Source of the DNA: Kalaharituber pfeilii
Lineage: Eukaryota > Ascomycota > Pezizomycetes > Pezizales > Pezizaceae
NCBI GenBank assembly: GCA_015179045.1
Contig: WHUZ01000065.1
Location: 62,001-126,000 of the forward strand
Length of the DNA stretch: 64,000 nucleotides
Direction of reading: 5' to 3'
Position numbers and translations under genes: made by a program. A model generated the notes under the pieces. That model worked only from the letters and a program-made list of their open reading frames with translations, did not search any database and had not been told where the DNA came from. Below, one piece after another: positions 1 to 64,000 of the stretch (its first letter is position 1; each line of letters starts with the position of its first letter).

Positions 1-87
1 GAAAGATTCCTATTTCTTGATGAAACCGATTGTGCAACTTATCATGACTTGGTCATGATAAAGGCCCTGCAGTCTTCTCATGAGTAG
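1..87 (+). CDS. C-terminal end of dispersed two-exon small-protein gene, copy 1 (cut by window edge)
   Basis: Function unknown. Reading from base 1, 28 codons end at TAG (85-87) and encode a tail with ERFLFLDETDCATYHDLV, clearly homologous to the C-termini of the genes at 35861-36334 (TDCATVYDLLMTKALLF) and 61971-62473 (TDCATVYDLLITKALLF). About 45 nt after the stop (TAGGGTC...) also resemble the 35861 copy, so the homology is genomic and not only protein level. The upstream exon lies outside the window. The copy differs at several motif residues (YH for VY, QSS for LLF) and could be a diverged paralogue or a pseudogene. Confidence 0.6.
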   Translation, partial: ERFLFLDETDCATYHDLVMIKALQSSHE

Positions 88-261
88 GGTCACATGCCTT
101 GCTTGGTTAGATTAGAAAGTATGATCACAAGTACTCCACCATCCATATTCACTTAGAAACGTCACCAACTAACAACACCCGTAACCTCTAGAACAGTACC
201 CATGGGCACAATTGCCTCTACTAACTGGTATCTATCAACTTTTTTTTCTTCTTGACGAAGG

Positions 262-504
262 GTCTCGATACTGGCGGGCATACTGGGGGGCAAGCGGCTG
301 AGAAGGTGGCAACACACAATTGGCAAAGCAGATGACTCGGAATGCCGGTGGTGCGGAGAAGAGGAGGAATCTACCGCACACGTGCTCAACAGGTGCAGGA
401 TATGGAAAAGAAAATGGCCAGGAGGGATGGCAGCCTTGATCGAGCCACCCAAGAACAGGGACACGGATCCTCTGGTAGACGTATTAGAATGGGCGGAACT
501 ATAG
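262..504 (+). pseudogene. LINE-A ORF2 C-terminus (zinc finger) fragment
   Basis: An 80-codon open stretch ending in TAG at 502-504 matches the C-terminus of the LINE-A ORF at 45-47 kb: VSILAGILGGKRLRRW, then a zinc-finger-like C-x2-C...H-x4-C (ECRWCGEEEES, HVLNRC), then KRKWPGG and DPLVDVLEW before the stop. A T-rich/A-rich stretch just upstream marks the broken 5' end. The 3' UTR runs to about 600 and begins the type A tail (cctcgcca) but breaks into other sequence. Confidence 0.7.
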
Positions 505-627
505 TTATCATCTATTACTTTCCTTACTTCTTTCATATAACTGATCATGGGCTGACGGAGACTATTTCCTTAAAACCTTTTCTTCTATATGTACTTAACC
601 TCGCCAAAGAAAAAATTTCTCATTTAG

Positions 628-1800
628 ATATCATAACTCGTATGATACCCTGGGGGCTACGACGAGATAATTACACACGAGATAGAAGGAGAAATCAAAA
701 AGAAAAATAAAGACTAAGTAAGATTAGTGAGCCGAGACACAAAACCCATCCCAAGCCGAAGTCTCATCTTTGTACCCACTTCATCAGTTCCACCCCTGAG
801 ACGGGTTCGTCTTGCTTTCCGGCTGGTGGCGTTTTGATTGCGCCCCATCCCCCGCCCACCTTTTCCTCCACCTCAGATCTGGCGGCATCTGGATCGCACG
901 CCTCACTGATCTAATCCTCCAGGCTAGTGAGCGGCACGAGCTAGCTCGAGCCTGGATTGATTATATACATAATATTGACAAACTAAACTAAACTAAGCTA
1001 AATTTTCATCTTTCTCACTACTATCAGCTAAATTGTGCATTTCGAAGTTGTTGGTAGGTCAGAATGAGCTCCAAGTCTCTAATTATTACTATATTAGGTA
1101 TTTACAGTTTATGAAACCTTGCACTGGCTAAGCATTTTAGCGAGCTGTCAAGAAAAACACAAGCATGATCTTGGCTCGTTTGAGCTCGAGCCAGCTCGAG
1201 CTCATGCCAGGCCAGCTCGAGCTGGCTCGGCTCGTGCCGCTCACTACTCCAGGCTCACAGGCCTTTCCCTCCCAGCGTACAAGGCTGCCTAGCTTCTGGA
1301 ATGGTCGATCAGGAGCTCTGGCCCAGCCTATTGATGTAACTTCGCTCATCCCCTTTTCGCTACTGCGCTCATGCCTGCCTCTGTTACCACTTCCTCTGAT
1401 AGGGAGAAGGGATGCCAGTCGTGCTGCACTATGTAGCTCCTCATTGCCTTTCAAACCCTTGTAGCCCTTGGCCCACATCACTGTCACATGCCAGCCCCTT
1501 GGCGACCCTTTCTTTGTGGTGGCCCGTCCGGTGTAGGTTTCCCTTCATCAGCCTCCAAACTGCTACCCGCACGTCCGTTAGGATCAAAAGTTCCTCCCCT
1601 TCCTCATCCTCTAGGATTTTGGCTATTGCCATAACCTCCGTATCATTAAATATGCCTCTCGCCCCTAGGTAACTGATTCCACCCTGCCTCTTCCAATATC
1701 GTGCTTTCGCCTTCCCGTTTCCATGGCGGTACTGGCGGATAGTCTTTGCTATGGTTGGGGACATCTGTACGCGGAGTGGGGCGAACATTTGGTTTCATGA
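628..1800 (-). mobile_element. LINE-A-type remnant (minus), RNase H part, split by a hAT MITE
   Basis: A decayed type A tail in minus orientation begins near 628. Minus-strand reading at 1788-1441 gives RNase H-like SYLGARGIFNDTEVMA and EELLILTDVRVAVWRL. The next part, in a shifted frame (1487-1260), gives MWAKGYKGLKGNEELHSAA, the degenerate WVKAHIGIKGNEEAD block. Frameshifts make it a pseudogene. The MITE at 925-1246 sits inside it. Confidence 0.6.
925..1246. mobile_element. hAT-like MITE, copy 1
   Basis: Non-coding 322-bp element with inverted ends TAGTGAGCGGCACGAGC / GCTCGTGCCGCTCACTA and a perfect 8-bp target duplication CTCCAGGC at 917-924 and 1247-1254. Subterminal regions carry repeated GAGCTCGAGC-type motifs. 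The interior is AT-rich and shared with copies 2 and 3. The 8-bp duplication and TAGTG terminus point to the hAT superfamily (inference). Confidence 0.85.
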
Positions 1801-1956
1801 CTAAGCACTAGTTATTTGATAGTTACATGCATTGTTCTGCCCGCTCCGCGGCGATTTGGGTTTCTTCCTACCACTCCAACTGCTGGTGTTCGCTGCTTCC
1901 CCTATACCAGTTGAACTTCTACTGCATTCTGCTCCTCATATTCATGTATGCCTGTT

Positions 1957-2179
1957 CACCGAAGAGGAGAGAAGGAGGGAGAGATCCGATTGAGGAGTTG
2001 ACGACGATGCTGGGGGAGTGAGAGAAGACCCCCGGGGGGGGGGTGGAGGAGGGGGTGGTGGTGGTGTGGGGAGTGAACCTAATTCTTCATCCATGTTATA
2101 TAATCATTCAGCTACAGAATCGCCATAGCCCGTAGGGCGGCCTGCGATTAGAGATATAAAAAAAAAAAAAAGAAAAAAA
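1957..2179 (+). mobile_element. 5'-truncated LINE-A tail with target duplication
   Basis: Insertion of ~223 bp flanked by ATGTATGCCTGTT at 1944-1956 and 2180-2192. It keeps the last codons of a LINE ORF (DPIEELTTMLGE stop), a very G-rich 3' UTR, a type A hairpin with an ATCGC/GCGAT outer stem, and an A tail. The base of the stem is A-T here instead of C-G. Confidence 0.85.
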
Positions 2180-2192
2180 ATGTATGCCTGTT

Positions 2193-3031
2193 GCATCGGT
2201 GGCACATATCGGTCGCTCAAATTGGTTGCACGAGATACGCTTCCTTTAGCATTACATTCTGTTTCTTCCGCATCTATTAATCATTTTTATTATCATTGTT
2301 TGCATACTATTAATGCATACAGTGAAGGGTTAACTGATGGTTTCATTCACATATATATGAAGATCCTAGATGAGTAACAGATACTAGTCAACGAAGTGGT
2401 AAAGGGGCATGCATAGGGGCCGTGCATATCTTTCCATTTTAGGTTAGCCGGTTTTCTATTTTGGTTACATTAACATGTACTATACCATATTCAGTAGATA
2501 CTAAAGGCGGACATTTCAACCCATAATCATATAAAACTTCTTATCTTTGATTGTCAGATCAATATTACAAAAAATTAAGTTAATAGGTATTGCTTCAAAA
2601 TATTATTTTCATTCACTAATTTATCAATATTTGATACAACCCTTATTTTATATATTTATTTTGGTTATGATTTGAGTGTTGAAGTTGGTGCGGAATTCGC
2701 TCCGCGTACACAGATGTCCCCAACCATGTTTAATCCCTGCGCATATCCCTGTTGTCGGATAATTGTCGGGCCCGGTCATGTATGTAGGTAGTTTTCTAGC
2801 TAGTAAAATAAGCTTTCGGATAGGGGGCTCTGCATATTACGCAATATGCAGTTTTTGGGAGACTAGTGTCCGAAGTTGATTAGGTCAAAGCTATTCGGGC
2901 AGCTTGACATAACGAATTTGGGTCTCTTCCACATCAGTATCTAGTACCTAAGTCTGTCCTACTGCGGGGAATAGAAATGCCAGCATGGGCAGAGCAGTAA
3001 TACAGTGCCTCAGGCTCGGACCGGAGTTTTC
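2193..3031. other. Non-coding stretch, nothing recognised
   Basis: Mostly AT-rich sequence with only short open frames. A GCGTACACAGATGTCCCCAA-like stretch near 2705 recalls sequence near 1755-1780 in reverse, so it may include decayed LINE material. No gene supported. Confidence 0.4.
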
Positions 3032-3048
3032 GGAGAAACAGGCTAGGC

Positions 3049-3112
3049 TTTTTTTTTTTTTTTTTTTTTTTGAGTCACGTAACCCCGCATACAGGCTACC
3101 AGCCTATGGCAG
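3049..3112 (-). mobile_element. Ultra-short retroinsertion, hairpin B (variant 2)
   Basis: Consists only of a T tract and the ~40-nt type B tail in minus orientation. It is flanked by GGAGAAACAGGC(T/A)AGGC, a 17-bp duplication with one mismatch, at 3032-3048 and 3113-3129. No coding sequence is carried. Confidence 0.9.
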
Positions 3113-3400
3113 GGAGAAACAGGCAAGGCCGGAGTTACAAGGGGAAGTTATGGCCGCGCCGGAGCTACGGAGATAGTGACAGCTGGAGGGATGTGACTGC
3201 CGAAGCTCCTAGAGGTCTGGTAAGCTAGCATCGATACTTTCTAGCAATTACAAGATACAGAAGGCGCGCAGGTTTGACTATAAGAAGGGCCAGCCAATAA
3301 TCCCACCGTGTTACGGTTTCTAATGATGACGTAGTAAATATGAGCGTGTAACATAGGACAACGCTTGGTGCTTCACCTTCGAGAGGGCAGCTTATTGGAT

Positions 3401-3985
3401 AATTTCTTTTTTCTTTTTTTTTTTTTTTTTTAATATCATTACTCGTATGCCGCCCTACGGGCTATGACGAGGTTTAGTTACATAGAGGAAGGTGGTTAGT
3501 GAAAAGGTAATGAAATAAACCCAAAGTCCTTCGTAAAAAAAGAAAACCCTGATTTGCGAAAGATAAGACATTCCAAAGGTCCTTAATGAGAAAAGAAAAC
3601 CCCCCCTGATATGATAAGAAATTATCGGTCCGCCTACTCCAGGATTTCCAACAGCGTGTCTCTGTCCCCATCTTTAGGGGGGTCCCGGATATCATTCTCC
3701 CCCCCCGGCCATTTTTTTTCTCCAGACTCTGCATGTGGTCATGGTGTGTGTGGTGGTCTCCAGTTCCTCCCCGCACCACCGGCATTCTGGGCTGTCCGCT
3801 TTCGCGATTTTGTGTCTCCAGTGTCTCAGTCCTTTGTTTCTGAGGATTCCGGCAAGGGTAGCGACCCTGGGTCCCAGGCGCTGTAGTGGTCGGTATCTGA
3901 GGCCTAGTCTGTTTCGCTCTGTGGCTCTTCTTGACATCGCAAGTTGTCGCATGCCTGTCAGTGACTATCTCGTCGATAATTTCAT
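3401..3985 (-). mobile_element. 5'-truncated LINE-A copy (zinc-finger end)
   Basis: Starts on the + strand with a T tract and type A hairpin, then runs into minus-strand coding sequence: TLAGILRNKGLRHWRHKI, then ECRWCGEELETTTH...C, then MAGGGE. The TTATTGGAT duplication at 3392-3400 and 3986-3994 fixes the ends. The coding frame is broken after the zinc finger. Confidence 0.8.
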
Positions 3986-4269
3986 TTATTGGATGGATAA
4001 GGATTTCGCCGGGTCGGTTTCTCGGATTTACTGGTAACTCGGCCTATCATTATTAATATCATATTGGACTTCACTTAATTTCTGACATCACACGGTACTA
4101 TTTCGGTCAGTGGAATAGTGCTCTGCAAGTGAATGCACACAAACCTGTCATACTGGATAAGGCTCGGGACCGGAAATCTTATGCAATATGACAGGTTTTG
4201 AAGCTTCCCCGGAATGTCTCCATCCAGTCACTTTTCTGACTGGATGGAAGTAGGGATAAAAGACGCTAG

Positions 4270-4614
4270 TAGTGAGCGGCACGAGCCGAGCCAGCTCGAG
4301 CTCAAACGAGCTAAGATCATGCTAGTGTTTTTCTTGCCAGCTCGCTAAAATGCTTAGCCAGTGCAAGGCTTCATAAACTGTAAATACCTAATATAGTAAT
4401 AATTAGAGACTTGGAGCTCATTCTGACCTACCAACAACTTCGAAATGCACAATTTAGCTGATAGTAGTGAGAAAGATGAAAATTTAGCTTAGTTTAGTTT
4501 AGTTTGTCAATATTATATATATAATCAATCTAGGCTCGAGCCGAGCTCACTTACCCACGAGCTGGCTCGAGCTCACTCTCGAGCTCGGCTCGAGCTAGCT
4601 CGTGCCGCTCACTA
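4270..4614. mobile_element. hAT-like MITE, copy 2
   Basis: 345 bp with TAGTGAGCGGCACGAG / CTCGTGCCGCTCACTA ends and a perfect 8-bp duplication GACGCTAG (4262-4269 and 4615-4622). The opposite inverted repeat of the host MULE (near 8564) still holds the empty site, proving insertion into the left end of the MULE. Confidence 0.9.
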
Positions 4615-4798
4615 GACGCTAGCTATATATGTATTTAAAGCATCCGCCAATCTACTAGTACATACAACCCATGTTCACACCCATGTTCACATCGTTGTCC
4701 CCCACGCCACAATACAAAGATGCATGGATATTTCGAAAAATTTGAACAATGCTTCCTTCACTGCCTCCCTTCTGCTACCGGTATTGCTTCAGCTTACA

Positions 4799-4893
4799 CC
4801 TCGTCTCATACAACCTCGCCTCATAGAACCTCGCCTCATAGAACCTCGCCTCATAGAACCTCGCTTCATACAACCTCGCCTAAAGCCTCGCCT
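4799..4893 (+). repeat. 15-bp tandem repeat in MULE 5' region
   Basis: About six copies of a unit like CCTCGCCTCATAGAA between the left inverted repeat and the first transposase exon. The outer copies are degenerate. Confidence 0.8.
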
Positions 4894-5823
4894 TACACTA
4901 TCTCGGCTCCAATCATCTCTTTTCAATGTCTGTATCTCTTCTCCGTGCCCACGAAATCATTGCTGCTATGCCGGCTGCATATTTAAAAAAGCCTGAGAAG
5001 GGTGAAAGATATGGGCTAAATCCCAGTGCTGCGAAAACCCGTTTGCAAGCTTATGCCTTTTCTCAAGGCTCCTTGATTTTAGTGGCAAGTGGCTCAGAGC
5101 AATGTGGAAGGATCCGCTATAGATGTGTCCACTATGGTAATGCTCCTCGCGATCGCTATAGTTTAACGGCCACTGCTGTGACCCAAAAGGAATATAAAGC
5201 GAGTGATGGTATGAGCAAGACTGACCCTGGAAAAATGCTTCGTCAACGCCAGGCCTTAGTAAGTCAATTATAAATATATCCATTTAGTTTGGATATTAAC
5301 TATTGAGGTAGCATCGACACCTCGGCTGCAAATGGGAGATATATATATCCCTACAGAAGGTGGAAAAGACCAGCAAAGGTAGTGTTCAAAAGGAATGGTT
5401 TATAAGAGTAAAGCAACTTGAGCATACCCATGAGATGGCAGAAAATTCATTTGATTATCTGGAATATTTTACATTCGACCAAGACTATGAGAAGCTTCTT
5501 GCAGAAGCTCATCGTCTTAAAGAAGCTAGTATTATTCATACACAAGCAAACAATATCCTTCTTGCACCTATTGGGCGTAAAGCCTATTACAACAATAGCA
5601 ATCCACGCAAACAAGTTGCTGATAGCATCTCACAAACTATGAATCGCATTTTTCAGTTATTAGACAATGCAAATATGCATTGTATTCCACACTATATAAC
5701 AATTCAGCAACAACAACTCAAACCCGAGGTCAAATACCTAGATGCCCTTTTCTTTACTGTTACGGCTAAGGTGGGACTTACTCGATAAGAAGAACACTTA
5801 CCCTGAACCATTAGTAAGACCAA

Positions 5824-6364
5824 TGCTGATAGGGCGGACTGATCACCCGTTAGGCTTGGCAGAAGGTTCTTTGTCTTTGTAGTGCTACGGAAGTGTGTGT
5901 CATTATTTATGGTAAGGTCTTCGGACCTCTAAGGCACTCAGTTTATGAAGCTAATATGCACACATGCATTAGTCCATATCATTATCTTATGTCTGTACTA
6001 TTTTGGCATGTTTCTGCTACGTGGACCTGTTAACACATATATTGGCAGTAATAAGGAATTGCTACGTTGCCAGTCATTTATTTATTTGTTGACTAATCAT
6101 GTATGACTGCGCTTAAGTCTATATAAGCGCCAGCTGGCGATAGCAGAGTTAAAGAAATCAAGACACTAGCGGTGTTCTAAGTTCTCTATAACTCTGAAAC
6201 CTATCGTTTCCTTATTACGCCCATGAATCGCTCCGCTCTGCTGCATGCCCACACCGAGTAGCTGCCCTTCCGGTCCACCGTATATACGCCTCCGTAGCCG
6301 TAACATCCATTTCCAGCGCACGGCGAAGCCGAGCCCCTCACGCCCATAATATTTACATCTAACA
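5824..6364. repeat. Probable solo LTR in MULE
   Basis: 541 bp starting TGCTGATAGGGCGGAC and ending ATCTAACA, with near-duplication ACCAA/GCCAA at 5819-5823 and 6365-6369. The transposase reading resumes on both sides. It contains a TATA-like TCTATATAAGC near 6118. One mismatch in the duplication and imperfect ends make the exact borders uncertain. Confidence 0.5.
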
Positions 6365-7732
6365 GCCAAATTCATCGAGCAAAACGCTTTGCATCCGGTT
6401 TCATAATCAAGTTGGATGCTACATTTCGTATGAATAAGTATAAGATACTCCTTCTATCAGTTGTTGGAGTTACCAACTCTGTGCTATGTTTCTTATTGGC
6501 TTATACTTTATTTGTAGTGAGAATACAGCTGACATTGAGCATGCTTTAAAAGCTATGCAGCAACTGATATGGAATGACTGCAAGCTACCAAGTGTTTGTA
6601 TAACTGATCAAGAACTAGCTCTATAAAGTGCAATTGCGAGTATTCATCCTAAAATGAAACATCAGTTATGTACTTAGCATATGTTTCAAAATATCTGAAA
6701 CTGGGTCTGTGCAGTACCTAAGAGAATAACATCTGAGGTTGCAAGTGAGGATGCACTAAAGATTGTTCGTCTGCATGTTTGGGCTTGGATACAGTGTATA
6801 TCTTGGGAAACTTTTGAAAAAGTCTTCAATAATATGCAAGAGGTGTTACTACCTGTTGAACGTCAGTATATTGATGAGTTTTGGCTTCCTAAAACACATC
6901 AAGTACTTCAAATTCATACACGCAACTATAGAAATCTTGGTTGCTATAGTACACAGCGAGCTGAAGGTCTTCATCCTACAATTAAAGCATTCTTAGATCC
7001 AAGGCATAATTTTGATGAAGCTGTTCATCATCTAGTAAGTATTTCTTCTAATCTATATCTCTAAAAAAAAAAAAAAAAAAAAAAAAAGAACTATACAAGT
7101 ATAACTAATATATACAAAGGTACGGTACTTCAATAAAGTCAGTAATGATACTTTATTGGCCAAGAACCGCAGTCGCCTTAAGCGTCATTGGCCACTTCAT
7201 CTAGACAGTACTGGTATCGGAACATTTTCACAGTTACAGGGGCATGTTACTATGTATTGTATCGACATATTAAAATATGAATGGCAAGCAGCATTATCTC
7301 CTACTTACCAGAACTCTGATTCTGCTAAAGATATGGGAATACTCCTTGTACTACATGCTCGATTATTATCTAATATGCTATCCCGTGTCAACACTTTCTG
7401 CATACATTTTTTCTTCTTGAGGAGTCTATCCCACTTTTACTTATTCATCCTTGTTGGCATCTCAACAAATCGGCATGGGATCCATATCAACACTGGACTA
7501 TGACTCTTGACAATACTCAGACCTCATTATCCACTCCACTTCTAACACCTAATCTCTTACCTGACCCGCAAGGTCGATACAACTTTGTTCAGACAACATA
7601 CAATCTCGAGAGTCATTTTGCAGCACAACCTGCTCATATAGCAGCACATCAAGTTCGAGAGTTTCAACAAACTGTTCAAGCATTGCAAACTCGTTGGAAA
7701 ACTCCCACTTTCCCAACTACAATTTTACCTTC

Positions 7733-8107
7733 TGTAACGGGATATTGTATAGCGAGCCGGGTAAATAGCTTCACGCTAAAAGGTGGCCTCTGACAAGCAT
7801 TTCAGGATGTCAGTACAATACATACGAGTAAAAAGGATGCGACCTGAGTGTGTATTGCAGTCTCAAAAGTGTATATAAGTGGTGTTCATGGCTGTGTGTT
7901 CCCCGTTCCTTTTCTCTTTATGCAACCTCTTGTATTTAGTTTCTACTAAGTAGAGTAGTTACCTGCTGTGCCGACCCGCTGAACTGCTGTACTGCTGTGA
8001 ACCGCCTTACCGCTGCGAACTGCTGAACCGTCGCCTGCCGCCTCCTGCCTGCCTGCGCTCCGTAGATCACCGTCATCCACGGGCACTAGAACACGACTGC
8101 CGTTACA
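7733..8107. repeat. Solo LTR with 5-bp duplication
   Basis: 375 bp beginning TGTAACGG and ending CCGTTACA (8-bp perfect inverted ends), flanked by CCTTC at 7728-7732 and 8108-8112. It interrupts the MULE transposase. The internal region of the parent retrotransposon is absent, consistent with LTR-LTR recombination. Confidence 0.9.
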
Positions 8108-8849
8108 CCTTCTCCAGAACCAAGCTTCCGGACCCAGTTTCGAATAGCATCTGGTACCCCAACCTCACATAACCCAAAGACAAAAGGCACTGCTCGTGGG
8201 CCTACTGGTGCTAAAGTGGCTGAAGCTGAGTTAGCTAAATGGCGAGCTATCCAAGAACGTGATAATATTGCTGAAAATTATACTCAGGATGTGATCATTC
8301 TGCACTCACGGCGAAAAGTGGCTGAAATGCCGGAAGATCATGAAATTCAGGAGTGTGATGATAGTGCAGATAATCACACTCAGGATGTGATTGTTCTGCA
8401 GTCAGTGCAGTCACGTAGGATAGTTCAGGAGGATACTGAAGTAGATATCCAAGTACTGGATTAGGTGGTCTGGTGGTGTGGTGGATAACGATGTGAACAT
8501 GGGTGTGAACATGGGTTGTATGTAATAGACTAGCGGATGCTTTAAATATATATATAGCTAGCGCCTTTTATCCCTACTTCCATCCAGTCAGAAAAGCTGG
8601 ATGGAGACATTCCGGAAGCTTCCCAACATCGCTCTCAAATATGACAGATTATCCGGTATGACAGGTTGGGCCGGAGAGATCAATTTTCGAGGTAAATATG
8701 GTGATGTGCATCAACAAGGGACCAGTTGTTACATTCGCCCGCTTGCTGACTAATATGACAAAAATTGTCTTGTTCCCCTTGTACTGTTGTCGCCTGCTCA
8801 CCCCTGAGCCCACAACTTCGCAAATTCAGTACCACATATCCCTATAACG

Positions 8850-8920
8850 AACAGGAATCGCGGCCACTCGTCGTAAGTACTGCTGGTTACGCCTCGCGCC
8901 GGATTGAACCCAGTCGCATC
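8850..8920 (+). repeat. Leader repeat, inverted partner at 12262-12335
   Basis: About 71 bp (CAGGAATCGCGGCCACTCG ... CCCAGTCGCAT) recur in reverse orientation at 12262-12335 with a few mismatches. It lies directly before the ankyrin reading frame and contains a GTAAGT at 8873, so it could be an exon/intron border of a gene leader or the end of an inverted-repeat element. Confidence 0.7.
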
Positions 8921-8922
8921 TC

Positions 8923-9705
8923 ATGCTTCTCGATGCTGTTCAAGTGAACAGCATCAATTACATACTAGCAAGAGAAAATTTTTTACCTAAAACACTTTCT
9001 AAGGCATTGGATGAGGCAGCCCGAAATGGACACATAAAGGCGTGGAAACGACTCCAAGAGAGAAGCGTCGAGAAAAATCAGGATGAACTCTTGCGTTGGG
9101 CAGCAAAACAAGGCTATGTCAAGGTTGTAAAGCAGCTCCTAGAAGCAGGAGCAGAGGTCAACAGAGCAGATGACGATGGGAAGACACTCTTGCACAGGGC
9201 TGCAGCAAATGGCCACATTGAGGTTGCAAAGCAGCTCCTAGAGGCAGGAGCAGAGGTCAACAGAGGCGATAAATTTAGGATGACACCCTTGTACAGGGCT
9301 GCAGCAGCTGGCCACATTGAGGTTGCAAAGCAGCTCCTAGAAGCAGGAGCAGAGGTCAACAGAGCCGATGACGATGGAGAGACACCCTTGCACAGGGCTG
9401 CAGCAAATGGCCACATTGAGGTTGTAACGCAGCTCCTAGAAGCAGGAGCAGAGGTCAACAGAGCCGATGACGATGGAAAGACACCCTTGCACTACGCTGC
9501 AGCAGCTGGCCACATTGAGGGTGTAAAGCAGCTCCTAGAAGCAGGAGCAGAGGTCAACAGAGCCGATGACGATGGGAAGACACCCTTGCACAGGGCTGCA
9601 GCAAATGGCCACATTGAGGTTGTAACGCAGCTCCTAGAAGCAGGAGCAGAGGCCAACAGAGCCGATAAATGTAGGGCGACACCCTTGCACTACGCTGCAG
9701 CATAG
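8923..9705 (+). CDS. Ankyrin-repeat protein, truncated by MITE
   Basis: The 260-residue frame starts at ATG 8923 (MLLDAVQVNSINYILAR). After a ~45-residue N-terminal part come six 33-residue ankyrin repeats and the start of a seventh. Each repeat has TPLHRAAANGHIEV(V/A) followed by QLLEAGAEVNRADDDGK. Repeats are nearly identical at DNA level (99-bp periodicity), which suggests recent unequal exchange or conversion. Ankyrin arrays mediate protein-protein binding. No catalytic or membrane segment is visible, so the partner is unknown. The TAG stop is created by the first bases of the MITE at 9703, so the natural C-terminus is missing. An upstream exon is possible, since the leader has a GTAAGT at 8873. 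In F-type fungal NLR and ankyrin proteins such near-identical repeats often form the sensor end, but nothing here shows an N-terminal effector domain. Confidence 0.75.
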   Translation: MLLDAVQVNSINYILARENFLPKTLSKALDEAARNGHIKAWKRLQERSVEKNQDELLRWAAKQGYVKVVKQLLEAGAEVNRADDDGKTLLHRAAANGHIEVAKQLLEAGAEVNRGDKFRMTPLYRAAAAGHIEVAKQLLEAGAEVNRADDDGETPLHRAAANGHIEVVTQLLEAGAEVNRADDDGKTPLHYAAAAGHIEGVKQLLEAGAEVNRADDDGKTPLHRAAANGHIEVVTQLLEAGAEANRADKCRATPLHYAAA

Positions 9706-10076
9706 TGAGGGGCACGAGCTAGCTCGAGCCGAGCTGGAGGGTGAGCTCGAGCCAGCTCGTGAGTAAGTGAGCTCGGCTCGAGCTGGCTCGAGCTGGCGTG
9801 GCATGAGCTCGAGCCTGGATTGATTATATACATAATATTGACAAACTAAAATAAACTAAGCTAAATTTTCATCTTTCTCACTACTATCAGCTAAATTGTG
9901 CATTTCGAAGTTGTTGGTAGGTCAGAATGAGCTCCAAGTCTCTAATTATTACTATATTAGATATTTACAGTTTATGAAACCTTGCACTGGCTAAGCATTT
10001 TAGCTAGCTGTCAAGAAAAACACAAGCATAATCTTAGCTCGTTTGAGCTCGAGCCAGCGGCTCGTGCCGCTCACTA
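9703..10076. mobile_element. hAT-like MITE, copy 3, at a rearranged junction
   Basis: 374 bp with TAGTGAGGGGCACGAGC and GGCTCGTGCCGCTCACTA ends and the same AT-rich core as copies 1 and 2. Flanking octamers differ (CTGCAGCA left, GATGCCAG right), so no target duplication remains. The left flank is ankyrin coding sequence and the right flank is helicase coding sequence. Confidence 0.85.
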
Positions 10077-10077
10077 G

Positions 10078-10716
10078 ATGCCAGTAATAATCAATCAAAA
10101 TGTTCATGTTATGTTGGGACTTGTGAACGGAAAAGAAGGAATTGCTATGGACATTGTTCTGGATGAGTGTTCAAGTGTTTATGCTTTGAATCAGTCTAAT
10201 ATTGATCTGCCAGAAATTCTTCAAGGACAGGATATATGGATCGTTGACAGGCCACCAAAGTGTCTTTTTGTACAGGTACAGGATGCTCGATTTAAGCCAC
10301 TTTCAGGGTTATCGGAGGGTATGGTGCCAGTGTATCCCCAAACCTTCACAGTACACATGCCAGATCAACGAAATAAACGAGAGAAGGTCAAAGTACGGCG
10401 GTTTCAAATACCATGTTGCCCCGGGTTTGCAATCACTGATTATAAGGCACAAGGAAGAACATTTGACAATATTTTAGTTGACTTAGAGTCAACCAATTCA
10501 TTTGGGCAACATCGTACGTTCACGGCGGTATATGTGGCATTATCAAGATGCCGTAGTCTAGATGGTCTCAATTTTTTGAGAGGGTTTCGACTCAACTTTC
10601 GAGATAAGGTTTTTTTTGCACGACCAGATGATGCTCTGTTGGATGAGATGAAGCGACTTCACAACCTGGAGCTAAAAACTAATACGCTGGATTACGAGCA
10701 ATTAGGCACAATATAG
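10078..10716 (+). pseudogene. C-terminal fragment of PIF1/Helitron-type helicase
   Basis: 212 codons from ATG 10078 to TAG 10716. The sequence starts MPVIINQNVHVMLGLVNG, the typical post-motif region of PIF1-like helicases (NLD/NQ...GLVNGxxG). ITDYKAQGRTFDNILVDLE follows, corresponding to helicase motif V, then AVYVALSRCRSLDGLNFLRG, motif VI with the conserved Arg. Walker A/B motifs, and the Rep nuclease if this was a Helitron, are missing upstream because the frame begins right at the MITE edge. A complete enzyme would unwind DNA 5'-3' using ATP. This fragment lacks the ATP-binding half and cannot. A host PIF1 paralogue is an alternative source. Confidence 0.7.
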
Positions 10717-10879
10717 CATAGGATGGAGGTCATGAAATTACACTAAGTGTATTTAACTAGATAAGAGTGGAAATATATAAATGTTGGTACTATCGTACCC
10801 TATCTGAAATGGCTGCTGAAACTGCTGCCGAAATGGCTGCCGAAATGGTTACTGAAATGGCTACTGAAATGGCTAGGGC

Positions 10880-11630
10880 CGGCCATGCCTGTCAAATTCA
10901 GCTCATTCCACCTCATCTTGCACCATCGGGTCGGGCCAGCTATATGTGCCAAATTCAGCTCATGCCGTCAAGTCGGGCGTGCAATTCGTGGGAAATTGAG
11001 CCAGTCTACCTCACCTCACGCCGTCGGCTCAGATCTGCCATACCTGTCAAATTGAGCTCATTTTACCTCATCTCATGCTGTCCGGCCGGACCTGCCATAC
11101 CTGTCAAATTCAGCTCATTCCACCTCATCCCACGCTGGCAGGTCGGGCTGCCACATAAATCAAATTCAGCTCATTCTACATCATCTCGTGCCGTCGGGTC
11201 GGACCTGTCATATCTATCAAATTCAGCTCATGTTGCCATATCTCACACCGCCGGGTCAGGCATACCGTATGTTGCAAATTCTGCTCATTCTACCTCATCT
11301 CACATCGTCGAATAGGGCCTGCCAAACCTGTCGAGTTTAGCTCATTCTGCAGCATCTCGTGCCAGTAGGTTAGGCCCGCCATACCTGTCAAATTCAGCTC
11401 ATGGTGCCTAATCTCGCGCTATTATGTCAGGCCGGCTATACGTGCCAAATTTAGCTTATTCTGCCTCATCTCGTGGGCCGGCCATACCTGTCAACCTTCT
11501 CACGCCGTCGTTAGGTTGGGCCTTCCATGCCTGTCAAATTCAGCTCACTCTAGGGGCCGGACCTACCATATCTCTTAAATTCAACTCATTCTGCCACATC
11601 TCATGCTATCAGGCCGGACCTGTCATATCT
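10880..11630. repeat. Degenerate ~57-bp tandem repeat, block 1
   Basis: About a dozen units built on CCATACCTGTCAAATTCAGC then TCATTCTGCCTCATCTC then GCGCCGTCGGG. The block is preceded by a run of ATGGCTGCTGAAACTG-like 12-mers (10800-10880) and is cut on the right by the LTR starting at 11632. Confidence 0.85.
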
Positions 11631-11631
11631 A

Positions 11632-12260
11632 TGTAATAAATCGGTCCGGGTCGGGTCAGGGTACAGGACCCAGGTACGGGGCGGGCGGCAGGCGCCGGGG
11701 CGATTTCACAGCAGAGGCAGAGGCAGAGGCAGAGGCAGAGGCGGTCGGAGCTATGTGATACCGAGAGGTAGATGTATTTGAAAGCTAAATACACAACTTG
11801 GGTAGAATACAAGTTGTTGCGTGGAGAGGCATCAGAGAGGAGGGGGGAGGGCCTCTTTGTAGAAAGCCCTCGGTGGCAAATCCAAGCAAACAAGCAAACG
11901 AGCAAACAAACAAACGAAGTACATGGAAAACCGAGGAAACGACTGGAAGTACATGGAAAACCAAGGAAACGACGGGCAGTACATGGAAGGCCAAGGAAAT
12001 AACTGGAAGCAGGTAGAAGCGTCAGGAATATCCGGGAATGAGCTCGGCGATACCTGTCGCTGGTGGATTCCGGAGTCTTCCAGAAGGTTCTAGGGCTTTC
12101 CGGCTGGTTCTACGGCTTTCCGGCAGGTTCTGGGATCCGGGTTCTTCTAGCAGATTCTGGCAGGTTCTCGGGTTCGGGTTGTTAAGCGATTACCGGGATG
12201 CTGGCGGCCATGTTGCTTAAGTGACCTTACAGGTGCAGGGATATATACCGGAGTGCTAGA
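11632..12260. repeat. Truncated LTR, same family as 57886-58670
   Basis: Starts TGTAATAAATCGG and aligns through the GGCAGA hexamer run, ACAACTTGGGTAG, the ACATGGAAAACC repeats, the TTCCGGCAGGTTCT repeats and GGGATATATACCGGAGTGC. Homology stops after GCTAGAAG at ~12260, ~160 bp before the LTR end. The right side joins the inverted leader repeat. Confidence 0.8.
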
Positions 12261-12261
12261 A

Positions 12262-12335
12262 GTCAAATGCGACTGGGTTCAATCCGGCGTGAGGCGCAAC
12301 CAGGAGTACTTACGACGAGTGGCTGCGATTCCTGT
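12262..12335 (-). repeat. Inverted partner of ankyrin leader repeat
   Basis: The reverse complement of this stretch matches 8850-8920. It abuts the broken LTR end on the left and a 17-bp minisatellite on the right. Confidence 0.7.
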
Positions 12336-12362
12336 AACTATAGTACTATAATAGCTGACAGT

Positions 12363-12445
12363 AGGTCTGAGCCGATGGCAGGTCTGAGCCGATGGCAGGT
12401 CTGAGCCGATGGCAGGTCTGAGCCGACGGCAGGTCTGAGCTGACG
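12363..12445 (+). repeat. 17-bp minisatellite
   Basis: Five consecutive copies of GGCAGGTCTGAGCCGAT, the last two slightly changed. Confidence 0.9.
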
Positions 12446-14006
12446 TTAGGTCTTGGCATTTTGACCAAATTTCTTGGCAATATGACCACATTGGGACGAA
12501 AAACACTGAGCCGCTTGTAACCAACCCATCCACTCCTCAGCAAAGCTGAGTTCGCTCCTGGGCACCTGTTTTTTGACATCGGACAACTTGAGCGAAGTTC
12601 CTAAGAGTGAGCATATTCTACTTACTTGTTCTCTATAGAGAGACTAGATCTGTAGAACATGATGGCCTCATCTATGCCAAATGCCTCGTCCTACTAAGTG
12701 AAGAAGAGCTTGCCTGCGCTCTGCTGCTAGCAGGAAGTAAAAAATATCAGTTACGGTGAAAGTGGATACTTCCATTGTATTTAGCAAAAGTGAAGAATCT
12801 TTGGAAGATAAATCTGAGTCAGATCAAGGAGGAACAACGTGATGCACAGGAGATTCACGATTTGAGCATGGAAACAAATGTTTATCAGGAGTTGATGAAA
12901 ATATAATAGATATGGACTTTTCTGCTATTGAGCTCAGATATCAACATGGTCTACAGGCCTGTCACATATTTCTGTCTTTTTTTTATAGATGTTTGCGTAC
13001 TATGGAAGCATATCTCTAGATGGTACACAAGCAAAGTCACCGAGGATTAAGTAGATCATTTCCTTATTTAGTTAGAATTTGACTTACACTAGTACTAATT
13101 CTAAATTCTTTGGCTACTTTGGCATATTACATTTCAAGGGCTTCTCATACAAAGTATAAGGTTTTCAAAACCCTATAACTCAACAACGCCTTCATATTTT
13201 TTTAATCGGATATCATCAAGTTGTAGAGCAGACGAAATAGTACTTATCTACTAGCATGTGGCCACCTCGCGACCGCGAGGGTGAGTGTAGGTGTAGCGGT
13301 AGTGGATAAGAGACCCGTAAAGTCGGCGTCAAGTGACTGTACACTCTTTACCAGTTCCATAACCGTACAATCTCATTTCTCTACATTTATTCATATCAGT
13401 ATATTCTCATTGTTATTTATAATATCACGTAATCCCACTCCTGCATCTAGGGAGCTCTAGTACCAAATGTAGCGTCAGAAGGTTTTGTAGAACTTATGGA
13501 TAGCGAAACCCTCGTTACAGCCCATAAACTCTACCTAAATTCCGGTTAATATCTACCCACAATGATATTGCTCAGATGTCCAGCATATGCCCTTTTAGGT
13601 GTACCCAGCTTTATTATCCGCCCTATAGACCCACGTATACATCTCGATTAAGGAAAAAATCGCCATATGCGCCCGGAGCATAGGGCGCACAGGAAAAAAA
13701 CTGGGGAACATGTCACAACGCATCCCTGTCGTGTGCGCCATGTTGCACCCTGTCGCTCGTGGATCGCCCTGGGAAATGCGGTAACATGACGACCTCCCTT
13801 GGCATTCAAGAACGTGTTAGCCTAGCCCATAGCGTAATACAAAGCTAACTTCACATCTTTGATGTACCAGACAATAGTGGCAATACCTGGGCTAAGTTGC
13901 TTCTGTATGTTGCTCCCTAGCATCATCTACAATGAGACTTTGCTGCATGAGTTTGCCAACACGTAAACTTGACTCTACAACACGCGATCCCAGTCAGAAT
14001 GTTGTC
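12446..14006. other. Non-coding or decayed stretch
   Basis: No credible gene. 12620-12910 has short coding-like pieces with stops. 13260-13340 has a GC-rich inverted motif (CACCTCGCGACCGCGAGGGTG). 13670-13790 has several CATCCCTGTCG/TGTCGCTCG motifs. None could be assigned. Confidence 0.4.
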
Positions 14007-14021
14007 ATAACACAGGTAACA

Positions 14022-14084
14022 CCCTGCCATGGCCAAGTGCTACAAGCGGGGTTATGTGATTAAAAAAAAAAAAAAAAAAAAAAA
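14022..14084 (+). mobile_element. Ultra-short retroinsertion, hairpin B
   Basis: Begins exactly at CCCTGCCATGG, ends GGGGTTATGTGATT plus ~23 A, and is flanked by a perfect 15-bp duplication ATAACACAGGTAACA (14007-14021 and 14085-14099). The perfect duplication implies a recent event. Confidence 0.95.
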
Positions 14085-14394
14085 ATAACACAGGTAACAT
14101 GCTGGGTCTCGCTGGTAACGCAGATGACCTGATGGGTCTCGTTAAGCATGTAGTTGACATGATTGAGCTCATTGGGGACGCAACTTACTCTATGGTCTCG
14201 TTGGGGTGCACTGCAACTGGAGTACCACGTTGTCAACTCTGTTTACATATCCTCATGTGTTCTCAATTCGGTATATAATGAATTATTTATTTATTACTAG
14301 CTATCACGATATATACAGGTACCATTTCACCACCCTTCCATGCCACACTCCACTGCATCCCTGTAGATTAAGTCTTTTATCCCATATCTCGCGC

Positions 14395-15060
14395 TGCAGA
14401 GGAAGGCCTGCCATACCTGTTAAAGTGAGCTCATGTTCACATATTTCATGATGTTGGAAGCGACCCGCCATACCTGTAAACTGAGCTCACATTGCCATAT
14501 CTCGCGCCGTCGAAATGGCCCGTTGAATTGACCTCATTCTGCTATTCTCGTATCGTCGAAAGGGCCCTGCGGTAACTATAAGATTGAGCTCATGTTCACA
14601 TATCTCGCAACTTTAAAAGAGATCTGCCATACCTGTGAATTGAGCTCACATTGCCACATCTTGCACTGTTGAAAGGGCCCTACGGTACCTGTCAAGTTAA
14701 TCCCATGTTCGCTCATCTCGCAATGTCGAAAGGGGCCTGCCATACCTGTTGTACTCAGTTGATTCTGCCACATCTCGTGCTGTCAAAGGAGACCTGCAAT
14801 ACTGGCAAATTGAACTCATTCTGCTACTCGAAAGGGCCCTGCAATGCTGTTAAGTTATCTCATGTTCACACATCTCATGACATTGAAAGGGACCCGCCAT
14901 ATCTGTGAATTGAGCTCACGTTGTTACTTTTTGCACCGTCGAAAGGGCCCTGTGATACCCTTTTAATCTCATGTTGCCATATCTCGTCCTGTCAAGAGAG
15001 GCCTGCCATACCTGTTAATAGAGCTCATTCTATAGCATTTCGTGCTGTCAAGGAAGACCT
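14395..15060. repeat. Degenerate ~57-bp tandem repeat, block 2
   Basis: Around ten units of the same family as block 1 (GCCATACCTGT..., GAGCTCA..., CATATCTCGC...), more diverged and with GTCGAAAGGGCC at the unit end. Short open frames across it are by-products of the repeat. Confidence 0.8.
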
Positions 15061-15374
15061 GTTAATATATGTGAGTAAGTTGTGCGATGTGTGAGTAGGT
15101 TGTGTGATGTGTTGCTTTGCCTCGAAGAAGGACGTTCAATGAAAATTGACTCCTGAATTGACTCCTGAATTCAACGTGCAATTAGAGGCAATTCTCACAT
15201 GTCAACATGCAGGCCGGAGCCAGATTGATCAGCAACCCGTCCTATGCCTACTCTGATTGTATCATGCTACTGTGGTAGTCTGGTTGCCATTGTGGGCTAT
15301 CCTAGCCGACCCGTGAGATTCACAGTGGACAGCTGAAGTGGCCTGAGCGACCTCATCAGCACCGAATTTGGCAA

Positions 15375-16215
15375 CCTATCTTTTGGGTGGGCAAAACTTC
15401 GCTAAATTCGATGCACTAGTTTCACTGTGTGGCGTCCAGCCAAGAGGGTCTGTGTACTATCAAATTCCTGACCTCAAGCAATGGCCAGTACATATCTTAG
15501 GCACGGGCACAGCGCATATCTATTCAATGTCTTTATATCTACTAGAACGTTCTCGAAGTTATTTATTACAGTACTTGAAAGCAAGAAGACAATCCTACTC
15601 GAGGAAGGCAAGCAGACGAGTTCCGTGGTAGCTTACCTGGAGACACCAAAGGACATCGGGAAAGTCAGACTCGGAGGAAGGTGGTTGAAGGCAGACGTGT
15701 ATGAGACAAACAGGGGAAGGAAGTAGACAGGTCTTAGACACGGCTCTGGGTGGAAACTACCCGCATCACGAAGGACACGCGGGAAACACATGTATTTAGT
15801 GAATTCCTTTTCTTTAGTTAATATATACCTCGCCATAGCCCATAGGGCGGCACGCGAGTAATGAAATTAAAAAAAAAAAAAAAAGTACTTGAAAGGAAGG
15901 TCAATGCGCTTGTAGCGAGATATTAAATACTATTATGAATTTGTGCAATTAATATGTCGTATACCACTTTGTCAGAACCAGTATTATTTTTACTATTTCC
16001 ACAGAATGACAACAGCATAACTATTAGATCATGTAGTTAGTCCTAGCAGTCAATATAATATGGGCTTATACAGTCTCATTAGTCTCGTAGTAGGCGAGTG
16101 CAATCCCACAAGTAAATGTGTCATTGTAAATTTGATATGATTGATCGGCATGACAAGGACCAAAAGTAGTGAAACTAGTGCATCGAATTTAGCGAAGTTT
16201 TGTCCGCCCAAGAGA
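15375..16215. repeat. Element bounded by ~45-bp inverted repeats
   Basis: TGGGTGGGCAAAACTTCGC...GATGCACTAGTTTCACT at 15380-15424 recurs inverted at 16165-16213. Without the ORF1-tail insertion (15582-15883) the unit would be ~540 bp, the size of a non-autonomous DNA element. No clear target duplication. Confidence 0.55.
15582..15883 (+). mobile_element. ORF1-tail element, copy 1
   Basis: Insertion flanked by AGTACTTGAAAG (15570-15581 and 15884-15895). It encodes the end of an ORF1-like protein (KKTILLEEGKQTSSVV, AYLETPKDIGKVRLGGRWL, stop at 15726) and then a ~120-nt 3' UTR with CGCGGGAAACACATGTA, the type A hairpin and an A tail. No reverse transcriptase is carried, so it depends on a LINE in trans. 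The protein resembles the segment before the zinc knuckles of LINE ORF1. Confidence 0.8.
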
Positions 16216-16439
16216 CACGAGACCCAATAGGGGCCCAAGCGCCTCAACAAGGCCGTAAGTGAGTCAGGACGTAGCTGACCCCGCCCGTTTTGCAATAGCG
16301 TAAACTTGATTTCAATACTAACAAGGGCAGTTCAGGCATGCTGCGATATTGCCCAATTGAGTTAATTGACCATCTTTACCCCATTGGGCATATTGGGCGC
16401 ACACGAGATATGGAGTTGTAGAATATATTGAATATATCA

Positions 16440-16725
16440 GGCACTTGAGCGCACATATGAGATATTGAGCATATTGTATAAGTACATATCCAGTACATCA
16501 AACAGGCTCAGTGCGCGTAGGAATATTGAACATATTGAGTGCATGCGAGCATAGTGAGCATATTGAGCATGTTGAGCATATTGAGCATGTTGAGCATGTT
16601 GAGTGCGCATATGAGATGTAGGGCATATTGGGCACATTGAGCACATTGAGCATGTTGAGTGCGCGCACATGAGATGTAGGACACATTGCGCGCATTGAGC
16701 ATGTTGAGCACGTTGAGCACGTTAT
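16440..16725. repeat. Minisatellite of GAGCATRTT-type 9-mers
   Basis: Dozens of degenerate GAGCATGTT/GAGCATATT/GCACATT units, with three higher-order blocks each containing a GCGCATATGAGAT-type spacer. The resulting HAQ/MLN-rich open frames are artefacts. Confidence 0.85.
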
Positions 16726-16759
16726 GACGCCGGCAGCAGGATCACTTGCATCATGAGCG

Positions 16760-17050
16760 ATGAGGACCTTTTGTAATGCCATGGGTGCACCAAAGCAGAA
16801 AACTGATTTTATGGAGCGCGAATGTGGTAAAGGCATAAGGCCAGGTTCCAAAGTCATAAGGCCAGAAATGTGTAGGGTGTTACGGTTCACCGCGACCGTA
16901 GTGTGGGCGGCCGGTAGAGTGCGTGAAAAATGTGATAAATGCAAGCGCATACGAAATGCGCATATGCGACGCAAGCGATATGCGAGCCAACGCTGTAGGC
17001 AGTGCCGCAATCGCATAAATGAGTACTATATGAGCTACGCAGAGGACTAG
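16760..17050 (+). CDS. Hypothetical small Cys-rich frame
   Basis: 96 codons. The second half carries C-x2-C-x17-C-x2-C (CDKC ... CRQC) in a basic context (NAHMRRKRYASQ), which could bind zinc. It lies between the minisatellite and an ultra-short insertion. No homologue recognised and no second copy in the window. The start is arbitrary. It may be chance. Confidence 0.2.
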   Translation: MRTFCNAMGAPKQKTDFMERECGKGIRPGSKVIRPEMCRVLRFTATVVWAAGRVREKCDKCKRIRNAHMRRKRYASQRCRQCRNRINEYYMSYAED

Positions 17051-17126
17051 CGAGTATCGCTAGTCAAGTGTCTTTTTGGTCTGGCGGACGGTAACTCTCT
17101 GCGTTTACTACCTCTGTAACATAGGG

Positions 17127-17191
17127 GGTTTTTTTTTTTTTTTTTTAATTTCACGTGACCCTGCATGCAGCTTTCCGCCATGGCAGGGCAA
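17127..17191 (-). mobile_element. Ultra-short retroinsertion, hairpin B
   Basis: A T tract plus the type B tail, ending ...CCATGGCAGGGCAA, between GTAACATAGGG copies at 17116-17126 and 17192-17202. Confidence 0.9.
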
Positions 17192-17202
17192 GTAACATAG
17201 GG

Positions 17203-17865
17203 TGCGGACGTCGCAGTGCAATAGCAGCAGCAGCGCAATGGCCACGCACTTCTTTCGTAGTATAGTTTCATAGCATTTTTTACTCAGCAATTTCATGATA
17301 TGAAATAATCAACTTGGCAAGTTGGAAACTAAATTCTGTTGAAGATTATGCAACGAGCATCACGGGACATATCACGTGAGGCTGCCATGTGTGACATCAA
17401 CCGAGATTATGGTATAAGGTAATTCCATGTGATGAGGAATCTAAGTTGTGGATACGTGTTGTGATAATAAGCAACCTTAATACTCGCACAATCTGCTAGC
17501 AGCTCATGTCTATAAACAGGTGGATATTAGGAGCACATACTGTACGTTGAATAGAAGACATAAGTGTGAACAATCTAATACGCATTCCTGCGCATCTTTT
17601 CCCGTATATGTTGCTACAAATTCAAATGTATTTTGGTATCTTGGCGTGCTGATAGTATCATGCTGCCGCTGAGACACAATTGGTCACCAGCAGTACAAAA
17701 TGACGCCATGGATGGTAGCTTCACTTTTAGCGCGACATGGCGCTGAGAAGAGGTGAAATGCATCCAGGGCGCACGAGGCGCTTGTGGGGTTTTCAGGACC
17801 CCGGGCGCTTTAGGGCGATTTTTTTTTTTGCCGATGTAAATGCTATGCAAGTGAGGATATTAACA
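17203..17865. other. Non-coding stretch, nothing recognised
   Basis: No open frame with protein-like composition. The 17610-17830 minus frame has no recognisable motif. Confidence 0.4.
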
Positions 17866-17879
17866 GGTATAAGGTGATT

Positions 17880-17928
17880 TTTTATTTTTATTTTTATTTT
17901 TTTTATATCATTAATCGCTTGCCGCCCT
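17880..17928 (-). mobile_element. Smallest tail insertion: half of hairpin A plus T tract
   Basis: Only TATATCATTAATCGCTTGCC + GCCCT and a T-rich tract are present, i.e. the 3' half of the hairpin, yet the duplication is a perfect 14 bp (GGTATAAGGTGATT at 17866-17879 and 17929-17942). Confidence 0.9.
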
Positions 17929-18169
17929 GGTATAAGGTGATTAAGAAGTTACAAAAGGATATAATTAATACAGCTGGAATGATGGCAAGAGTATATAAGA
18001 AAGTGGAAGAATTGAAGGCTGAGGGTGATGATGAAGAGTAGACATAGCTATCGCTATCTATAGAGTGCTTGCGATTTAAAAAACAGAAAGGGTGGGGAAT
18101 GGAGCCGGAGTCAGTAGGTACTGTAGTAGCCGATGATTATAACCTTTAGCAGGTGCCCCTTTATCACCC

Positions 18170-19587
18170 CGCCATACTGTACCAGTCCAGCGCATTCTCA
18201 TTTTGCCCCATCTTACACCATCGAGAGTAATCTGCCATACCTGTAAAATTGTAAATTGAGCGCATTTTGGCATATCTCGTACCATCAAAGCAGGTCTTGT
18301 TGTATCTGTCAAATTAAGCCATACCGCCTCACTTTGCACCATAGAAAGGGGCCAGCCTTAACTGTGAATTGAGCTCATTTTACCATGTTCCACGCTGCCA
18401 GGTGGGTCCTGCCGTACCTGTCAAATTTGGCTCATTCTGCTGTTCTCACATTGTGGAAAGAGTCCGGTGATACTTGTCAACTTGAGCTCATTCTGCCTCA
18501 TCTCACGCCATCGAAAGGAAGCTGTCATACCCTGTTAAATTGAGCTCATTCTGCCTCATCTCACACCATCGAGAGAGACTGCCATTCCTATTGAATTCGG
18601 CTCATTCTGCTGCATCTCACATTATTGAGGAGCTGTCATGCCTGTCAAATTATGCTCGCCCTGCTGTATCTCATGTTGGCAAGAGAGATCTACCAATCCC
18701 TGTCAAATTCGGCTTATTCTGCTGCATCTCCCAGGCTGAAATAGACCTGCCATCCCTGTCAAATTCGACTCTCGTTCTGCTGCATTTTGTGCTATCGAAT
18801 AACTATCAAATTGTGCTCATTCTACTATATCTCATAATGCGAAAAGAGTCCTATTATACCTGTCAAATTTGGCTCACTCTGCTACTCTCCTGTGGAAAGG
18901 TGCTACTATACCTATCAAATTGAGTTCCGTTTTACTACATCTCACGCTGGTAAGAGAGGGAAATTTGGCTCATTCTTTTGTATCTCGTGCCGTAGAAGAG
19001 TCTTGCCATACCTATATACTTGTTAAAGTTAGTTTATTCTACTGTATCTTGTATTGTCAAGGGAGACCTACACACCGGTCCAATCGAGTTCATTTTGCTG
19101 CATCTCGTGCTATCAAGAGAGACCTACTCTTTTTTATTTTTTTATTTTTTTGATTTCACCTAACTCCGCTTGCAGCTGTTCGCCATGGAAGGGAGAGAGA
19201 CCTACTATACCTGTCAAATTCAGCTCTTCTGCTGCTCTTACGCTATGGAAAGAGTCCTGTAATACTTGTCAACTTGAGCTCATTCGGCCACATCTCGCGC
19301 CATTGAGAGAAAGCTGTCATACCTGTTAAATTGAGCTTATTCTGCCTCATTTTTGCCTGTCAAGGTCATATCTGTCAACTTGACCACATCCATCCTCATC
19401 TTGCGCCATTGAGGGAGACTGTTATACCTATTAATTCAGCTCATTCTGCTGCATCTCACACCATTAAGGAGCTATCATGCCTGTCAAAGTGCCTGTCAAA
19501 TTCGGGTCATTTTGCTGCATCTCGTGAGGTGAAATAGACCTACCATACCTATCACATTTGACTCGTTCTGCTGCATCTCGCACCATT
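18170..19587. repeat. Degenerate ~57-bp tandem repeat, block 3 left part
   Basis: Some two dozen units of the same family, here with TCATTCTGCTGCATCTC and GCCTGTCAAATTCGG as the commonest words. Interrupted by the ultra-short insertion at 19129-19193 and cut at 19587 by LINE-B. The array resumes at 22907. Confidence 0.85.
19129..19193 (-). mobile_element. Ultra-short retroinsertion, hairpin B, inside the array
   Basis: A T-rich tract plus GATTTCACCTAACTCCGC...CCATGGAAGGG, flanked by AGAGAGACCTACT at 19116-19128 and 19194-19206. Confidence 0.9.
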
Positions 19588-22500
19588 TGCCTGGCTGGAG
19601 AGAGAGTAGGGACATGGAGGAGAGAGGTAGAAGGGCGATTGAAAGAATCGAGGATTGATCTAGTTTGGTACCGAGGGGTGAGGGGGGTAGAAGTGGGGTA
19701 CCTAGATTTAGGCTCGGACCATTCAGCACTGGTAGTGGAGTTCGAGGAGAAGAAAAGAGAGAGAGAGGAAGAAGAGGTGAGAGTACGTATAGACTGGGAG
19801 CGGATGGAGAAAGAGATTGAGGGGTTGAATGGAGAGTGGGATGAGCAGGAGAGAAGAGAGTGGGCGGAGAGAATGGGTGAGGGGGATGCATACCAGAAAC
19901 TCAAGAGGTGGAAGAGATCACTTGAGAAGAAGGTCAGAGTGAGCGGAAAAAGCAAGAAGTGGTGGAGCGAGGAGATTGAGGAGCTGAGAAAGGAGGTAAA
20001 CAGGCTTGCAAGAGGAGGGGTGGGAGCGCGTGCAAGACTGGTAAATGAGGAACGAGTGAGGGGTTGGAAGGCGGCAGTACAGAAAATGAAGTGGAAGATC
20101 CGAGAGGAAAAAAGAAGGTGCTGGAGAGAGTTCATAGAAGAGGAGGGAGTTAGTGATCCATGGAGGTTAGTGAGGGTGGCGAAGGACCCCTTCGGGAGAG
20201 GAGAAAAGATGGAGACTCTCATGGATGAAGAGGGGAGAGAGCTGGAAGGGGATGTAGAAAAGGTGGAAGCTCTGGTGAGGAGGAACTTCGCCTTCAAAGA
20301 GGAAGAGGAGAGGAGTGGAGAGGCGGAGAGAGGGGGAGAGAATAGAAACAGACTATGGAGGAGTATGGAGGAAAGAAGGAGAGTAGAGGAGGAGGTGAGA
20401 GCGGCCCTAAGAGGCACAAAAAACACATCAGCACCAGGTCCAGATGGAATCGGATATCGCCTCATCAAAGCGGCATTGAAGACACCATTCGGAGACCAGC
20501 TGGTGAGCGAGGTGGCAGAGAAGTGGATGCAGAACCAGATACCCAAGGAGTGGAAGGAAATGAAGGTTGTCATGATACCAAAACCAGGCAAGGATATTAG
20601 AACAACGAAGGCCTGGAGACCGATCAACCTGATAAACTGCATCAGCAAGATCGGAGAGAAGGTAATGGCGAACCGGCTCCAGAGGGAAACGGGACTCTTC
20701 CATAAACTGCAGCTGGGTGCGAGGAAGGGGAGAAATGCAGTGCAAGCAATGGCGAGGGCGGTGACAAAGGCACAGAGGTGCCTGCACAGAGGGGGGAGGG
20801 CGGCATGGGTCACAGCAGATGTAAAGGGGGGGTTCAACATTGTTAGAAGGGAGGTGGTATTGAGAAGGATAGAGGAGAAGGGGAGTGAGGAGGTAAGAAA
20901 GAAGAGGTGGTGGCTGGAGGACTTTATGGGGACAAGAGAATTTAGTGTGGAGTGGGATGGAAGAGTGAGAGGAAGGGGGAAGGCGAATGTGGGGGTCCCA
21001 CAGGGGTCCCCACTATCGCCGGTGCTCTTCTTGATTTTTATGGCACCAACAATGGAGAAGATTGAGAGGAGAGTAAGGGGGGTAGCGACAGGGGTGGAAG
21101 TTGAGGCGCCCTCGTATGTGGACGACATAGCAGTGACAGTCCTGGACTGGCATGGCTATTGGGACATGGGGAGACTGAGAGAGAGAGTAAAAAAGGAGGT
21201 GAAAGCAGTAGCAGAGGAGGATCAAATCCCACTGGAGGAGTCGAAGTGGGAAATGATAACGTTTGGCGTGGGGAAGAGGCAGAAGAGAGAGGGGGAGTTC
21301 CTAAAGTGGCTGGGGGTTATTTTTGATGAAAACTTAACCTTCACGGCACACTGGAAAAACAGGGTAGGTAGGGCGAGGAGTCTGGCAGGAGCACTGGCAG
21401 GATTGGGAAACAGGAACTGGGGTATGAGCCCGAGGAGCTGGAGGCAAGTATATACGGGCATGATAAGAGCGGTGGCGATGTGGGGGAGTGAAATCGGATG
21501 GCGAGGTCAGAAGGAGTGGAGAAAGGAGGTAGAACGGTTGCAGCTCCGAGTCCTGAAGAAGGCAGCTGGAGGAGGGAGAGGAGCGGGGGCGGAGGGAGTG
21601 AATGCGGTGTGCGGGGTGGAGGAGGCGGAGGTGGTCCTGGATGCGGCGCAGGCAAGGGCAATCATCCGGGAGGTGGAGTCACCGTCGGAGCTAGCGGAGC
21701 TGTGCACGGCAGACTTTAAAGAAGGTAATGAGGAGGTAGAAGAAGAGGCGAGAAATTGGAGAGACTGGGAGGTGCAGTGGGCACTGGCGGAGAAGGATGG
21801 GTATGAAACGGTGTTGGACCGCTGGCAGGGCCAGTGGGCACGATTCTCAGAAGAGGGGGAGGAGATTTCATGGGGAGGAGGATGTGAGGTGGTAGAGGTG
21901 GAGACTGCGGAGAGGCTGGGGAGGAAGAAGGGGGGCCGAGAGGAATGGGAGACCTCGATTGAGGAGGCTGGAAGGGAGAGAGCCGTCTTCTTTTCAGATG
22001 GCAGTAAAATCGAGGATAGCAAGGTGGGGGCAGGTGTGTGGGGGAGGTCGGCAGTGGTGGCGGAGGTGGTGGGAAGAACAGCGACGGTTTTCGACGGGGA
22101 GGTGAGGGGAGTGAGAAGAGCACTGGAGAGTGCACCGGAGGAGGTCCTAGTCCTGATCTGTCTGGATTCGGAAGCCGCTGTCATGGCGATTCAGAAGGCG
22201 GGCAGGGAGGGAAAGGGAAAGACGGAGGATGTGAGAAGGGTGGTGAATGCAGTGGCGAGAAGAAAGAGGAAGGGGGGGGATGCGAAACTGTTGTGGGTAA
22301 AAGCTCACATCGGAATCGCAGGCAATGAGAAGGCGGATGAGTGGGCGAAGAAGGGGACGGTGATGCAGGGGAAGGAGGTGGCCACCGGAAGTGGGGTGCG
22401 CCAGAGGGTGAAGGCGTGGAGGAAGGAGAAGAGAGAAGTGGAGGGCTTTGGAGGAGGAAAGGTCATGGAGTGGAATAGGATAGCAGTATCCAATTTCACT

Positions 22501-22746
22501 GCCTTGCGCCTGGAGAGAGGGAGGTGTGCGGTGTGGTTGAAGAGGATAGGGGCGGCTGAGTCGGATAAGTGCAGGTGCGGGGAGGTGCAAACCGGGGAGC
22601 ACCTCGCTTTCCGATGCAGGAACCAGAAGAACCGTCCAGAAGGCTTTGAGAGGTGGGGCGACATGGAAAATAATTGGAAGAGAAAAGCGGAGAATGGGGA
22701 GGAGTATGACGTTTTGGAGAATTTCTTCGCTGGGGTCAAGTTCTAG
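19588..22746 (+). CDS. LINE-B ORF2: endonuclease end, reverse transcriptase, RNase H, zinc finger
   Basis: Open without stops from the 5' truncation to TAG 22744-22746 (~1050 codons). In order: the last part of an APE-type endonuclease (LDLGSDHSALVVEF); a charged helical linker; RT fingers (TSAPGPDGIGYRLIKAAL, IPKPGKDIRTTKAWRPI); the first catalytic Asp in TADVKGGFN; VPQGSPLSPVLFLIFM; the YVDD active site near 21117; and the thumb (EESKWEMITFG). RNase H follows (FFSDGSKIED, CLDSEAA, WVKAHIGIAGNEKADEWA, with the Asp/Glu set present), then a C-x-C-x7-H-x4-C finger (CRCGEVQTGEHLAFRC). The enzyme would perform target-primed reverse transcription of its own RNA. The frame is intact, so the insertion is young, but without the complete endonuclease or ORF1 it cannot be autonomous. 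Overlapping minus-strand frames are shadows. Confidence 0.9.
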   Translation, partial: CLAGERVGTWRREVEGRLKESRIDLVWYRGVRGVEVGYLDLGSDHSALVVEFEEKKREREEEEVRVRIDWERMEKEIEGLNGEWDEQERREWAERMGEGDAYQKLKRWKRSLEKKVRVSGKSKKWWSEEIEELRKEVNRLARGGVGARARLVNEERVRGWKAAVQKMKWKIREEKRRCWREFIEEEGVSDPWRLVRVAKDPFGRGEKMETLMDEEGRELEGDVEKVEALVRRNFAFKEEEERSGEAERGGENRNRLWRSMEERRRVEEEVRAALRGTKNTSAPGPDGIGYRLIKAALKTPFGDQLVSEVAEKWMQNQIPKEWKEMKVVMIPKPGKDIRTTKAWRPINLINCISKIGEKVMANRLQRETGLFHKLQLGARKGRNAVQAMARAVTKAQRCLHRGGRAAWVTADVKGGFNIVRREVVLRRIEEKGSEEVRKKRWWLEDFMGTREFSVEWDGRVRGRGKANVGVPQGSPLSPVLFLIFMAPTMEKIERRVRGVATGVEVEAPSYVDDIAVTVLDWHGYWDMGRLRERVKKEVKAVAEEDQIPLEESKWEMITFGVGKRQKREGEFLKWLGVIFDENLTFTAHWKNRVGRARSLAGALAGLGNRNWGMSPRSWRQVYTGMIRAVAMWGSEIGWRGQKEWRKEVERLQLRVLKKAAGGGRGAGAEGVNAVCGVEEAEVVLDAAQARAIIREVESPSELAELCTADFKEGNEEVEEEARNWRDWEVQWALAEKDGYETVLDRWQGQWARFSEEGEEISWGGGCEVVEVETAERLGRKKGGREEWETSIEEAGRERAVFFSDGSKIEDSKVGAGVWGRSAVVAEVVGRTATVFDGEVRGVRRALESAPEEVLVLICLDSEAAVMAIQKAGREGKGKTEDVRRVVNAVARRKRKGGDAKLLWVKAHIGIAGNEKADEWAKKGTVMQGKEVATGSGVRQRVKAWRKEKREVEGFGGGKVMEWNRIAVSNFTALRLERGRCAVWLKRIGAAESDKCRCGEVQTGEHLAFRCRNQKNRPEGFERWGDMENNWKRKAENGEEYDVLENFFAGVKF

Positions 22747-22875
22747 AAGCTAGGAGAGCGGGGGCGATGGCGCGTGGGGGCCATGTACGTAGAGAGTTAG
22801 TTTAGCCTGTCTCCGGGCTATGAGGGCTTGCCCAGGGACCCTGCCATGGCCAAGTGCTACAAGCGGGGTTATGTG

Positions 22876-22906
<31 letters not shown>
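19588..22906 (+). mobile_element. LINE-B retrotransposon, 5'-truncated, 3.3 kb
   Basis: Bounded by the 13-bp duplication ATCTCGCACCATT (19575-19587 and 22907-22919), itself part of the array. The 3' UTR has GCCTGTCTCCGGGCTATGAG followed by the type B hairpin (CCCTGC...GCGGGG) and ~29 A. ORF1 and most of the endonuclease are missing, as expected after incomplete reverse transcription. Confidence 0.95.
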
Positions 22907-22910
<4 letters not shown>

Positions 22911-23425
22911 CGCACCATTGAGGAGCTGTCGTGCCTGTTAAATTGAGGAGCTATCATGCCTGTTAAATTGAGGAGCTGTCGTGCCTGTTAAATTGAGGCG
23001 CTGTCGTGCCTGTCAACGCCTGTCAAATTCGGTTCATTTTGCTGCATTTCGCGGGGTGAAATGGACCTGCCATACCTGTCAAATTTGACTCGTTCTGCTG
23101 CACCTCACATCATTGAGGAGCTGTCGTGCCTGTCAAAGTGCCTATCAAATTCAGCTCATTTTGCTGCATCTCGCGAGGTAAAATGGACCTACCATACCTG
23201 TCAAATTTGACTTGTTCAGCTGCATCTCGTGCCATCGAATACCAGTCAAATTGTACTCTTATACCTGTTAAATTTGACTCACTTTGTTACTATTGTGCTA
23301 TGGAAAGCTGCTGCTGTACCTCTCAAATTGAACTCGTTATGCTTCATCTCCTGATGGTGAGAGAGATATACCATACCTATAAAATTTGGCTCATTCTTCT
23401 GTATCTTATGCCGAGTATGTTGAGG
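22907..23425. repeat. Degenerate ~57-bp tandem repeat, block 3 right part
   Basis: Continuation of the 18170-19587 array. At 22915-23010 a shorter sub-repeat (GAGGAGCTGTCGTGCCTGTT + AAATT, ~31 bp) is amplified three to four times. Confidence 0.85.
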
Positions 23426-24190
23426 TTCAGGAGAATGTGAACATTTCACATAAAGGGATTGCAGTGATAGATACGGCCAATTGCAACTCCTCATTGTCGT
23501 GGTGTCCATTTCCGTGAAGGTTGATTCCATACGAAATGTGATGGAAACTCTTGATATAGGTATTGTCGGGCGTTTGGCATATTCCACATTAATATGTGCC
23601 TTATGACGAAGGTTCAGGGGTATGTTAAGGTTCAGGAGTATGAACACTTCACTCGGTACATTGATATGGCATTCGCGGTTGCTGCCAAGGTCTTTTCTGA
23701 CAGGGGTTCGGTGTACGCCAAGGGGGATGTAACTCAGTACTATATAAGATGTATATCGAAGATATGATTGCTACCCACTCACAGCTTTTCTCTTTCGCAT
23801 CTGCTGTCGCGGAATCATTTACTAGTTACTTGATACAGTAGCCAGGACGCGTGGTCTTTCAACAACGCCAACCGCCACTACCTCCGAAGTTGGCCATACA
23901 TCCATTAAGTCCACCAGTAATACATGTTGCTGCGTCCTACAGTAGTAAATGGCTGAATGATAGTAAAAAAAAAAAAAAAAAAAAAAAAACTGTCGCCGCA
24001 ATTTTGTAAATACTTGGCCGAAGAGCTTTAATAGTATATAAGGCTTTTGAAGACTGTTCTGGCATATGTTTTCTGCTTATTCAATAGCTCACTGTGCCCA
24101 TTCTTACTCAGCATTAACTATCATCTCGGTCTCATTCCTCTTAACAACACCTAGCCCCCACGCATATCTTTTTATACCTAAATAGGCAAT
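23426..24190. other. Upstream region of MULE gene with A24 run
   Basis: 23690-23965 looks promoter- or LTR-like (CAGTACTATATAAGATG near 23735) and ends in a 24-A run, suggesting a retroposed transcript end, but no duplication was found. 24040-24180 has a second TATA-like AGTATATAAGGC near 24033 and leads into the transposase ATG at 24191. Confidence 0.4.
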
Positions 24191-26362
24191 ATGGGTGATA
24201 GATATGATATTCCTGCACTTCATCGAAGCACCCCAATTACTGGAGAGCAGTATGCTTTTGTTGATGATGTATTACATCGCCTTCAAGACTATGCATTAGT
24301 TACTGGATTTGCAGTTGTAGTTGGAAGTGGTTCAGAGAAGAAAGGTAGAATTGAATATCTCTGTGTCCATCATAGAAAGGTTCGGAATACACGCAAGTAA
24401 ATTAAGAGCTCTAATATAGTAAATACAATTAATAGCTAATATCTGAATAGGTTGGAAGATGCTACACGCCAGCGTGAAACTAAGTCTCGAGCTAAGGATT
24501 GCAAGTGGATGTGTTACTTATCCTATAAAAATATTAAGGCTGGTAATACTAGCAGCAAGCAAAAAGGCTGGGTTCTGACAGTTAAAACACTTGAACATGT
24601 TCATCCTATGGAAGAGTAAGCAGGTAATATCTATCCTGAGCATAAACGGCGAGATATAGGACAACAATGTCAGCTTGCAGAGGCATCCGAATTTAGATCT
24701 GCTGGAGCAAGTTATAATGAATACCTACGATTTCAAGTTCAACCAGGTCATCCACTCGATCCTAAGTCATTTTACAATACAAAGCGTACTCAATCTTTAA
24801 AGACACCTTCTGATATGATAGAGCAAATGCTAGCAGCATTAGAAAAGGCAGGCTTTCATACTCGCACTAGATGGAGTGAAGAAAGTAAGGAAGATCTAGT
24901 AATACGCCGACTAGAGCAGATCTTCTTTATTGATTCACAACAGATTCTTTTATGCCAACGCTTTGCATCAGATTTTTTACTTGAAAGTGATGCCACTTTT
25001 GGGAATAATCAACTTCGCATGCCTCTTGCTCATTTGATTGGAATTACTAATACTAACCTAACATTTACGGCTTGTTTTTCATTTATTCGATCTGAAAGTT
25101 GTGAGGATTTCAACTTTATTCATTCACAAATGGAAGAGCTAGTATGGGCAGGTAGATGTCCTCCTCCACGAGTCATTATTAGTGACCAAAGCAAAGGAAT
25201 GATAAAGTCAATGAGTGAAACTATGCCACATTCTATACATCAGCTATGTGAATGGCATATGTTTCAAAATATCAAGAAACGGCTGACTGAAAGTGGACGA
25301 TATGATAAAGAGCAGCGTGAGATATTGCATGGATTTGTTTGGGCCTATATTCAAGCTACTACAGTAGAGAATATGCAGAAGGCAAAGGCAGACTTACTAT
25401 ATCAATTGCATTCACAAGAGCAGGAATATCTAACTCAAAATTGGGATGATAAAGAGCAACAGGTCCTCCGCTGTTATACATCCCAATATCGCAACTTAGG
25501 TGCAAACTCTACTCAACGAAATGAAGGAGTTCATCCAATAGCGAAGCAATTTCTTAACCCACAACTGACTTTGGATGAATGTACTTCACGACTTATGAAG
25601 TATTTACATGCTATGCATTCTCGCCTTGAACGCTCAGAAACCGAAAGCCGTACAAAAGTCCCTAGAATTCATGATCCTCAAGGTGCCTTTAAGCTTCTTT
25701 TAGGTACTGTTACACATTTTGCAATTGAAAAGATCAAATACGAATGGAATGCAGCCCGAATTCAGCATGATAAATACCTTAGTGACAATACTTACTCTGG
25801 AACCTTTGAGGTTGAACCATGTACCTGCGAAATTATTCACCGTTATGCATTACCCTGTCAACATCGCCTTCTACCTATAGTCTATGAAAACCGACATATT
25901 CCTCTTCAGCTTCTCCATCCACGGTGGCAAATCAAAGGTCCAATAGCACCAATGGAGTGGACAATGACCGACAGAGAAACACCTTCAGATCCATCTATTG
26001 CAATACCTCAACAACAGCCATAAGACCAATATACTAATCAAGGTCGAGACCTCCTTCTACGATCATTATATGACCAAGAACAGTTGCATGGTACCCTTAC
26101 TGGTGAGAAGGCAGAGCTCTTTGCACGTTTGCAGCATACTCATACCAGCCACATGCAACGGATGTTCAGTTCCAGTACACCTGCTGGTCGTGGTGCTCAG
26201 CCGATTATCCAGCAATTTGTACCACCAGCTTTAAATCAATTTCGTCAGAAAAAGACTAAGGGGAAAGCTAAAGCTCGTGCTATACCTCTGCTGAGTTGGC
26301 TGAACGAACAGCTGCAGCAAGAAATACTAGAAAGCGCCGTAGGGAAGGCTCCTCAGGTGTAG
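24191..26362 (+). pseudogene. MULE transposase with FAR1 and SWIM domains, one intron, two stops
   Basis: Exon 1 (24191-24396) encodes a FAR1-like DNA-binding start: YALVTGFAVVVGSGSEKKG, then RIEYLCVHH. A 54-nt intron GTAAAT...GAATAG (24397-24450) restores the frame (R-K-L-E-D). Exon 2 runs to TAG 26360-26362 but has TAA at 24617 and TAA at 26021. The second stop reads CAG in the neighbouring copy, so it is a recent change. The MULE core has first Asp (LLESDATFGNN), second Asp (VIISDQSKGM), CEWHMFQNIKKRL, and the Glu in NSTQRNEGVHP. A SWIM zinc finger follows (C-x-C...C-x-H: CTCEIIHRYALPCQH). Function would be cut-and-paste transposition, with FAR1/SWIM binding DNA. Only the two nonsense codons argue against activity. 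Confidence 0.85.
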
Positions 26363-27122
26363 TTGAGCTTGGTGAGGATACGCAAGCTACGCAGGATGTT
26401 ATTCTCGTTGCATCAAGGTCCCATGTATCTTCCACTGCACCTATTTAGATGTTCAAGTATTGTATGTAATATCTTAGCTTAGATAGTACCTGAGGCCAAG
26501 GAGAAGAGCCGTGAGTGGGAAACTACCAAATTTTCGATATATACATCAAGTTGTACTTGGGTACATGCGAGCTCACCACCCTTGAAAACTCTGCATATTA
26601 GCGCACGCCACTGGCGATCCGCTTACCGTACAAGGAACTACCTGTCCCTGAGCGGACAGGTAAAAAGTACCTGTCCCGAGTCATCCCGCTTATCCTTCTT
26701 AGGCAATACCTATCTCCTATGCATATCTTTTTATACCTAAATAGGCAATATGGGTGATAGCTATGATATTCCTGAACTTCATTGAAGCACTCTAATTACT
26801 GAAGAGCAGTACGCTTTTATGAATGGTGTATTACATCATCTTCAAGACTATGCATTAGTTACTGGATTTGTAGTTGTGGTTTATGAAAATCAACAGATTC
26901 CTCTTTAGCTTCTCCATCCATACTGGCAAATCAAATGTCCAATAGCACTCAAAAAATAGACAATGACCGACAGAAAAGTACCTATAGATCTACCTATCAC
27001 AATACCTCAACAGCAGCCACAGGACCAAGATACTAATTAATGCTAACATCTTCTACAATCATTATATGACCAAGAACAGTTTACCAAGAACAGTAATATG
27101 GTGTCCTTACTGGTGAGCAGGC

Positions 27123-27176
27123 ATTGCCACAGCCCCATAGGTGGCAAGCGATCAATGATATTAAAAAAAAAAAAAA
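27123..27176 (+). mobile_element. Ultra-short retroinsertion, hairpin A variant
   Basis: ATTGCCACAGCCCCATAGG...GCGATCAATGATATT plus A13 between TGGTGAG(C/A)AGGC at 27111-27122 and 27177-27188. The empty site is preserved in the upstream MULE copy (26100-26112), which proves insertion. Confidence 0.95.
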
Positions 27177-27528
27177 TGGTGAGAAGGCAAAGCTTTTTGC
27201 ATGTTTGTAGCATACTCATACCAGCCACATGCAACAAATGTTCACCAGCACACGTGCTAGTCATGGTGCTCAGCCAATTATCCAGCAATTTGTACCACCA
27301 GCTTTATATCAATTTCGTCAGAAAAAGACCAAAGGAAAAGCTAAAGTGCATGCTATAACCTCTGCTAAGTTGGCTGAATGAACAGGTTACAGCTGCTGCA
27401 AGAAATACTAGAAAGTGCCATAGGGAAGGCTTCTCAGGTGTAGTTGAGCTTGAAGAGGATACGCAAGCTACGCAGGATATTATTCTTGTTGCATCAAGGT
27501 CCCATGCGTCTTCCACTGCACCTATTTA

Positions 27529-27986
27529 GATGTTCACGAATTGCCTTGCGGAAGGATTTGGGGAAGGTTAAGGCCTGGCTGGAGGCAGCGAACCGGGATT
27601 TGGGGAGGATAGACGGAATTCGCTGGTTGAGGAGGAAGTCAATTTTGGTGGAGGAGGGAAAAAAAAACGAGCTCGGTGGTGGTATACCTGGGGAAGGAAA
27701 GGGAAGGGGAAAGGTCAGACTGAGCGGGAGATGGCTGACCGCGGTCCGTTATGAGCCGGAGAGGGGGAAGGTATAGGGGGTCATATCGGGCTCCACCCGC
27801 GCTATTGAAGAGTCCGCGGGCATCACATGTAGTTAGAAACGGTAGGGGAGGCTAGGATTGGTGTTTTTAGGCGGGAGATTCTCTGACGGTGTTTTTAACT
27901 CTTTTTTATTTATTTATATAGCACAACATCGCCATAGCCCGTAGGGCGGCAAGCGATTAATGATATTAAAAAAAAAAAAAAAAAAA
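27529..27986 (+). mobile_element. ORF1-tail element, copy 2
   Basis: Compared with the empty site at 26450 (GATGTTCAAGTATTGTA), ~458 bp are inserted after GATGTTCA. Coding: IALRKDLGKVKAWLEAANRD, IRWLRRKSILVEEGKK, then a frame-disturbed linker, KVRLSGRWL, stop at 27776. The 3' UTR has CGCGGGCATCACATGTA, a type A hairpin with an ATCGC/GCGAT stem and ~19 A. No target duplication is evident. Confidence 0.8.
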
Positions 27987-28111
27987 GTATTGTACATAAT
28001 ATCTTGGCTTAGGTACCTCTGAATCGTAACCCTTGAAAACTTCTGCATATTAGCGCACGCCACTGGCGATCCGCTTACCGTACAAGGAACTACCTGTCCG
28101 GAGTCATCCCG

Positions 28112-28163
28112 TTTTTAATATCACGTAGCTCCGCTTGCAGCTGTTCGCCATGGCAGGGTAATG
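28112..28163 (-). mobile_element. Hairpin B tail, short T tract
   Basis: TTTTTAATATCACGTAGCTCC...CCATGGCAGGG sits at the point where copy 1 of the MULE trailing region continues with CTTATCC. The T tract is only 5 nt and no duplication was recognised, so it may be old or deleted. Confidence 0.6.
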
Positions 28164-28225
28164 GGATGGGTTTAGCTCCTGTGATGTACAGTATGTGTGT
28201 CGGTGAAGTCAGCTTATACTCTCTT

Positions 28226-28312
28226 TTTGTTTTGTTTTTTCTATATCAGTACTCGCATGCCGCCCTAAGGGCTATGGCGAGGTTAGAGTAAACAAAAATA
28301 ATAATAATAATA
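28226..28312 (-). mobile_element. Short retroinsertion, hairpin A plus ~35 nt of 3' UTR
   Basis: Flanked by ATACTCTCTT at 28216-28225 and 28313-28322. Carries an AATAAT run at its 5' end. Confidence 0.85.
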
Positions 28313-28322
28313 ATACTCTCTT

Positions 28323-29785
28323 CTTGCCTTCTCTCTGGTAACCCCTTGTCGAAAAGATCGAAGTGCCCTTGCCCACTGGAGATTCTATCTTATCCTGGTT
28401 AGCAGCGCATTTCGATGATTGGATTCATCAAGTTAGGTCTCGATCTCTACTACTGCCCTTCCATCGCGAAAAGCTGCAAGTGGGGCTATGTGAGATGTAT
28501 ATATACAACAAAAAAGGTCCCTGTTACCGTATCATTCTAAGGAGCTTGATAGGCCACAGGCACCGAAGTGACGTCAAAAACCTGAATGGGAAAGAGTCAC
28601 TTTCAGTTTATTCCAAGCGTAGAACTGCGGAGTGTATATACAGTAGCTTAGTCACCTACTAATCCTCAGCAGTAATCTGGTTCAAGACTGGTGTGCATGC
28701 GAAGCCATTGTATGAATACTAGTGGAGTAAAATATAAAACTAATATCCTTCGGTGTACCTTTATAAGTCACTTACCTACCTTCTGTTGAAAGGGAGTCGT
28801 ACGCTATTCTCTGTGATGGGGCAGCACATACTTCGTACCCATTATAGTTAGTCTCATGCTAAGCCCAGCTAATCCCGGCTGCTACTAGTAGCGTACTAAT
28901 TACGGTCGCCTTGGCGACTGCGATCGTATCTACAATATAAGGCGGTGAATACAGTACTGCAGTATATATAAGTCGTGCTGGTAAAGTTCGAAGCTCGAGC
29001 GGTCCATGCGTGCGGCTTGGTCTCATACCAAGACCAAGGGGCTTTACAGTCAGGCTGCTTATGTAAATTAACTTGAGAAGCGCATCTCAATATTCATATG
29101 AGTCTCCGAAGGACAGACACATATTTATGGAACAATTACTTCCTTGATTGGTAGTCTCATGCCGAAAAGTGAAATGTACGAGGTGTAGGTAACCTAGCAG
29201 AGACAGATCTTGCGGCTGGCGGATCGTCGTTACTCTTGCAAAGAAATAGCCAATTAGGTATTTCTTGGCTCGAACGGTTGCATCAACTGAATGGCCTATC
29301 TACGGTGAACCTAAAATTAACACTGCCCAACGGGAATTCACGTGCGCAACGGTAATTGGCCGTATTGGCAATGGGCTGGAAATCGGAAAGTGCACGTCAC
29401 TAGGCAAGGCTGGCTCAGCTGTCTGTTCACTTCTTTTTGTTGCCTTTCATTTGCGTTTCTGTCTCACAGAGGTTATACCTGCATTTAGGAGTTCCGAGTA
29501 TTCTACGCTTGGCCGGAGTTCGAACTGGGTATCTACTAACTAGGCGCCAATGCCTGTACGAGGAGCCGGGTGGGTCAAGGTTAAGGTGCCAGTTCCGTTA
29601 CTTGGAGTGAAAGTGAGTGAGCAGAAAGTGAGATGTGGGGGCCTACATTGCTTCAAGGGTTGCTCATTTCTCTTTGGGGTCAATGCTGTTTCTCTTACGC
29701 TTGTTCGTTTTCAGAGGGAAGGTGGAGGAGACGTGGCAAGTTGAACAGATAGGGGCTAGCTGTCGACCTTTTTTCTGACTCTTGT
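28323..29785. other. Region without recognised gene
   Basis: Scattered short frames without motifs. Parts read like single-copy intergenic sequence. 29546-29780 has a GC-richer frame (64 codons) with no recognisable domain. Confidence 0.35.
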
Positions 29786-29794
29786 TGTTACTGG

Positions 29795-30520
29795 AAGCAG
29801 GAAAAACTGGCAAGGTAAGGACCGCAGACCTAGCGCGGGTGATAGATCTGATTGCAGAGAGGGGGCGGAGGCTAAGGGAGGCGGATGCAGTGAAGCTGGC
29901 ATGGGTCAAGGCCCATGTGGGGATAGAGGGCAATGAGAAGGCAGATGAGTTGGCCAAAGAGGGGCCCAAATGCATGAGGTATGATGGGCAGGCCACTGAG
30001 GGCGGGCTGCGTCAGGAGTTAATTCGAAAAAGAAAAGAGGAGAGGGAGCGTGCAGGGTTTGGGAAGGGCAAATTCGTGAAGTGGGGCAGGAGAGCACTCA
30101 CAAATTACATATGGCTGCGGACTGGAAAAGGCGGAGCTATGTGCAGGAGGATGGTCAGTGGCGAGAAGGTACAATGCACATGTGGTGAGGCATGGAGTGC
30201 TGAGCATGTGGTGTTCAGGTGCACCGAACTGGAGCGGCCCCAGAGGAAGAACAAAGATGGGGCGCATGTCACCTGGCAGTCCTGGGAGGACCTAGAGGAG
30301 AAAGGGTGGAAGCAAGAAGGCGTGGAGGGCGACCCGGTCGAGTACTGGTTTGCCTGCCGCGATCTGGGGTAGCCGGGGACGGAGGGCACTGGGTGCTCAA
30401 GGTGTGTATGTAGATTCCGTAGTTAGTTGTTCGACACCTGGCCCGGGTATATGGGTCCCTGCCATAGGCTGGTAGCCTGTATGCGGGGTTACGTGAATAA
30501 AAAAAAAAAAAAAAAAAAAA
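29795..30520 (+). mobile_element. LINE-B-type fragment: RNase H and zinc finger
   Basis: Bounded by TGTTACTGG (29786-29794 and 30521-30529). The frame 29795-30372 encodes LAWVKAHVGIEGNEKADELA (end of RNase H), a basic linker, and a C-x-C-x7-H-x4-C finger (CTCGEAWSAEHVVFRC). It ends YWFACRDLG stop. The 3' end is the hairpin B variant with an AGGCTGGTAGCCT inner stem, plus ~22 A. It is a sister of the minus copy at 34828-35264 and a sublineage distinct from the 19.6-kb LINE-B. Confidence 0.9.
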
Positions 30521-30829
30521 TGTTACTGGTAATGACGCACTAATCCAGCTGATTCCAGCATTCTTAATAAAGTTGTGGGCCCATGAATGTCACGATCTAT
30601 TCAGTTTATACCAATGTATATAAGATTTCCCAAAAAAGAGTTGCATTAGTTTACCTTCGTGATTTCATCCTATCTGGTTGGCGCGTTCTGTTCTCCGTAA
30701 ACACGATGCGCAGTGCGGAAGCTTCAAACAGTTGAATATATGCACCTCGGCTTGCATCTGGTATTGTCTAATTGCCAAGATTTTGCGCAGCTATAAATAC
30801 GTTCTCCGCTGAGGCCAAGCCCCTACGCT

Positions 30830-31830
30830 TCGTATGAATCACTGCAGTAGCAGTATGGGAAGAGGAGCAGATATGGAATGGAGCGCAGGTATGGTATACA
30901 GATGGGAGCCGTTCAGAGGCCGGAGTAGGGGCACCGGCGGTGAGAGTCCGCAGACCGGCATTGGGAACATATGGGGGTGCAGGCGAACCGGACAGATATG
31001 AAGCATACAGGGTAGCATTGCCTGGCACATACGATAATGACGTAGCTGAACTAGCTGCAGTTCTGGAGGCATGCCGGGTGGCACTTATGCAGGCCGATGG
31101 GAGCTCAGGTTTTGGGAAGATATACATCCTAACAGACTCACATTTTTTTTTTTTTTTTTTTTTTTTATTTCATTACTCGCGTGCCGCCCTGGGGGCTATG
31201 GCGAGGTAACAGACTCACAGTATGTGGTACGGGCGGCACTAGATGGGCAATTCAAGGCACGCTCACGGCTTGAGCACGAGCACCTCAGGATGAGCCACAG
31301 GCTGGCGGATAAGGGTGTAGAGGGATACATGATCTGGATCCCGGCACATCTGGGGATTGCTGTGAATGAGAAGGCGGACAAGGAGGCCAAGAGAGCAGTG
31401 GTAGACCCAGGATGGAGGATGCAGGGGGTATCCGACCAACTCACGGTGGCAGAAGCCAGAGCACGAGATAGAGCAAAGTTTGCAGAGGACCTGGGGGCAG
31501 AGGCATGGGGTCTAGGGCTGAGACACTGGACCAACAAAGGGGTGAGAGCATTTATGGAGATCTCCCGCAAGAGGACAGAGTGTCCTTTCTGTGGGAAGGA
31601 CACGCCAGCAATGAGGGACCATATTATGCGGAAATGCCGGAAGCTCAAGAAGGAGAGGCTGGAGGAAGGCCTTTACGGGACACGCAGGGATGGGCGGGCG
31701 GTACCTACAGGTTTTGACATTTGGTTCGCAAAAGATGAATGGTCTAAGACGCAGAACTTCTGCATGAGGGTAGCGGGGCGAATTAAGCCTATTCACTTTG
31801 GGAAGGGGAGCCAAGGGTAGGAGGGCGGAA
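30830..31830 (+). pseudogene. LINE-C RNase H domain and finger, interrupted
   Basis: A third LINE lineage. Upstream frame: YTDGSRSEAGVGAPA (first Asp), DVAELAAVLEACRVAL (Glu), YILTDS. The 64-bp insertion at 31143-31206 breaks it. Downstream: QYVVRAAL, MIWIPAHLGIAVNEKADKEA, then a CPFCGKDTPAMRDHIMRKC finger (C-x2-C-x8-H-x4-C) and stop at 31820. No A tail or hairpin of type A or B is visible after the stop, so its 3' end is unlike the other two lineages. Confidence 0.8.
31143..31206 (-). mobile_element. Ultra-short retroinsertion, hairpin A, inside LINE-C RNase H
   Basis: T26 plus ATTTCATTACTCGCGTGCC...GGCGAGG. Perfect 13-bp duplication TAACAGACTCACA at 31130-31142 and 31207-31219. Removing it restores LTDSQYV, the conserved third catalytic block. 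Confidence 0.95.
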
Positions 31831-31889
31831 GGCGATGGGGAAGAGGAGGACGGGGAGGATGGGAGGGTTGGTGGCGGAGCTTATTTCTT

Positions 31890-32650
31890 TCTTTGTTCCT
31901 GATTTTTATTTTTCTAGAGGGGGAAACCCCGTTCCCTTTGTAAAACCTTGCCGCGTATAGTCCCGGAAAAAGTGCAATAGCCAGGCACCGTCGGGGACGT
32001 AAAACAAATATTAGAGAAGATGCGATTCAAAGCCAGCTTGACTCCAAACCTTCTGACCAAGCTCAAATTGGCAAAGCAGGTAAAATATAGAGCTGGCTCT
32101 GTGAATTCAGGATGCGATTTCACTGGGGTGCCTGGACAATAAGGACAGGGGGATTAGCAGGGGTTCCGTCTGGCTCTATTGATGTGAAAAATATTTGTTT
32201 ACTTTAACAAATATCAATCATACGTGCCTTTATACCGATTATACTTATCTTTATACCTGTTCTCGCACTCCTACACATCCACAATGCTATCTGAACATTT
32301 GCTAATAGGACTCATCAGAATGGGGTAGATCAAGCATTCTCTCGATTGTAGGGGCGTTCTCTAGTGCTGTAGCTGAATGGGCAGTAGTGTTCTCGTATGG
32401 CATGGAGTTCTCGTGTGGTATAGAGTTTGTATATGCATACAATTGATTTTTTTCAGCCAATTTCTACGTACGTACAATTGATTTTTTCTATGAATTTGTT
32501 AAAGCCACGTTAACTGAAAAAACACAATTTTCTCGGCCAGTCTGGCTGGCTTTTGACCCATGCTGGCTTTATCGCAAGGGTGTTGATCCGGGGTCCTGGT
32601 CGTCGTGCCAGGGCCCCTGCAAATAGAGCCAGTTGACTTCGCATCCTCTC
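31890..32650. other. Non-coding stretch
   Basis: AT-rich in 32170-32560, with a repeated CAATTGATTTTTT (32441, 32473). No gene supported. Confidence 0.4.
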
Positions 32651-32920
32651 TATTTTTATTTTTTATTTTTTATTTTATAATTTTTTTTTTAAATCACGTA
32701 ACCCCGCTTGCAGCGCCAAGCCATGGCAGGGTCCCTGGGCAAGCCCTCACAGCCCGGAGACGGGCTGAAAGAAATTTCTACATACATGACCTCGTCTCTC
32801 CTTCGCCCCGCTCCCCTATCTTCTAGAACCTGATTCAAGATCTTCTGGACGATTCTTCTGGTTTCTGCACCGGAAAGCGAGATGCTCCCCCGTTTGCACC
32901 TCTCCCACTGCAGTTAGTGG
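32651..32920 (-). mobile_element. LINE-B 3' fragment, minus
   Basis: T-rich tract, type B tail, then the LINE-B 3' UTR (CTGGGCAAGCCCTCACAGCC) and reversed coding sequence matching the finger region (TTCTTCTGGTTTCTGCACCGG). Homology stops near TTTGCACCTC. No clear duplication. Confidence 0.75.
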
Positions 32921-33496
32921 TTATACCCTACCTCGTCGCGCGCCCAGCGCACCGAAGGTGGCAATTCGGATGGCGCAGCATAAGTGGAACCTACGACTCG
33001 TGCACCATAGGAATTGCATGGAATTTCATACTGACTAGGCCGCTAAGGCCCAGCCTATCCGCATCCTTGATGCATTCAACCTAGGTTAAATGTGCTCCTG
33101 GGTGATGAATGATAGATAACGGGTGACAGCTCAATAACCTTGCGCCTATGGCTGGGCCCGCCGGTGAGGTTCCCTACTAGATATCTGGTTCAGTTTGAGT
33201 GAATTGCGATTTTACTACCACTGCCGTGTCGCCCTAGGAATAAGGAAGGATACTGATCTTAGCTCAGCCCTCTAACAGCAAGACATCAACATAGAGGAAA
33301 TATGTGTGTACGCGTTCCCGCTACTATGCACTCATCATCACAAGCTGCGCAAAACAGAATATGGAACATGACCTGGCAGTTGTACCGACGACACGCGGGA
33401 GGCATGGGTAATACTTGCGATTACTATAACATGCATTGGGGGAAAGGCTATGGATCTAGTAAGCTATTATGACCAATATGCAGGATACAAAATTCC

Positions 33497-33569
33497 TTTT
33501 TTTTTTCCTTTTTTTTTTCCTTTTTTTTAATATCAGTACTCGCATGCCGCCCTATGGGCTATGGCGAGG
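33497..33569 (-). mobile_element. Ultra-short retroinsertion, hairpin A
   Basis: T tract broken by two CC pairs, then AATATCAGTACTCGCATGCC...GGCGAGG. AAAATTCC at 33489-33496 and 33570-33577. Confidence 0.85.
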
Positions 33570-33712
33570 AAAATTCCGATTACAGCCGCTGCACTACGGT
33601 ATTTCCAGAAGCTCTGTCTTCATGCATGGGCTGCTTGCCCGCATGACTACGTACCATATCATGTGTCGGGTCAAGCGATGCAACACCAGAACGAAACTTG
33701 TGCCAGGAGGGC

Positions 33713-34015
33713 GCTGTCGCAAACCTGTTGGTTGCGGATGGGAACCTTGGCATTTCACGTGCCATGGTGAGGGAGGAGGTGACTACATACTAAAGGGGAA
33801 GGGGGTACCGGGAAGGGAAGGGTATTTAATGAGGGGGAAGAGGGGAGGCTTCAGAAGACATCATCATCATCATCGTTACAAGGCTGATCAATAGACCTCG
33901 ATTCATTCCCAGCTGCTTGGTCCTTCTTCCCACTAGTCCACTTTCCTCCTCTACAGCGCCCTACCATGGCGAACAGCTGCAAGCGGGGTAACGTGACAAA
34001 AAAAAAAAAAAAAAA
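33713..34015 (+). mobile_element. ~300-bp retroelement ending in hairpin B, body not LINE-B
   Basis: Flanked by GTGCCAGGA(G/A)GGC at 33700-33712 and 34016-34028. The body contains a (CAT)n run at 33863 and no similarity I can see to the LINE-B 3' UTR. It ends CGCCCTACCATGGCG...GGGGTAACGTGAC plus A17. It is either a truncated copy of another LINE or a SINE-like unit using tail B. Confidence 0.8.
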
Positions 34016-34628
34016 GTGCCAGGAAGGCAGCTTAGCGTTGATCAGCTGCATCTATGTGTTCTCTTTGTGTTCCATTCATTTAATTTCTGCTGTTGCCTTC
34101 ACCTCGCGCGGCTTGTTTTCTCTACTCTGGCGCTAGCTATCCCTGCCAGCTCGGATCGAAACTGCTAGGCTAAGCAAAATCCAACATTGCCGTACTGCAA
34201 TCTCTACTGGGACATGTCTTGATACTCTACTGTACATGCAGCATATGCGGCATGCTGTAACAGGGCAAGATTTACTTTGGTTTGGGCCTGTAACTACCGG
34301 CATTAAATTTCCCCACTCTTGAAATTGGATGATACCGGTATCACTCCTCTGCAGCCAGTGTGTGACTAGCATTTGGAAGTTGACTAGCCAGGGTGTACTT
34401 ACTTGCATAACACAATTCTCCGATGGGGCGAATTCAAAGTAGACCTTCTCGCTGGTTTGTTGCCAAATTATTTTTATCAATCCCAGCTGAGAAAAAAAAA
34501 TAAAAAATAAACATGGCACTCTGCATAAACGAATTATCTAGGAAAACCTACTACAAAAAGCTTGTATCGCGTGAGATTGTCAAGTTGAAGTACCCAAATA
34601 TTCATCACGTGACCCCAAAATATATCTC

Positions 34629-34692
34629 TTTTCTTTATTTTTTTCTTTCTAATATCACGTAACCCCGCTTGCAGCTGTTCGCCACGGCAGGG
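34629..34692 (-). mobile_element. Ultra-short retroinsertion, hairpin B
   Basis: T-rich tract plus AATATCACGTAACCCCGC...CCACGGCAGGG. Perfect 13-bp CAAAATATATCTC at 34616-34628 and 34693-34705. Confidence 0.95.
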
Positions 34693-34823
34693 CAAAATAT
34701 ATCTCAAGAAGACATTACCTGAAGAATAAACATCATTGTTGTGGATTATCGTCTCACTTTTACCGCGGTTCGTAGGATCTACTTTCAGTCCCCTTGATAT
34801 CTCAACTCAACATGCCCGCCTTC

Positions 34824-34827
<4 letters not shown>

Positions 34828-34857
<30 letters not shown>

Positions 34858-35264
34858 CACGTAACCCCGCATACAGGCTACCAGCCTATGGCAGGGACCC
34901 ATATACCCGGGCCAGGTTTGGGACAACTAACTACGGAATCTACATACACACCTTGAGCACCCAGTGCCCTCCGTCCCCCGGTCCCCGGCTACCCCAGATC
35001 GAGGCAGGCAAACCAGTACTCGACCGGGTCGCCCTCCACGCCTTCTTGCTTCCACCCTTTCTCCTCTAGGTCCTCCCAGGACTGCCAGGTGACATGTGCC
35101 CCATCTTTGTTCTTCCTCTGGGGCCGCTCCAGTTCGGTGCATCTGAACACCACATGCTCAGCACTCCATGCCTCACCACATGTGCATTGTACCTTCTCGC
35201 CACTGACCATCCTCCTGCACATAGCTCCGCCTTTTCCAGTCCGCAGCCATGTGTAATTTGTGAG
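34828..35264 (-). mobile_element. LINE-B-type fragment, minus, sister of 29795-30520
   Basis: GCCTTCGGTT at 34818-34827 and 35265-35274. Encodes the finger CTCGEAWSAEHVVFRC and tail YWFACLDLG stop. Nearly identical to the 29.8-kb copy but truncated ~290 bp further from the 5' side. Confidence 0.9.
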
Positions 35265-35274
35265 TGCCTTCGGT

Positions 35275-35860
35275 TGTTGTGCATATCTGCGCAGGTCGAT
35301 GAATCAAGTACCTATACAGTTATGTCCAAAAAGATGCCGTAGCAGCCCATTATTAAGACGTTCTCTATTGCAGATGCGAACGCAGAGGCCAGGTGAGAGA
35401 CCACTAATACGGAAGGCAAGGGCACTTCGCTGTTTCTATGCTGCCCTTTGCACTTTGCTTTTTCACTTCGCAGTATGTGTGTGCCCTGCCTGCAATTGGT
35501 TATTGATTGCTAAGGTATTTGTGATCAATGATACACGTTGTCCATAGTGAATGCACAGGAGAGGCTAGTTCCACAGAGGCTGCCACCGCGTGGCATATTC
35601 CACTCCCATCCAAAATTGCTATACGGTCTGCAATGCATGATGAGGTACTTGATTCTGCTACTAAGAGTCTGCTTCATCTGGCCATCCTACCTGGATACAC
35701 CTTTTCCAGTTAATATAAGCTTCCTCTCTGCTGTCCATTCCAACCATCTCTTCACATATCCACTCCATTCTCCTTCAAGTAGAACCCACCGCAATTTCCT
35801 CACATATTTCTCACAATTTATATACTTGCAAAACCCATTACTCATTCCCCTTCAGCACCC
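35275..35860. promoter_or_regulatory. 5' flank of two-exon gene copy 2
   Basis: No gene. The last ~130 bp contain words shared with the flank of the 62-kb copy (CTTCAAGTAGAACCCACC vs CCTCAAGTAGAATACGACC; CACAATTTATATACTTGC vs CCCAATTTATATGCTGC). A TATA-like AGTTAATATAAGCTTCC lies near 35708. This is an inferred conserved promoter/5' UTR. Confidence 0.45.
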
Positions 35861-36334
35861 ATGGATTGTCACTCTGCAACCGCCATGGCGCCTGAGTCGA
35901 TTGCACCTCTCCAACAAAAGCCTGCAGAACCCTTGCATGACAGCTCTACTGCGGCAAATAGAGAAAATGAAGCGCTCAAATCTGATGCAGTAAGCCCCTT
36001 ATACATTCCTTGAATGCATGCATGTAGTAATGAAGGCATGTGCTGTTCACAGCATGGCTTGCGCCAGCAAGGGGTCAAAACTGAGAAGCTTGTTCAACAT
36101 AAGAAGGCTCGCTGTACATGCTCTGAATCTCATCTTCAAAATCCTCACTGTCTGCAAGAGCCAACCCCACTGGAGGATTCTCGGCATTACTCAAAACTCA
36201 CGCATGATGTGCACACTCAACTAGGAGAAATGGAACTCCTTCCCATGGAGAGGCTCCTCCTTCTGAATAGTACTGACTGTGCAACTGTTTATGACTTGCT
36301 CATGACCAAAGCCTTGCTATTTCCTCACCAGTAG
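35861..36334 (+). CDS. Two-exon small protein, dispersed family copy 2
   Basis: Function unknown. Exon 1 35861-35989 (43 codons, ATG GAT TGT); phase-0 intron GTAAGC...TTCACAG (35990-36052, 63 nt); exon 2 36053-36334, TAG. Predicted 136 residues. An alternative start is the ATG 24 nt downstream, which aligns with the only ATG in copy 3. No signal peptide or membrane segment. The middle has CTCSE (Cys-x-Cys), and the C-terminus has LLPMERLLLL then TDCATVYDLLMTKALLF. The same intron position and phase, splice signals, flank words and C-terminus recur at 61971-62473, and the C-terminus at 1-87. The conserved C-terminal block with divergent middle suggests a selected tail motif. It could be a gene carried by an unrecognised transposon. 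Confidence 0.65.
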
Positions 36335-36457
36335 GGTCGAATATCTTGCACTGTTTGATTCAAGAACTTTGATAATTACTTTACAGTGCTTACCCTCGCT
36401 TGGCAAATTGCCAAGTAACAATTTTTCTTGTAGGCAGTTACTTATGTTTAACCATTA

Positions 36458-36526
36458 CCTCGCCATAGCCCTAAGGGCGGCACGCGAGTAATGATAAAAA
36501 AAATAAAATAAATAAAAAATAAAAAA
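36458..36526 (+). mobile_element. Hairpin A tail with mixed A/T tail
   Basis: CCTCGCCATAGCCCTAAGGG...GCGAGTAATGAT then an A-rich tract with interspersed T. No duplication recognised. Confidence 0.7.
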
Positions 36527-36744
36527 TGCCTATTGAATTCTTTTTCCATGCGTGCTTATTTTCAGTCCCAATGTTTCTCATGTCAATTGGGGATACTTAT
36601 AGACGGGGCATTGTTTTTCTCAGTGCGTCGCACTAATTGCTATTTTTTTTTTTTTTTTGCGATTCTTTTCTTTTTCTGGCAGTACAGTAATTGCTTTTTT
36701 CTTTTCGTTATTTATATCACCCCGTTTTGAGCTATCCGCGAAGG

Positions 36745-36784
36745 TCCCTCGCCATAGCCCATAGGGCGGCACGCGAGTAATGAA

Positions 36785-36837
<53 letters not shown>
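36745..36837 (+). mobile_element. Ultra-short retroinsertion, hairpin A with >50-nt A tail
   Basis: TCCCTCGCCATAGCC...GAGTAATGAAAT plus an A tail of over 50. ATCCGCGAAGG at 36734-36744 and 36838-36848. The longest A tail in the window suggests a recent insertion. Confidence 0.95.
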
Positions 36838-36841
<4 letters not shown>

Positions 36842-36879
36842 GCGAAGGCAGCGCACGCTTGGTTGCTTGATACAAATGT

Positions 36880-37905
36880 TTTCTACTCTCTGATAAGTAC
36901 TTCTCACAATAACGTTCCTTGGGAAAGGGCCATAGACGAAGCAACAGACGAAGGATGGAACGACGCCTACACTGACGGGTGCCGGATCGAGGAGAAAGCC
37001 GGGGCAGGCACATACATCCAGGGCAAACGGCACTCACTACACCTGGGCACGAGAGCAACGGTCAACGACGCGGAGCTAATCGCAATCAGCATGGCACTCG
37101 AGACCCAGGACGGACAGATCCTCATTCTAACGGACTCCAAAGTAGCGGTCGCGAAACTCAGGAGAATCGCGGAAGGCCAACCCAACTACGAAGGAGCATC
37201 ACAGAAGGTCAGAACGGCACGGGAGGCCCGCACAGCGAGGGGAGATCTCAAGTAATGTGGATCAAAGGGGACAGAGAGATCAAGGGCAACTCGGTTCGCC
37301 ATAGCCCTTAGGGCGTCTAAAAAGAAAAAAAAGGGCAACTCGGAGGCGGATAAAGCGGCCAAGATCGGCGCCTTCCTACAATACCAGACAGAGATCATCA
37401 CCGAAGGCGGCCGCCCGCCCGCCGCCGCCGCCACTCAAGCCGGCATGCGACAGGAAGCCAAAAAGAGCAGGGCCGAAGAGAGAAACCGACTGGGAATGAA
37501 CTACAGGCCATTACAGAGACTCGGTCGTGCCGTCGCCCCCTGGCAGGCATATTAGGAGGCAAAGGCCTACGAAACTGGAAAGACAAGATCGGGAAAGCCC
37601 AGGGACCGGAATGTCGCTGGTGCGGGGAAGAACTAGAAACCACGGACCACATACTGGACAGATGTGGAATATGGCAGACCAAATGGCGGGAGGCAGACCA
37701 GCGCTACTCAGACCAGACAAGCAAGGGGACAAGGGGACAACCTGGTAGCATTGCTAGAATGGACGGATCTATAAGGGAAGGGACTTCTGTAATTTTCCAA
37801 TGTTGACTTTTTTTAGTGTTCACTCTTCTATCCTTTCTTTTTCGTCTCATTTATGTACTTAATCTCGCCATAGCCCCCAGGGCGGAATGCGAGCAATGAT
37901 ATAAA
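36880..37905 (+). pseudogene. LINE-A RNase H and zinc finger fragment
   Basis: Reads ERAIDEATDEGWNDAYTDG (first Asp), TVNDAELIAISMALE (Glu), ILTDSKVAVAKL (Asp), then MWIKGDREIKGNS, where a 36-bp insertion splits it, EADKAAKIGAFLQYQ, a (GCC)n expansion near 37410, RNRLGMNYRPLQRLG, and ECRWCGEELETTDHILDRC. Frameshifts are present, including one at ~37250. The 3' UTR and hairpin A with ~11 A end at ~37911. Confidence 0.85.
37295..37330 (+). mobile_element. 36-bp retroinsertion, hairpin A, inside LINE-A RNase H
   Basis: TTCGCCATAGCCCTTAGGGC + GTCT + A-rich tail, between perfect AAGGGCAACTCGG copies (37282-37294 and 37331-37343). The outer 3' stem arm is missing. Its target is a copy of the very LINE that carries the same tail. 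Confidence 0.95.
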
Positions 37906-38389
37906 AAAAAAAAGTAACATTTCTTCAATCCAAAATCATTACAGCGTATTTTTACCTGTTTATTGAAAGCCATCCAGTGCCCGAAATAGGTACCTTGCAC
38001 AAATCGTAAGTCATGGGGAAAATTGCTTTACGTAGCTGTAGAGTACGGAGCAAACCCGGTATGTTAAGCGAGGTTTCTGTATTTTGATTGCACTGCTCAT
38101 TCAATTATCCGTTGCAAAATTCAATCACAATCATCGTATTGACATAACCAATGTAAATGTGCCGGGCCATTCGTAACAAACGTTCCAGTCACCACTGGTC
38201 CGGGCTACATTACTGAGTAGCACTACGGTTCATGACTGGCCTGTTCCACTCACAACACGCGTACTTGTACAACATTGTATTGACCTTTTTCACTACAGAA
38301 ACTAATATCATAGAACCGGTTAGTCGCTAAATTATTGCGGTTGCCACATGATGATACTTGAGATTTTATTCAAAGCTTCGGAGTATTTG

Positions 38390-40148
38390 GGGTGACGGCG
38401 GATGTTAAAGGGGGGTTCAACATCGTCAGGAAGGAGGTGGTGCTGAGGAGGATAGAGGAGAGAGGCAGTGAGGAGGTAAAGGAGAAGAGAAGGTGGTTGG
38501 AGAAGTTTATGGAGGGAAGAGAGTTCGGAATGTGGTGGGATGATGAGGAAAGGGGAAGGGGCAGGTCGAATGTGGGGGTGCCACAAGGCTCCCCGCTCTC
38601 GCCAGTCATTTACTTAATCTTCATGGCACCCACAATTGAGAAAATGGAGGAAAGAGTGAGAAGGGTGGCTACCGGAGTGGAGGCAGAAGTACCGGCGTAT
38701 GTGGATGATCTAGCTGCGACAATCCTGGATTGGTACAGCTACTGGGATATGGGACGGTTAAGGGAAAAGGTGAAGAGGGTGATGGCGGAGGTCGCAGAAG
38801 AAGATCAGATCCCACTGGAGGAGTCGAAGTGGGAAAATGATAACTTTCGGTGTAGGGAAGAGGTGGAAGAGAGAGGGGGAGTGGCTAAAGTGGCTGGGAG
38901 TTATCTTTGGAGTCTCCGTCAGAGCTAGCAGATCTGTGTACCGGGGATTTCAGAAAGGGAGTGAGGAGAGGGGGGAGGAGGCGAGGAATTGGAGGGATTG
39001 AGGGGTGCAGTGGGCACTGAGAGAGAAAGACGGGTACGAGGCTGTGCTGGACCACTGACAAGGTCAGTGGGCGAGGTTCTCAGAGGAGGGGGAGGAGATC
39101 TCGTGGGGAGGGGGGTGTGAGAAGGTGGAGGTGGAGACCGCGGAGAGGTTGGGAAGAAAGAAGGGGGGAAGAGAGGAGTGGGAGACCTCGGTTGAGGAAG
39201 CCGGAAGGGGGAGGGCGGTTCTCTTCTCGGACGGCAGCAAGATCGAGGATAGAAAGGTGGGGGCAGGTGTATGGGGGAGATCGGCAGTGGTAGCAGAGGT
39301 GGTGGGAAGAACAGCGACAGTGTTCGATGGAGAGGTGAGGGGGGTGAGAAGAGCTTTGGAGAGTGTGCTGGAAGAGGTACTGGTCCTGATCTGTCTAGAT
39401 TCGGAAGCTGCCATCATGGCGATTCAGAAGGCAGGCAGAGAGGGGAAGGGGAAGAGGGAGGATGTGAGGAGGGTAGTGGATGCAGTGGCAAGGAGGAAGA
39501 GGAAGGGGGGTAATGCAAAACTGATGTGGGTTAAGGCTCACATCGGAATTGCAGGGAATGAGAAGGCCGATGAGTGGGTGAAGAAGGAGACGGTGGAGAA
39601 GGGGGGGGAAGTGGCCACCGGGAGTGGGGTGCACCAAAGGATAAAGGCGTGGAGGAAAGAGAAGAGAGAGATAGAGGGGTTCGGAGGAGGGAAGGTCATG
39701 GAGTGGAGTAGGGTGGCGACATCAAACTTCACTGCATTGCGACTGGAGCGAAGAAGGTGTGCTATATGGTTGAAGAAGCTGGGGTGGCGGAATCGGATAG
39801 GTGCAGGTGTGGGGGGGTACAAACGGGGGCGCATCTCGCTTTCCGATGCAGAAGCCAGAAGAACCGACCAGGAGGTGGAGCGACATGGGAAGGAATTGGA
39901 CATTTTAGAGAATTTCTTCGCCGGGGTGAAGTTCTAGAAGGTGGGAGAGCGCGGGGTCAAGTTCTAGAAGGTAGGAGCGCGGGATCAATTTCTAGAAGTT
40001 AGGAGAGCAGGGGCGACGGCGCGATGGGCCATGTACATAGAAAGTTAGCTTAGCCTGTCTCCGGGCTATGAGGGCTTGCCCAGGGACCCTGCCATGGCCA
40101 CGTGCTACAAGCGGGGTTATGTGATTTAAAAAAAAAAAAAAAAAAAAA
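38390..40148 (+). pseudogene. LINE-B copy, truncated and internally deleted
   Basis: TCGGAGTATTTG at 38378-38389 and 40149-40160 bounds it. 38392-38850 encodes RT from TADVKGGFNIVRKE through VPQGSPLSPVIYLIFM and YVDDLAATI. Around 38905 about 360 bp present in the 19.6-kb copy are missing, fusing thumb to pre-RNase H sequence. 39125-39937 is RNase H (LFSDGSKIED, CLDSEAA, WVKAHIGIAGNEKADEW) with a frameshifted finger. Ends in the type B tail plus ~25 A. Confidence 0.9.
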
Positions 40149-40394
40149 TCGGAGTATTTGATTATTTACATGTTTATTTACTCATATACTCTCTGTTGCA
40201 CTGAAGAGAAAGTATTTTACTGAAGAAAAAAGTATTTCCTTAAAGAGAAAAGTATTTCGCTGAAGAGAAAGCATTTCGCTGAAGAGGGTTCCGCATTCTT
40301 AACAGCAGTTTGGTTGGGTTCGAGGCTAACTGTAGAGTACGCGTGTAGTGGTATAGTGCAGAGAAAAAAATTACGAACTGTGGTGCTACTGTAC

Positions 40395-41040
40395 TAGCCA
40401 GTAAAATATGGAGAAAACCTTTTTTTTCCCCTGTTTTCATGACGCCACTGAGATTTTTCAGTTTCGGATGATCAACTAATACTATATTATTTAGTCTATT
40501 CATAATATTACATAGCATTGTACGCCAATGCAACAAATCCTTAATTCTACTCATTTATAGTGAAATATACAACCATTGAACCTTCAATATAGTTGCATAT
40601 TCAATATATAATTTCTAGTCACATATTCAAGTTCGCAATAAAATATGCTATCAGAATATTATATTGAACTTTAATAATGCAATTAAAAAATAAGAACTTT
40701 ATTTAATATTGTAGTTCTATGTAATATTCTCATATTATGAACTTGAAATGAAATTTGTGACTAGAATATAAAATATATGATCAGAATATACATAAAATAT
40801 GCAACTAGATATAAAATATGCGACAAGATATATTGTATTAAATTTCAATATGTGACTACATTGAAGTTCAATAGTCGCATATTTCACTAGAATCAATGCT
40901 TATTGCATTGAAGTGTGAAGATATGTAATATCGTGAATAGACTAAATAAAATAGTATTAGTTGATGATCCGAAACTTGAACAGGGGAAAAATCTCAGTGG
41001 CGTCTTGAAAACAGGGAAAAAAAAAAGGTTTTCTCATAGA
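40395..41040. repeat. Internal palindrome of the TIR element
   Basis: GAAAACC...CCCTGTTTTCA...GATGATCAACTAATACTA...TAGTCTATTCA (40412-40505) recurs inverted at 40930-41030. The centre (~40560-40900) is very AT-rich with many ATATGCGACTAGA-type short repeats. Confidence 0.75.
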
Positions 41041-41189
41041 ATATGTATTCGGACAGGGGTACCAATGCACATTATGCGCTATGTCCGAATACATATTGTA
41101 CTAGCTAGTACTGAGTAGCCCGAACCAGTGGTGACTAGCCTGTGCCAGTGGTGACTGAGTCACTGTTACGCATGGCCTGGCAACAAACA

Positions 41190-41965
41190 TTGTTTTATTA
41201 ATTAAATAACAAAAGGATAAAATACAGCCGAAGTTAATATTCTCGTGCAATGGTGATAATTTGGAGATTCCTTTTTTTCATAACGCCTTTCCTGCTATTT
41301 TCTTTTTCTTTGCTTTCCCTTTTTCTTTTTTCGCTTGCTTTGAAAAACATCCGCAAATCGAATATTTGCATTTTGTATTTGCCTCGTCTTCCATTCTGAA
41401 ACACCTGCCGGTACATTTCCGGTTGCCACCGTCGCATGTCTTAAAGTTTGTATGCACTCAAGAGCTCATTCGGTACCACTGGAGGGCATAACAACTGGGA
41501 CGGGACACGCGGAACTGAGAAATGCGACCAGGTCCCCACTACAGACATACTCGTCCCTCCCTCCATGCAATAAGAGCCCAATCTATAATTTCTATTGCAC
41601 AAAAGGAGGAGAGCGTGAAGCAATGGCATACTAGAATTTGTCAAACCCCAAACGGCAACAGTTCCGGGATGCGCGATGATACAAGACCTGGTGCTTGTTG
41701 GAGTGCGTTCTTAATATGGTCTGCATGGGTCTGTGCAGGTTATGGTTATGACTGGACCCAAAGTAAAACCTCTTCCACAAATCCGGTCGAGTTCTGGCCC
41801 ATCAGTGGTCATCGAAAGCTTAGTCGTTTCCCCGATTTGGATTGCTACTTGATTGCTACTGTGTATAGAGTAAGTGTCTCGTGTGGGGGGTTAACTCTGT
41901 ACTTTCCATTGCTGGGGACGTCGTCCGCTACTGATCCCTATTATTCCAAGTGGTGATGATTATGC
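41190..41965. other. No gene recognised
   Basis: A 144-codon frame at 41522-41956 has no motif and mixed composition. A real exon is possible but unsupported. Confidence 0.3.
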
Positions 41966-41975
41966 CTGGTGTACT

Positions 41976-42962
41976 TTCTTTCTTTCTTTCTTTTTTTTTA
42001 ATATCACGTCACCCCGCTTGCAGCTGTTCGCCATGGCAGGGCCCCTGGGTCTAAACCCTCTATGCTCGGGGGCAAGCATATCTATCTATCCCTCCACCGC
42101 CTACTCTACATACGAGACTGACGCCCCGTCCCCGCCGCACCTCCACGCGGCAATTGAAAATAACTACATCATTCTTCCCCCGCCACCTCTACAAACGAAA
42201 AATCGCCCCCTCCCCCGACTCTAAGAAATCCCTGCACCTTGAGCCCAGCGAAACGCCCCTTCCCACTCAAGCCTTCAGTGAGTGGAACAGTGGTTCCAGG
42301 ATGCCCACGTCCTCCCCATTTTCCTGCTGTTCCACCCACTTCTTCTTTTCAAAATCTGTCTACACTCCCCACCCCTCCGGGTATGCCACCTCTTCACACC
42401 TGAACGCCAGGCGGTCCGCCGTCTGTCTTTCCCCGCATCTGCAGGTCGCCCCCTCCGCCGCCTTGCCACCCTTCACATCCCACTCCTTCGTCATCCCCTT
42501 GCCCATTCTCAGCCTTGTGAATGTGGTGGCCGCCCCCCCGCCCCACCTCATCACTGCTCCGCCCCCGAAACCCGGTTCACTCCTTTCGGCTGCTCGCAAC
42601 TGCTTCCACTTCTGCCGCAGCCTCCCCTCCGTCACCACGGATCTCCCAATCCTGCCCGCCTTCTTTTTTGCCTCCGCGTCCGCCGCCTCGTTGCCGGCTA
42701 TCCCAATGTGCGCTTTCACCCACATCAGTTCACCTCTCCTTTCCTCTTCCTTTCTGTGATTTGGTTTACCACTCGTCTCAGATCACAGGTTCTGGCCTTG
42801 CCCTAGCTCCCCCCTTCTTCACCGCCGCAATTGCAGCCTGTGAGTCCGTCAGGATTACTAGCGTGGCTAGTGCTGGGACCGACATTTCCAACCCCATTCT
42901 CATCCCCCTCACCTCTCCATCCCGCCCTGCCATGGCGAACAGCTGCACGCGGGGTCACGTGA

Positions 42963-42997
<35 letters not shown>

Positions 42998-43336
42998 CTC
43001 CATTCCACACCGTCGCCCCCGTACCCATCTTCGAGTCATCTCCCCCATTTCCAAAACCCCCCTCCCACTCTCTCTTCTTCATTCATGCTCCCGTCCGTGA
43101 ACACCCTCCCCGCCCCCTTGGTAGCCCATTCGACTGACGCCTTCCATTTCATCTCTGCCCCCCCTTTGCGTCCCTCCCTCTCGGCTTCTTCTATCTCTAC
43201 CTTCTCGCACGGTCCTCCCCATGACACCACGTCGACGCCCTCCGGCATCACGAAGCTCACCTGGCTCTGCATCCTCCCCGCGATGGATTCAAACCCGTCC
43301 CCCTTCCGGGTCACCTACCCCGTATCCCAATGCGTT
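41976..43336 (-). pseudogene. LINE-B-like copy, minus: RNase H and finger
   Basis: GTGTACT at 41969-41975 and 43337-43343. T tract, type B tail, then minus coding. 5' part (43314-43036): VSWGGPCEKVEIEEAEREG and VFTDGSMNEEERVGGGFW (first RNase H Asp). After the 73-bp insertion at 42921, 42725-42360: MWVKAHIGIAGNEAADAEAK and CRCGERQTADRLAFRCEE finger. The insertion and a frame change inactivate it. Clearly a different sublineage from the 19.6-kb copy. Confidence 0.85.
42921..42993 (+). mobile_element. Ultra-short retroinsertion, hairpin B, inside LINE-B-like RNase H
   Basis: CCCGCCCTGCCATGG...GGGGTCACGTGAC plus ~31 A. ACCTCTCCAT at 42911-42920 and 42994-43003. Opposite orientation to its host LINE. 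Confidence 0.95.
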
Positions 43337-43344
43337 GTGTACTA

Positions 43345-44130
43345 GCGGGGCATTTGACCTTCATTCTTTTCATAAAACTGTATGGCAGCAGCCAGGGCTT
43401 TCTCTGCATCCATAGTCATCCATGTATTCATTTGCACGCCCAGTTGAGAGACATCATCCATTCATTACATAACTGCAGGCTCGCGGAGCGTCTCCGTTTG
43501 CGTCGCAGGCATGGCAGCCGTCCCACACAAATTCCGTTAAGAGTTGGCCACCTGTTCAAATGCTTCACTTTCACTCCCTCTTGCTGCCGCCATCATGGCC
43601 TCTTGATTGAGCTCCATGTCATCATCGCTTCCATTCTGCGAGGTTCGATTAGAAACAGAACTGAGAGCTTCCGCAAAATTTAGCGTCAAATTCAACTTGA
43701 AAATGTCAGAGTTGCCGAAGGCTCCCGGTCTGATATTTCAGGTTAGGATAACTCATAAGCGGTATGGTCGTGCTGGCTATAATCCACAAGGCGGCCGAGA
43801 AATACTTTTGAAAAACGGGTCTTGGAGCTATAAAGGCTAGTTTTGAGAGGTTAGTGGAAGGCTATGGCGCGGGCGAGTTCATGGCCAGTTGTTGCGAATG
43901 ATCAACTATAGACTTCCAATCATTTTGTTGAGGAACTGTTCTCGACATACATGATCGTACAACTGGGTAATGAGAGAATTCGATCACAGAGAATAGCCTT
44001 CCCATTCATGAGCCGCAAGAGCACCAAGGCTCAATTACCTTCCCATTCCAGCCCCATCCGCTGTGGTGACGACGACGGGATGGGTAAAGGTAAGCTTGGC
44101 ATGGAAGGCACGTGGAGACAAGGGGACCAT
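43345..44130. other. No gene recognised
   Basis: Short frames only. The stretch 43590-43840 has a 77-codon frame without motif. Confidence 0.3.
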
Positions 44131-44500
44131 GTTTTTTTTTTGTTTGTTTTTCTTATATCAGTACTCGCGTGCCGCCCTATGGGCTATGGGGAGGTTAAAT
44201 ACGTGAGGATAGGAGTAAGGAGGAAAGGAAAAGAAAAAAGAAATAGTGAAAATGGAAACTATCGTCCCGCCCATTCTAGAATGTCCGCCAGCGCGTCGTT
44301 GTCCTTCTTGTCGCCTTTCTGGGTTCTGAGCAAGTCTTCCTCTCCTCCGGGCCATTTCTTTTTCCAGACCTTACACCGTGCTAGAACGTGGGGGGTGGTC
44401 TCCTCCTCCTCTCCGCACCACCGGCATTCCGGGCCATCTGCTTTGCCTATTTCATGGGGAATGGCAGACTTGATAAGGCCACCGAAGGACAAGGACAAGG
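44131..44500 (-). pseudogene. LINE-A C-terminal fragment, minus
   Basis: T tract, hairpin A, ~70 nt 3' UTR, then HEIGKADGPECRWC...HVLARC, KKKWPGG, DALADILEWAGR stop on the minus strand (44498-44259). 5' border near 44460-44500; duplication not found. Confidence 0.8.
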
Positions 44501-45140
44501 ACCCCCGACTGGAGTTGCTTGATTGGATCGAAGAATAAATAAGGACGTTGGAACTTTCATTGGGACTTTATCTCTGACTCAAGCGTTATGGCTTCTCGTT
44601 TATATTTTCATTAAGGACTTTACGTTTACTGTGTTTGCACACCACAATTCGACGCACTTTTCCACCAAAACTGAGCGAATGAGAACCTGTATATCCCCAC
44701 GCGCAGAACCTACTTTTCTATGCGCCTTTCAGGAGGCTTAAAGCAAGCATCATCCTTCAGATCCTGCTAATCATCCTGCGTCTCTACTTTTAAAAAAAAG
44801 TAGTTATAAATGAATTATATCTCTGTACATTTTCACATAAGTCTTGGCATATGTTTTTGCGGTAAAATTGCAGATATGGAAATCTACCCACTGCACCTGC
44901 AATTAATTCAATAAAAATATTTAAGCATTTCATTTGGATAACCTATCCCTATGGAGATATACATGAATGGCATCAACATAATCCTTGGAGTAATTGTTGA
45001 GCTGTTCAAAATATTTTCATTCCTATAGAAATATTGCATATGAATAGTATCCGAAGAACACCTGAAAATATATATCAGCATGCCAACTATGCAATATGTC
45101 AAAATGGACTGAATAAAATCATGTGAATCAATATACAACT

Positions 45141-47843
45141 TTTTTTTTTTTTTTTTTTTTTATATCATTACTCGCGTGCCGCCCTGGGGGCTATGGCGAG
45201 ATTAGTTACATGAGATTAGATACATATGAAGGTAGAAGAAAAGGAATAAGAAAAGATCCTGTGTGTCTCCTATGCCCCTGCCCACTCCAAGATGTCTCTT
45301 AGTGGGTCTGTGTCCTTGCTCTTCGGAGAAGTGACCAAGTCTTGCATGCCTCCTGGCCACTTTCGTTTCCATGTCCTGCACCTAGTGAGCACATGTTCAG
45401 TAGTCTCCTCCTCCTCCCCACACCATCGACATTCTGGGCTGTCTCCTTTCCCGATTTCGTACTGCCATTTCCGTAGTAACTTGCCGCCCAGTATTCCTGC
45501 TAGTGTGGCTATGTGTCGACTTCCAAGTCTTGTCAAGGGACGGTAGCTGAGCCCTAGCCGGTTTCTCTCTGTGGCGCGCTGATGTCTCGAGGTTTGTCGT
45601 ATCCCATCTTCTGTTATGGTTTCATCTTGGTAGGGGAGGCATGTGCCTATTTTCGCAGCTGTGTCTGCCTCGGTGTTCCCTTTGACTCCTATATGGGACT
45701 TGACCCACATCACTGCAACGTCCCAGTCACCTCGGTCTGTTCTCGCTTTCCAGGCGTCTCTAACCAGTTTTGCCGGTCCTTTGTGGGTGGGCTCTCCCTG
45801 GGCGATCTTTAGGAGCTTGGATATCGATACCTTAGAGTCGGTTATGATCAGGAGTTCCCCAGCTTGATTGCGTAATGCTTCGCTCATGGCAATGAGTTCT
45901 GCATCATTGACAGTAGTCTGTTCCCCTAGGTATGTGGAAGTAGAGGTGTCTTTTGCGTAGGTGCCTAGGCCTGTCTTGTAATCTATCCTGCTCCCGTCAG
46001 TGTAGACGGAGTTCCACCCCTCGTCCTCGGCATTGGCTATGGCATTCACGAACTCGAGCTTGTCAGCGTCCGCAGGTAGTGCTGGTAGGATGGCTAGTGG
46101 TAGGGGGTTGTTGTGTGTGAGAGACCCCGTAGGTACCTGCACTCATTATCCCTGTTTTGGATTATCTCATCGTGGAACCGTAGGGCCCTGGCTTCTACCC
46201 TCTGGCGTTCTCCTTCTAGGAATGTTTGGGCTGATTCTAGGTTGGCTATTCCTTCGACCACGTCTCGCCTGGTACCCCACGGGGCTGCAGTAATCTTCTG
46301 TGCTACTGTGTATTGCCATTTTTCTATGTCTTTGATCTTGGTTGCTGGTGGAGACTGTCTTGAGTAGTCCTGCCATGCCCAGCATCCCCATGTGGCGTTT
46401 GTGCGTGCGATGCTTGTATATATCTGTCGTTTCTTGCCTGGTGTGAGGCGAGTTAGTCTCGATGCCACTCCCCATGCTGCCTTCCCGAGAAGTAGTCTCT
46501 TCTTATGATGTCGAGTAAATTTTAGCTCCCAATCTACCGTCAATCCGGTTAGCCTATAGTCAGGGCCTTTTACCCCAATTATTAGTGCCTCGGACTTGTT
46601 TGGGTCAATTTGGAATCCATGCTCTGCTGCTGTTTCGGTGATTTTTGCCCTGTGTATCTTTATGGCTTGTCGGAGTTTTAGGAGTGACGGATGTGAGATT
46701 ACACTGTGGAAATCATCGACATATGACCTGGTGAAGTTGTGTTGGTCTACCTTCTCTGCCACAGGTGCTACACCTATCAGGAATAGTACCGGGGATAGTG
46801 GAGATCCTTGCGGTGTACCATCTGTCATCTTCCCTGTAGCTCTCCTTTTGCCATCCCATGTCATGTTGTAGTTGGTCGGCATCATAAAAGCTTCTACAAA
46901 GCTCGCTAGTTTATGGTCTGTTTGTCTTATTCGAGCAACCACCTTGTCCCTTCGAAGAAAGTTAAAAGCTGACTTAATATCGTCTCCCACTAGGGCTACC
47001 CATTCTTTCTTCTGTAGCCTCTTCTCTGTCTCCTTCAGCACTTGTCGCTGTAGATCCTCTGCACCTCGATGGCGTCTTCCTCCAAGCTGAGTGTCTCTGA
47101 AAAGGTCGTCTTTTCTTTGTAGCAGGTCTGCGATGACTTTTTGACCTAGCTTCGCTACTGTGTTCAGAAGCGTTATGGGTCTCCAGCTCCCTACCTGATC
47201 TCTGGGTTTCCCTTTCTTGAGTATCATAACCACCTCAAAGCCTCTGGCAAAATCGTAGTCACCGTTTATATATTCTACAATTCTCTCTCTTACAGCAGTC
47301 CATAGAGTCGTACCCTTCAGAAGCTTCAGTAAGCCATATTGTATGCCATCGGGTCCCGGTGCTGATCTTGGTTTAGCTTTTGTTAGTGCCTTTTCTATCA
47401 TCATCCTGGCTTGATCTTTTTCGACGGTGAGTCCTGTTGGTCTGATAGTAGTGGTCGTAGTTTCTTGTCCTTGTGATATGAAGTTGCGCTCAATCAATAC
47501 CTTAGCTATCTCCTCGTCTGAGCCTGGTATCCCCATGAGGTCTCTTTGGCGGAAAGGGTCTCTTGCTAGCCTGAAAATATCCCATGGTGAGGTGATTCTG
47601 TCCTCTTCTAAGAAGCCTTCCCAGTATTCCTTCTTCTTATCTCTTATTATCTCCCTAAGTAGTCTTCTCGCTCTTGTTTTCTCTGTGTGGCTAGCCCCGC
47701 TCTTTAGAATGGTTCTGGTCATTTGTCGTGCCTCTTTTACCTCTTTGTCGAACCATCGTTTCGTGCGTCTGGTGATGTATGCATCTTTTGTAAACTTTTG
47801 GCTTAATTCACATAGTAGTTCATACCCATCAATACCTTCGGCT
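45141..47843 (-). mobile_element. LINE-A retrotransposon, 5'-truncated, 2.7 kb
   Basis: Perfect 14-bp duplication ATCAATATACAACT at 45127-45140 and 47844-47857. T22 at the + strand left end is the A tail. Next to it lies the type A hairpin (CTCGC...GCGAG, GCCC/GGGC) and ~90 nt of 3' UTR. ORF1 and endonuclease are absent. Confidence 0.95.
45270..47843 (-). pseudogene. LINE-A ORF2: RT and RNase H with one frameshift
   Basis: Frame 1 (47843-46094): linker, then SAPGPDGIQYGLLKLLKG and VVMILKKGKPRDQVGSWRPI (fingers), GDDIKSAFNFLRRD (first RT Asp), GTPQGSPLSPVLFLIGV, RSYVDDFHSVIS (catalytic YVDD), GFQIDPNKSEALIIG. Near 46094-46142 the reading shifts by one base. Frame 2 (to 45270): SVYTDGSRIDYK, TVNDAELIAMSEALR, LLIITDSKVSISKL, MWVKSHIGVKGNTEADTAAK (complete RNase H set), RNRLGLSYRPLTRLG, and ECRWCGEEEETTEHVLTRC (C-x2-C-x10-H-x4-C finger), DPLRDILEWAGA stop. 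Programmed frameshifting is unlikely as it falls between domains. A mutation is simpler. Confidence 0.9.
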
Positions 47844-48222
47844 ATCAATATACAACTAGGGGAGGCCCTTTGATTACAAGACAATTGCCATTGGTGTAAT
47901 AGAGCTAAAAAAGAGTAGTATGTTCAGTCTGCTGAAATATTGTATGAGAATCCCATACAAATAGATGCCAAGACATTGTTACCAATTTTGCGGTGCCATA
48001 ATTCCTTGAGACTGCTTTCTTTCAGCAGGCAGAGGTGCTAAACATGAAGAACAAGTATTTATTTAGTGTCTCTAAATAGCGCTTACAAAATTCTGCTCTA
48101 GTGGTTGAGGTACACGCTCTTCTGCGTGGCTAGTTTTGGTGGGAAAGTGCGTCGAATTGTGGTGTGCGTCGAGATGTGGTGACACACAGTAGTGTTATTT
48201 GTTTATATTTAATGTAACTAAA

Positions 48223-48277
48223 CCTCGCCATAGCCCATAGGGGGGCATGCGAGTAATGAAATAAAAAAAAAAAAAAA
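48223..48277 (+). mobile_element. Hairpin A tail, + orientation
   Basis: CCTCGCCATAGCCCATAGGG...GCGAGTAATGAAAT plus A15. It directly abuts a reversed LINE-A fragment. No duplication recognised. Confidence 0.7.
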
Positions 48278-48522
48278 TTGCCTATTTCATATCTCCATCG
48301 CCTTAGGCCTTTGCCACCTAGTATGCCCGCCAGTGTCGAAACTCGTTGTCCCAGTCGTTGGAGTGGTCTGTAGTTGAGATTCAGCCTGTTCCTTTCCATA
48401 GCCCTCCGTGATCTCGATAGTTGTCGCATACCTGCCTCAGTGACCGTGTCGTCTTGGTATTGGAGGTGAGCACTAATTTTGGCGACTTTATCGGCTTCTG
48501 TGTTCCCTTTGACACCTCTGTG
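48278..48522 (-). pseudogene. LINE-A RNase H to finger linker, minus
   Basis: GVKGNTEADKVAKISAHL...RNRLNLNYRPLQRLGQRVST...GGKGLRRWRYEIG on the minus strand. The finger that should follow is replaced by the + hairpin at 48223-48277. Confidence 0.8.
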
Positions 48523-48927
48523 GCCAAGGACACCATGTGAGGCGATACCACATGTATATAGACTTTCTGTCCTGTAGCACATACAAAAAACAACGTTCTT
48601 TTTCGCACCCAAGCTTTCGCACTCGCACTCGCATTTGGTCGTACGTTCGTTTCGCTAGTTCTCGCTGCTCCGGTCCATCGAAAGGTAGTAGTGGATACCA
48701 TCTGTCTATCTTACACCGCTTCAGTCTGACATGAACGGCATTCCTACTTGCAGTAGAAGCCTTGAGCACGTATCCTTTGTACCTCAATGTTGTCTGCACC
48801 GTGCCGAACCTCACAAGAGATCTAACATGCTCATGTGACACCCGCTTTCAGGTGCCTTCACAGGTATACAGTGTGAAGATATATCTATGATTTTGTGTGC
48901 CGTTGTTTTACCTATTCTGGGCTGAAT

Positions 48928-49738
48928 GGTCCTTCTGGAACAATGAATCCAACAGGCCAGGCCAGGCCAGGCCAATCAGGCCGGTTCAGGCCATTCAGGC
49001 CGGTCCAGACCAATCAGGCCGGTTCAGGCCATTCAGGCCGGTTCAGGCCATTCAGGCCAGTCCAGGCCGACCAGGCCATTTACGTAAATTCAGGCGATTT
49101 TGGAATTTAACCCAGGTGAATTAGATTTTAATAGTCCTGGATATTTCCACTATCAGTAATTGACAGTTGCGCAACAGGTATCATCATCGAAGAATTGAGT
49201 CCAGTCTGTTGTATTATCTGGAAGGTCCATCATTTCTAAAATATTTCTTAGTATATATACTTGAATACAAAGTGTGATACATACTTGACAAAAGTCGTAG
49301 ACCGCTGCTGTTTAAAATTCTAGACATACGGGAGATTCTACTCATCTAAATACTCAAACAATCCGGTAAATGCTGGCCTCAATTCAGCTGGATAGCTGTG
49401 GAGTGATTCGTTTAATTGGCCTGGACCGGCCTGAATGGCCTGAACCGGCCTGATTGGCCTGGGCCGGCCTGAATGGCCTGGACCGGCCTGATTGGCCTGG
49501 ACCGGCCTGATTGGCCTGGACCGGCCTGATTGGCCTGAACCGGCCTGATTGGCCTGGACCGGCCTGATTGGCCTGGACCGGCCTGATTGGCCTGGACTGG
49601 CCTGGTTGGCCTGATTCATGTGGATCAGGCCGGTCCAGGCCGGTCCAGGCCACTGAGAATACCGGCCTGGACCGGTCCAGGCGGTTTCAGTCCAATGCAG
49701 ATCACGGCCTGTTGGATTCATTGTTCTGGAATATAAGA
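48928..49738. mobile_element. Foldback element with 19-bp GGCC satellite arms
   Basis: Terminal CTGGAACAATGAATCCAACA at 48938-48957 and its inverse at 49709-49728. The left arm (48957-49085) holds ~7 units of CAGGCCGGTTCAGGCCATT. The right arm (49418-49690) holds ~13 units in the opposite orientation (GGCCTGGACCGGCCTGATT). The ~330-bp centre is unique. Two RNA/DNA arms could fold into one long hairpin. Proline-rich frames here are artefacts. Confidence 0.8.
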
Positions 49739-49878
49739 ACGTCCAGGCCTTCTGTATCCACAACCCTTATACCAGTCCTCGCCCATATCTGAACCCGTCA
49801 AATTGCTCCACCTGCATTTCGACTCTTGTGTCGACGCAAGTCTTGACCTGTACTGACATCAATATAGAATCTTTACTT

Positions 49879-50000
49879 CTTTTTTTTTTTTTTTAATAAT
49901 ATCATTAATCACAAGCCGCCCTATGGGCTATGGCGATTTAGGTACATAGAAGATATAAGGAAAAAGGACAGGAAAAGAATATCATGAACGGTAGGAACCA
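49879..50000 (-). mobile_element. Short retroinsertion, hairpin A plus ~65 nt
   Basis: GAAT(C/A)TTTACTT at 49867-49878 and 50001-50012. Stem variant ATCGC/GTGAT with a G-U-type wobble. Confidence 0.85.
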
Positions 50001-50249
50001 GAATATTTACTTGCATAGTACTACTGTACTCCACCAGCACTATGTAGTTATAAGAATTCAGTATCATATGGATATAATAATACTCTAATAATATACATGA
50101 AGAGCAAGCATCGGTTAGAAATCTAAAATACGCATTCATGGCGGTTATTGATGTCATCTATAATAGCCTTCTGCATTTGGGCTAGTAGTAGGTTTAGAAC
50201 ATGACTTCATGAGTTTTATGATAACTTGTCCTAGATCACCTGCTGATTG

Positions 50250-50311
50250 TTTTTTTTTTTTTTCCTTTTTGAATATCATTACTGGTGTGCCGCCCTATAG
50301 GCTATGGCGAG
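50250..50311 (-). mobile_element. Ultra-short retroinsertion, hairpin A
   Basis: CTGCTGAT(T/G)G at 50240-50249 and 50312-50321. T15-CC-T5 tract, then GAATATCATTACTGGTGTGC...GGCGAG. Confidence 0.9.
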
Positions 50312-50555
50312 CTGCTGATGGGTTGTCATTGTGTTCCAGCAGGATTTGAGGTTGTAAGATGAGATCTGTGAATGCGGAAATTGAGAAGGTGGGACTGAGC
50401 GGGTATTGACAACAGAAAAAATGGAAGAAGAATTTGGTATACATGTAGCTGGGCAGCAGCTCACCTGTACCTAGATGATCAGAATAGAACACAGACAACT
50501 AGAAAAATTTTCCAATAAAATAACTACCTCAAGACTCGCTTGAAATGGATACTTG

Positions 50556-50664
50556 AGGTTAAAATGACTATTTTTCCATAAGCCCGTAGCTTGAGTGCAG
50601 GGTTAGGTACGTGATTAAAAAACAAAATAATAATAATAATAATAATAAATTAAAAAAAAAAATT
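50556..50664 (+). mobile_element. Short retroinsertion with diverged hairpin B-like tail
   Basis: GATACTTG at 50548-50555 and 50665-50672. Tail: AAGCCCGTAGCTTGAGTGC...GGGTTAGGTACGTGATT followed by A-rich (AAT)n. The terminal GTGATT matches type B while the hairpin is altered. Confidence 0.65.
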
Positions 50665-51010
50665 GATACTTGGCATTTGCAGGAACATTTTAACTACCTT
50701 ATGTAGCAATACAACCACATATTTGTAACTTTAGACAGTGTCTACGCATCAATTGTACTCCACAACATTGCAGTTTAATGTGTACCTGCATAAGCGAAAA
50801 TGTACCTTTGATATAATAGTGCCACTCTATATATGCCCAGTCCTTTGTGCCGAACACTGCTACATACTATATGAGGAAGTTACGGTTGTACTCATATTTA
50901 TACCTTGCAGTGCTCAACTGCCCCATCTATTTGTCAATGCTGCAATCCATTCAGAAAACATTTTTCTATGCATGTATGTCATTATATAGCTTTACACAGT
51001 CTCTGTGCTG

Positions 51011-51441
51011 TCGCCCATGGCATAGCCCTGAGGAAAGACTTGGGGAACGTCAGAAGATGGTTGGAGGCTGCCAACAAAGACATCGGAAAGACCCTAGGCA
51101 TCAGATGGCTGCGGAGAAAGGCAATCTTGGTGGAGGAAGGCAAGAAGAGTAGCTCCGCGGTGGTATACTTGGAGACACAGAAGGATATTGGGAAAGTCAA
51201 GCTCGGAGGAAGGTGGTTGCGGACGAGCGTGTACGAGCCGGACAGAGGAAGCAAATAGGCAGGTCGCGGCACACGACTCTTGGATTTGACATTTCACCCG
51301 CATCATGTACGAGCACCGCGGGCATCACATGTAACTATCTTTGAATTTTGTCCTTTACTTTTAATATAAACCCTCGCCATAGCCTATAGGGCGGCATGCG
51401 AGTATTGATATATTAAAAAAAAAAAAAAAAAAAAAGAATAT
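51011..51441 (+). mobile_element. ORF1-tail element, copy 3
   Basis: Best-preserved coding part. From ~51020: IALRKDLGNVRRWLEAANKD, IGKTLGIRWLRRKAILVEE, SSSAVVYLETQKDIGKVKLG, GRWLRTSVYEPDRGSK, TAG at 51256-51258. The 3' UTR contains ACCGCGGGCATCACATGTAA, then hairpin A and ~21 A. LINE ORF1 proteins normally continue into CCHC knuckles after such a segment, but here a stop comes instead, at the same place as in the other three copies. 5' border not determined. Confidence 0.75.
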
Positions 51442-51494
51442 CTGAAAATAACTCCGACTGGAAAACAGAGGCGGCTTCTTGGCTTGACTTTTTT

Positions 51495-51870
51495 TGCCTT
51501 CTTTTCTCCTTTCTTTCTTAATTAATTATTACTCGCGTGCCGCCCTGAGGGCCATGGAGAGGTTATGTATATAGGAGATAATGATAGAAAATAGGAAGAA
51601 GGAAAATAAAATAGAGTAAAGTAAAAGGAAAATAGAATAAAGTATAAAGGAGGATAAATAGCAATTCACTCCTCCATCTGTCCCATCAGTCTCAGTAGGG
51701 GGTCTCCGTCCCTGCCTCCGGTGGTCTAGCTAAGTCCTCCCATCCGCCGGGCCATATGTTTTCTTACTACACTCAGCATTCATCTAGTAGATGTGTCGTG
51801 GTTTCTTCCCGTTCCCCGCACCACCGGCACTCCGGACCGTCGCCCTTTCCTATTCAAAACCTATTCGGAA
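51495..51870 (-). pseudogene. LINE-A C-terminal fragment, minus
   Basis: Pyrimidine-rich tract, hairpin A (changed base pairs), ~100 nt A/G-rich 3' UTR, then reversed finger coding (GDGPECRWCGEREETTTHLL). Stops and frame changes present. Confidence 0.7.
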
Positions 51871-52227
51871 CTAGTAGTATATGATTAGATAGATGCTGGA
51901 ATATGTCACCCCATGTGCTACAAACTAGGGAAAGCAAGTGTGGAAAATAATATACCATGTTCTCTTACGCTCTGGCTCTAATTTGAGCCCACTTGACTGT
52001 CATTTGCATTCACAGTAGCTCTGTATGTAGGTTAATTGGATTTGATCGGTTTCCCGATGATGATTGGTTTCTAGGTGAAGCACTCTAATCGTACACAAAA
52101 TCGGCATCAATTGCGCACGGAGGATACAGCCCGTACAAAGATATCGATTGCCATACAACTGCAAGCGAAGGTTTTGCATGATGTGTGGGTGAACAAAACT
52201 CGAGGCCTGCTTCACAAGCAGCTCACT

Positions 52228-52316
52228 TTTTTTTTTTTTTTTTTCAATATCATTACTCGTTTGCCGACCTTGGGGCTATGACGAGATAAAACACAGGAGA
52301 TAAATACAGAAAAAGA
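52228..52316 (-). mobile_element. Short retroinsertion, hairpin A plus ~35 nt
   Basis: Perfect AAGCAGCTCACT at 52216-52227 and 52317-52328. Confidence 0.9.
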
Positions 52317-52329
52317 AAGCAGCTCACTA

Positions 52330-54790
52330 GAGTCTTGTAATGTTTTAAGTAAAAACAGTGGCGATTCAAAGTTGGTTTCACGCTAGAGTATTCCGTGCTG
52401 CCGCGAGCAGAGCCCAGTACTTTGAAGGAGCCGGAGTTGAAAACCATCGGCACCGCCCAAGGAGGGCACAACGGAAAGAGAGGTATTCGTTATCCGTCGA
52501 GGGATTAAGTTTTGTTATATGACTAGGCAGACATACTTACATCCGGCTCATAGCCCATTCTGACACTGGGTTGTCCATTGACTCTCAGGTGGTTAAACGC
52601 TGGGCATAGCAAGTTTTCCCATCGTGATTCGCCCCATTGCAGTCTCCCTGGCTAACCTTTTCTGTAGTGTTGACATACCCACAGTTATTACTGTACTCCA
52701 CAGTTACAATCCTGCAGAAGAGCAAATTCCAGAGCCGCAAATAGTGATAATAGATGACATTGGGACTATTTCATTGCCATATTACCCAACACTCCCATCA
52801 ACAACGCAAACATGCCCTGTATGTACTTGCACTAATGATGCAGCCGTGGCACACCTTTGCTTCGCAGTACAAAACGCAAGCTCTTGGGAACAGCACCAAG
52901 GCTGCATCAGTTTGTTGGAGATTCATCAAATGAAAAGATCGGTATGCCGCGGAGAGGGTCGCAGTCTTATTGTGCAACCGAAAAACCTATAGCGCTTGGA
53001 GCCCTCTTCACTGAATAGAGGAAAACAATCATTAAAGAACCATCGACCCTGTCGAGGCCAAAACTAGCAGTACTACTTGCGTCCTCGGTTACACATCTTC
53101 ATGAGACGGACTTGTTGAATAAGCTTTTTTTTTTTTTTTTTTTTTTGGGTTCACATACAAGCCACAAGCCTATGGCATTGTTCTAATACAATGCTATTCT
53201 CCCTTGGCATTGCTCCGCTCGAGATTCACCACTGGAAATCCTTCAACACCCTTGAGGGTCAACTGACCACAGTGGAGGCCAATCGCAGCCTCATTCCTAA
53301 GCTATTCAATCTTGCTAGCGTGAATTTTGGCCTGGTTGTGAAGAGATGCCTTCAAGGATTCAAACTTAAGGAATCCAAACTCTCACACGAGAGTTTCAAG
53401 ACTGAAGTGTATCAGGAAATTACCATTCCGTAGGAGGACCAATTGAAAACCTTCTGTAGGGTTTCTGATTTGAAGTTTTCGCTGAATAGATGGATTTGGC
53501 AAGTATATTGCACGAGTTAATTATACTATAACTATTTATTATCGATCGCAAGATAAGTGAAGAGGGCAAAAATTGTTTTCATTTTTCCTAAGCGTACTTT
53601 GCTACCAGTGAAAAGTAAAAAGAAAAAAAAGAAAATACTTGAATTTTTGCTCTCTCATGATTTATTCTTTGTTTTTATCTCCCCGAATTTCTCTTTATAT
53701 ATATATATAAAAACTACAAATAATTCCGAGGGGACTGGGCAGCTCCTGAAACAGTCCGCAACAGATGCTTGGAATTGCAGGAGCGTGTTGACTACTCTGT
53801 ATAATAATATAACACATCAAATGAAGATGTTGGCGTCAATGCTTGCCCTGTCACCTCCCAAAGAGCAATATTGAACAGGACCTGAAATGGCAGAGGATTC
53901 TGGATATCTCTGTGAGGATGACAATCCGAATTTTCGCTCAGAGCAAGACAAATACTTGGGGTGCATCTCTATGGAAATCTAGAGATGCATCAAATAAAGT
54001 GATTATATTATCTTTATTATGTTCTAGTAAATGCACGGCACCTCCCAGCAATTTATCCTGTGAGATATTGGCTACTGAAGCAATAATGAGTGCGCAGGAA
54101 TGCGTATTGTATTATTCTCTCTTGACTTCAACGTCTGCATGAATCACGTCCAATATGCGCTTCCTAACACCCCTATATATAAACATGAGCTGCCAGCGGA
54201 TTGGTGCGAGTATGAGGTTGCTAATTCCTACAACGAAGCGTACCCAGAATCGTCTAGATATCTCGTCACGTGGAATCTCATACCATGATCTCAGCTCACG
54301 TGCTATCCACATTCACGTGGCTCCTTCACACATGGCAGCCGCCGTAATGCTCGTTGCATAGTCTTCAACAACTACGAACGATAGCAATGGAAAATGCCAA
54401 GGCACTCAGTATCACCCCTACGGTGCAGATTTTTATGTGCGTGCGTACTGTACATTCGTCTATTGAAGGAATTGATTAGCACACAACACTTCATCCCATG
54501 TTTGAGAATGCTCATGGACCTTGACGCAGGCACAAAACTACTCGCTGCGCTTGCCACCACCTACTTGCAGCTTAGCCCTTCACATCGTTTCCTGTCAGAG
54601 CAAGTTTGTATCTGCCAACAACGCGTTTTTGAGATTGCTGTGGCCGACGTCCCACATCCGCCCGCTCGAGGCAACTTGCCTGGCCCAATCTGAATTTTGA
54701 GCGACTAGCTTCCTAAAGATGTCTGCTTCAGATTTTGCCCAATTAGGTTTCTTACGCTTGGATTGGTTCAGGTTGCAGGGATCAGCTAGA
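52330..54790. other. Long region without recognised gene
   Basis: A few 60-120-codon frames (52624-52992, 53191-53433, 54394-54693) lack motifs. 53123-53180 holds a T22 tract plus a diverged type B-like tail (CATACAAGCCACAAGCC). Otherwise apparently single-copy sequence. It could contain fast-evolving exons I cannot prove. Confidence 0.3.
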
Positions 54791-55199
54791 TCTACTGTGT
54801 TCTACCGGGATATTGCGCACAACTGGGATATTGCGCACTTTCGGAACATGCGAATTTTTGCAGTAGTGGCTGCAATTCATGTGCGAGTATTATGAAACTT
54901 TAGGATGATGTTTTTAACATATCCTGAAATATATTCTGTGCCTCAGATTGCATCTATCGGAGGACAGCATAGTGTACTATACTGAGATATACCTAATTAG
55001 GCAATAGGGCACTTCTGTTTATAAAATTAGACACAGACCAACTAGAGTGTTGATATGCTTAATTACACATCAGCATATGCCCATAATAATATATACCAAG
55101 TTTGGTACTGATATGAGTATTGTAGCAGAAGTGCTAACTAAAAATATTCAATAATAGTAGCAATTTAGTAGTAATAGAAGCAGGCAGGCTAATAGGAGA

Positions 55200-55606
55200 T
55201 ATAATAGGCTTAAATATGAGTGAAGAGAGTTTTTACAGCTAAAGCATATGGGAAAGATTTATTTTTGGCAGTCCTAGCTCCCTATATAATGATTGAAAGT
55301 ACATGGAATAAGATACTAGTATCTATATTTAGTAAGATATAATATAGTATATCGTTTAATATAGTAGGTATATAAGATATTATAATAAAGTAAATTAATT
55401 ATAATATATCTAAAATTATAGATAATAAGTTTAATACTAATATAAGTTTTATAAAAGAAGTAGTAGCTAAAAATATTTAGAAAGAATAGTAGTTTAAGAG
55501 TAATAAAAGTAAGTAAACTTAATAGAAGTAGAATAGACTTAAAAATAAGTAAAAACTATTTTTATAATTAAAATATATAGTAAAAATTTATTTTTAATAC
55601 TTATAA
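55200..55606. repeat. AT-rich second copy of end sequence with transition-type decay
   Basis: AATACTAATATAAGTTTTAT...AAGAAGTAGTAGCT (55434-55475) parallels GGTACTGATATGAGTATTGT...AGAAGTGCTAACT (55102-55140), with differences mainly G to A. 55545-55606 similarly parallels 55215-55275. This matches the pattern expected of RIP on duplicated DNA. Confidence 0.6.
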
Positions 55607-55611
55607 GACCC

Positions 55612-56254
55612 TGTTACAGGCATAATCGTTCTCATGCTATAACACCGTCTTGTTAAAGTGTCGTCGAAAGGTACTACCAACTATAAGGCCTATTAGTCGA
55701 GTGTTTAGCTAACCCGATACTAGTCAGGCTAGTGGTAGTGGAGCTTTCTCGGTTAAGAAGTAAGTAGCTACTAAGATTAGCAATCTTGGTTACTAACTCT
55801 TCCAGTAGTTCCTGTTGTACTAATTCCTTACTTGTACGATAACCTTTTCCTATTTTTAGTATTGGTCTTTGCATAGCAATCGGAGTTATGATGGTATTTT
55901 TAGATAGAGGCTTGCATTAGTGGTTACAAGCTCTCGTATTTGCTGTCTTAGAATTTATTGTAAGGGTTGGTCAAAAAGAAAGGCCGTCGCTTGGTATTTT
56001 TCAGGATCTGGCTTGATCCTCAGAATCCTTTCGAGCTGAATTTGTTAACAGCTTCGAAGAACTATATTTTGTATAAATAGGGGCCTGACCCACTGGAGTT
56101 AGAAGGGCAAGGACCCGGAACTCAACCCTAACAGATATAAAGCTTTCTTACTATCTTAACTACTTTATTCTTCGTGACTTATATTTAATTATATTTCGCG
56201 ACGCACTTAGTTACTTAGTAAACGGCTTACTCCAACGTACCCCGTAGCCTAACA
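55612..56254. repeat. Solo LTR nested in TIR element, 643 bp
   Basis: TGTTACAGGC...GTAGCCTAACA with GACCC at 55607-55611 and 56255-56259. GTATAAATAGGGGCC near 56076 is a good TATA box. Confidence 0.9.
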
Positions 56255-56373
56255 GACCCTATATTATAATTTAGAGTATAAAGAATACTATACTACTATA
56301 TTTTATTAGATTTTATATTATATTAAATATAATATAGTATATATTTTATTATATAAGATATATAAGAGCTTAT

Positions 56374-57493
56374 TGTCACGCGGCGGCAAGCTGGTGCTGC
56401 TAAGGGATACGACCGGTTCAGGGTAACAGTAGTTTTGCAAGCGCTGAATGGCAGAAGCCTGACAAACTTGACAGGAGAGGTTTGACAGGAGCAGTTCAGC
56501 CGTTCCAGTTCAACGGCGATGGCAGGCTATGGTGAAAAGGCAGAGAAGACCAAGTACTGAATTGGATCTAGGGATTGACAAGAATAACAAGAACATATAG
56601 ACTGCGAGGAACCATATGGGTCTATTAAGGAGACAAGACAACAGACAAGGAGAGAAGGAACTATTTACATGAGGGCAAGATAGAGCCTATATATACATGA
56701 TAGGTTTATTACCTAAGAAGCATAATACAAAGGTAGAAGCAGCGACGAGGGCAGCAGTAAGAACAGAGTAGCGAAGGCAGAGTTTTCATGGCAGGCGGGC
56801 GATACTGGCAGGCGGGCGATACTGGCAGGCGGGCGATACTGGCAGGCGGGCGATACTGGCAGGCGGCGATACTAGCAGGCAGGCTGTACTGGTGAGCGGG
56901 CTATACTAGCAGGCGGGCTGTACTGGCAGGCGGGCTATACTAGCAGGCGGGCTATACTAGCCGGCGGGCTATACTAGCCGGCGGGGCGTACTGGCAGGCG
57001 GGCTATACTAGCAAGCGGACTATACTAGCAGGCGGGTCGTACTGGCAGGCAGGCTATACTAGCAGGCGGGCTATACTAGCAGGTGGATTATACTGGCAGG
57101 CGGGCTATACTGGCAGGCGGGCCATACTGGCAGGCGGGCCATACTGGCAGGCGGGCTATACTGGGAGGCGGGATACGGTCATGGCTTGCTGGTGGTCATG
57201 GCTTGCTGGCGGTCGTGGCTTGCCGGCGGTCGTGGCTTGCCGGCGGTCGTGGCTTGCCGGCGGTCGTGGCTTGCCGGCGGTCGTGGCTTGCCGGCGGTCG
57301 TGGCTTGCCGGCGGTCGTGGCTTGCCGGCGGTCGTGGCTTGCCGGCGGTCGTGGCTTGCCGGCGGTCGTGGCTTGCCGGCGGTCGTGGCTTGCCGGCGGT
57401 CGTGGCTTGCCGGCGGTCGTGGCTTGCCGGCGGTCGTGGCTTGCCGGCGGTCGTGGCTTGGTGTACGGAGACTGTAGGGAGCGGGCCGTGACA
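56374..57493. repeat. Solo LTR with two minisatellites, 1120 bp
   Basis: TGTCACG...CGTGACA with CTTAT at 56369-56373 and 57494-57498. Holds a 17-bp GGCGGGCTATACTGGCA array (~56788-57175, two dozen degenerate units) and a 17-bp CGTGGCTTGCCGGCGGT array (57185-57455, ~16 near-identical units). Because 17 is not divisible by 3, all frames give the same 17-residue repeat. These open frames are not genes. Confidence 0.9.
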
Positions 57494-57885
57494 CTTATAA
57501 TATACTTATATATATTATATATTTATTTATAATATGTAAAGAATATTAAAACTTTCTAGAAATAAGAAAAAGTAAAAAAATTCTTAAAATATAGAATAAA
57601 ATAAAGATATTATAAATATCTTCAAAAGATATAAGAACTAGTATCTGTATATGGCTTGAAAAATAAAAGTATAGGAGGTATAAGTAATTTAATCTATTAT
57701 ATATTCTTATATACTAAGTATATTTACTTTATACTATAATATATCTTATAAAATATGAATTATAGTATACTATTCCTTACAACTTCAATTACTATATAGA
57801 GTTCTAGAACTGTTAAAAATAAATCTTTACTATATGCTTTAGCTGTAAGAACTCTTTTTACTTATATTTAAGCCTATTGTATCTC

Positions 57886-58670
57886 TGTAATGAACAGGTC
57901 CGGGTCAGGGTACAGGATCTGGGTACGGGGTAGGCGGCGGGCGCCGAGGCGAGGTCACGGTGGAGGCGGAGGCAGAGGCGGTCGGGACTATGAGATATCG
58001 AGACGTAGATGTATTAAAAGGCTAGATACACAACTTGGGTAGGAAACAAGTTGTTGCGTGGAGAAGCAAGAGGGAGGAGGGAGGAGGGCCTCTTTATAGA
58101 AAACCCTCGGTGGAAAATCCAGGCAAACAAGCAAACAAGCAAACAAGCAAACAAACGAAGTACATGGAAAACCGAGAAGCGACTAGAAGTACATGGAAAA
58201 CAAAGGAAACGACAGGAAGTACATGGGTGACCAGGGAATGACTGGAAGCAGGAAGAAGCGTCAAGAATATCCGGGAATAAGCTCGGCGATACCTGTTTCC
58301 AGCAGATTCTACGGCTTTCCGGCAGGGTCTATGGCTTCCGGCAGGGTCTATGGCTTCCGGCAGGTTCTATGGCTTTCTGGCGGGTTCTGCGGCTTTCCGG
58401 CGGGTTCTGGGGATCCGGGTTCTTCTAGCAGGTTCTGGCAGGTTCTTCGGTTCGGGTTGTTAAGCAATGACCGGGATGCTGGCGGCCATGTCGCTTAAGC
58501 GTGCTCACAGGTACAGGGATATATATCGGAGTGCTAGAAGGAGTGCGGCGAATTGCAAGGGTGTCAGGGTCAGCTGCACGTGTACGAGTACTGGCGAGTA
58601 GTACGTTGGTTGCCAGTATAGGACCGGAGCTGGAGGGTCTGGGGCGAGGGGTCCGGGTTGGATTGTTACA
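57886..58670. repeat. Solo LTR, 785 bp, complete copy of the 11632 family
   Basis: TGTAATGAACAGG...GGATTGTTACA with ATCTC at 57881-57885 and 58671-58675. Internal (AACAAGCA)n, ACATGGAAAAC and TTCCGGCAGG(T)TCT repeats. Confidence 0.9.
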
Positions 58671-59079
58671 ATCTCCTATTAGCCTGCCTACTTCTATAAC
58701 TACCGAATTACTACTATTTCTAAATATTTTCAGTTAGTACTTCTGCTACAATACTCATATCAGTACCAAACTTGGTATATATAATCATGAGCATATGCTG
58801 ATGTGTAATTAAGCATATCAATACTCTAGTTGGTCTGTGTCTAATTTTATAAACAGAAGTGCCCTATTGCCTAATTAGGTATATCTCAGTATAGTACACT
58901 ATGCTGTCCTCCGATAGATGCAATCTGAGGCACAGAATATATTTCAGGATATGTTAAAAACATCATCCTAAAGTTTCATAATACTCGCACATGAATTGCA
59001 GCCACTACTGCAAAAATTCGCATGTTCCGAAAGTGCGCAATATCCCGGTTGTGCGCAATATCCCGGTAGAACACAGTAC

Positions 59080-59980
59080 TGCAGTTGTACGATCGTTAAT
59101 TCATTGCCATCGCCCAGCCTGTTTCAAATCAAAAGTAGCAACAGACAAAAAGCAAGAATAAAATAAATAGCACAATTTAAGACAGGTCAAAAAGAAGTTA
59201 AAGTGAGAAGGAAAGGATAAAAAGCAAAACTCGGGAGCAGCTGAAGCTCATGCATATCGATACTGCACTCGAGTACTACTACTACTAACCTAACTCGGGG
59301 TAGGAATACTTTCAAGTCACTCACGTGCAATTCACATGAGTAGTTCCGTTACTATTGAAATTGCCTGAGAAGCCAAATGACAAGCAGTGACTTTTGGTGG
59401 AGGTGGGGTTGCATCAATAAACAATGGATTCTGCAATGCGATAACTCTCTACAACCACTTTGACAACTGGTAGTTTTTACTCAGCTGATTGCCTTGCCCG
59501 TGAGTCTTTCGGGTAGGTTTGACAGTCGCAATAATTTTTTTTAACGGTCACGTACTCGAGTACATAACTCAGAGTTTCCATCCGTAGACAAATTATGCGG
59601 GTTTCCCGTACAACAACTTCCAGTTATCACACAACCACTCTTCACTGGCCATGACATACCGAGATATCCCTGTGTGCACGTGAGTACCTTGGCGCTGCTT
59701 GTTTCAAGCTTTCCAGCACCCTGAATTACATTTGGTTAGATTCCATTGCCAATCTACGATATTGGCTAGGTGCAAGCTAAGAATATCTTGGTTGGGTCGC
59801 GCGTTGCAACGATCGCTCAAGATATGACTATACCTACTTTATTTGGTTAGTTTTCAATTCGGGGCGAGGTGATTAATGTAAACTGGCATGCCCTTATGTA
59901 CTCCAGTGATCCGTAGAACCTCTTTCACATAATCAAACCGCATTGAACAAACGTTCTTCGGAATGTGTATCACGGCACTT
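59080..59980. other. No gene recognised
   Basis: AT-rich in 59130-59230. No protein-like frame over 60 codons. Confidence 0.4.
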
Positions 59981-59993
59981 GCTTCGGTTCCAT

Positions 59994-60258
59994 TTTTTTT
60001 TTGTTTTTTTTATATCAGTACTCGCATGCCGCCCTATGGGCTATGGCGAGGTGTTTTATTAATAATGAAAGAAAAAATGAATACTAAGTACATGTGGTGC
60101 CCGCGGTGTTCATGTCTGAAGCGGGTGATTAGTCAAAAAACGTGTCCGTGACCTTCCTATTTCCTTCCTCGTACACGTTTGTCCGCAGCCACCCTCCTCC
60201 GGGCCTGACTTTCCCGATTTCCGTTGGCGCCTCCAGGTAAACTATCATGGAACTTGTC
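59994..60258 (-). mobile_element. ORF1-tail element, copy 4
   Basis: Perfect GCTTCGGTTCCAT at 59981-59993 and 60259-60271. T tract, hairpin A, 3' UTR with the ACATGTGGTGCCCGCGGTG motif (reverse of the shared CGCGGGC.TCACATGTA word), then reversed ORF1 end (YLEAPTEIGKVRPGGGWLRT). Confidence 0.9.
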
Positions 60259-60271
60259 GCTTCGGTTCCAT

Positions 60272-61325
60272 AACCCTTAAAAATCCGCGCGACAGTACGC
60301 GCAGCTGCATATCATCCGGCCAATGGATAATTCATTTCGGCGGTGCATAGGCAAGGCTGCGCTTCTTTAGTTTCCTGGTTACCTGGTTACCTGACGGTGA
60401 GCCTGCCAAGGAAGACTGCTGACGTTACAACATGCAGAATTGACTGTGCTATGATTTTCTCTTTTGCATCCTTCACCAGTGTGTTCCCACCAACGCTTTC
60501 CTATTCCGCCCAGTCTCTCCTCCCCAGTGCCTGTGTCCGCTACCTTTTTTTTGCCCTATGCGCTACGACAAAATTACGTACAAAGCAGATAATACTGTAC
60601 AAGAGAATAAACAAATTAGGATGGCAAAAGTAGGAAATCAGTCGTGCCATTTCTCCAACATCATCTCGAAAAGAGGCTGGGCATGACCAAACACTCATAC
60701 ATTGTCAGTCGCCCAATTGCTGGGCATGACCAAACACTCATACATTGTCAGTCGCCCAATTGCACACCAGTCGCCCACACTACCTACGAGGTAGGCACAC
60801 AAAGGGTGCTCTAACTACATCAGCTATCGCAATGCTCAAGTGGGTACTTGCTGTATCGGCATGGTAGGCTATCGATCTTGTCCCAACATCCCTGTCGATG
60901 CATGCAGCGCAGTTGAGTAGTGGAGTCAGATAGTCAGATCCGATCCGCTGGGTGGTGATCCAGCTAGGTGGTAGGTTAGATTCTGTGCTACCTCACATTC
61001 CCAGGGTCTCCAATTAATCGATCCGCGTGGGACGGCACAAGCAGAAAACTAACAAGCAGGCGGGACGATGATGCCTCAAACATGCATATCTCTACATTTT
61101 TGCAAGCACATGCACCATTAACACTGCGGGCGCTCGCACCAGCTCAGAATTGCATCAAAATAAGAAATCATCACGGCGAGTACCTTCCTACCCAATGCCA
61201 TAAATTTCTCTTCTTACTGGTTGTTCTTACGCAATCCCTACAGAACATGCCGAGATGCAGTAATTGTACTCACAAAGAATGGCGGTTTGCAACTAACAAC
61301 TTCAAGCGTCACCAATTCCGGAACC
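60272..61325. other. No gene recognised, one direct duplication
   Basis: No protein with motif. A 43-bp exact tandem duplication lies at 60676-60761. Confidence 0.4.
60676..60761 (+). repeat. 43-bp tandem duplication, two identical copies
   Basis: GCTGGGCATGACCAAACACT... ending GTCGCCCAATT, at 60676-60718 and 60719-60761. Confidence 0.95.
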
Positions 61326-61337
61326 TCATATGTTATC

Positions 61338-61400
61338 TTTTTTTTTTTTTTTTTTTTTTTAATATCATTACTCGCGTGCCGCCCTGTGGGCTATGGCGAG
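61338..61400 (-). mobile_element. Ultra-short retroinsertion, hairpin A
   Basis: T22 plus AATATCATTACTCGCGTGCC...GGCGAG. Perfect 12-bp TCATATGTTATC at 61326-61337 and 61401-61412. The insert starts precisely at the hairpin base. Confidence 0.97.
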
Positions 61401-61970
61401 TCATATGTTATCAATTGCGATATGGGCGCGTGGCCTGGTTCCGCTAGAGTCTCGGGGAGAGGACACTTTTCCTTCGCTAACCCACAACAACTCCGACGTA
61501 CTTCTATGTACTACTAATACCAAAGGAAAGGGTATTTCATCTTGCATTACCAGTACATTCTAAATACACTTAGTCTGGTAATTGATTGCTAAGTGTCTTC
61601 CTGATTACCGAATCACCTTAGAGCCACACCTAGAAATCCTGCGGCCGCCCTCGTGTATTGCACTGGTTTCTCCATCAACGAGTGCTGCAGATGTCTGTCT
61701 TTCATGACTAGGAACCGCACTATGCCACTAAGAGACAGCTTCCTCTTCCCGTGCCAGCCTTGAAATCACCTTTTCAACTCTTTATAACCTTCCCCTCTGC
61801 CGTCGGTCCCCACTTTCGTTGTCACGGATTCACCCCACATCTGGCCTCAAGTAGAATACGACCATAGTCTCTATCTCTCTAATAGTCTCCTCCCAATTTA
61901 TATGCTGCTAAGGACCCGTTGACACCTCTAGTTCATTATCGTGGATTATCAGTGCGCAACCTCCTCCAAG

Positions 61971-62473
61971 ATGACTTCCAGATCGTTTCAACCACAAACG
62001 TCCGCTGAACCCATCCGCAAATGTGATGCTGCTACACACAACGAAAGTCAAGTACTTGAGTCTTTTAGCCAGTCATATCAGGCACTCACAGTAAGCTCCT
62101 CGTTCACACCTTGATGGCATCTATATATAATAACAAATTAATTTGCTGTTTACAGCATGATGCACCTCAGCTGGCATTGGAGAATGTTGAGCATCGCAAG
62201 TGCTCTGATGAGCTCATTCAAGACCCACAGTCTCACTCCACGGCCTCTCAACCTTACCATCGAGATCCCATCCACCCTCTGCAACAATCATGCCTACCAG
62301 AGAACCCTCACAACTGCTCAAGGTGTACGTGCAATACACTCACTAGAAGAGGAGGAGCAACAGCCTTACAACTCCTTCCCATCGAGAGGTTCCTACAGCT
62401 GGATGAAACCGACTGCGCTACCGTCTATGACTTGCTCATAACAAAGGCCTTGCTCTTCAGTAGGAGCACATAA
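61971..62473 (+). CDS. Two-exon small protein, dispersed family copy 3
   Basis: Function unknown. Exon 1 61971-62090 (40 codons, ATG ACT TCC); phase-0 intron GTAAGC...TTTACAG (62091-62155, 65 nt); exon 2 62156-62473, TAA. 145 residues. Cys-x2-Cys-x-Cys in CSRCTCNT, then LLPIERFLQLDE and TDCATVYDLLITKALLF. The exon 1 sequence aligns with copy 2 upstream of its ATG, where this copy reads TGGATTATC instead of ATGGATTGTC, so this ATG is probably the natural start for both. No signal peptide or hydrophobic segment. The reading is uninterrupted in both exons although the middle is very different from copy 2, which argues for retained coding function. Confidence 0.7.
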
Positions 62474-62479
62474 CATTCA

Positions 62480-63078
62480 TTATTCGAATCAGAAAGGGAT
62501 GATATTTGTATTCTATTGTATCCTCTCTTGAGAACATCAACCAGCTAACAAAATCTATATTAGGCACCCGCTTATGATTACGATAACCTTTGAACAAGTG
62601 CCCATGTGAATCAATTTGCTGTTATGAAACTGAGATCCTTGATCGATTCTGTTGGTTGGGTTGAAACAGGTTGGGTTGAAACAAGCATGATAACGGGAGA
62701 CGGCTTCGGGATTTTTGCCGGTTCGATTACTTAATTTTGGAACCTGTTTCTAAAGCTGTTGCAATATAGTAGTGTTCTAGGCCACGCATTTTGAATGTGT
62801 CGGTTCTGTTAGGCCTGATGAATGGAGCCACTCGACTTAGATCGAGTGGTCTGAGCCATTCGGTGATGGAAATTCTTTTTTGTAATTTTCTTCACTTGTA
62901 GACCGAGTGGCTTGGAAAATCCGAATTTCCGGGCCACTCGTTTCCAAGGTTTGCGGGAAGGAGCTTTAAAGCATGAATAAGGCTTGAATTTAACTGTTCG
63001 TCTGAAGATGCCATGAAGTATGACTGTGTGCACCTTTCATGTCTGCAATGTCTCGAGACTCGCCAGGTGATCCTTTCG
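62480..63078. other. No gene recognised
   Basis: Contains AGGTTGGGTTGAAACA twice (62656-62685) and two GAGTGG/CCACTCG inverted blocks (62827-62945). Otherwise featureless. Confidence 0.4.
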
Positions 63079-63090
63079 AATTGCTAGCGG

Positions 63091-63131
63091 ATATGTGCCC
63101 CCCCCCTCCCCGCCCCAAAAAAAAAAAAATA
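63091..63131 (+). mobile_element. Tiny C-rich/A-tail insertion with duplication
   Basis: ATATGTG, a run of C with CTCCCCGCCCC, then ~13 A, between AATTGCTAG(C/G)GG at 63079-63090 and 63132-63143. Retroposition of a short unrelated RNA is a possible reading. Confidence 0.5.
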
Positions 63132-63649
63132 AATTGCTAGGGGAAGAGGGCCGCAAGTCTGTAATTGTAGGACATGACAATGTTATTGAAATTCATGTGC
63201 AAATGGCTCTTAAGCGCCACCAGTCCATATAACTTCACTGATCACCTCTCTTCATGTGGAATGACAGACCCTGGCAAGACACCAACGAGCCGTGGACTCG
63301 GTGTCCTGAGCTGGCCTGAGCCATTGTTCAACTGCTCTGGTCAGTTCTTACTGGCTTCCGAGCATCTGGAAGGAGTAGTCCGGAGAGGCGCAGCGTTGCA
63401 GTTTTAATAGTGCCTTCCCTCAGGTATAATAGAAGAGGTTGGAATTTTCCAGTCGTGTGGTACTGCTTATACATTCTGTGTTTAAACCGAATTTTAGTAG
63501 GCCCTGGTAAATACATGTGACCGATTCCTTCAGTCACTATCATTGGGGGCTTGATGTGTCTTGTGAGCCTCCATGGACCGCCTAAATACAGTCAGAGGAT
63601 ATGTTGTACAAACATATAGCATGGGGAGGAGGCAGGAGTCCGGCGTTGG

Positions 63650-63885
63650 CCAAAGTGCAACGAGCACAGGAAAGGAACACACTGGGGTTAAACGATAGAC
63701 CGCTACAGAGATTGGATGGCTTGGTGCGCACCTTAGGAGGCCTGGTGGGAGGAAAAGTTTGAGGGCCTGGAGACTCAAATTCGGCAACGCAGACAGCCCA
63801 GAATGCCAGGTGGTGTGGGATGGAAGAGGAGACAGGGACGCACATTTGGAACAGGTGCGTGGTGTGGAGAAGGTAGCCATAAGGT
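63650..63885 (+). pseudogene. LINE-A-like linker and finger remnant, +
   Basis: RLDGLVRTLGGLVGGKV, a frame change, then RWCGMEEETGTHIWNRC and VVWRR. More diverged from LINE-A than other copies, so probably a related lineage. Confidence 0.6.
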
Positions 63886-63891
63886 TGCAGG

Positions 63892-64000
63892 CGATTTTTT
63901 TTTTTTTTTAATATATCATTACTCGCGTGCCGCTTGGTAGGCTATGGCGAGATTTTATTAGGTACATGTAAACGGAGAGTGTTAATAACTCGGGAAGGAA
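63892..64000 (-). mobile_element. LINE-A tail, minus, runs off window
   Basis: T15, AATATATCATTACTCGCG, a hairpin with a changed inner loop, GGCGAG, then 3' UTR continuing to the end. The 5' end is not visible. Confidence 0.75.

Follow-up and report, generated by a model that had tools for sequence, protein, structure and literature searches.

Minimal retroinsertions in Kalaharituber pfeilii begin at the stem bases of LINE 3′ tail hairpins

Can a stem-loop followed by an A tail move through a genome with nothing else attached? The question arises from a 64,000-nt stretch of the genome of the desert truffle Kalaharituber pfeilii (the window), for which the original prediction listed 13 very short insertions with target site duplications (TSDs) and 5′ ends within ~10 nt of a hairpin base. 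All 13 hold up: each is flanked by duplications and has its start at the base of a stem-loop of ~30 nt. The distance had been put conservatively: in the genome sample described below, ends cluster at offsets of −2 to +6 nt relative to the stem's first base. The inserts measure 38–93 bp with the tail counted, and the minimal body consists of the ~30-nt stem-loop plus a ~10-nt linker. Those with the H1 hairpin lie at 31143..31206 (− strand, 13-bp TSD), 33497..33569 (−, 8-bp TSD), 36745..36837 (+, 11-bp TSD, with a 51-nt A run), 50248..50311 (−, 8-bp TSD, score 6.5), 61338..61400 (−, 12-bp TSD), and 37295..37332 (+, 11-bp flanking direct repeats), and the H1b hairpin is found at 27124..27176 (+, 13-bp TSD, one mismatch). 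H2 insertions occupy 17127..17191 (−, 11-bp TSD), 19129..19193 (−, 13-bp TSD), 34629..34692 (−, 13-bp TSD), and 42921..42993 (+, 10-bp TSD), while H2b is represented at 3044..3114 (−, 17-bp TSD, one mismatch) and H2c at 14022..14084 (+, 15-bp perfect TSD). TSD support comes from the automated finder for 11 insertions, from our first finder for the one at 3049, and from exact flanking repeats for the one at 37295. The stricter finder misses the 3049 insertion, the probable reasons being the greater length of the H2b stem and a CTC that precedes the tail, and the genome-sample count of 63 minimal insertions given below includes no H2b copies. The insertion at 37295 has the duplicated flanks and minimal size claimed for it but lacks the 3′ arm; together with locus L138, also without part of that arm, it indicates that insertion does not strictly require an intact hairpin.

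Some insertion sites have uninterrupted relatives. The site of the insertion at 27124..27176 has one at 26054-26196 (79% identity), and the joined flanks of another minimal insertion find uninterrupted LINE-like matches at C11:145896-146015 (91%) and in C297 (81%). The two filled copies, by contrast, match in two pieces whose overlap is the 14-bp TSD.

The pile-up of 5′ ends at the stem base extends beyond the window. Hairpins of the four types number 2455, 2134, 547, and 727 in the 78 Mb genome (≤3 mismatches), and reversed hairpin patterns gave no matches there at the same tolerance. We applied the TSD finder to ~300 kb of sampled sequence. Among loci chosen by hairpin alone, 16/60 H1 and 9/40 H2 loci are minimal insertions, with 4/40 H2 loci and 9/56 non-redundant H1 loci left unclassified because they have neither a LINE upstream nor a TSD. 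Overall, 63/209 hairpins have a TSD-supported 5′ end in the range −2 to +6 nt, counted from the outermost base of the stem at its 5′ side (TSD score cut 6, offset ≤6, one duplicate removed), and A tails accompany these TSDs, as in SINEs, which also combine TSDs with a 3′ simple-repeat tail. The most frequent offset is 1 nt (24 copies), followed by 0 (11), 2 (10), 3 (8), 4 (4), and −1 (3), with one copy each at −2, 5, and 6. When downstream flanks were exchanged, 21/4158 combinations gave false matches (0.5%). With a single TSD threshold for all 209 hairpins, 52 copies end at the stem base vs. 6 ending 7–150 nt above it. In a hairpin-blind sample (the window plus 20 × 10 kb of contig C223, searched with nhmmer; 52 hairpins, none in reversed sequence), 14 ends within 150 nt have TSD support at score ≥8, and 11 of them lie in the 9-nt zone at the base (binomial P = 9e-12); the figure is 13/16 when the score cut is lowered to 6 for near ends only. 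The predicted nonrandom pile-up is thus upheld by the swap null and the hairpin-blind sample; the smooth 5′-end distribution that would have spoken against it was looked for, and the sampled loci show a peak instead.

The hairpins prove to be the 3′ ends of resident reverse transcriptase (RT)-bearing LINEs, such that the short insertions share their 3′ tail with a LINE in the way SINEs do. The original suggestion of a mobile unit therefore stands as regards minimal retroinsertions and falls as regards a free-standing unit. An H2c-tailed LINE (19528..22868, +) has an RT and RNase H frame at 19528-22746 (Pfam RVT_1, PF00078, 1e-24; RNase_H, PF00075, 5e-11) and, 93 nt downstream of it, a terminal hairpin at 22839. 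An H1-tailed LINE (45171..47923, −) has a frame at 46094-47923 with an RT domain only (RVT_1, 3e-22) and its terminal hairpin at 45200. We take these parents to be Tad1/I-like, by analogy with published fungal LINEs. Other 3′ ends in the window include an H1 hairpin of a longer LINE copy (3434..3471, −; no convincing TSD within 700 nt) and an H2 hairpin that closes a decayed LINE 3′ end of the G type (42004..42041, −), where the upstream sequence is 77.7% identical to that at locus L154 over 399 nt. Longer insertions of the same families vary in length, as had been claimed: two H1 copies with 12-bp TSDs end 31 nt (52228..52316, −) and 247 nt (15582..15883, +) above the hairpin, and 5′ ends of long H1 copies in general are dispersed (26, 31, 50, 63, 123 nt, and beyond), with no second pile-up seen among 13 of them. 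In H1, H2c, and A-type H2, minimal copies have hairpins and linkers that are also seen in long ones.

A second pile-up does occur elsewhere. In one LINE tail type, another stem-loop lies 38 nt upstream of the first, and 11/14 TSD-resolved copies of the G-type LINE tail end 36–40 nt up, where the stem base lies at 38 (P = 9e-19). These copies come from 28 loci selected for the AGGGG upstream tail, of which 14 lacked a TSD of score 7; a null of 56/1079 implies that 1 or 2 of the 14 resolved ends are doubtful. Neither the long tail (z −1.1) nor the 38-nt second-stem stretch (z +0.4) folds better than shuffles.

Bases just outside the stem carry further information, though the counts are small and the source tail is assumed. 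Copies tend to retain template-matching bases beyond the stem, one in H2 and two in H1. Compared with the family LINE, H1 copies have C at −1 in 15/18 and A at −2 in 8/11, and H2c copies have A at −1 in 3/3. H2 copies have G or A at −1 in 26/27 and the LINE's G at −2 in only 2/12, as if the template ended there. H2 minimal copies mostly have G at −1; the commonest LINE tail has A. Among identical 38-nt H2 hairpins, the ratio of minimal to long copies is 3:24 with A at −1 vs. 6:2 with G at −1 (Fisher's exact test, P = 0.0012), a difference that weakens to 3:24 vs. 6:5 (P = 0.009) when three G copies lacking a clear end are counted as long. If only the hairpin dictated the stop, identical hairpins would not show such unlike ratios. 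Most sampled copies of the abundant A-type tail are long, even though this tail, too, has stems upstream.

We lean toward an explanation in which stem-loops set the 5′ ends of template RNAs, which are then mobilized, often in trans, by a hairpin-recognizing LINE RT. Inserts would arise by target-primed reverse transcription with the enzyme of resident RT-bearing, Tad1/I-like LINEs, which would recognize the terminal 3′ stem-loop. Many templates would be 3′ tail fragments rather than whole LINE mRNAs, with 5′ ends set by stem-loops because 5′ trimming presumably halts at the stem or at stem-bound enzyme; such trimming by nucleases is familiar biology. The RT would copy the fragment to its end (the stem plus 1–2 bases), sometimes append 1–3 bases, and integrate the product, and a second quantum of ~78 nt plus tail would comprise both stems and end at the second stem-loop. 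The excess of minimal copies with the G-type tail suggests that active LINEs sharing its hairpin mobilize, in trans, tail fragments of one LINE lineage. LINE RT is thought to recognize a 3′ terminal stem-loop, and a stem that is conserved through two-sided changes would be an indirect sign of this. H1 stems show 13 two-sided changed cells vs. 3.5 in shuffles; H1 covariation was not above shuffles, whether scored as pairs changed on both sides (231/500) or as further pair types (376/500).

The two mechanisms proposed originally were a processed minimal RNA and an RT stop. Our preferred reading is a version of the former based on RNA ends, while the latter remains the main rival, although we judge it unlikely. 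It holds that target-primed reverse transcription aborts on a full LINE mRNA when the RT lets go after copying the stem-loop that it holds. Sharp ends just outside the stem in H1, H1b, H2, and H2c would agree with this, as would the stem's likely role as a binding site, drawn from zebrafish L2-clade LINEs (PMC4176376). The second pile-up, at another stem 38 nt upstream, weighs against it, although an RT that lets go after each stem would likewise yield two pile-ups; the unlike minimal-to-long ratios also argue against it. A polymerase, moreover, would generally be expected to stall as it enters a stem rather than once it has passed through. The second pile-up and the family-specific, template-matching base outside the stem favor RNA ends set by structure over RT stopping.

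Less probable still is a dedicated tiny element, a headless SINE transcribed from one or a few loci as a ~42-nt RNA whose start is the hairpin base. Consistent with it, among 20 loci that have no known LINE upstream, G stands at −1 in 14/16 minimal copies (though their tail letters vary), and at least 459/732 exact 24-mers lack both LINE upstreams that were searched for. Minimal copies in H1, H1b, H2, H2b, and H2c would nevertheless require several sources, and linker variety among G-type copies points to many. Nor was a pol III head, as in SINEs, detected in the window (ARAGORN, 0 tRNA genes; Rfam, 0 families), and one copy compared with Rfam gave no matches up to E 1. Ordinary random 5′ truncation with a pile-up due to selection of loci fits the spread of the longer copies but is hardly credible, being ruled out by the hairpin-blind sample, with the swap null at 0.5%. 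Of two further candidates, a pure DNA transposon or MITE is ruled out by the one-sided A tails and variable-length TSDs, and termination at a nascent-cDNA hairpin fits poorly, since it should, by reasoning, leave ends ~8–10 nt beyond the stem vs. the observed mode of 1 nt.

Under structure-set RNA ends, it is conceivable, if somewhat short of an even chance, that a stem-loop and A tail alone suffice as a mobile unit, with structure-bounded LINE 3′ fragments moving in trans as size classes of ~42 nt (one stem) and ~78 nt (two stems), headless, promoterless micro-retroposons that, extrapolating from our samples, outnumber longer copies with the G-type tail. If so, template RNA structure can dictate the 5′ end of a retrocopy, the least that a LINE enzyme needs as cargo in vivo is a tailed stem-loop of ~30 nt, and both the cause of 5′ truncation and the smallest mobilizable RNA become testable in one genome. 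Repeat annotation, which tends to skip 40-nt units, may in that case be missing a large class of recent insertions.

The underlying chemistry is ordinary LINE/SINE biology. We have not seen the headless minimal unit or the quantized 5′ ends described; among the titles and abstract openings listed by full-text searches, none named a hairpin-only retroposon, which is weak evidence of absence, as most subscription papers lie outside their coverage. 5′-truncated LINE copies have the same 3′ end, TSDs, tails, and 5′-side truncation, but they measure 100–1,000 bp and are truncated at various positions according to a review (PMC3747384), whereas the ends of the truffle units are not spread along the element but quantized in pile-ups at two stem bases, with a body of ~40 nt. 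Tailless tRNA-related truncated RNAs are likewise structured RNAs moved by a LINE enzyme; the truffle units differ, having hairpins derived from LINEs as well as A tails. Aspergillus fumigatus AfuSINE2/3 are also fungal and nonautonomous, and one has a 3′ end resembling a Tad1 LINE, but these SINEs are related to tRNA or 5S and have marked pol III promoter sequences (PMC5063351), one tRNA entry being 140 bp. Another close likeness is to stringent-type LINE/SINE pairs, in which a LINE and a short nonautonomous partner have their 3′ tail, including a stem-loop, in common. Tad1-clade fungal pairs include Mg-SINE with MgL/MGR583 and SINE2-1_BG with Tad1-24_BG (PMC3747384, PMC4176376); both fungal partners are listed there as tRNA-derived, whereas the truffle units are headless and start at the stem base.

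Hairpins followed by A tails recur across the 78.0-Mb assembly of Kalaharituber pfeilii, a desert truffle of the fungal order Pezizales. Each is a stem-loop of ~30 nt, typically followed by TAATGATATT and A in type H1 and by TTACGTGA and A in type H2, with variants H1b, H2b, and H2c. The two related types number 41 in the window (C323:62001-126000), 11 in 20 x 10 kb of a comparison contig (C223), and 0 in reversed sequence. Allowing ≤3 mismatches, the whole genome yields 2455 matches to H2, 2134 to H1, 547 to H2b, and 727 to H2c, and 0 to each reversed pattern. An H2c stem at 22839 follows, at a distance of 93 nt, a 1072-aa frame encoding RT and RNase H; the H1 stem at 45200 has an RT frame upstream (46094-47923, minus strand). 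Since these RTs are 28% identical, the hairpins are the 3′ ends of LINEs from at least two distant families, whose clade we presume from their domains.

Many hairpins are insertions in their own right, flanked by target site duplications (TSDs) and beginning at the stem base ("minimal copies"). All 13 that the original prediction placed in the window were upheld. In ~300 kb of sampled sequence, 63 of 209 hairpins are flanked by a TSD (score ≥6) with its left copy ending at −2 to +6 nt relative to the stem, vs. 21/4158 when downstream flanks are swapped; this set comprises hairpins with enough flank, less one duplicate, and includes 20 loci chosen for lacking a known LINE upstream. TSDs of minimal copies span 6-16 bp (median 11). 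At an equal score cut (≥8) in both zones, 52 ends fall at the stem and six at 7-150 nt above it (26, 31, 42, 50, 63, and 123 nt; null 2/1042). Minimal copies make up 16/60 H1 and 9/40 H2 loci chosen by hairpin match only, and of the 14 ends placed within 150 nt in a hairpin-blind sample (52 hairpins), 11 are at the stem (P = 9e-12, same TSD threshold in both zones).

The exact H2 24-mer occurs 732 times in the genome, 245 times with one LINE upstream pattern and 28 with another (slightly overlapping), leaving at least 459 with neither. Among 20 loci of this last kind, taken in list order with already-sampled places skipped, 16 are minimal, 3 are unclassed, and the remaining one is a LINE copy; among the minimal ones, the TSD of L134 is weak (7 bp, at 6 nt). 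Extrapolation suggests a few hundred minimal copies of the exact H2 hairpin genome-wide and on the order of a thousand across all hairpin types.

Folding predictions for five variants (z −1.3 to −2.95) place an internal loop between a 5-7-bp basal stem and a 3-7-bp apical stem. Among 25 distinct H1-class stems, hand-picked for variety, standard pairs fill 92.9% of pair cells. Two-sided changes occupy 13 cells vs. 3.5 in shuffles (13 reached by 0/500, a statistic that ignores relatedness), and 0-4 cells when the partner is shifted by 1-3 columns. Neither the number of pairs with a two-sided change (3, reached by 231/500 shuffles) nor that of further pair types (9, reached by 376/500) exceeds shuffles in these stems. 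In two minimal insertions, 37295-37332 and locus L138, the tail begins inside or before the stem's 3′ arm, so the 3′ end can be short too, and insertion apparently does not strictly require an intact hairpin.

Uninterrupted relatives of target sites are also found. When the flanks of minimal locus L104 are joined, LINE-like copies align across the join (91% at contig C11, 81% at C297, and others), while its two filled copies align as two segments with a 14-base overlap, which is the TSD. Joined flanks of 13 of 47 minimal copies match across the join in the sampled sequence, a few solely at their own locus. For the insertion at 27123, an uninterrupted relative lies at 26054-26196 (79%); for the one in L043, at 58331-58488 of the window (91%). 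The filled L104 copies (C359:21892-22120 and C348:162871-163100) represent one insertion present twice with matching flanks, as do L130 and L131; each pair may reflect segmental duplication or unmerged haplotypes. Separate minimal insertions at 19116-19206 and in L138 occupy a near-identical position in closely similar flanks of ~57-bp repeats, hinting at target preference. Within C12:109148-109455, a minimal H2 insertion immediately precedes a tRNA-Gly gene (ARAGORN), and by eye its TSD spans the gene's first bases.

Target-primed reverse transcription is established for LINEs, and the tails, TSDs, and parents of these inserts are those of this process. Two accounts could explain ends at the stem. 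The template RNA itself may have ended at the outer 5′ base of each of two stems, its end set where trimming from the 5′ side was halted by the stem or by stem-bound enzyme, or alternatively by cleavage next to the stem. In the live rival account, RT lets go once the stem-loop is copied. However, RT copying 3′ to 5′ reaches the 3′ arm of the stem first, which makes a pile-up at the outer 5′ base of two different stems easier to explain if the RNA ended there.

The second stem bears on this point. Where a LINE tail carries AGGGG immediately above the H2 stem, a 7-bp stem with a 4-nt loop is predicted to start 38 nt upstream (folded in isolation), although neither this stretch (z +0.4) nor the longer tail (z −1.1) folds better than shuffles. 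Of 28 such loci (16 from 28 places of one match list, 12 from 158 of another), 14 have a TSD (score ≥7), with ends at 36-40 nt in 11 and at 9, 93, and 244 nt in the others; given a null of 56/1079 per copy, one or two may be chance. The 5′ end in AGGGG tails thus often lies at the second stem's outer base. Long H1 copies with a placed end (n = 13) have scattered ends.

The base just outside the H2 stem (−1) provides a further comparison. Among identical 38-nt hairpins, minimal:long copies number 3:24 with A at −1 (A-type) vs. 6:2 with G (G-type; Fisher P = 0.0012, or 0.009 once three unclassed G copies count as long), whereas a stop caused by the hairpin alone should give a ratio independent of this base. 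Sampled A-type copies are up to 99-100% alike. We infer that cis copying of its own mRNA predominates for the A-type LINE, and that uptake in trans predominates for G-type tail fragments. Against ends set by stems, A-type tails also have upstream stems; in L032 and other copies, GGAC(UUCG)GUCC, a very stable tetraloop, lies 6-17 nt up from the terminal stem. Even so, most sampled A-type copies are long, which is unexplained if stems alone set ends.

Bases at the junction (≥1 base between TSD and stem) are consistent with limited copying beyond the stem. In H1 minimal copies, −1 is C in 15/18 (34/44 in other H1 loci) and −2 is A in 8/11; in H2c, −1 is A in 3/3, as in the H2c LINE. In H2, 22 of 27 copies have G and 4 have A at −1, while −2 is the LINE's G in 2 and C or T in 10 (n = 12). 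We read these small numbers as copying that would reach one (H2) or two (H1) bases past the stem, followed by untemplated bases.

The window also holds a diverged ~57-bp repeat array (about 10857-11637, 14368-15049, 18192-19587, and 23014-23406) broken by several retroinsertions and a LINE; a 320-340-bp element, MITE-like by eye, in two opposite copies (about 927-1244 and 4272-4612) with inverted ends GTGAGCGGCACGAG...CTCGTGCCGCTCAC; a 467-aa MULE transposase frame (24620-26023); an ankyrin-repeat frame of 99-bp DNA repeats (8908-9705); and a tandem array of 17-bp units (56751-57515).

We found no description of hairpin-only units in the full-text literature searched, which takes in only a minority of subscription journals. 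LINEs with stringent 3′-tail recognition and tail-sharing SINE partners are reported from several clades, including Tad1, with the fungal pairs Mg-SINE/MgL and SINE2-1_BG/Tad1-24_BG recorded and their SINEs listed as tRNA-derived (PMC4176376; PMC3747384). Unlike Mg-SINE and SINE2-1_BG, which on that listing have a tRNA-derived origin, the Kalaharituber units carry no head.
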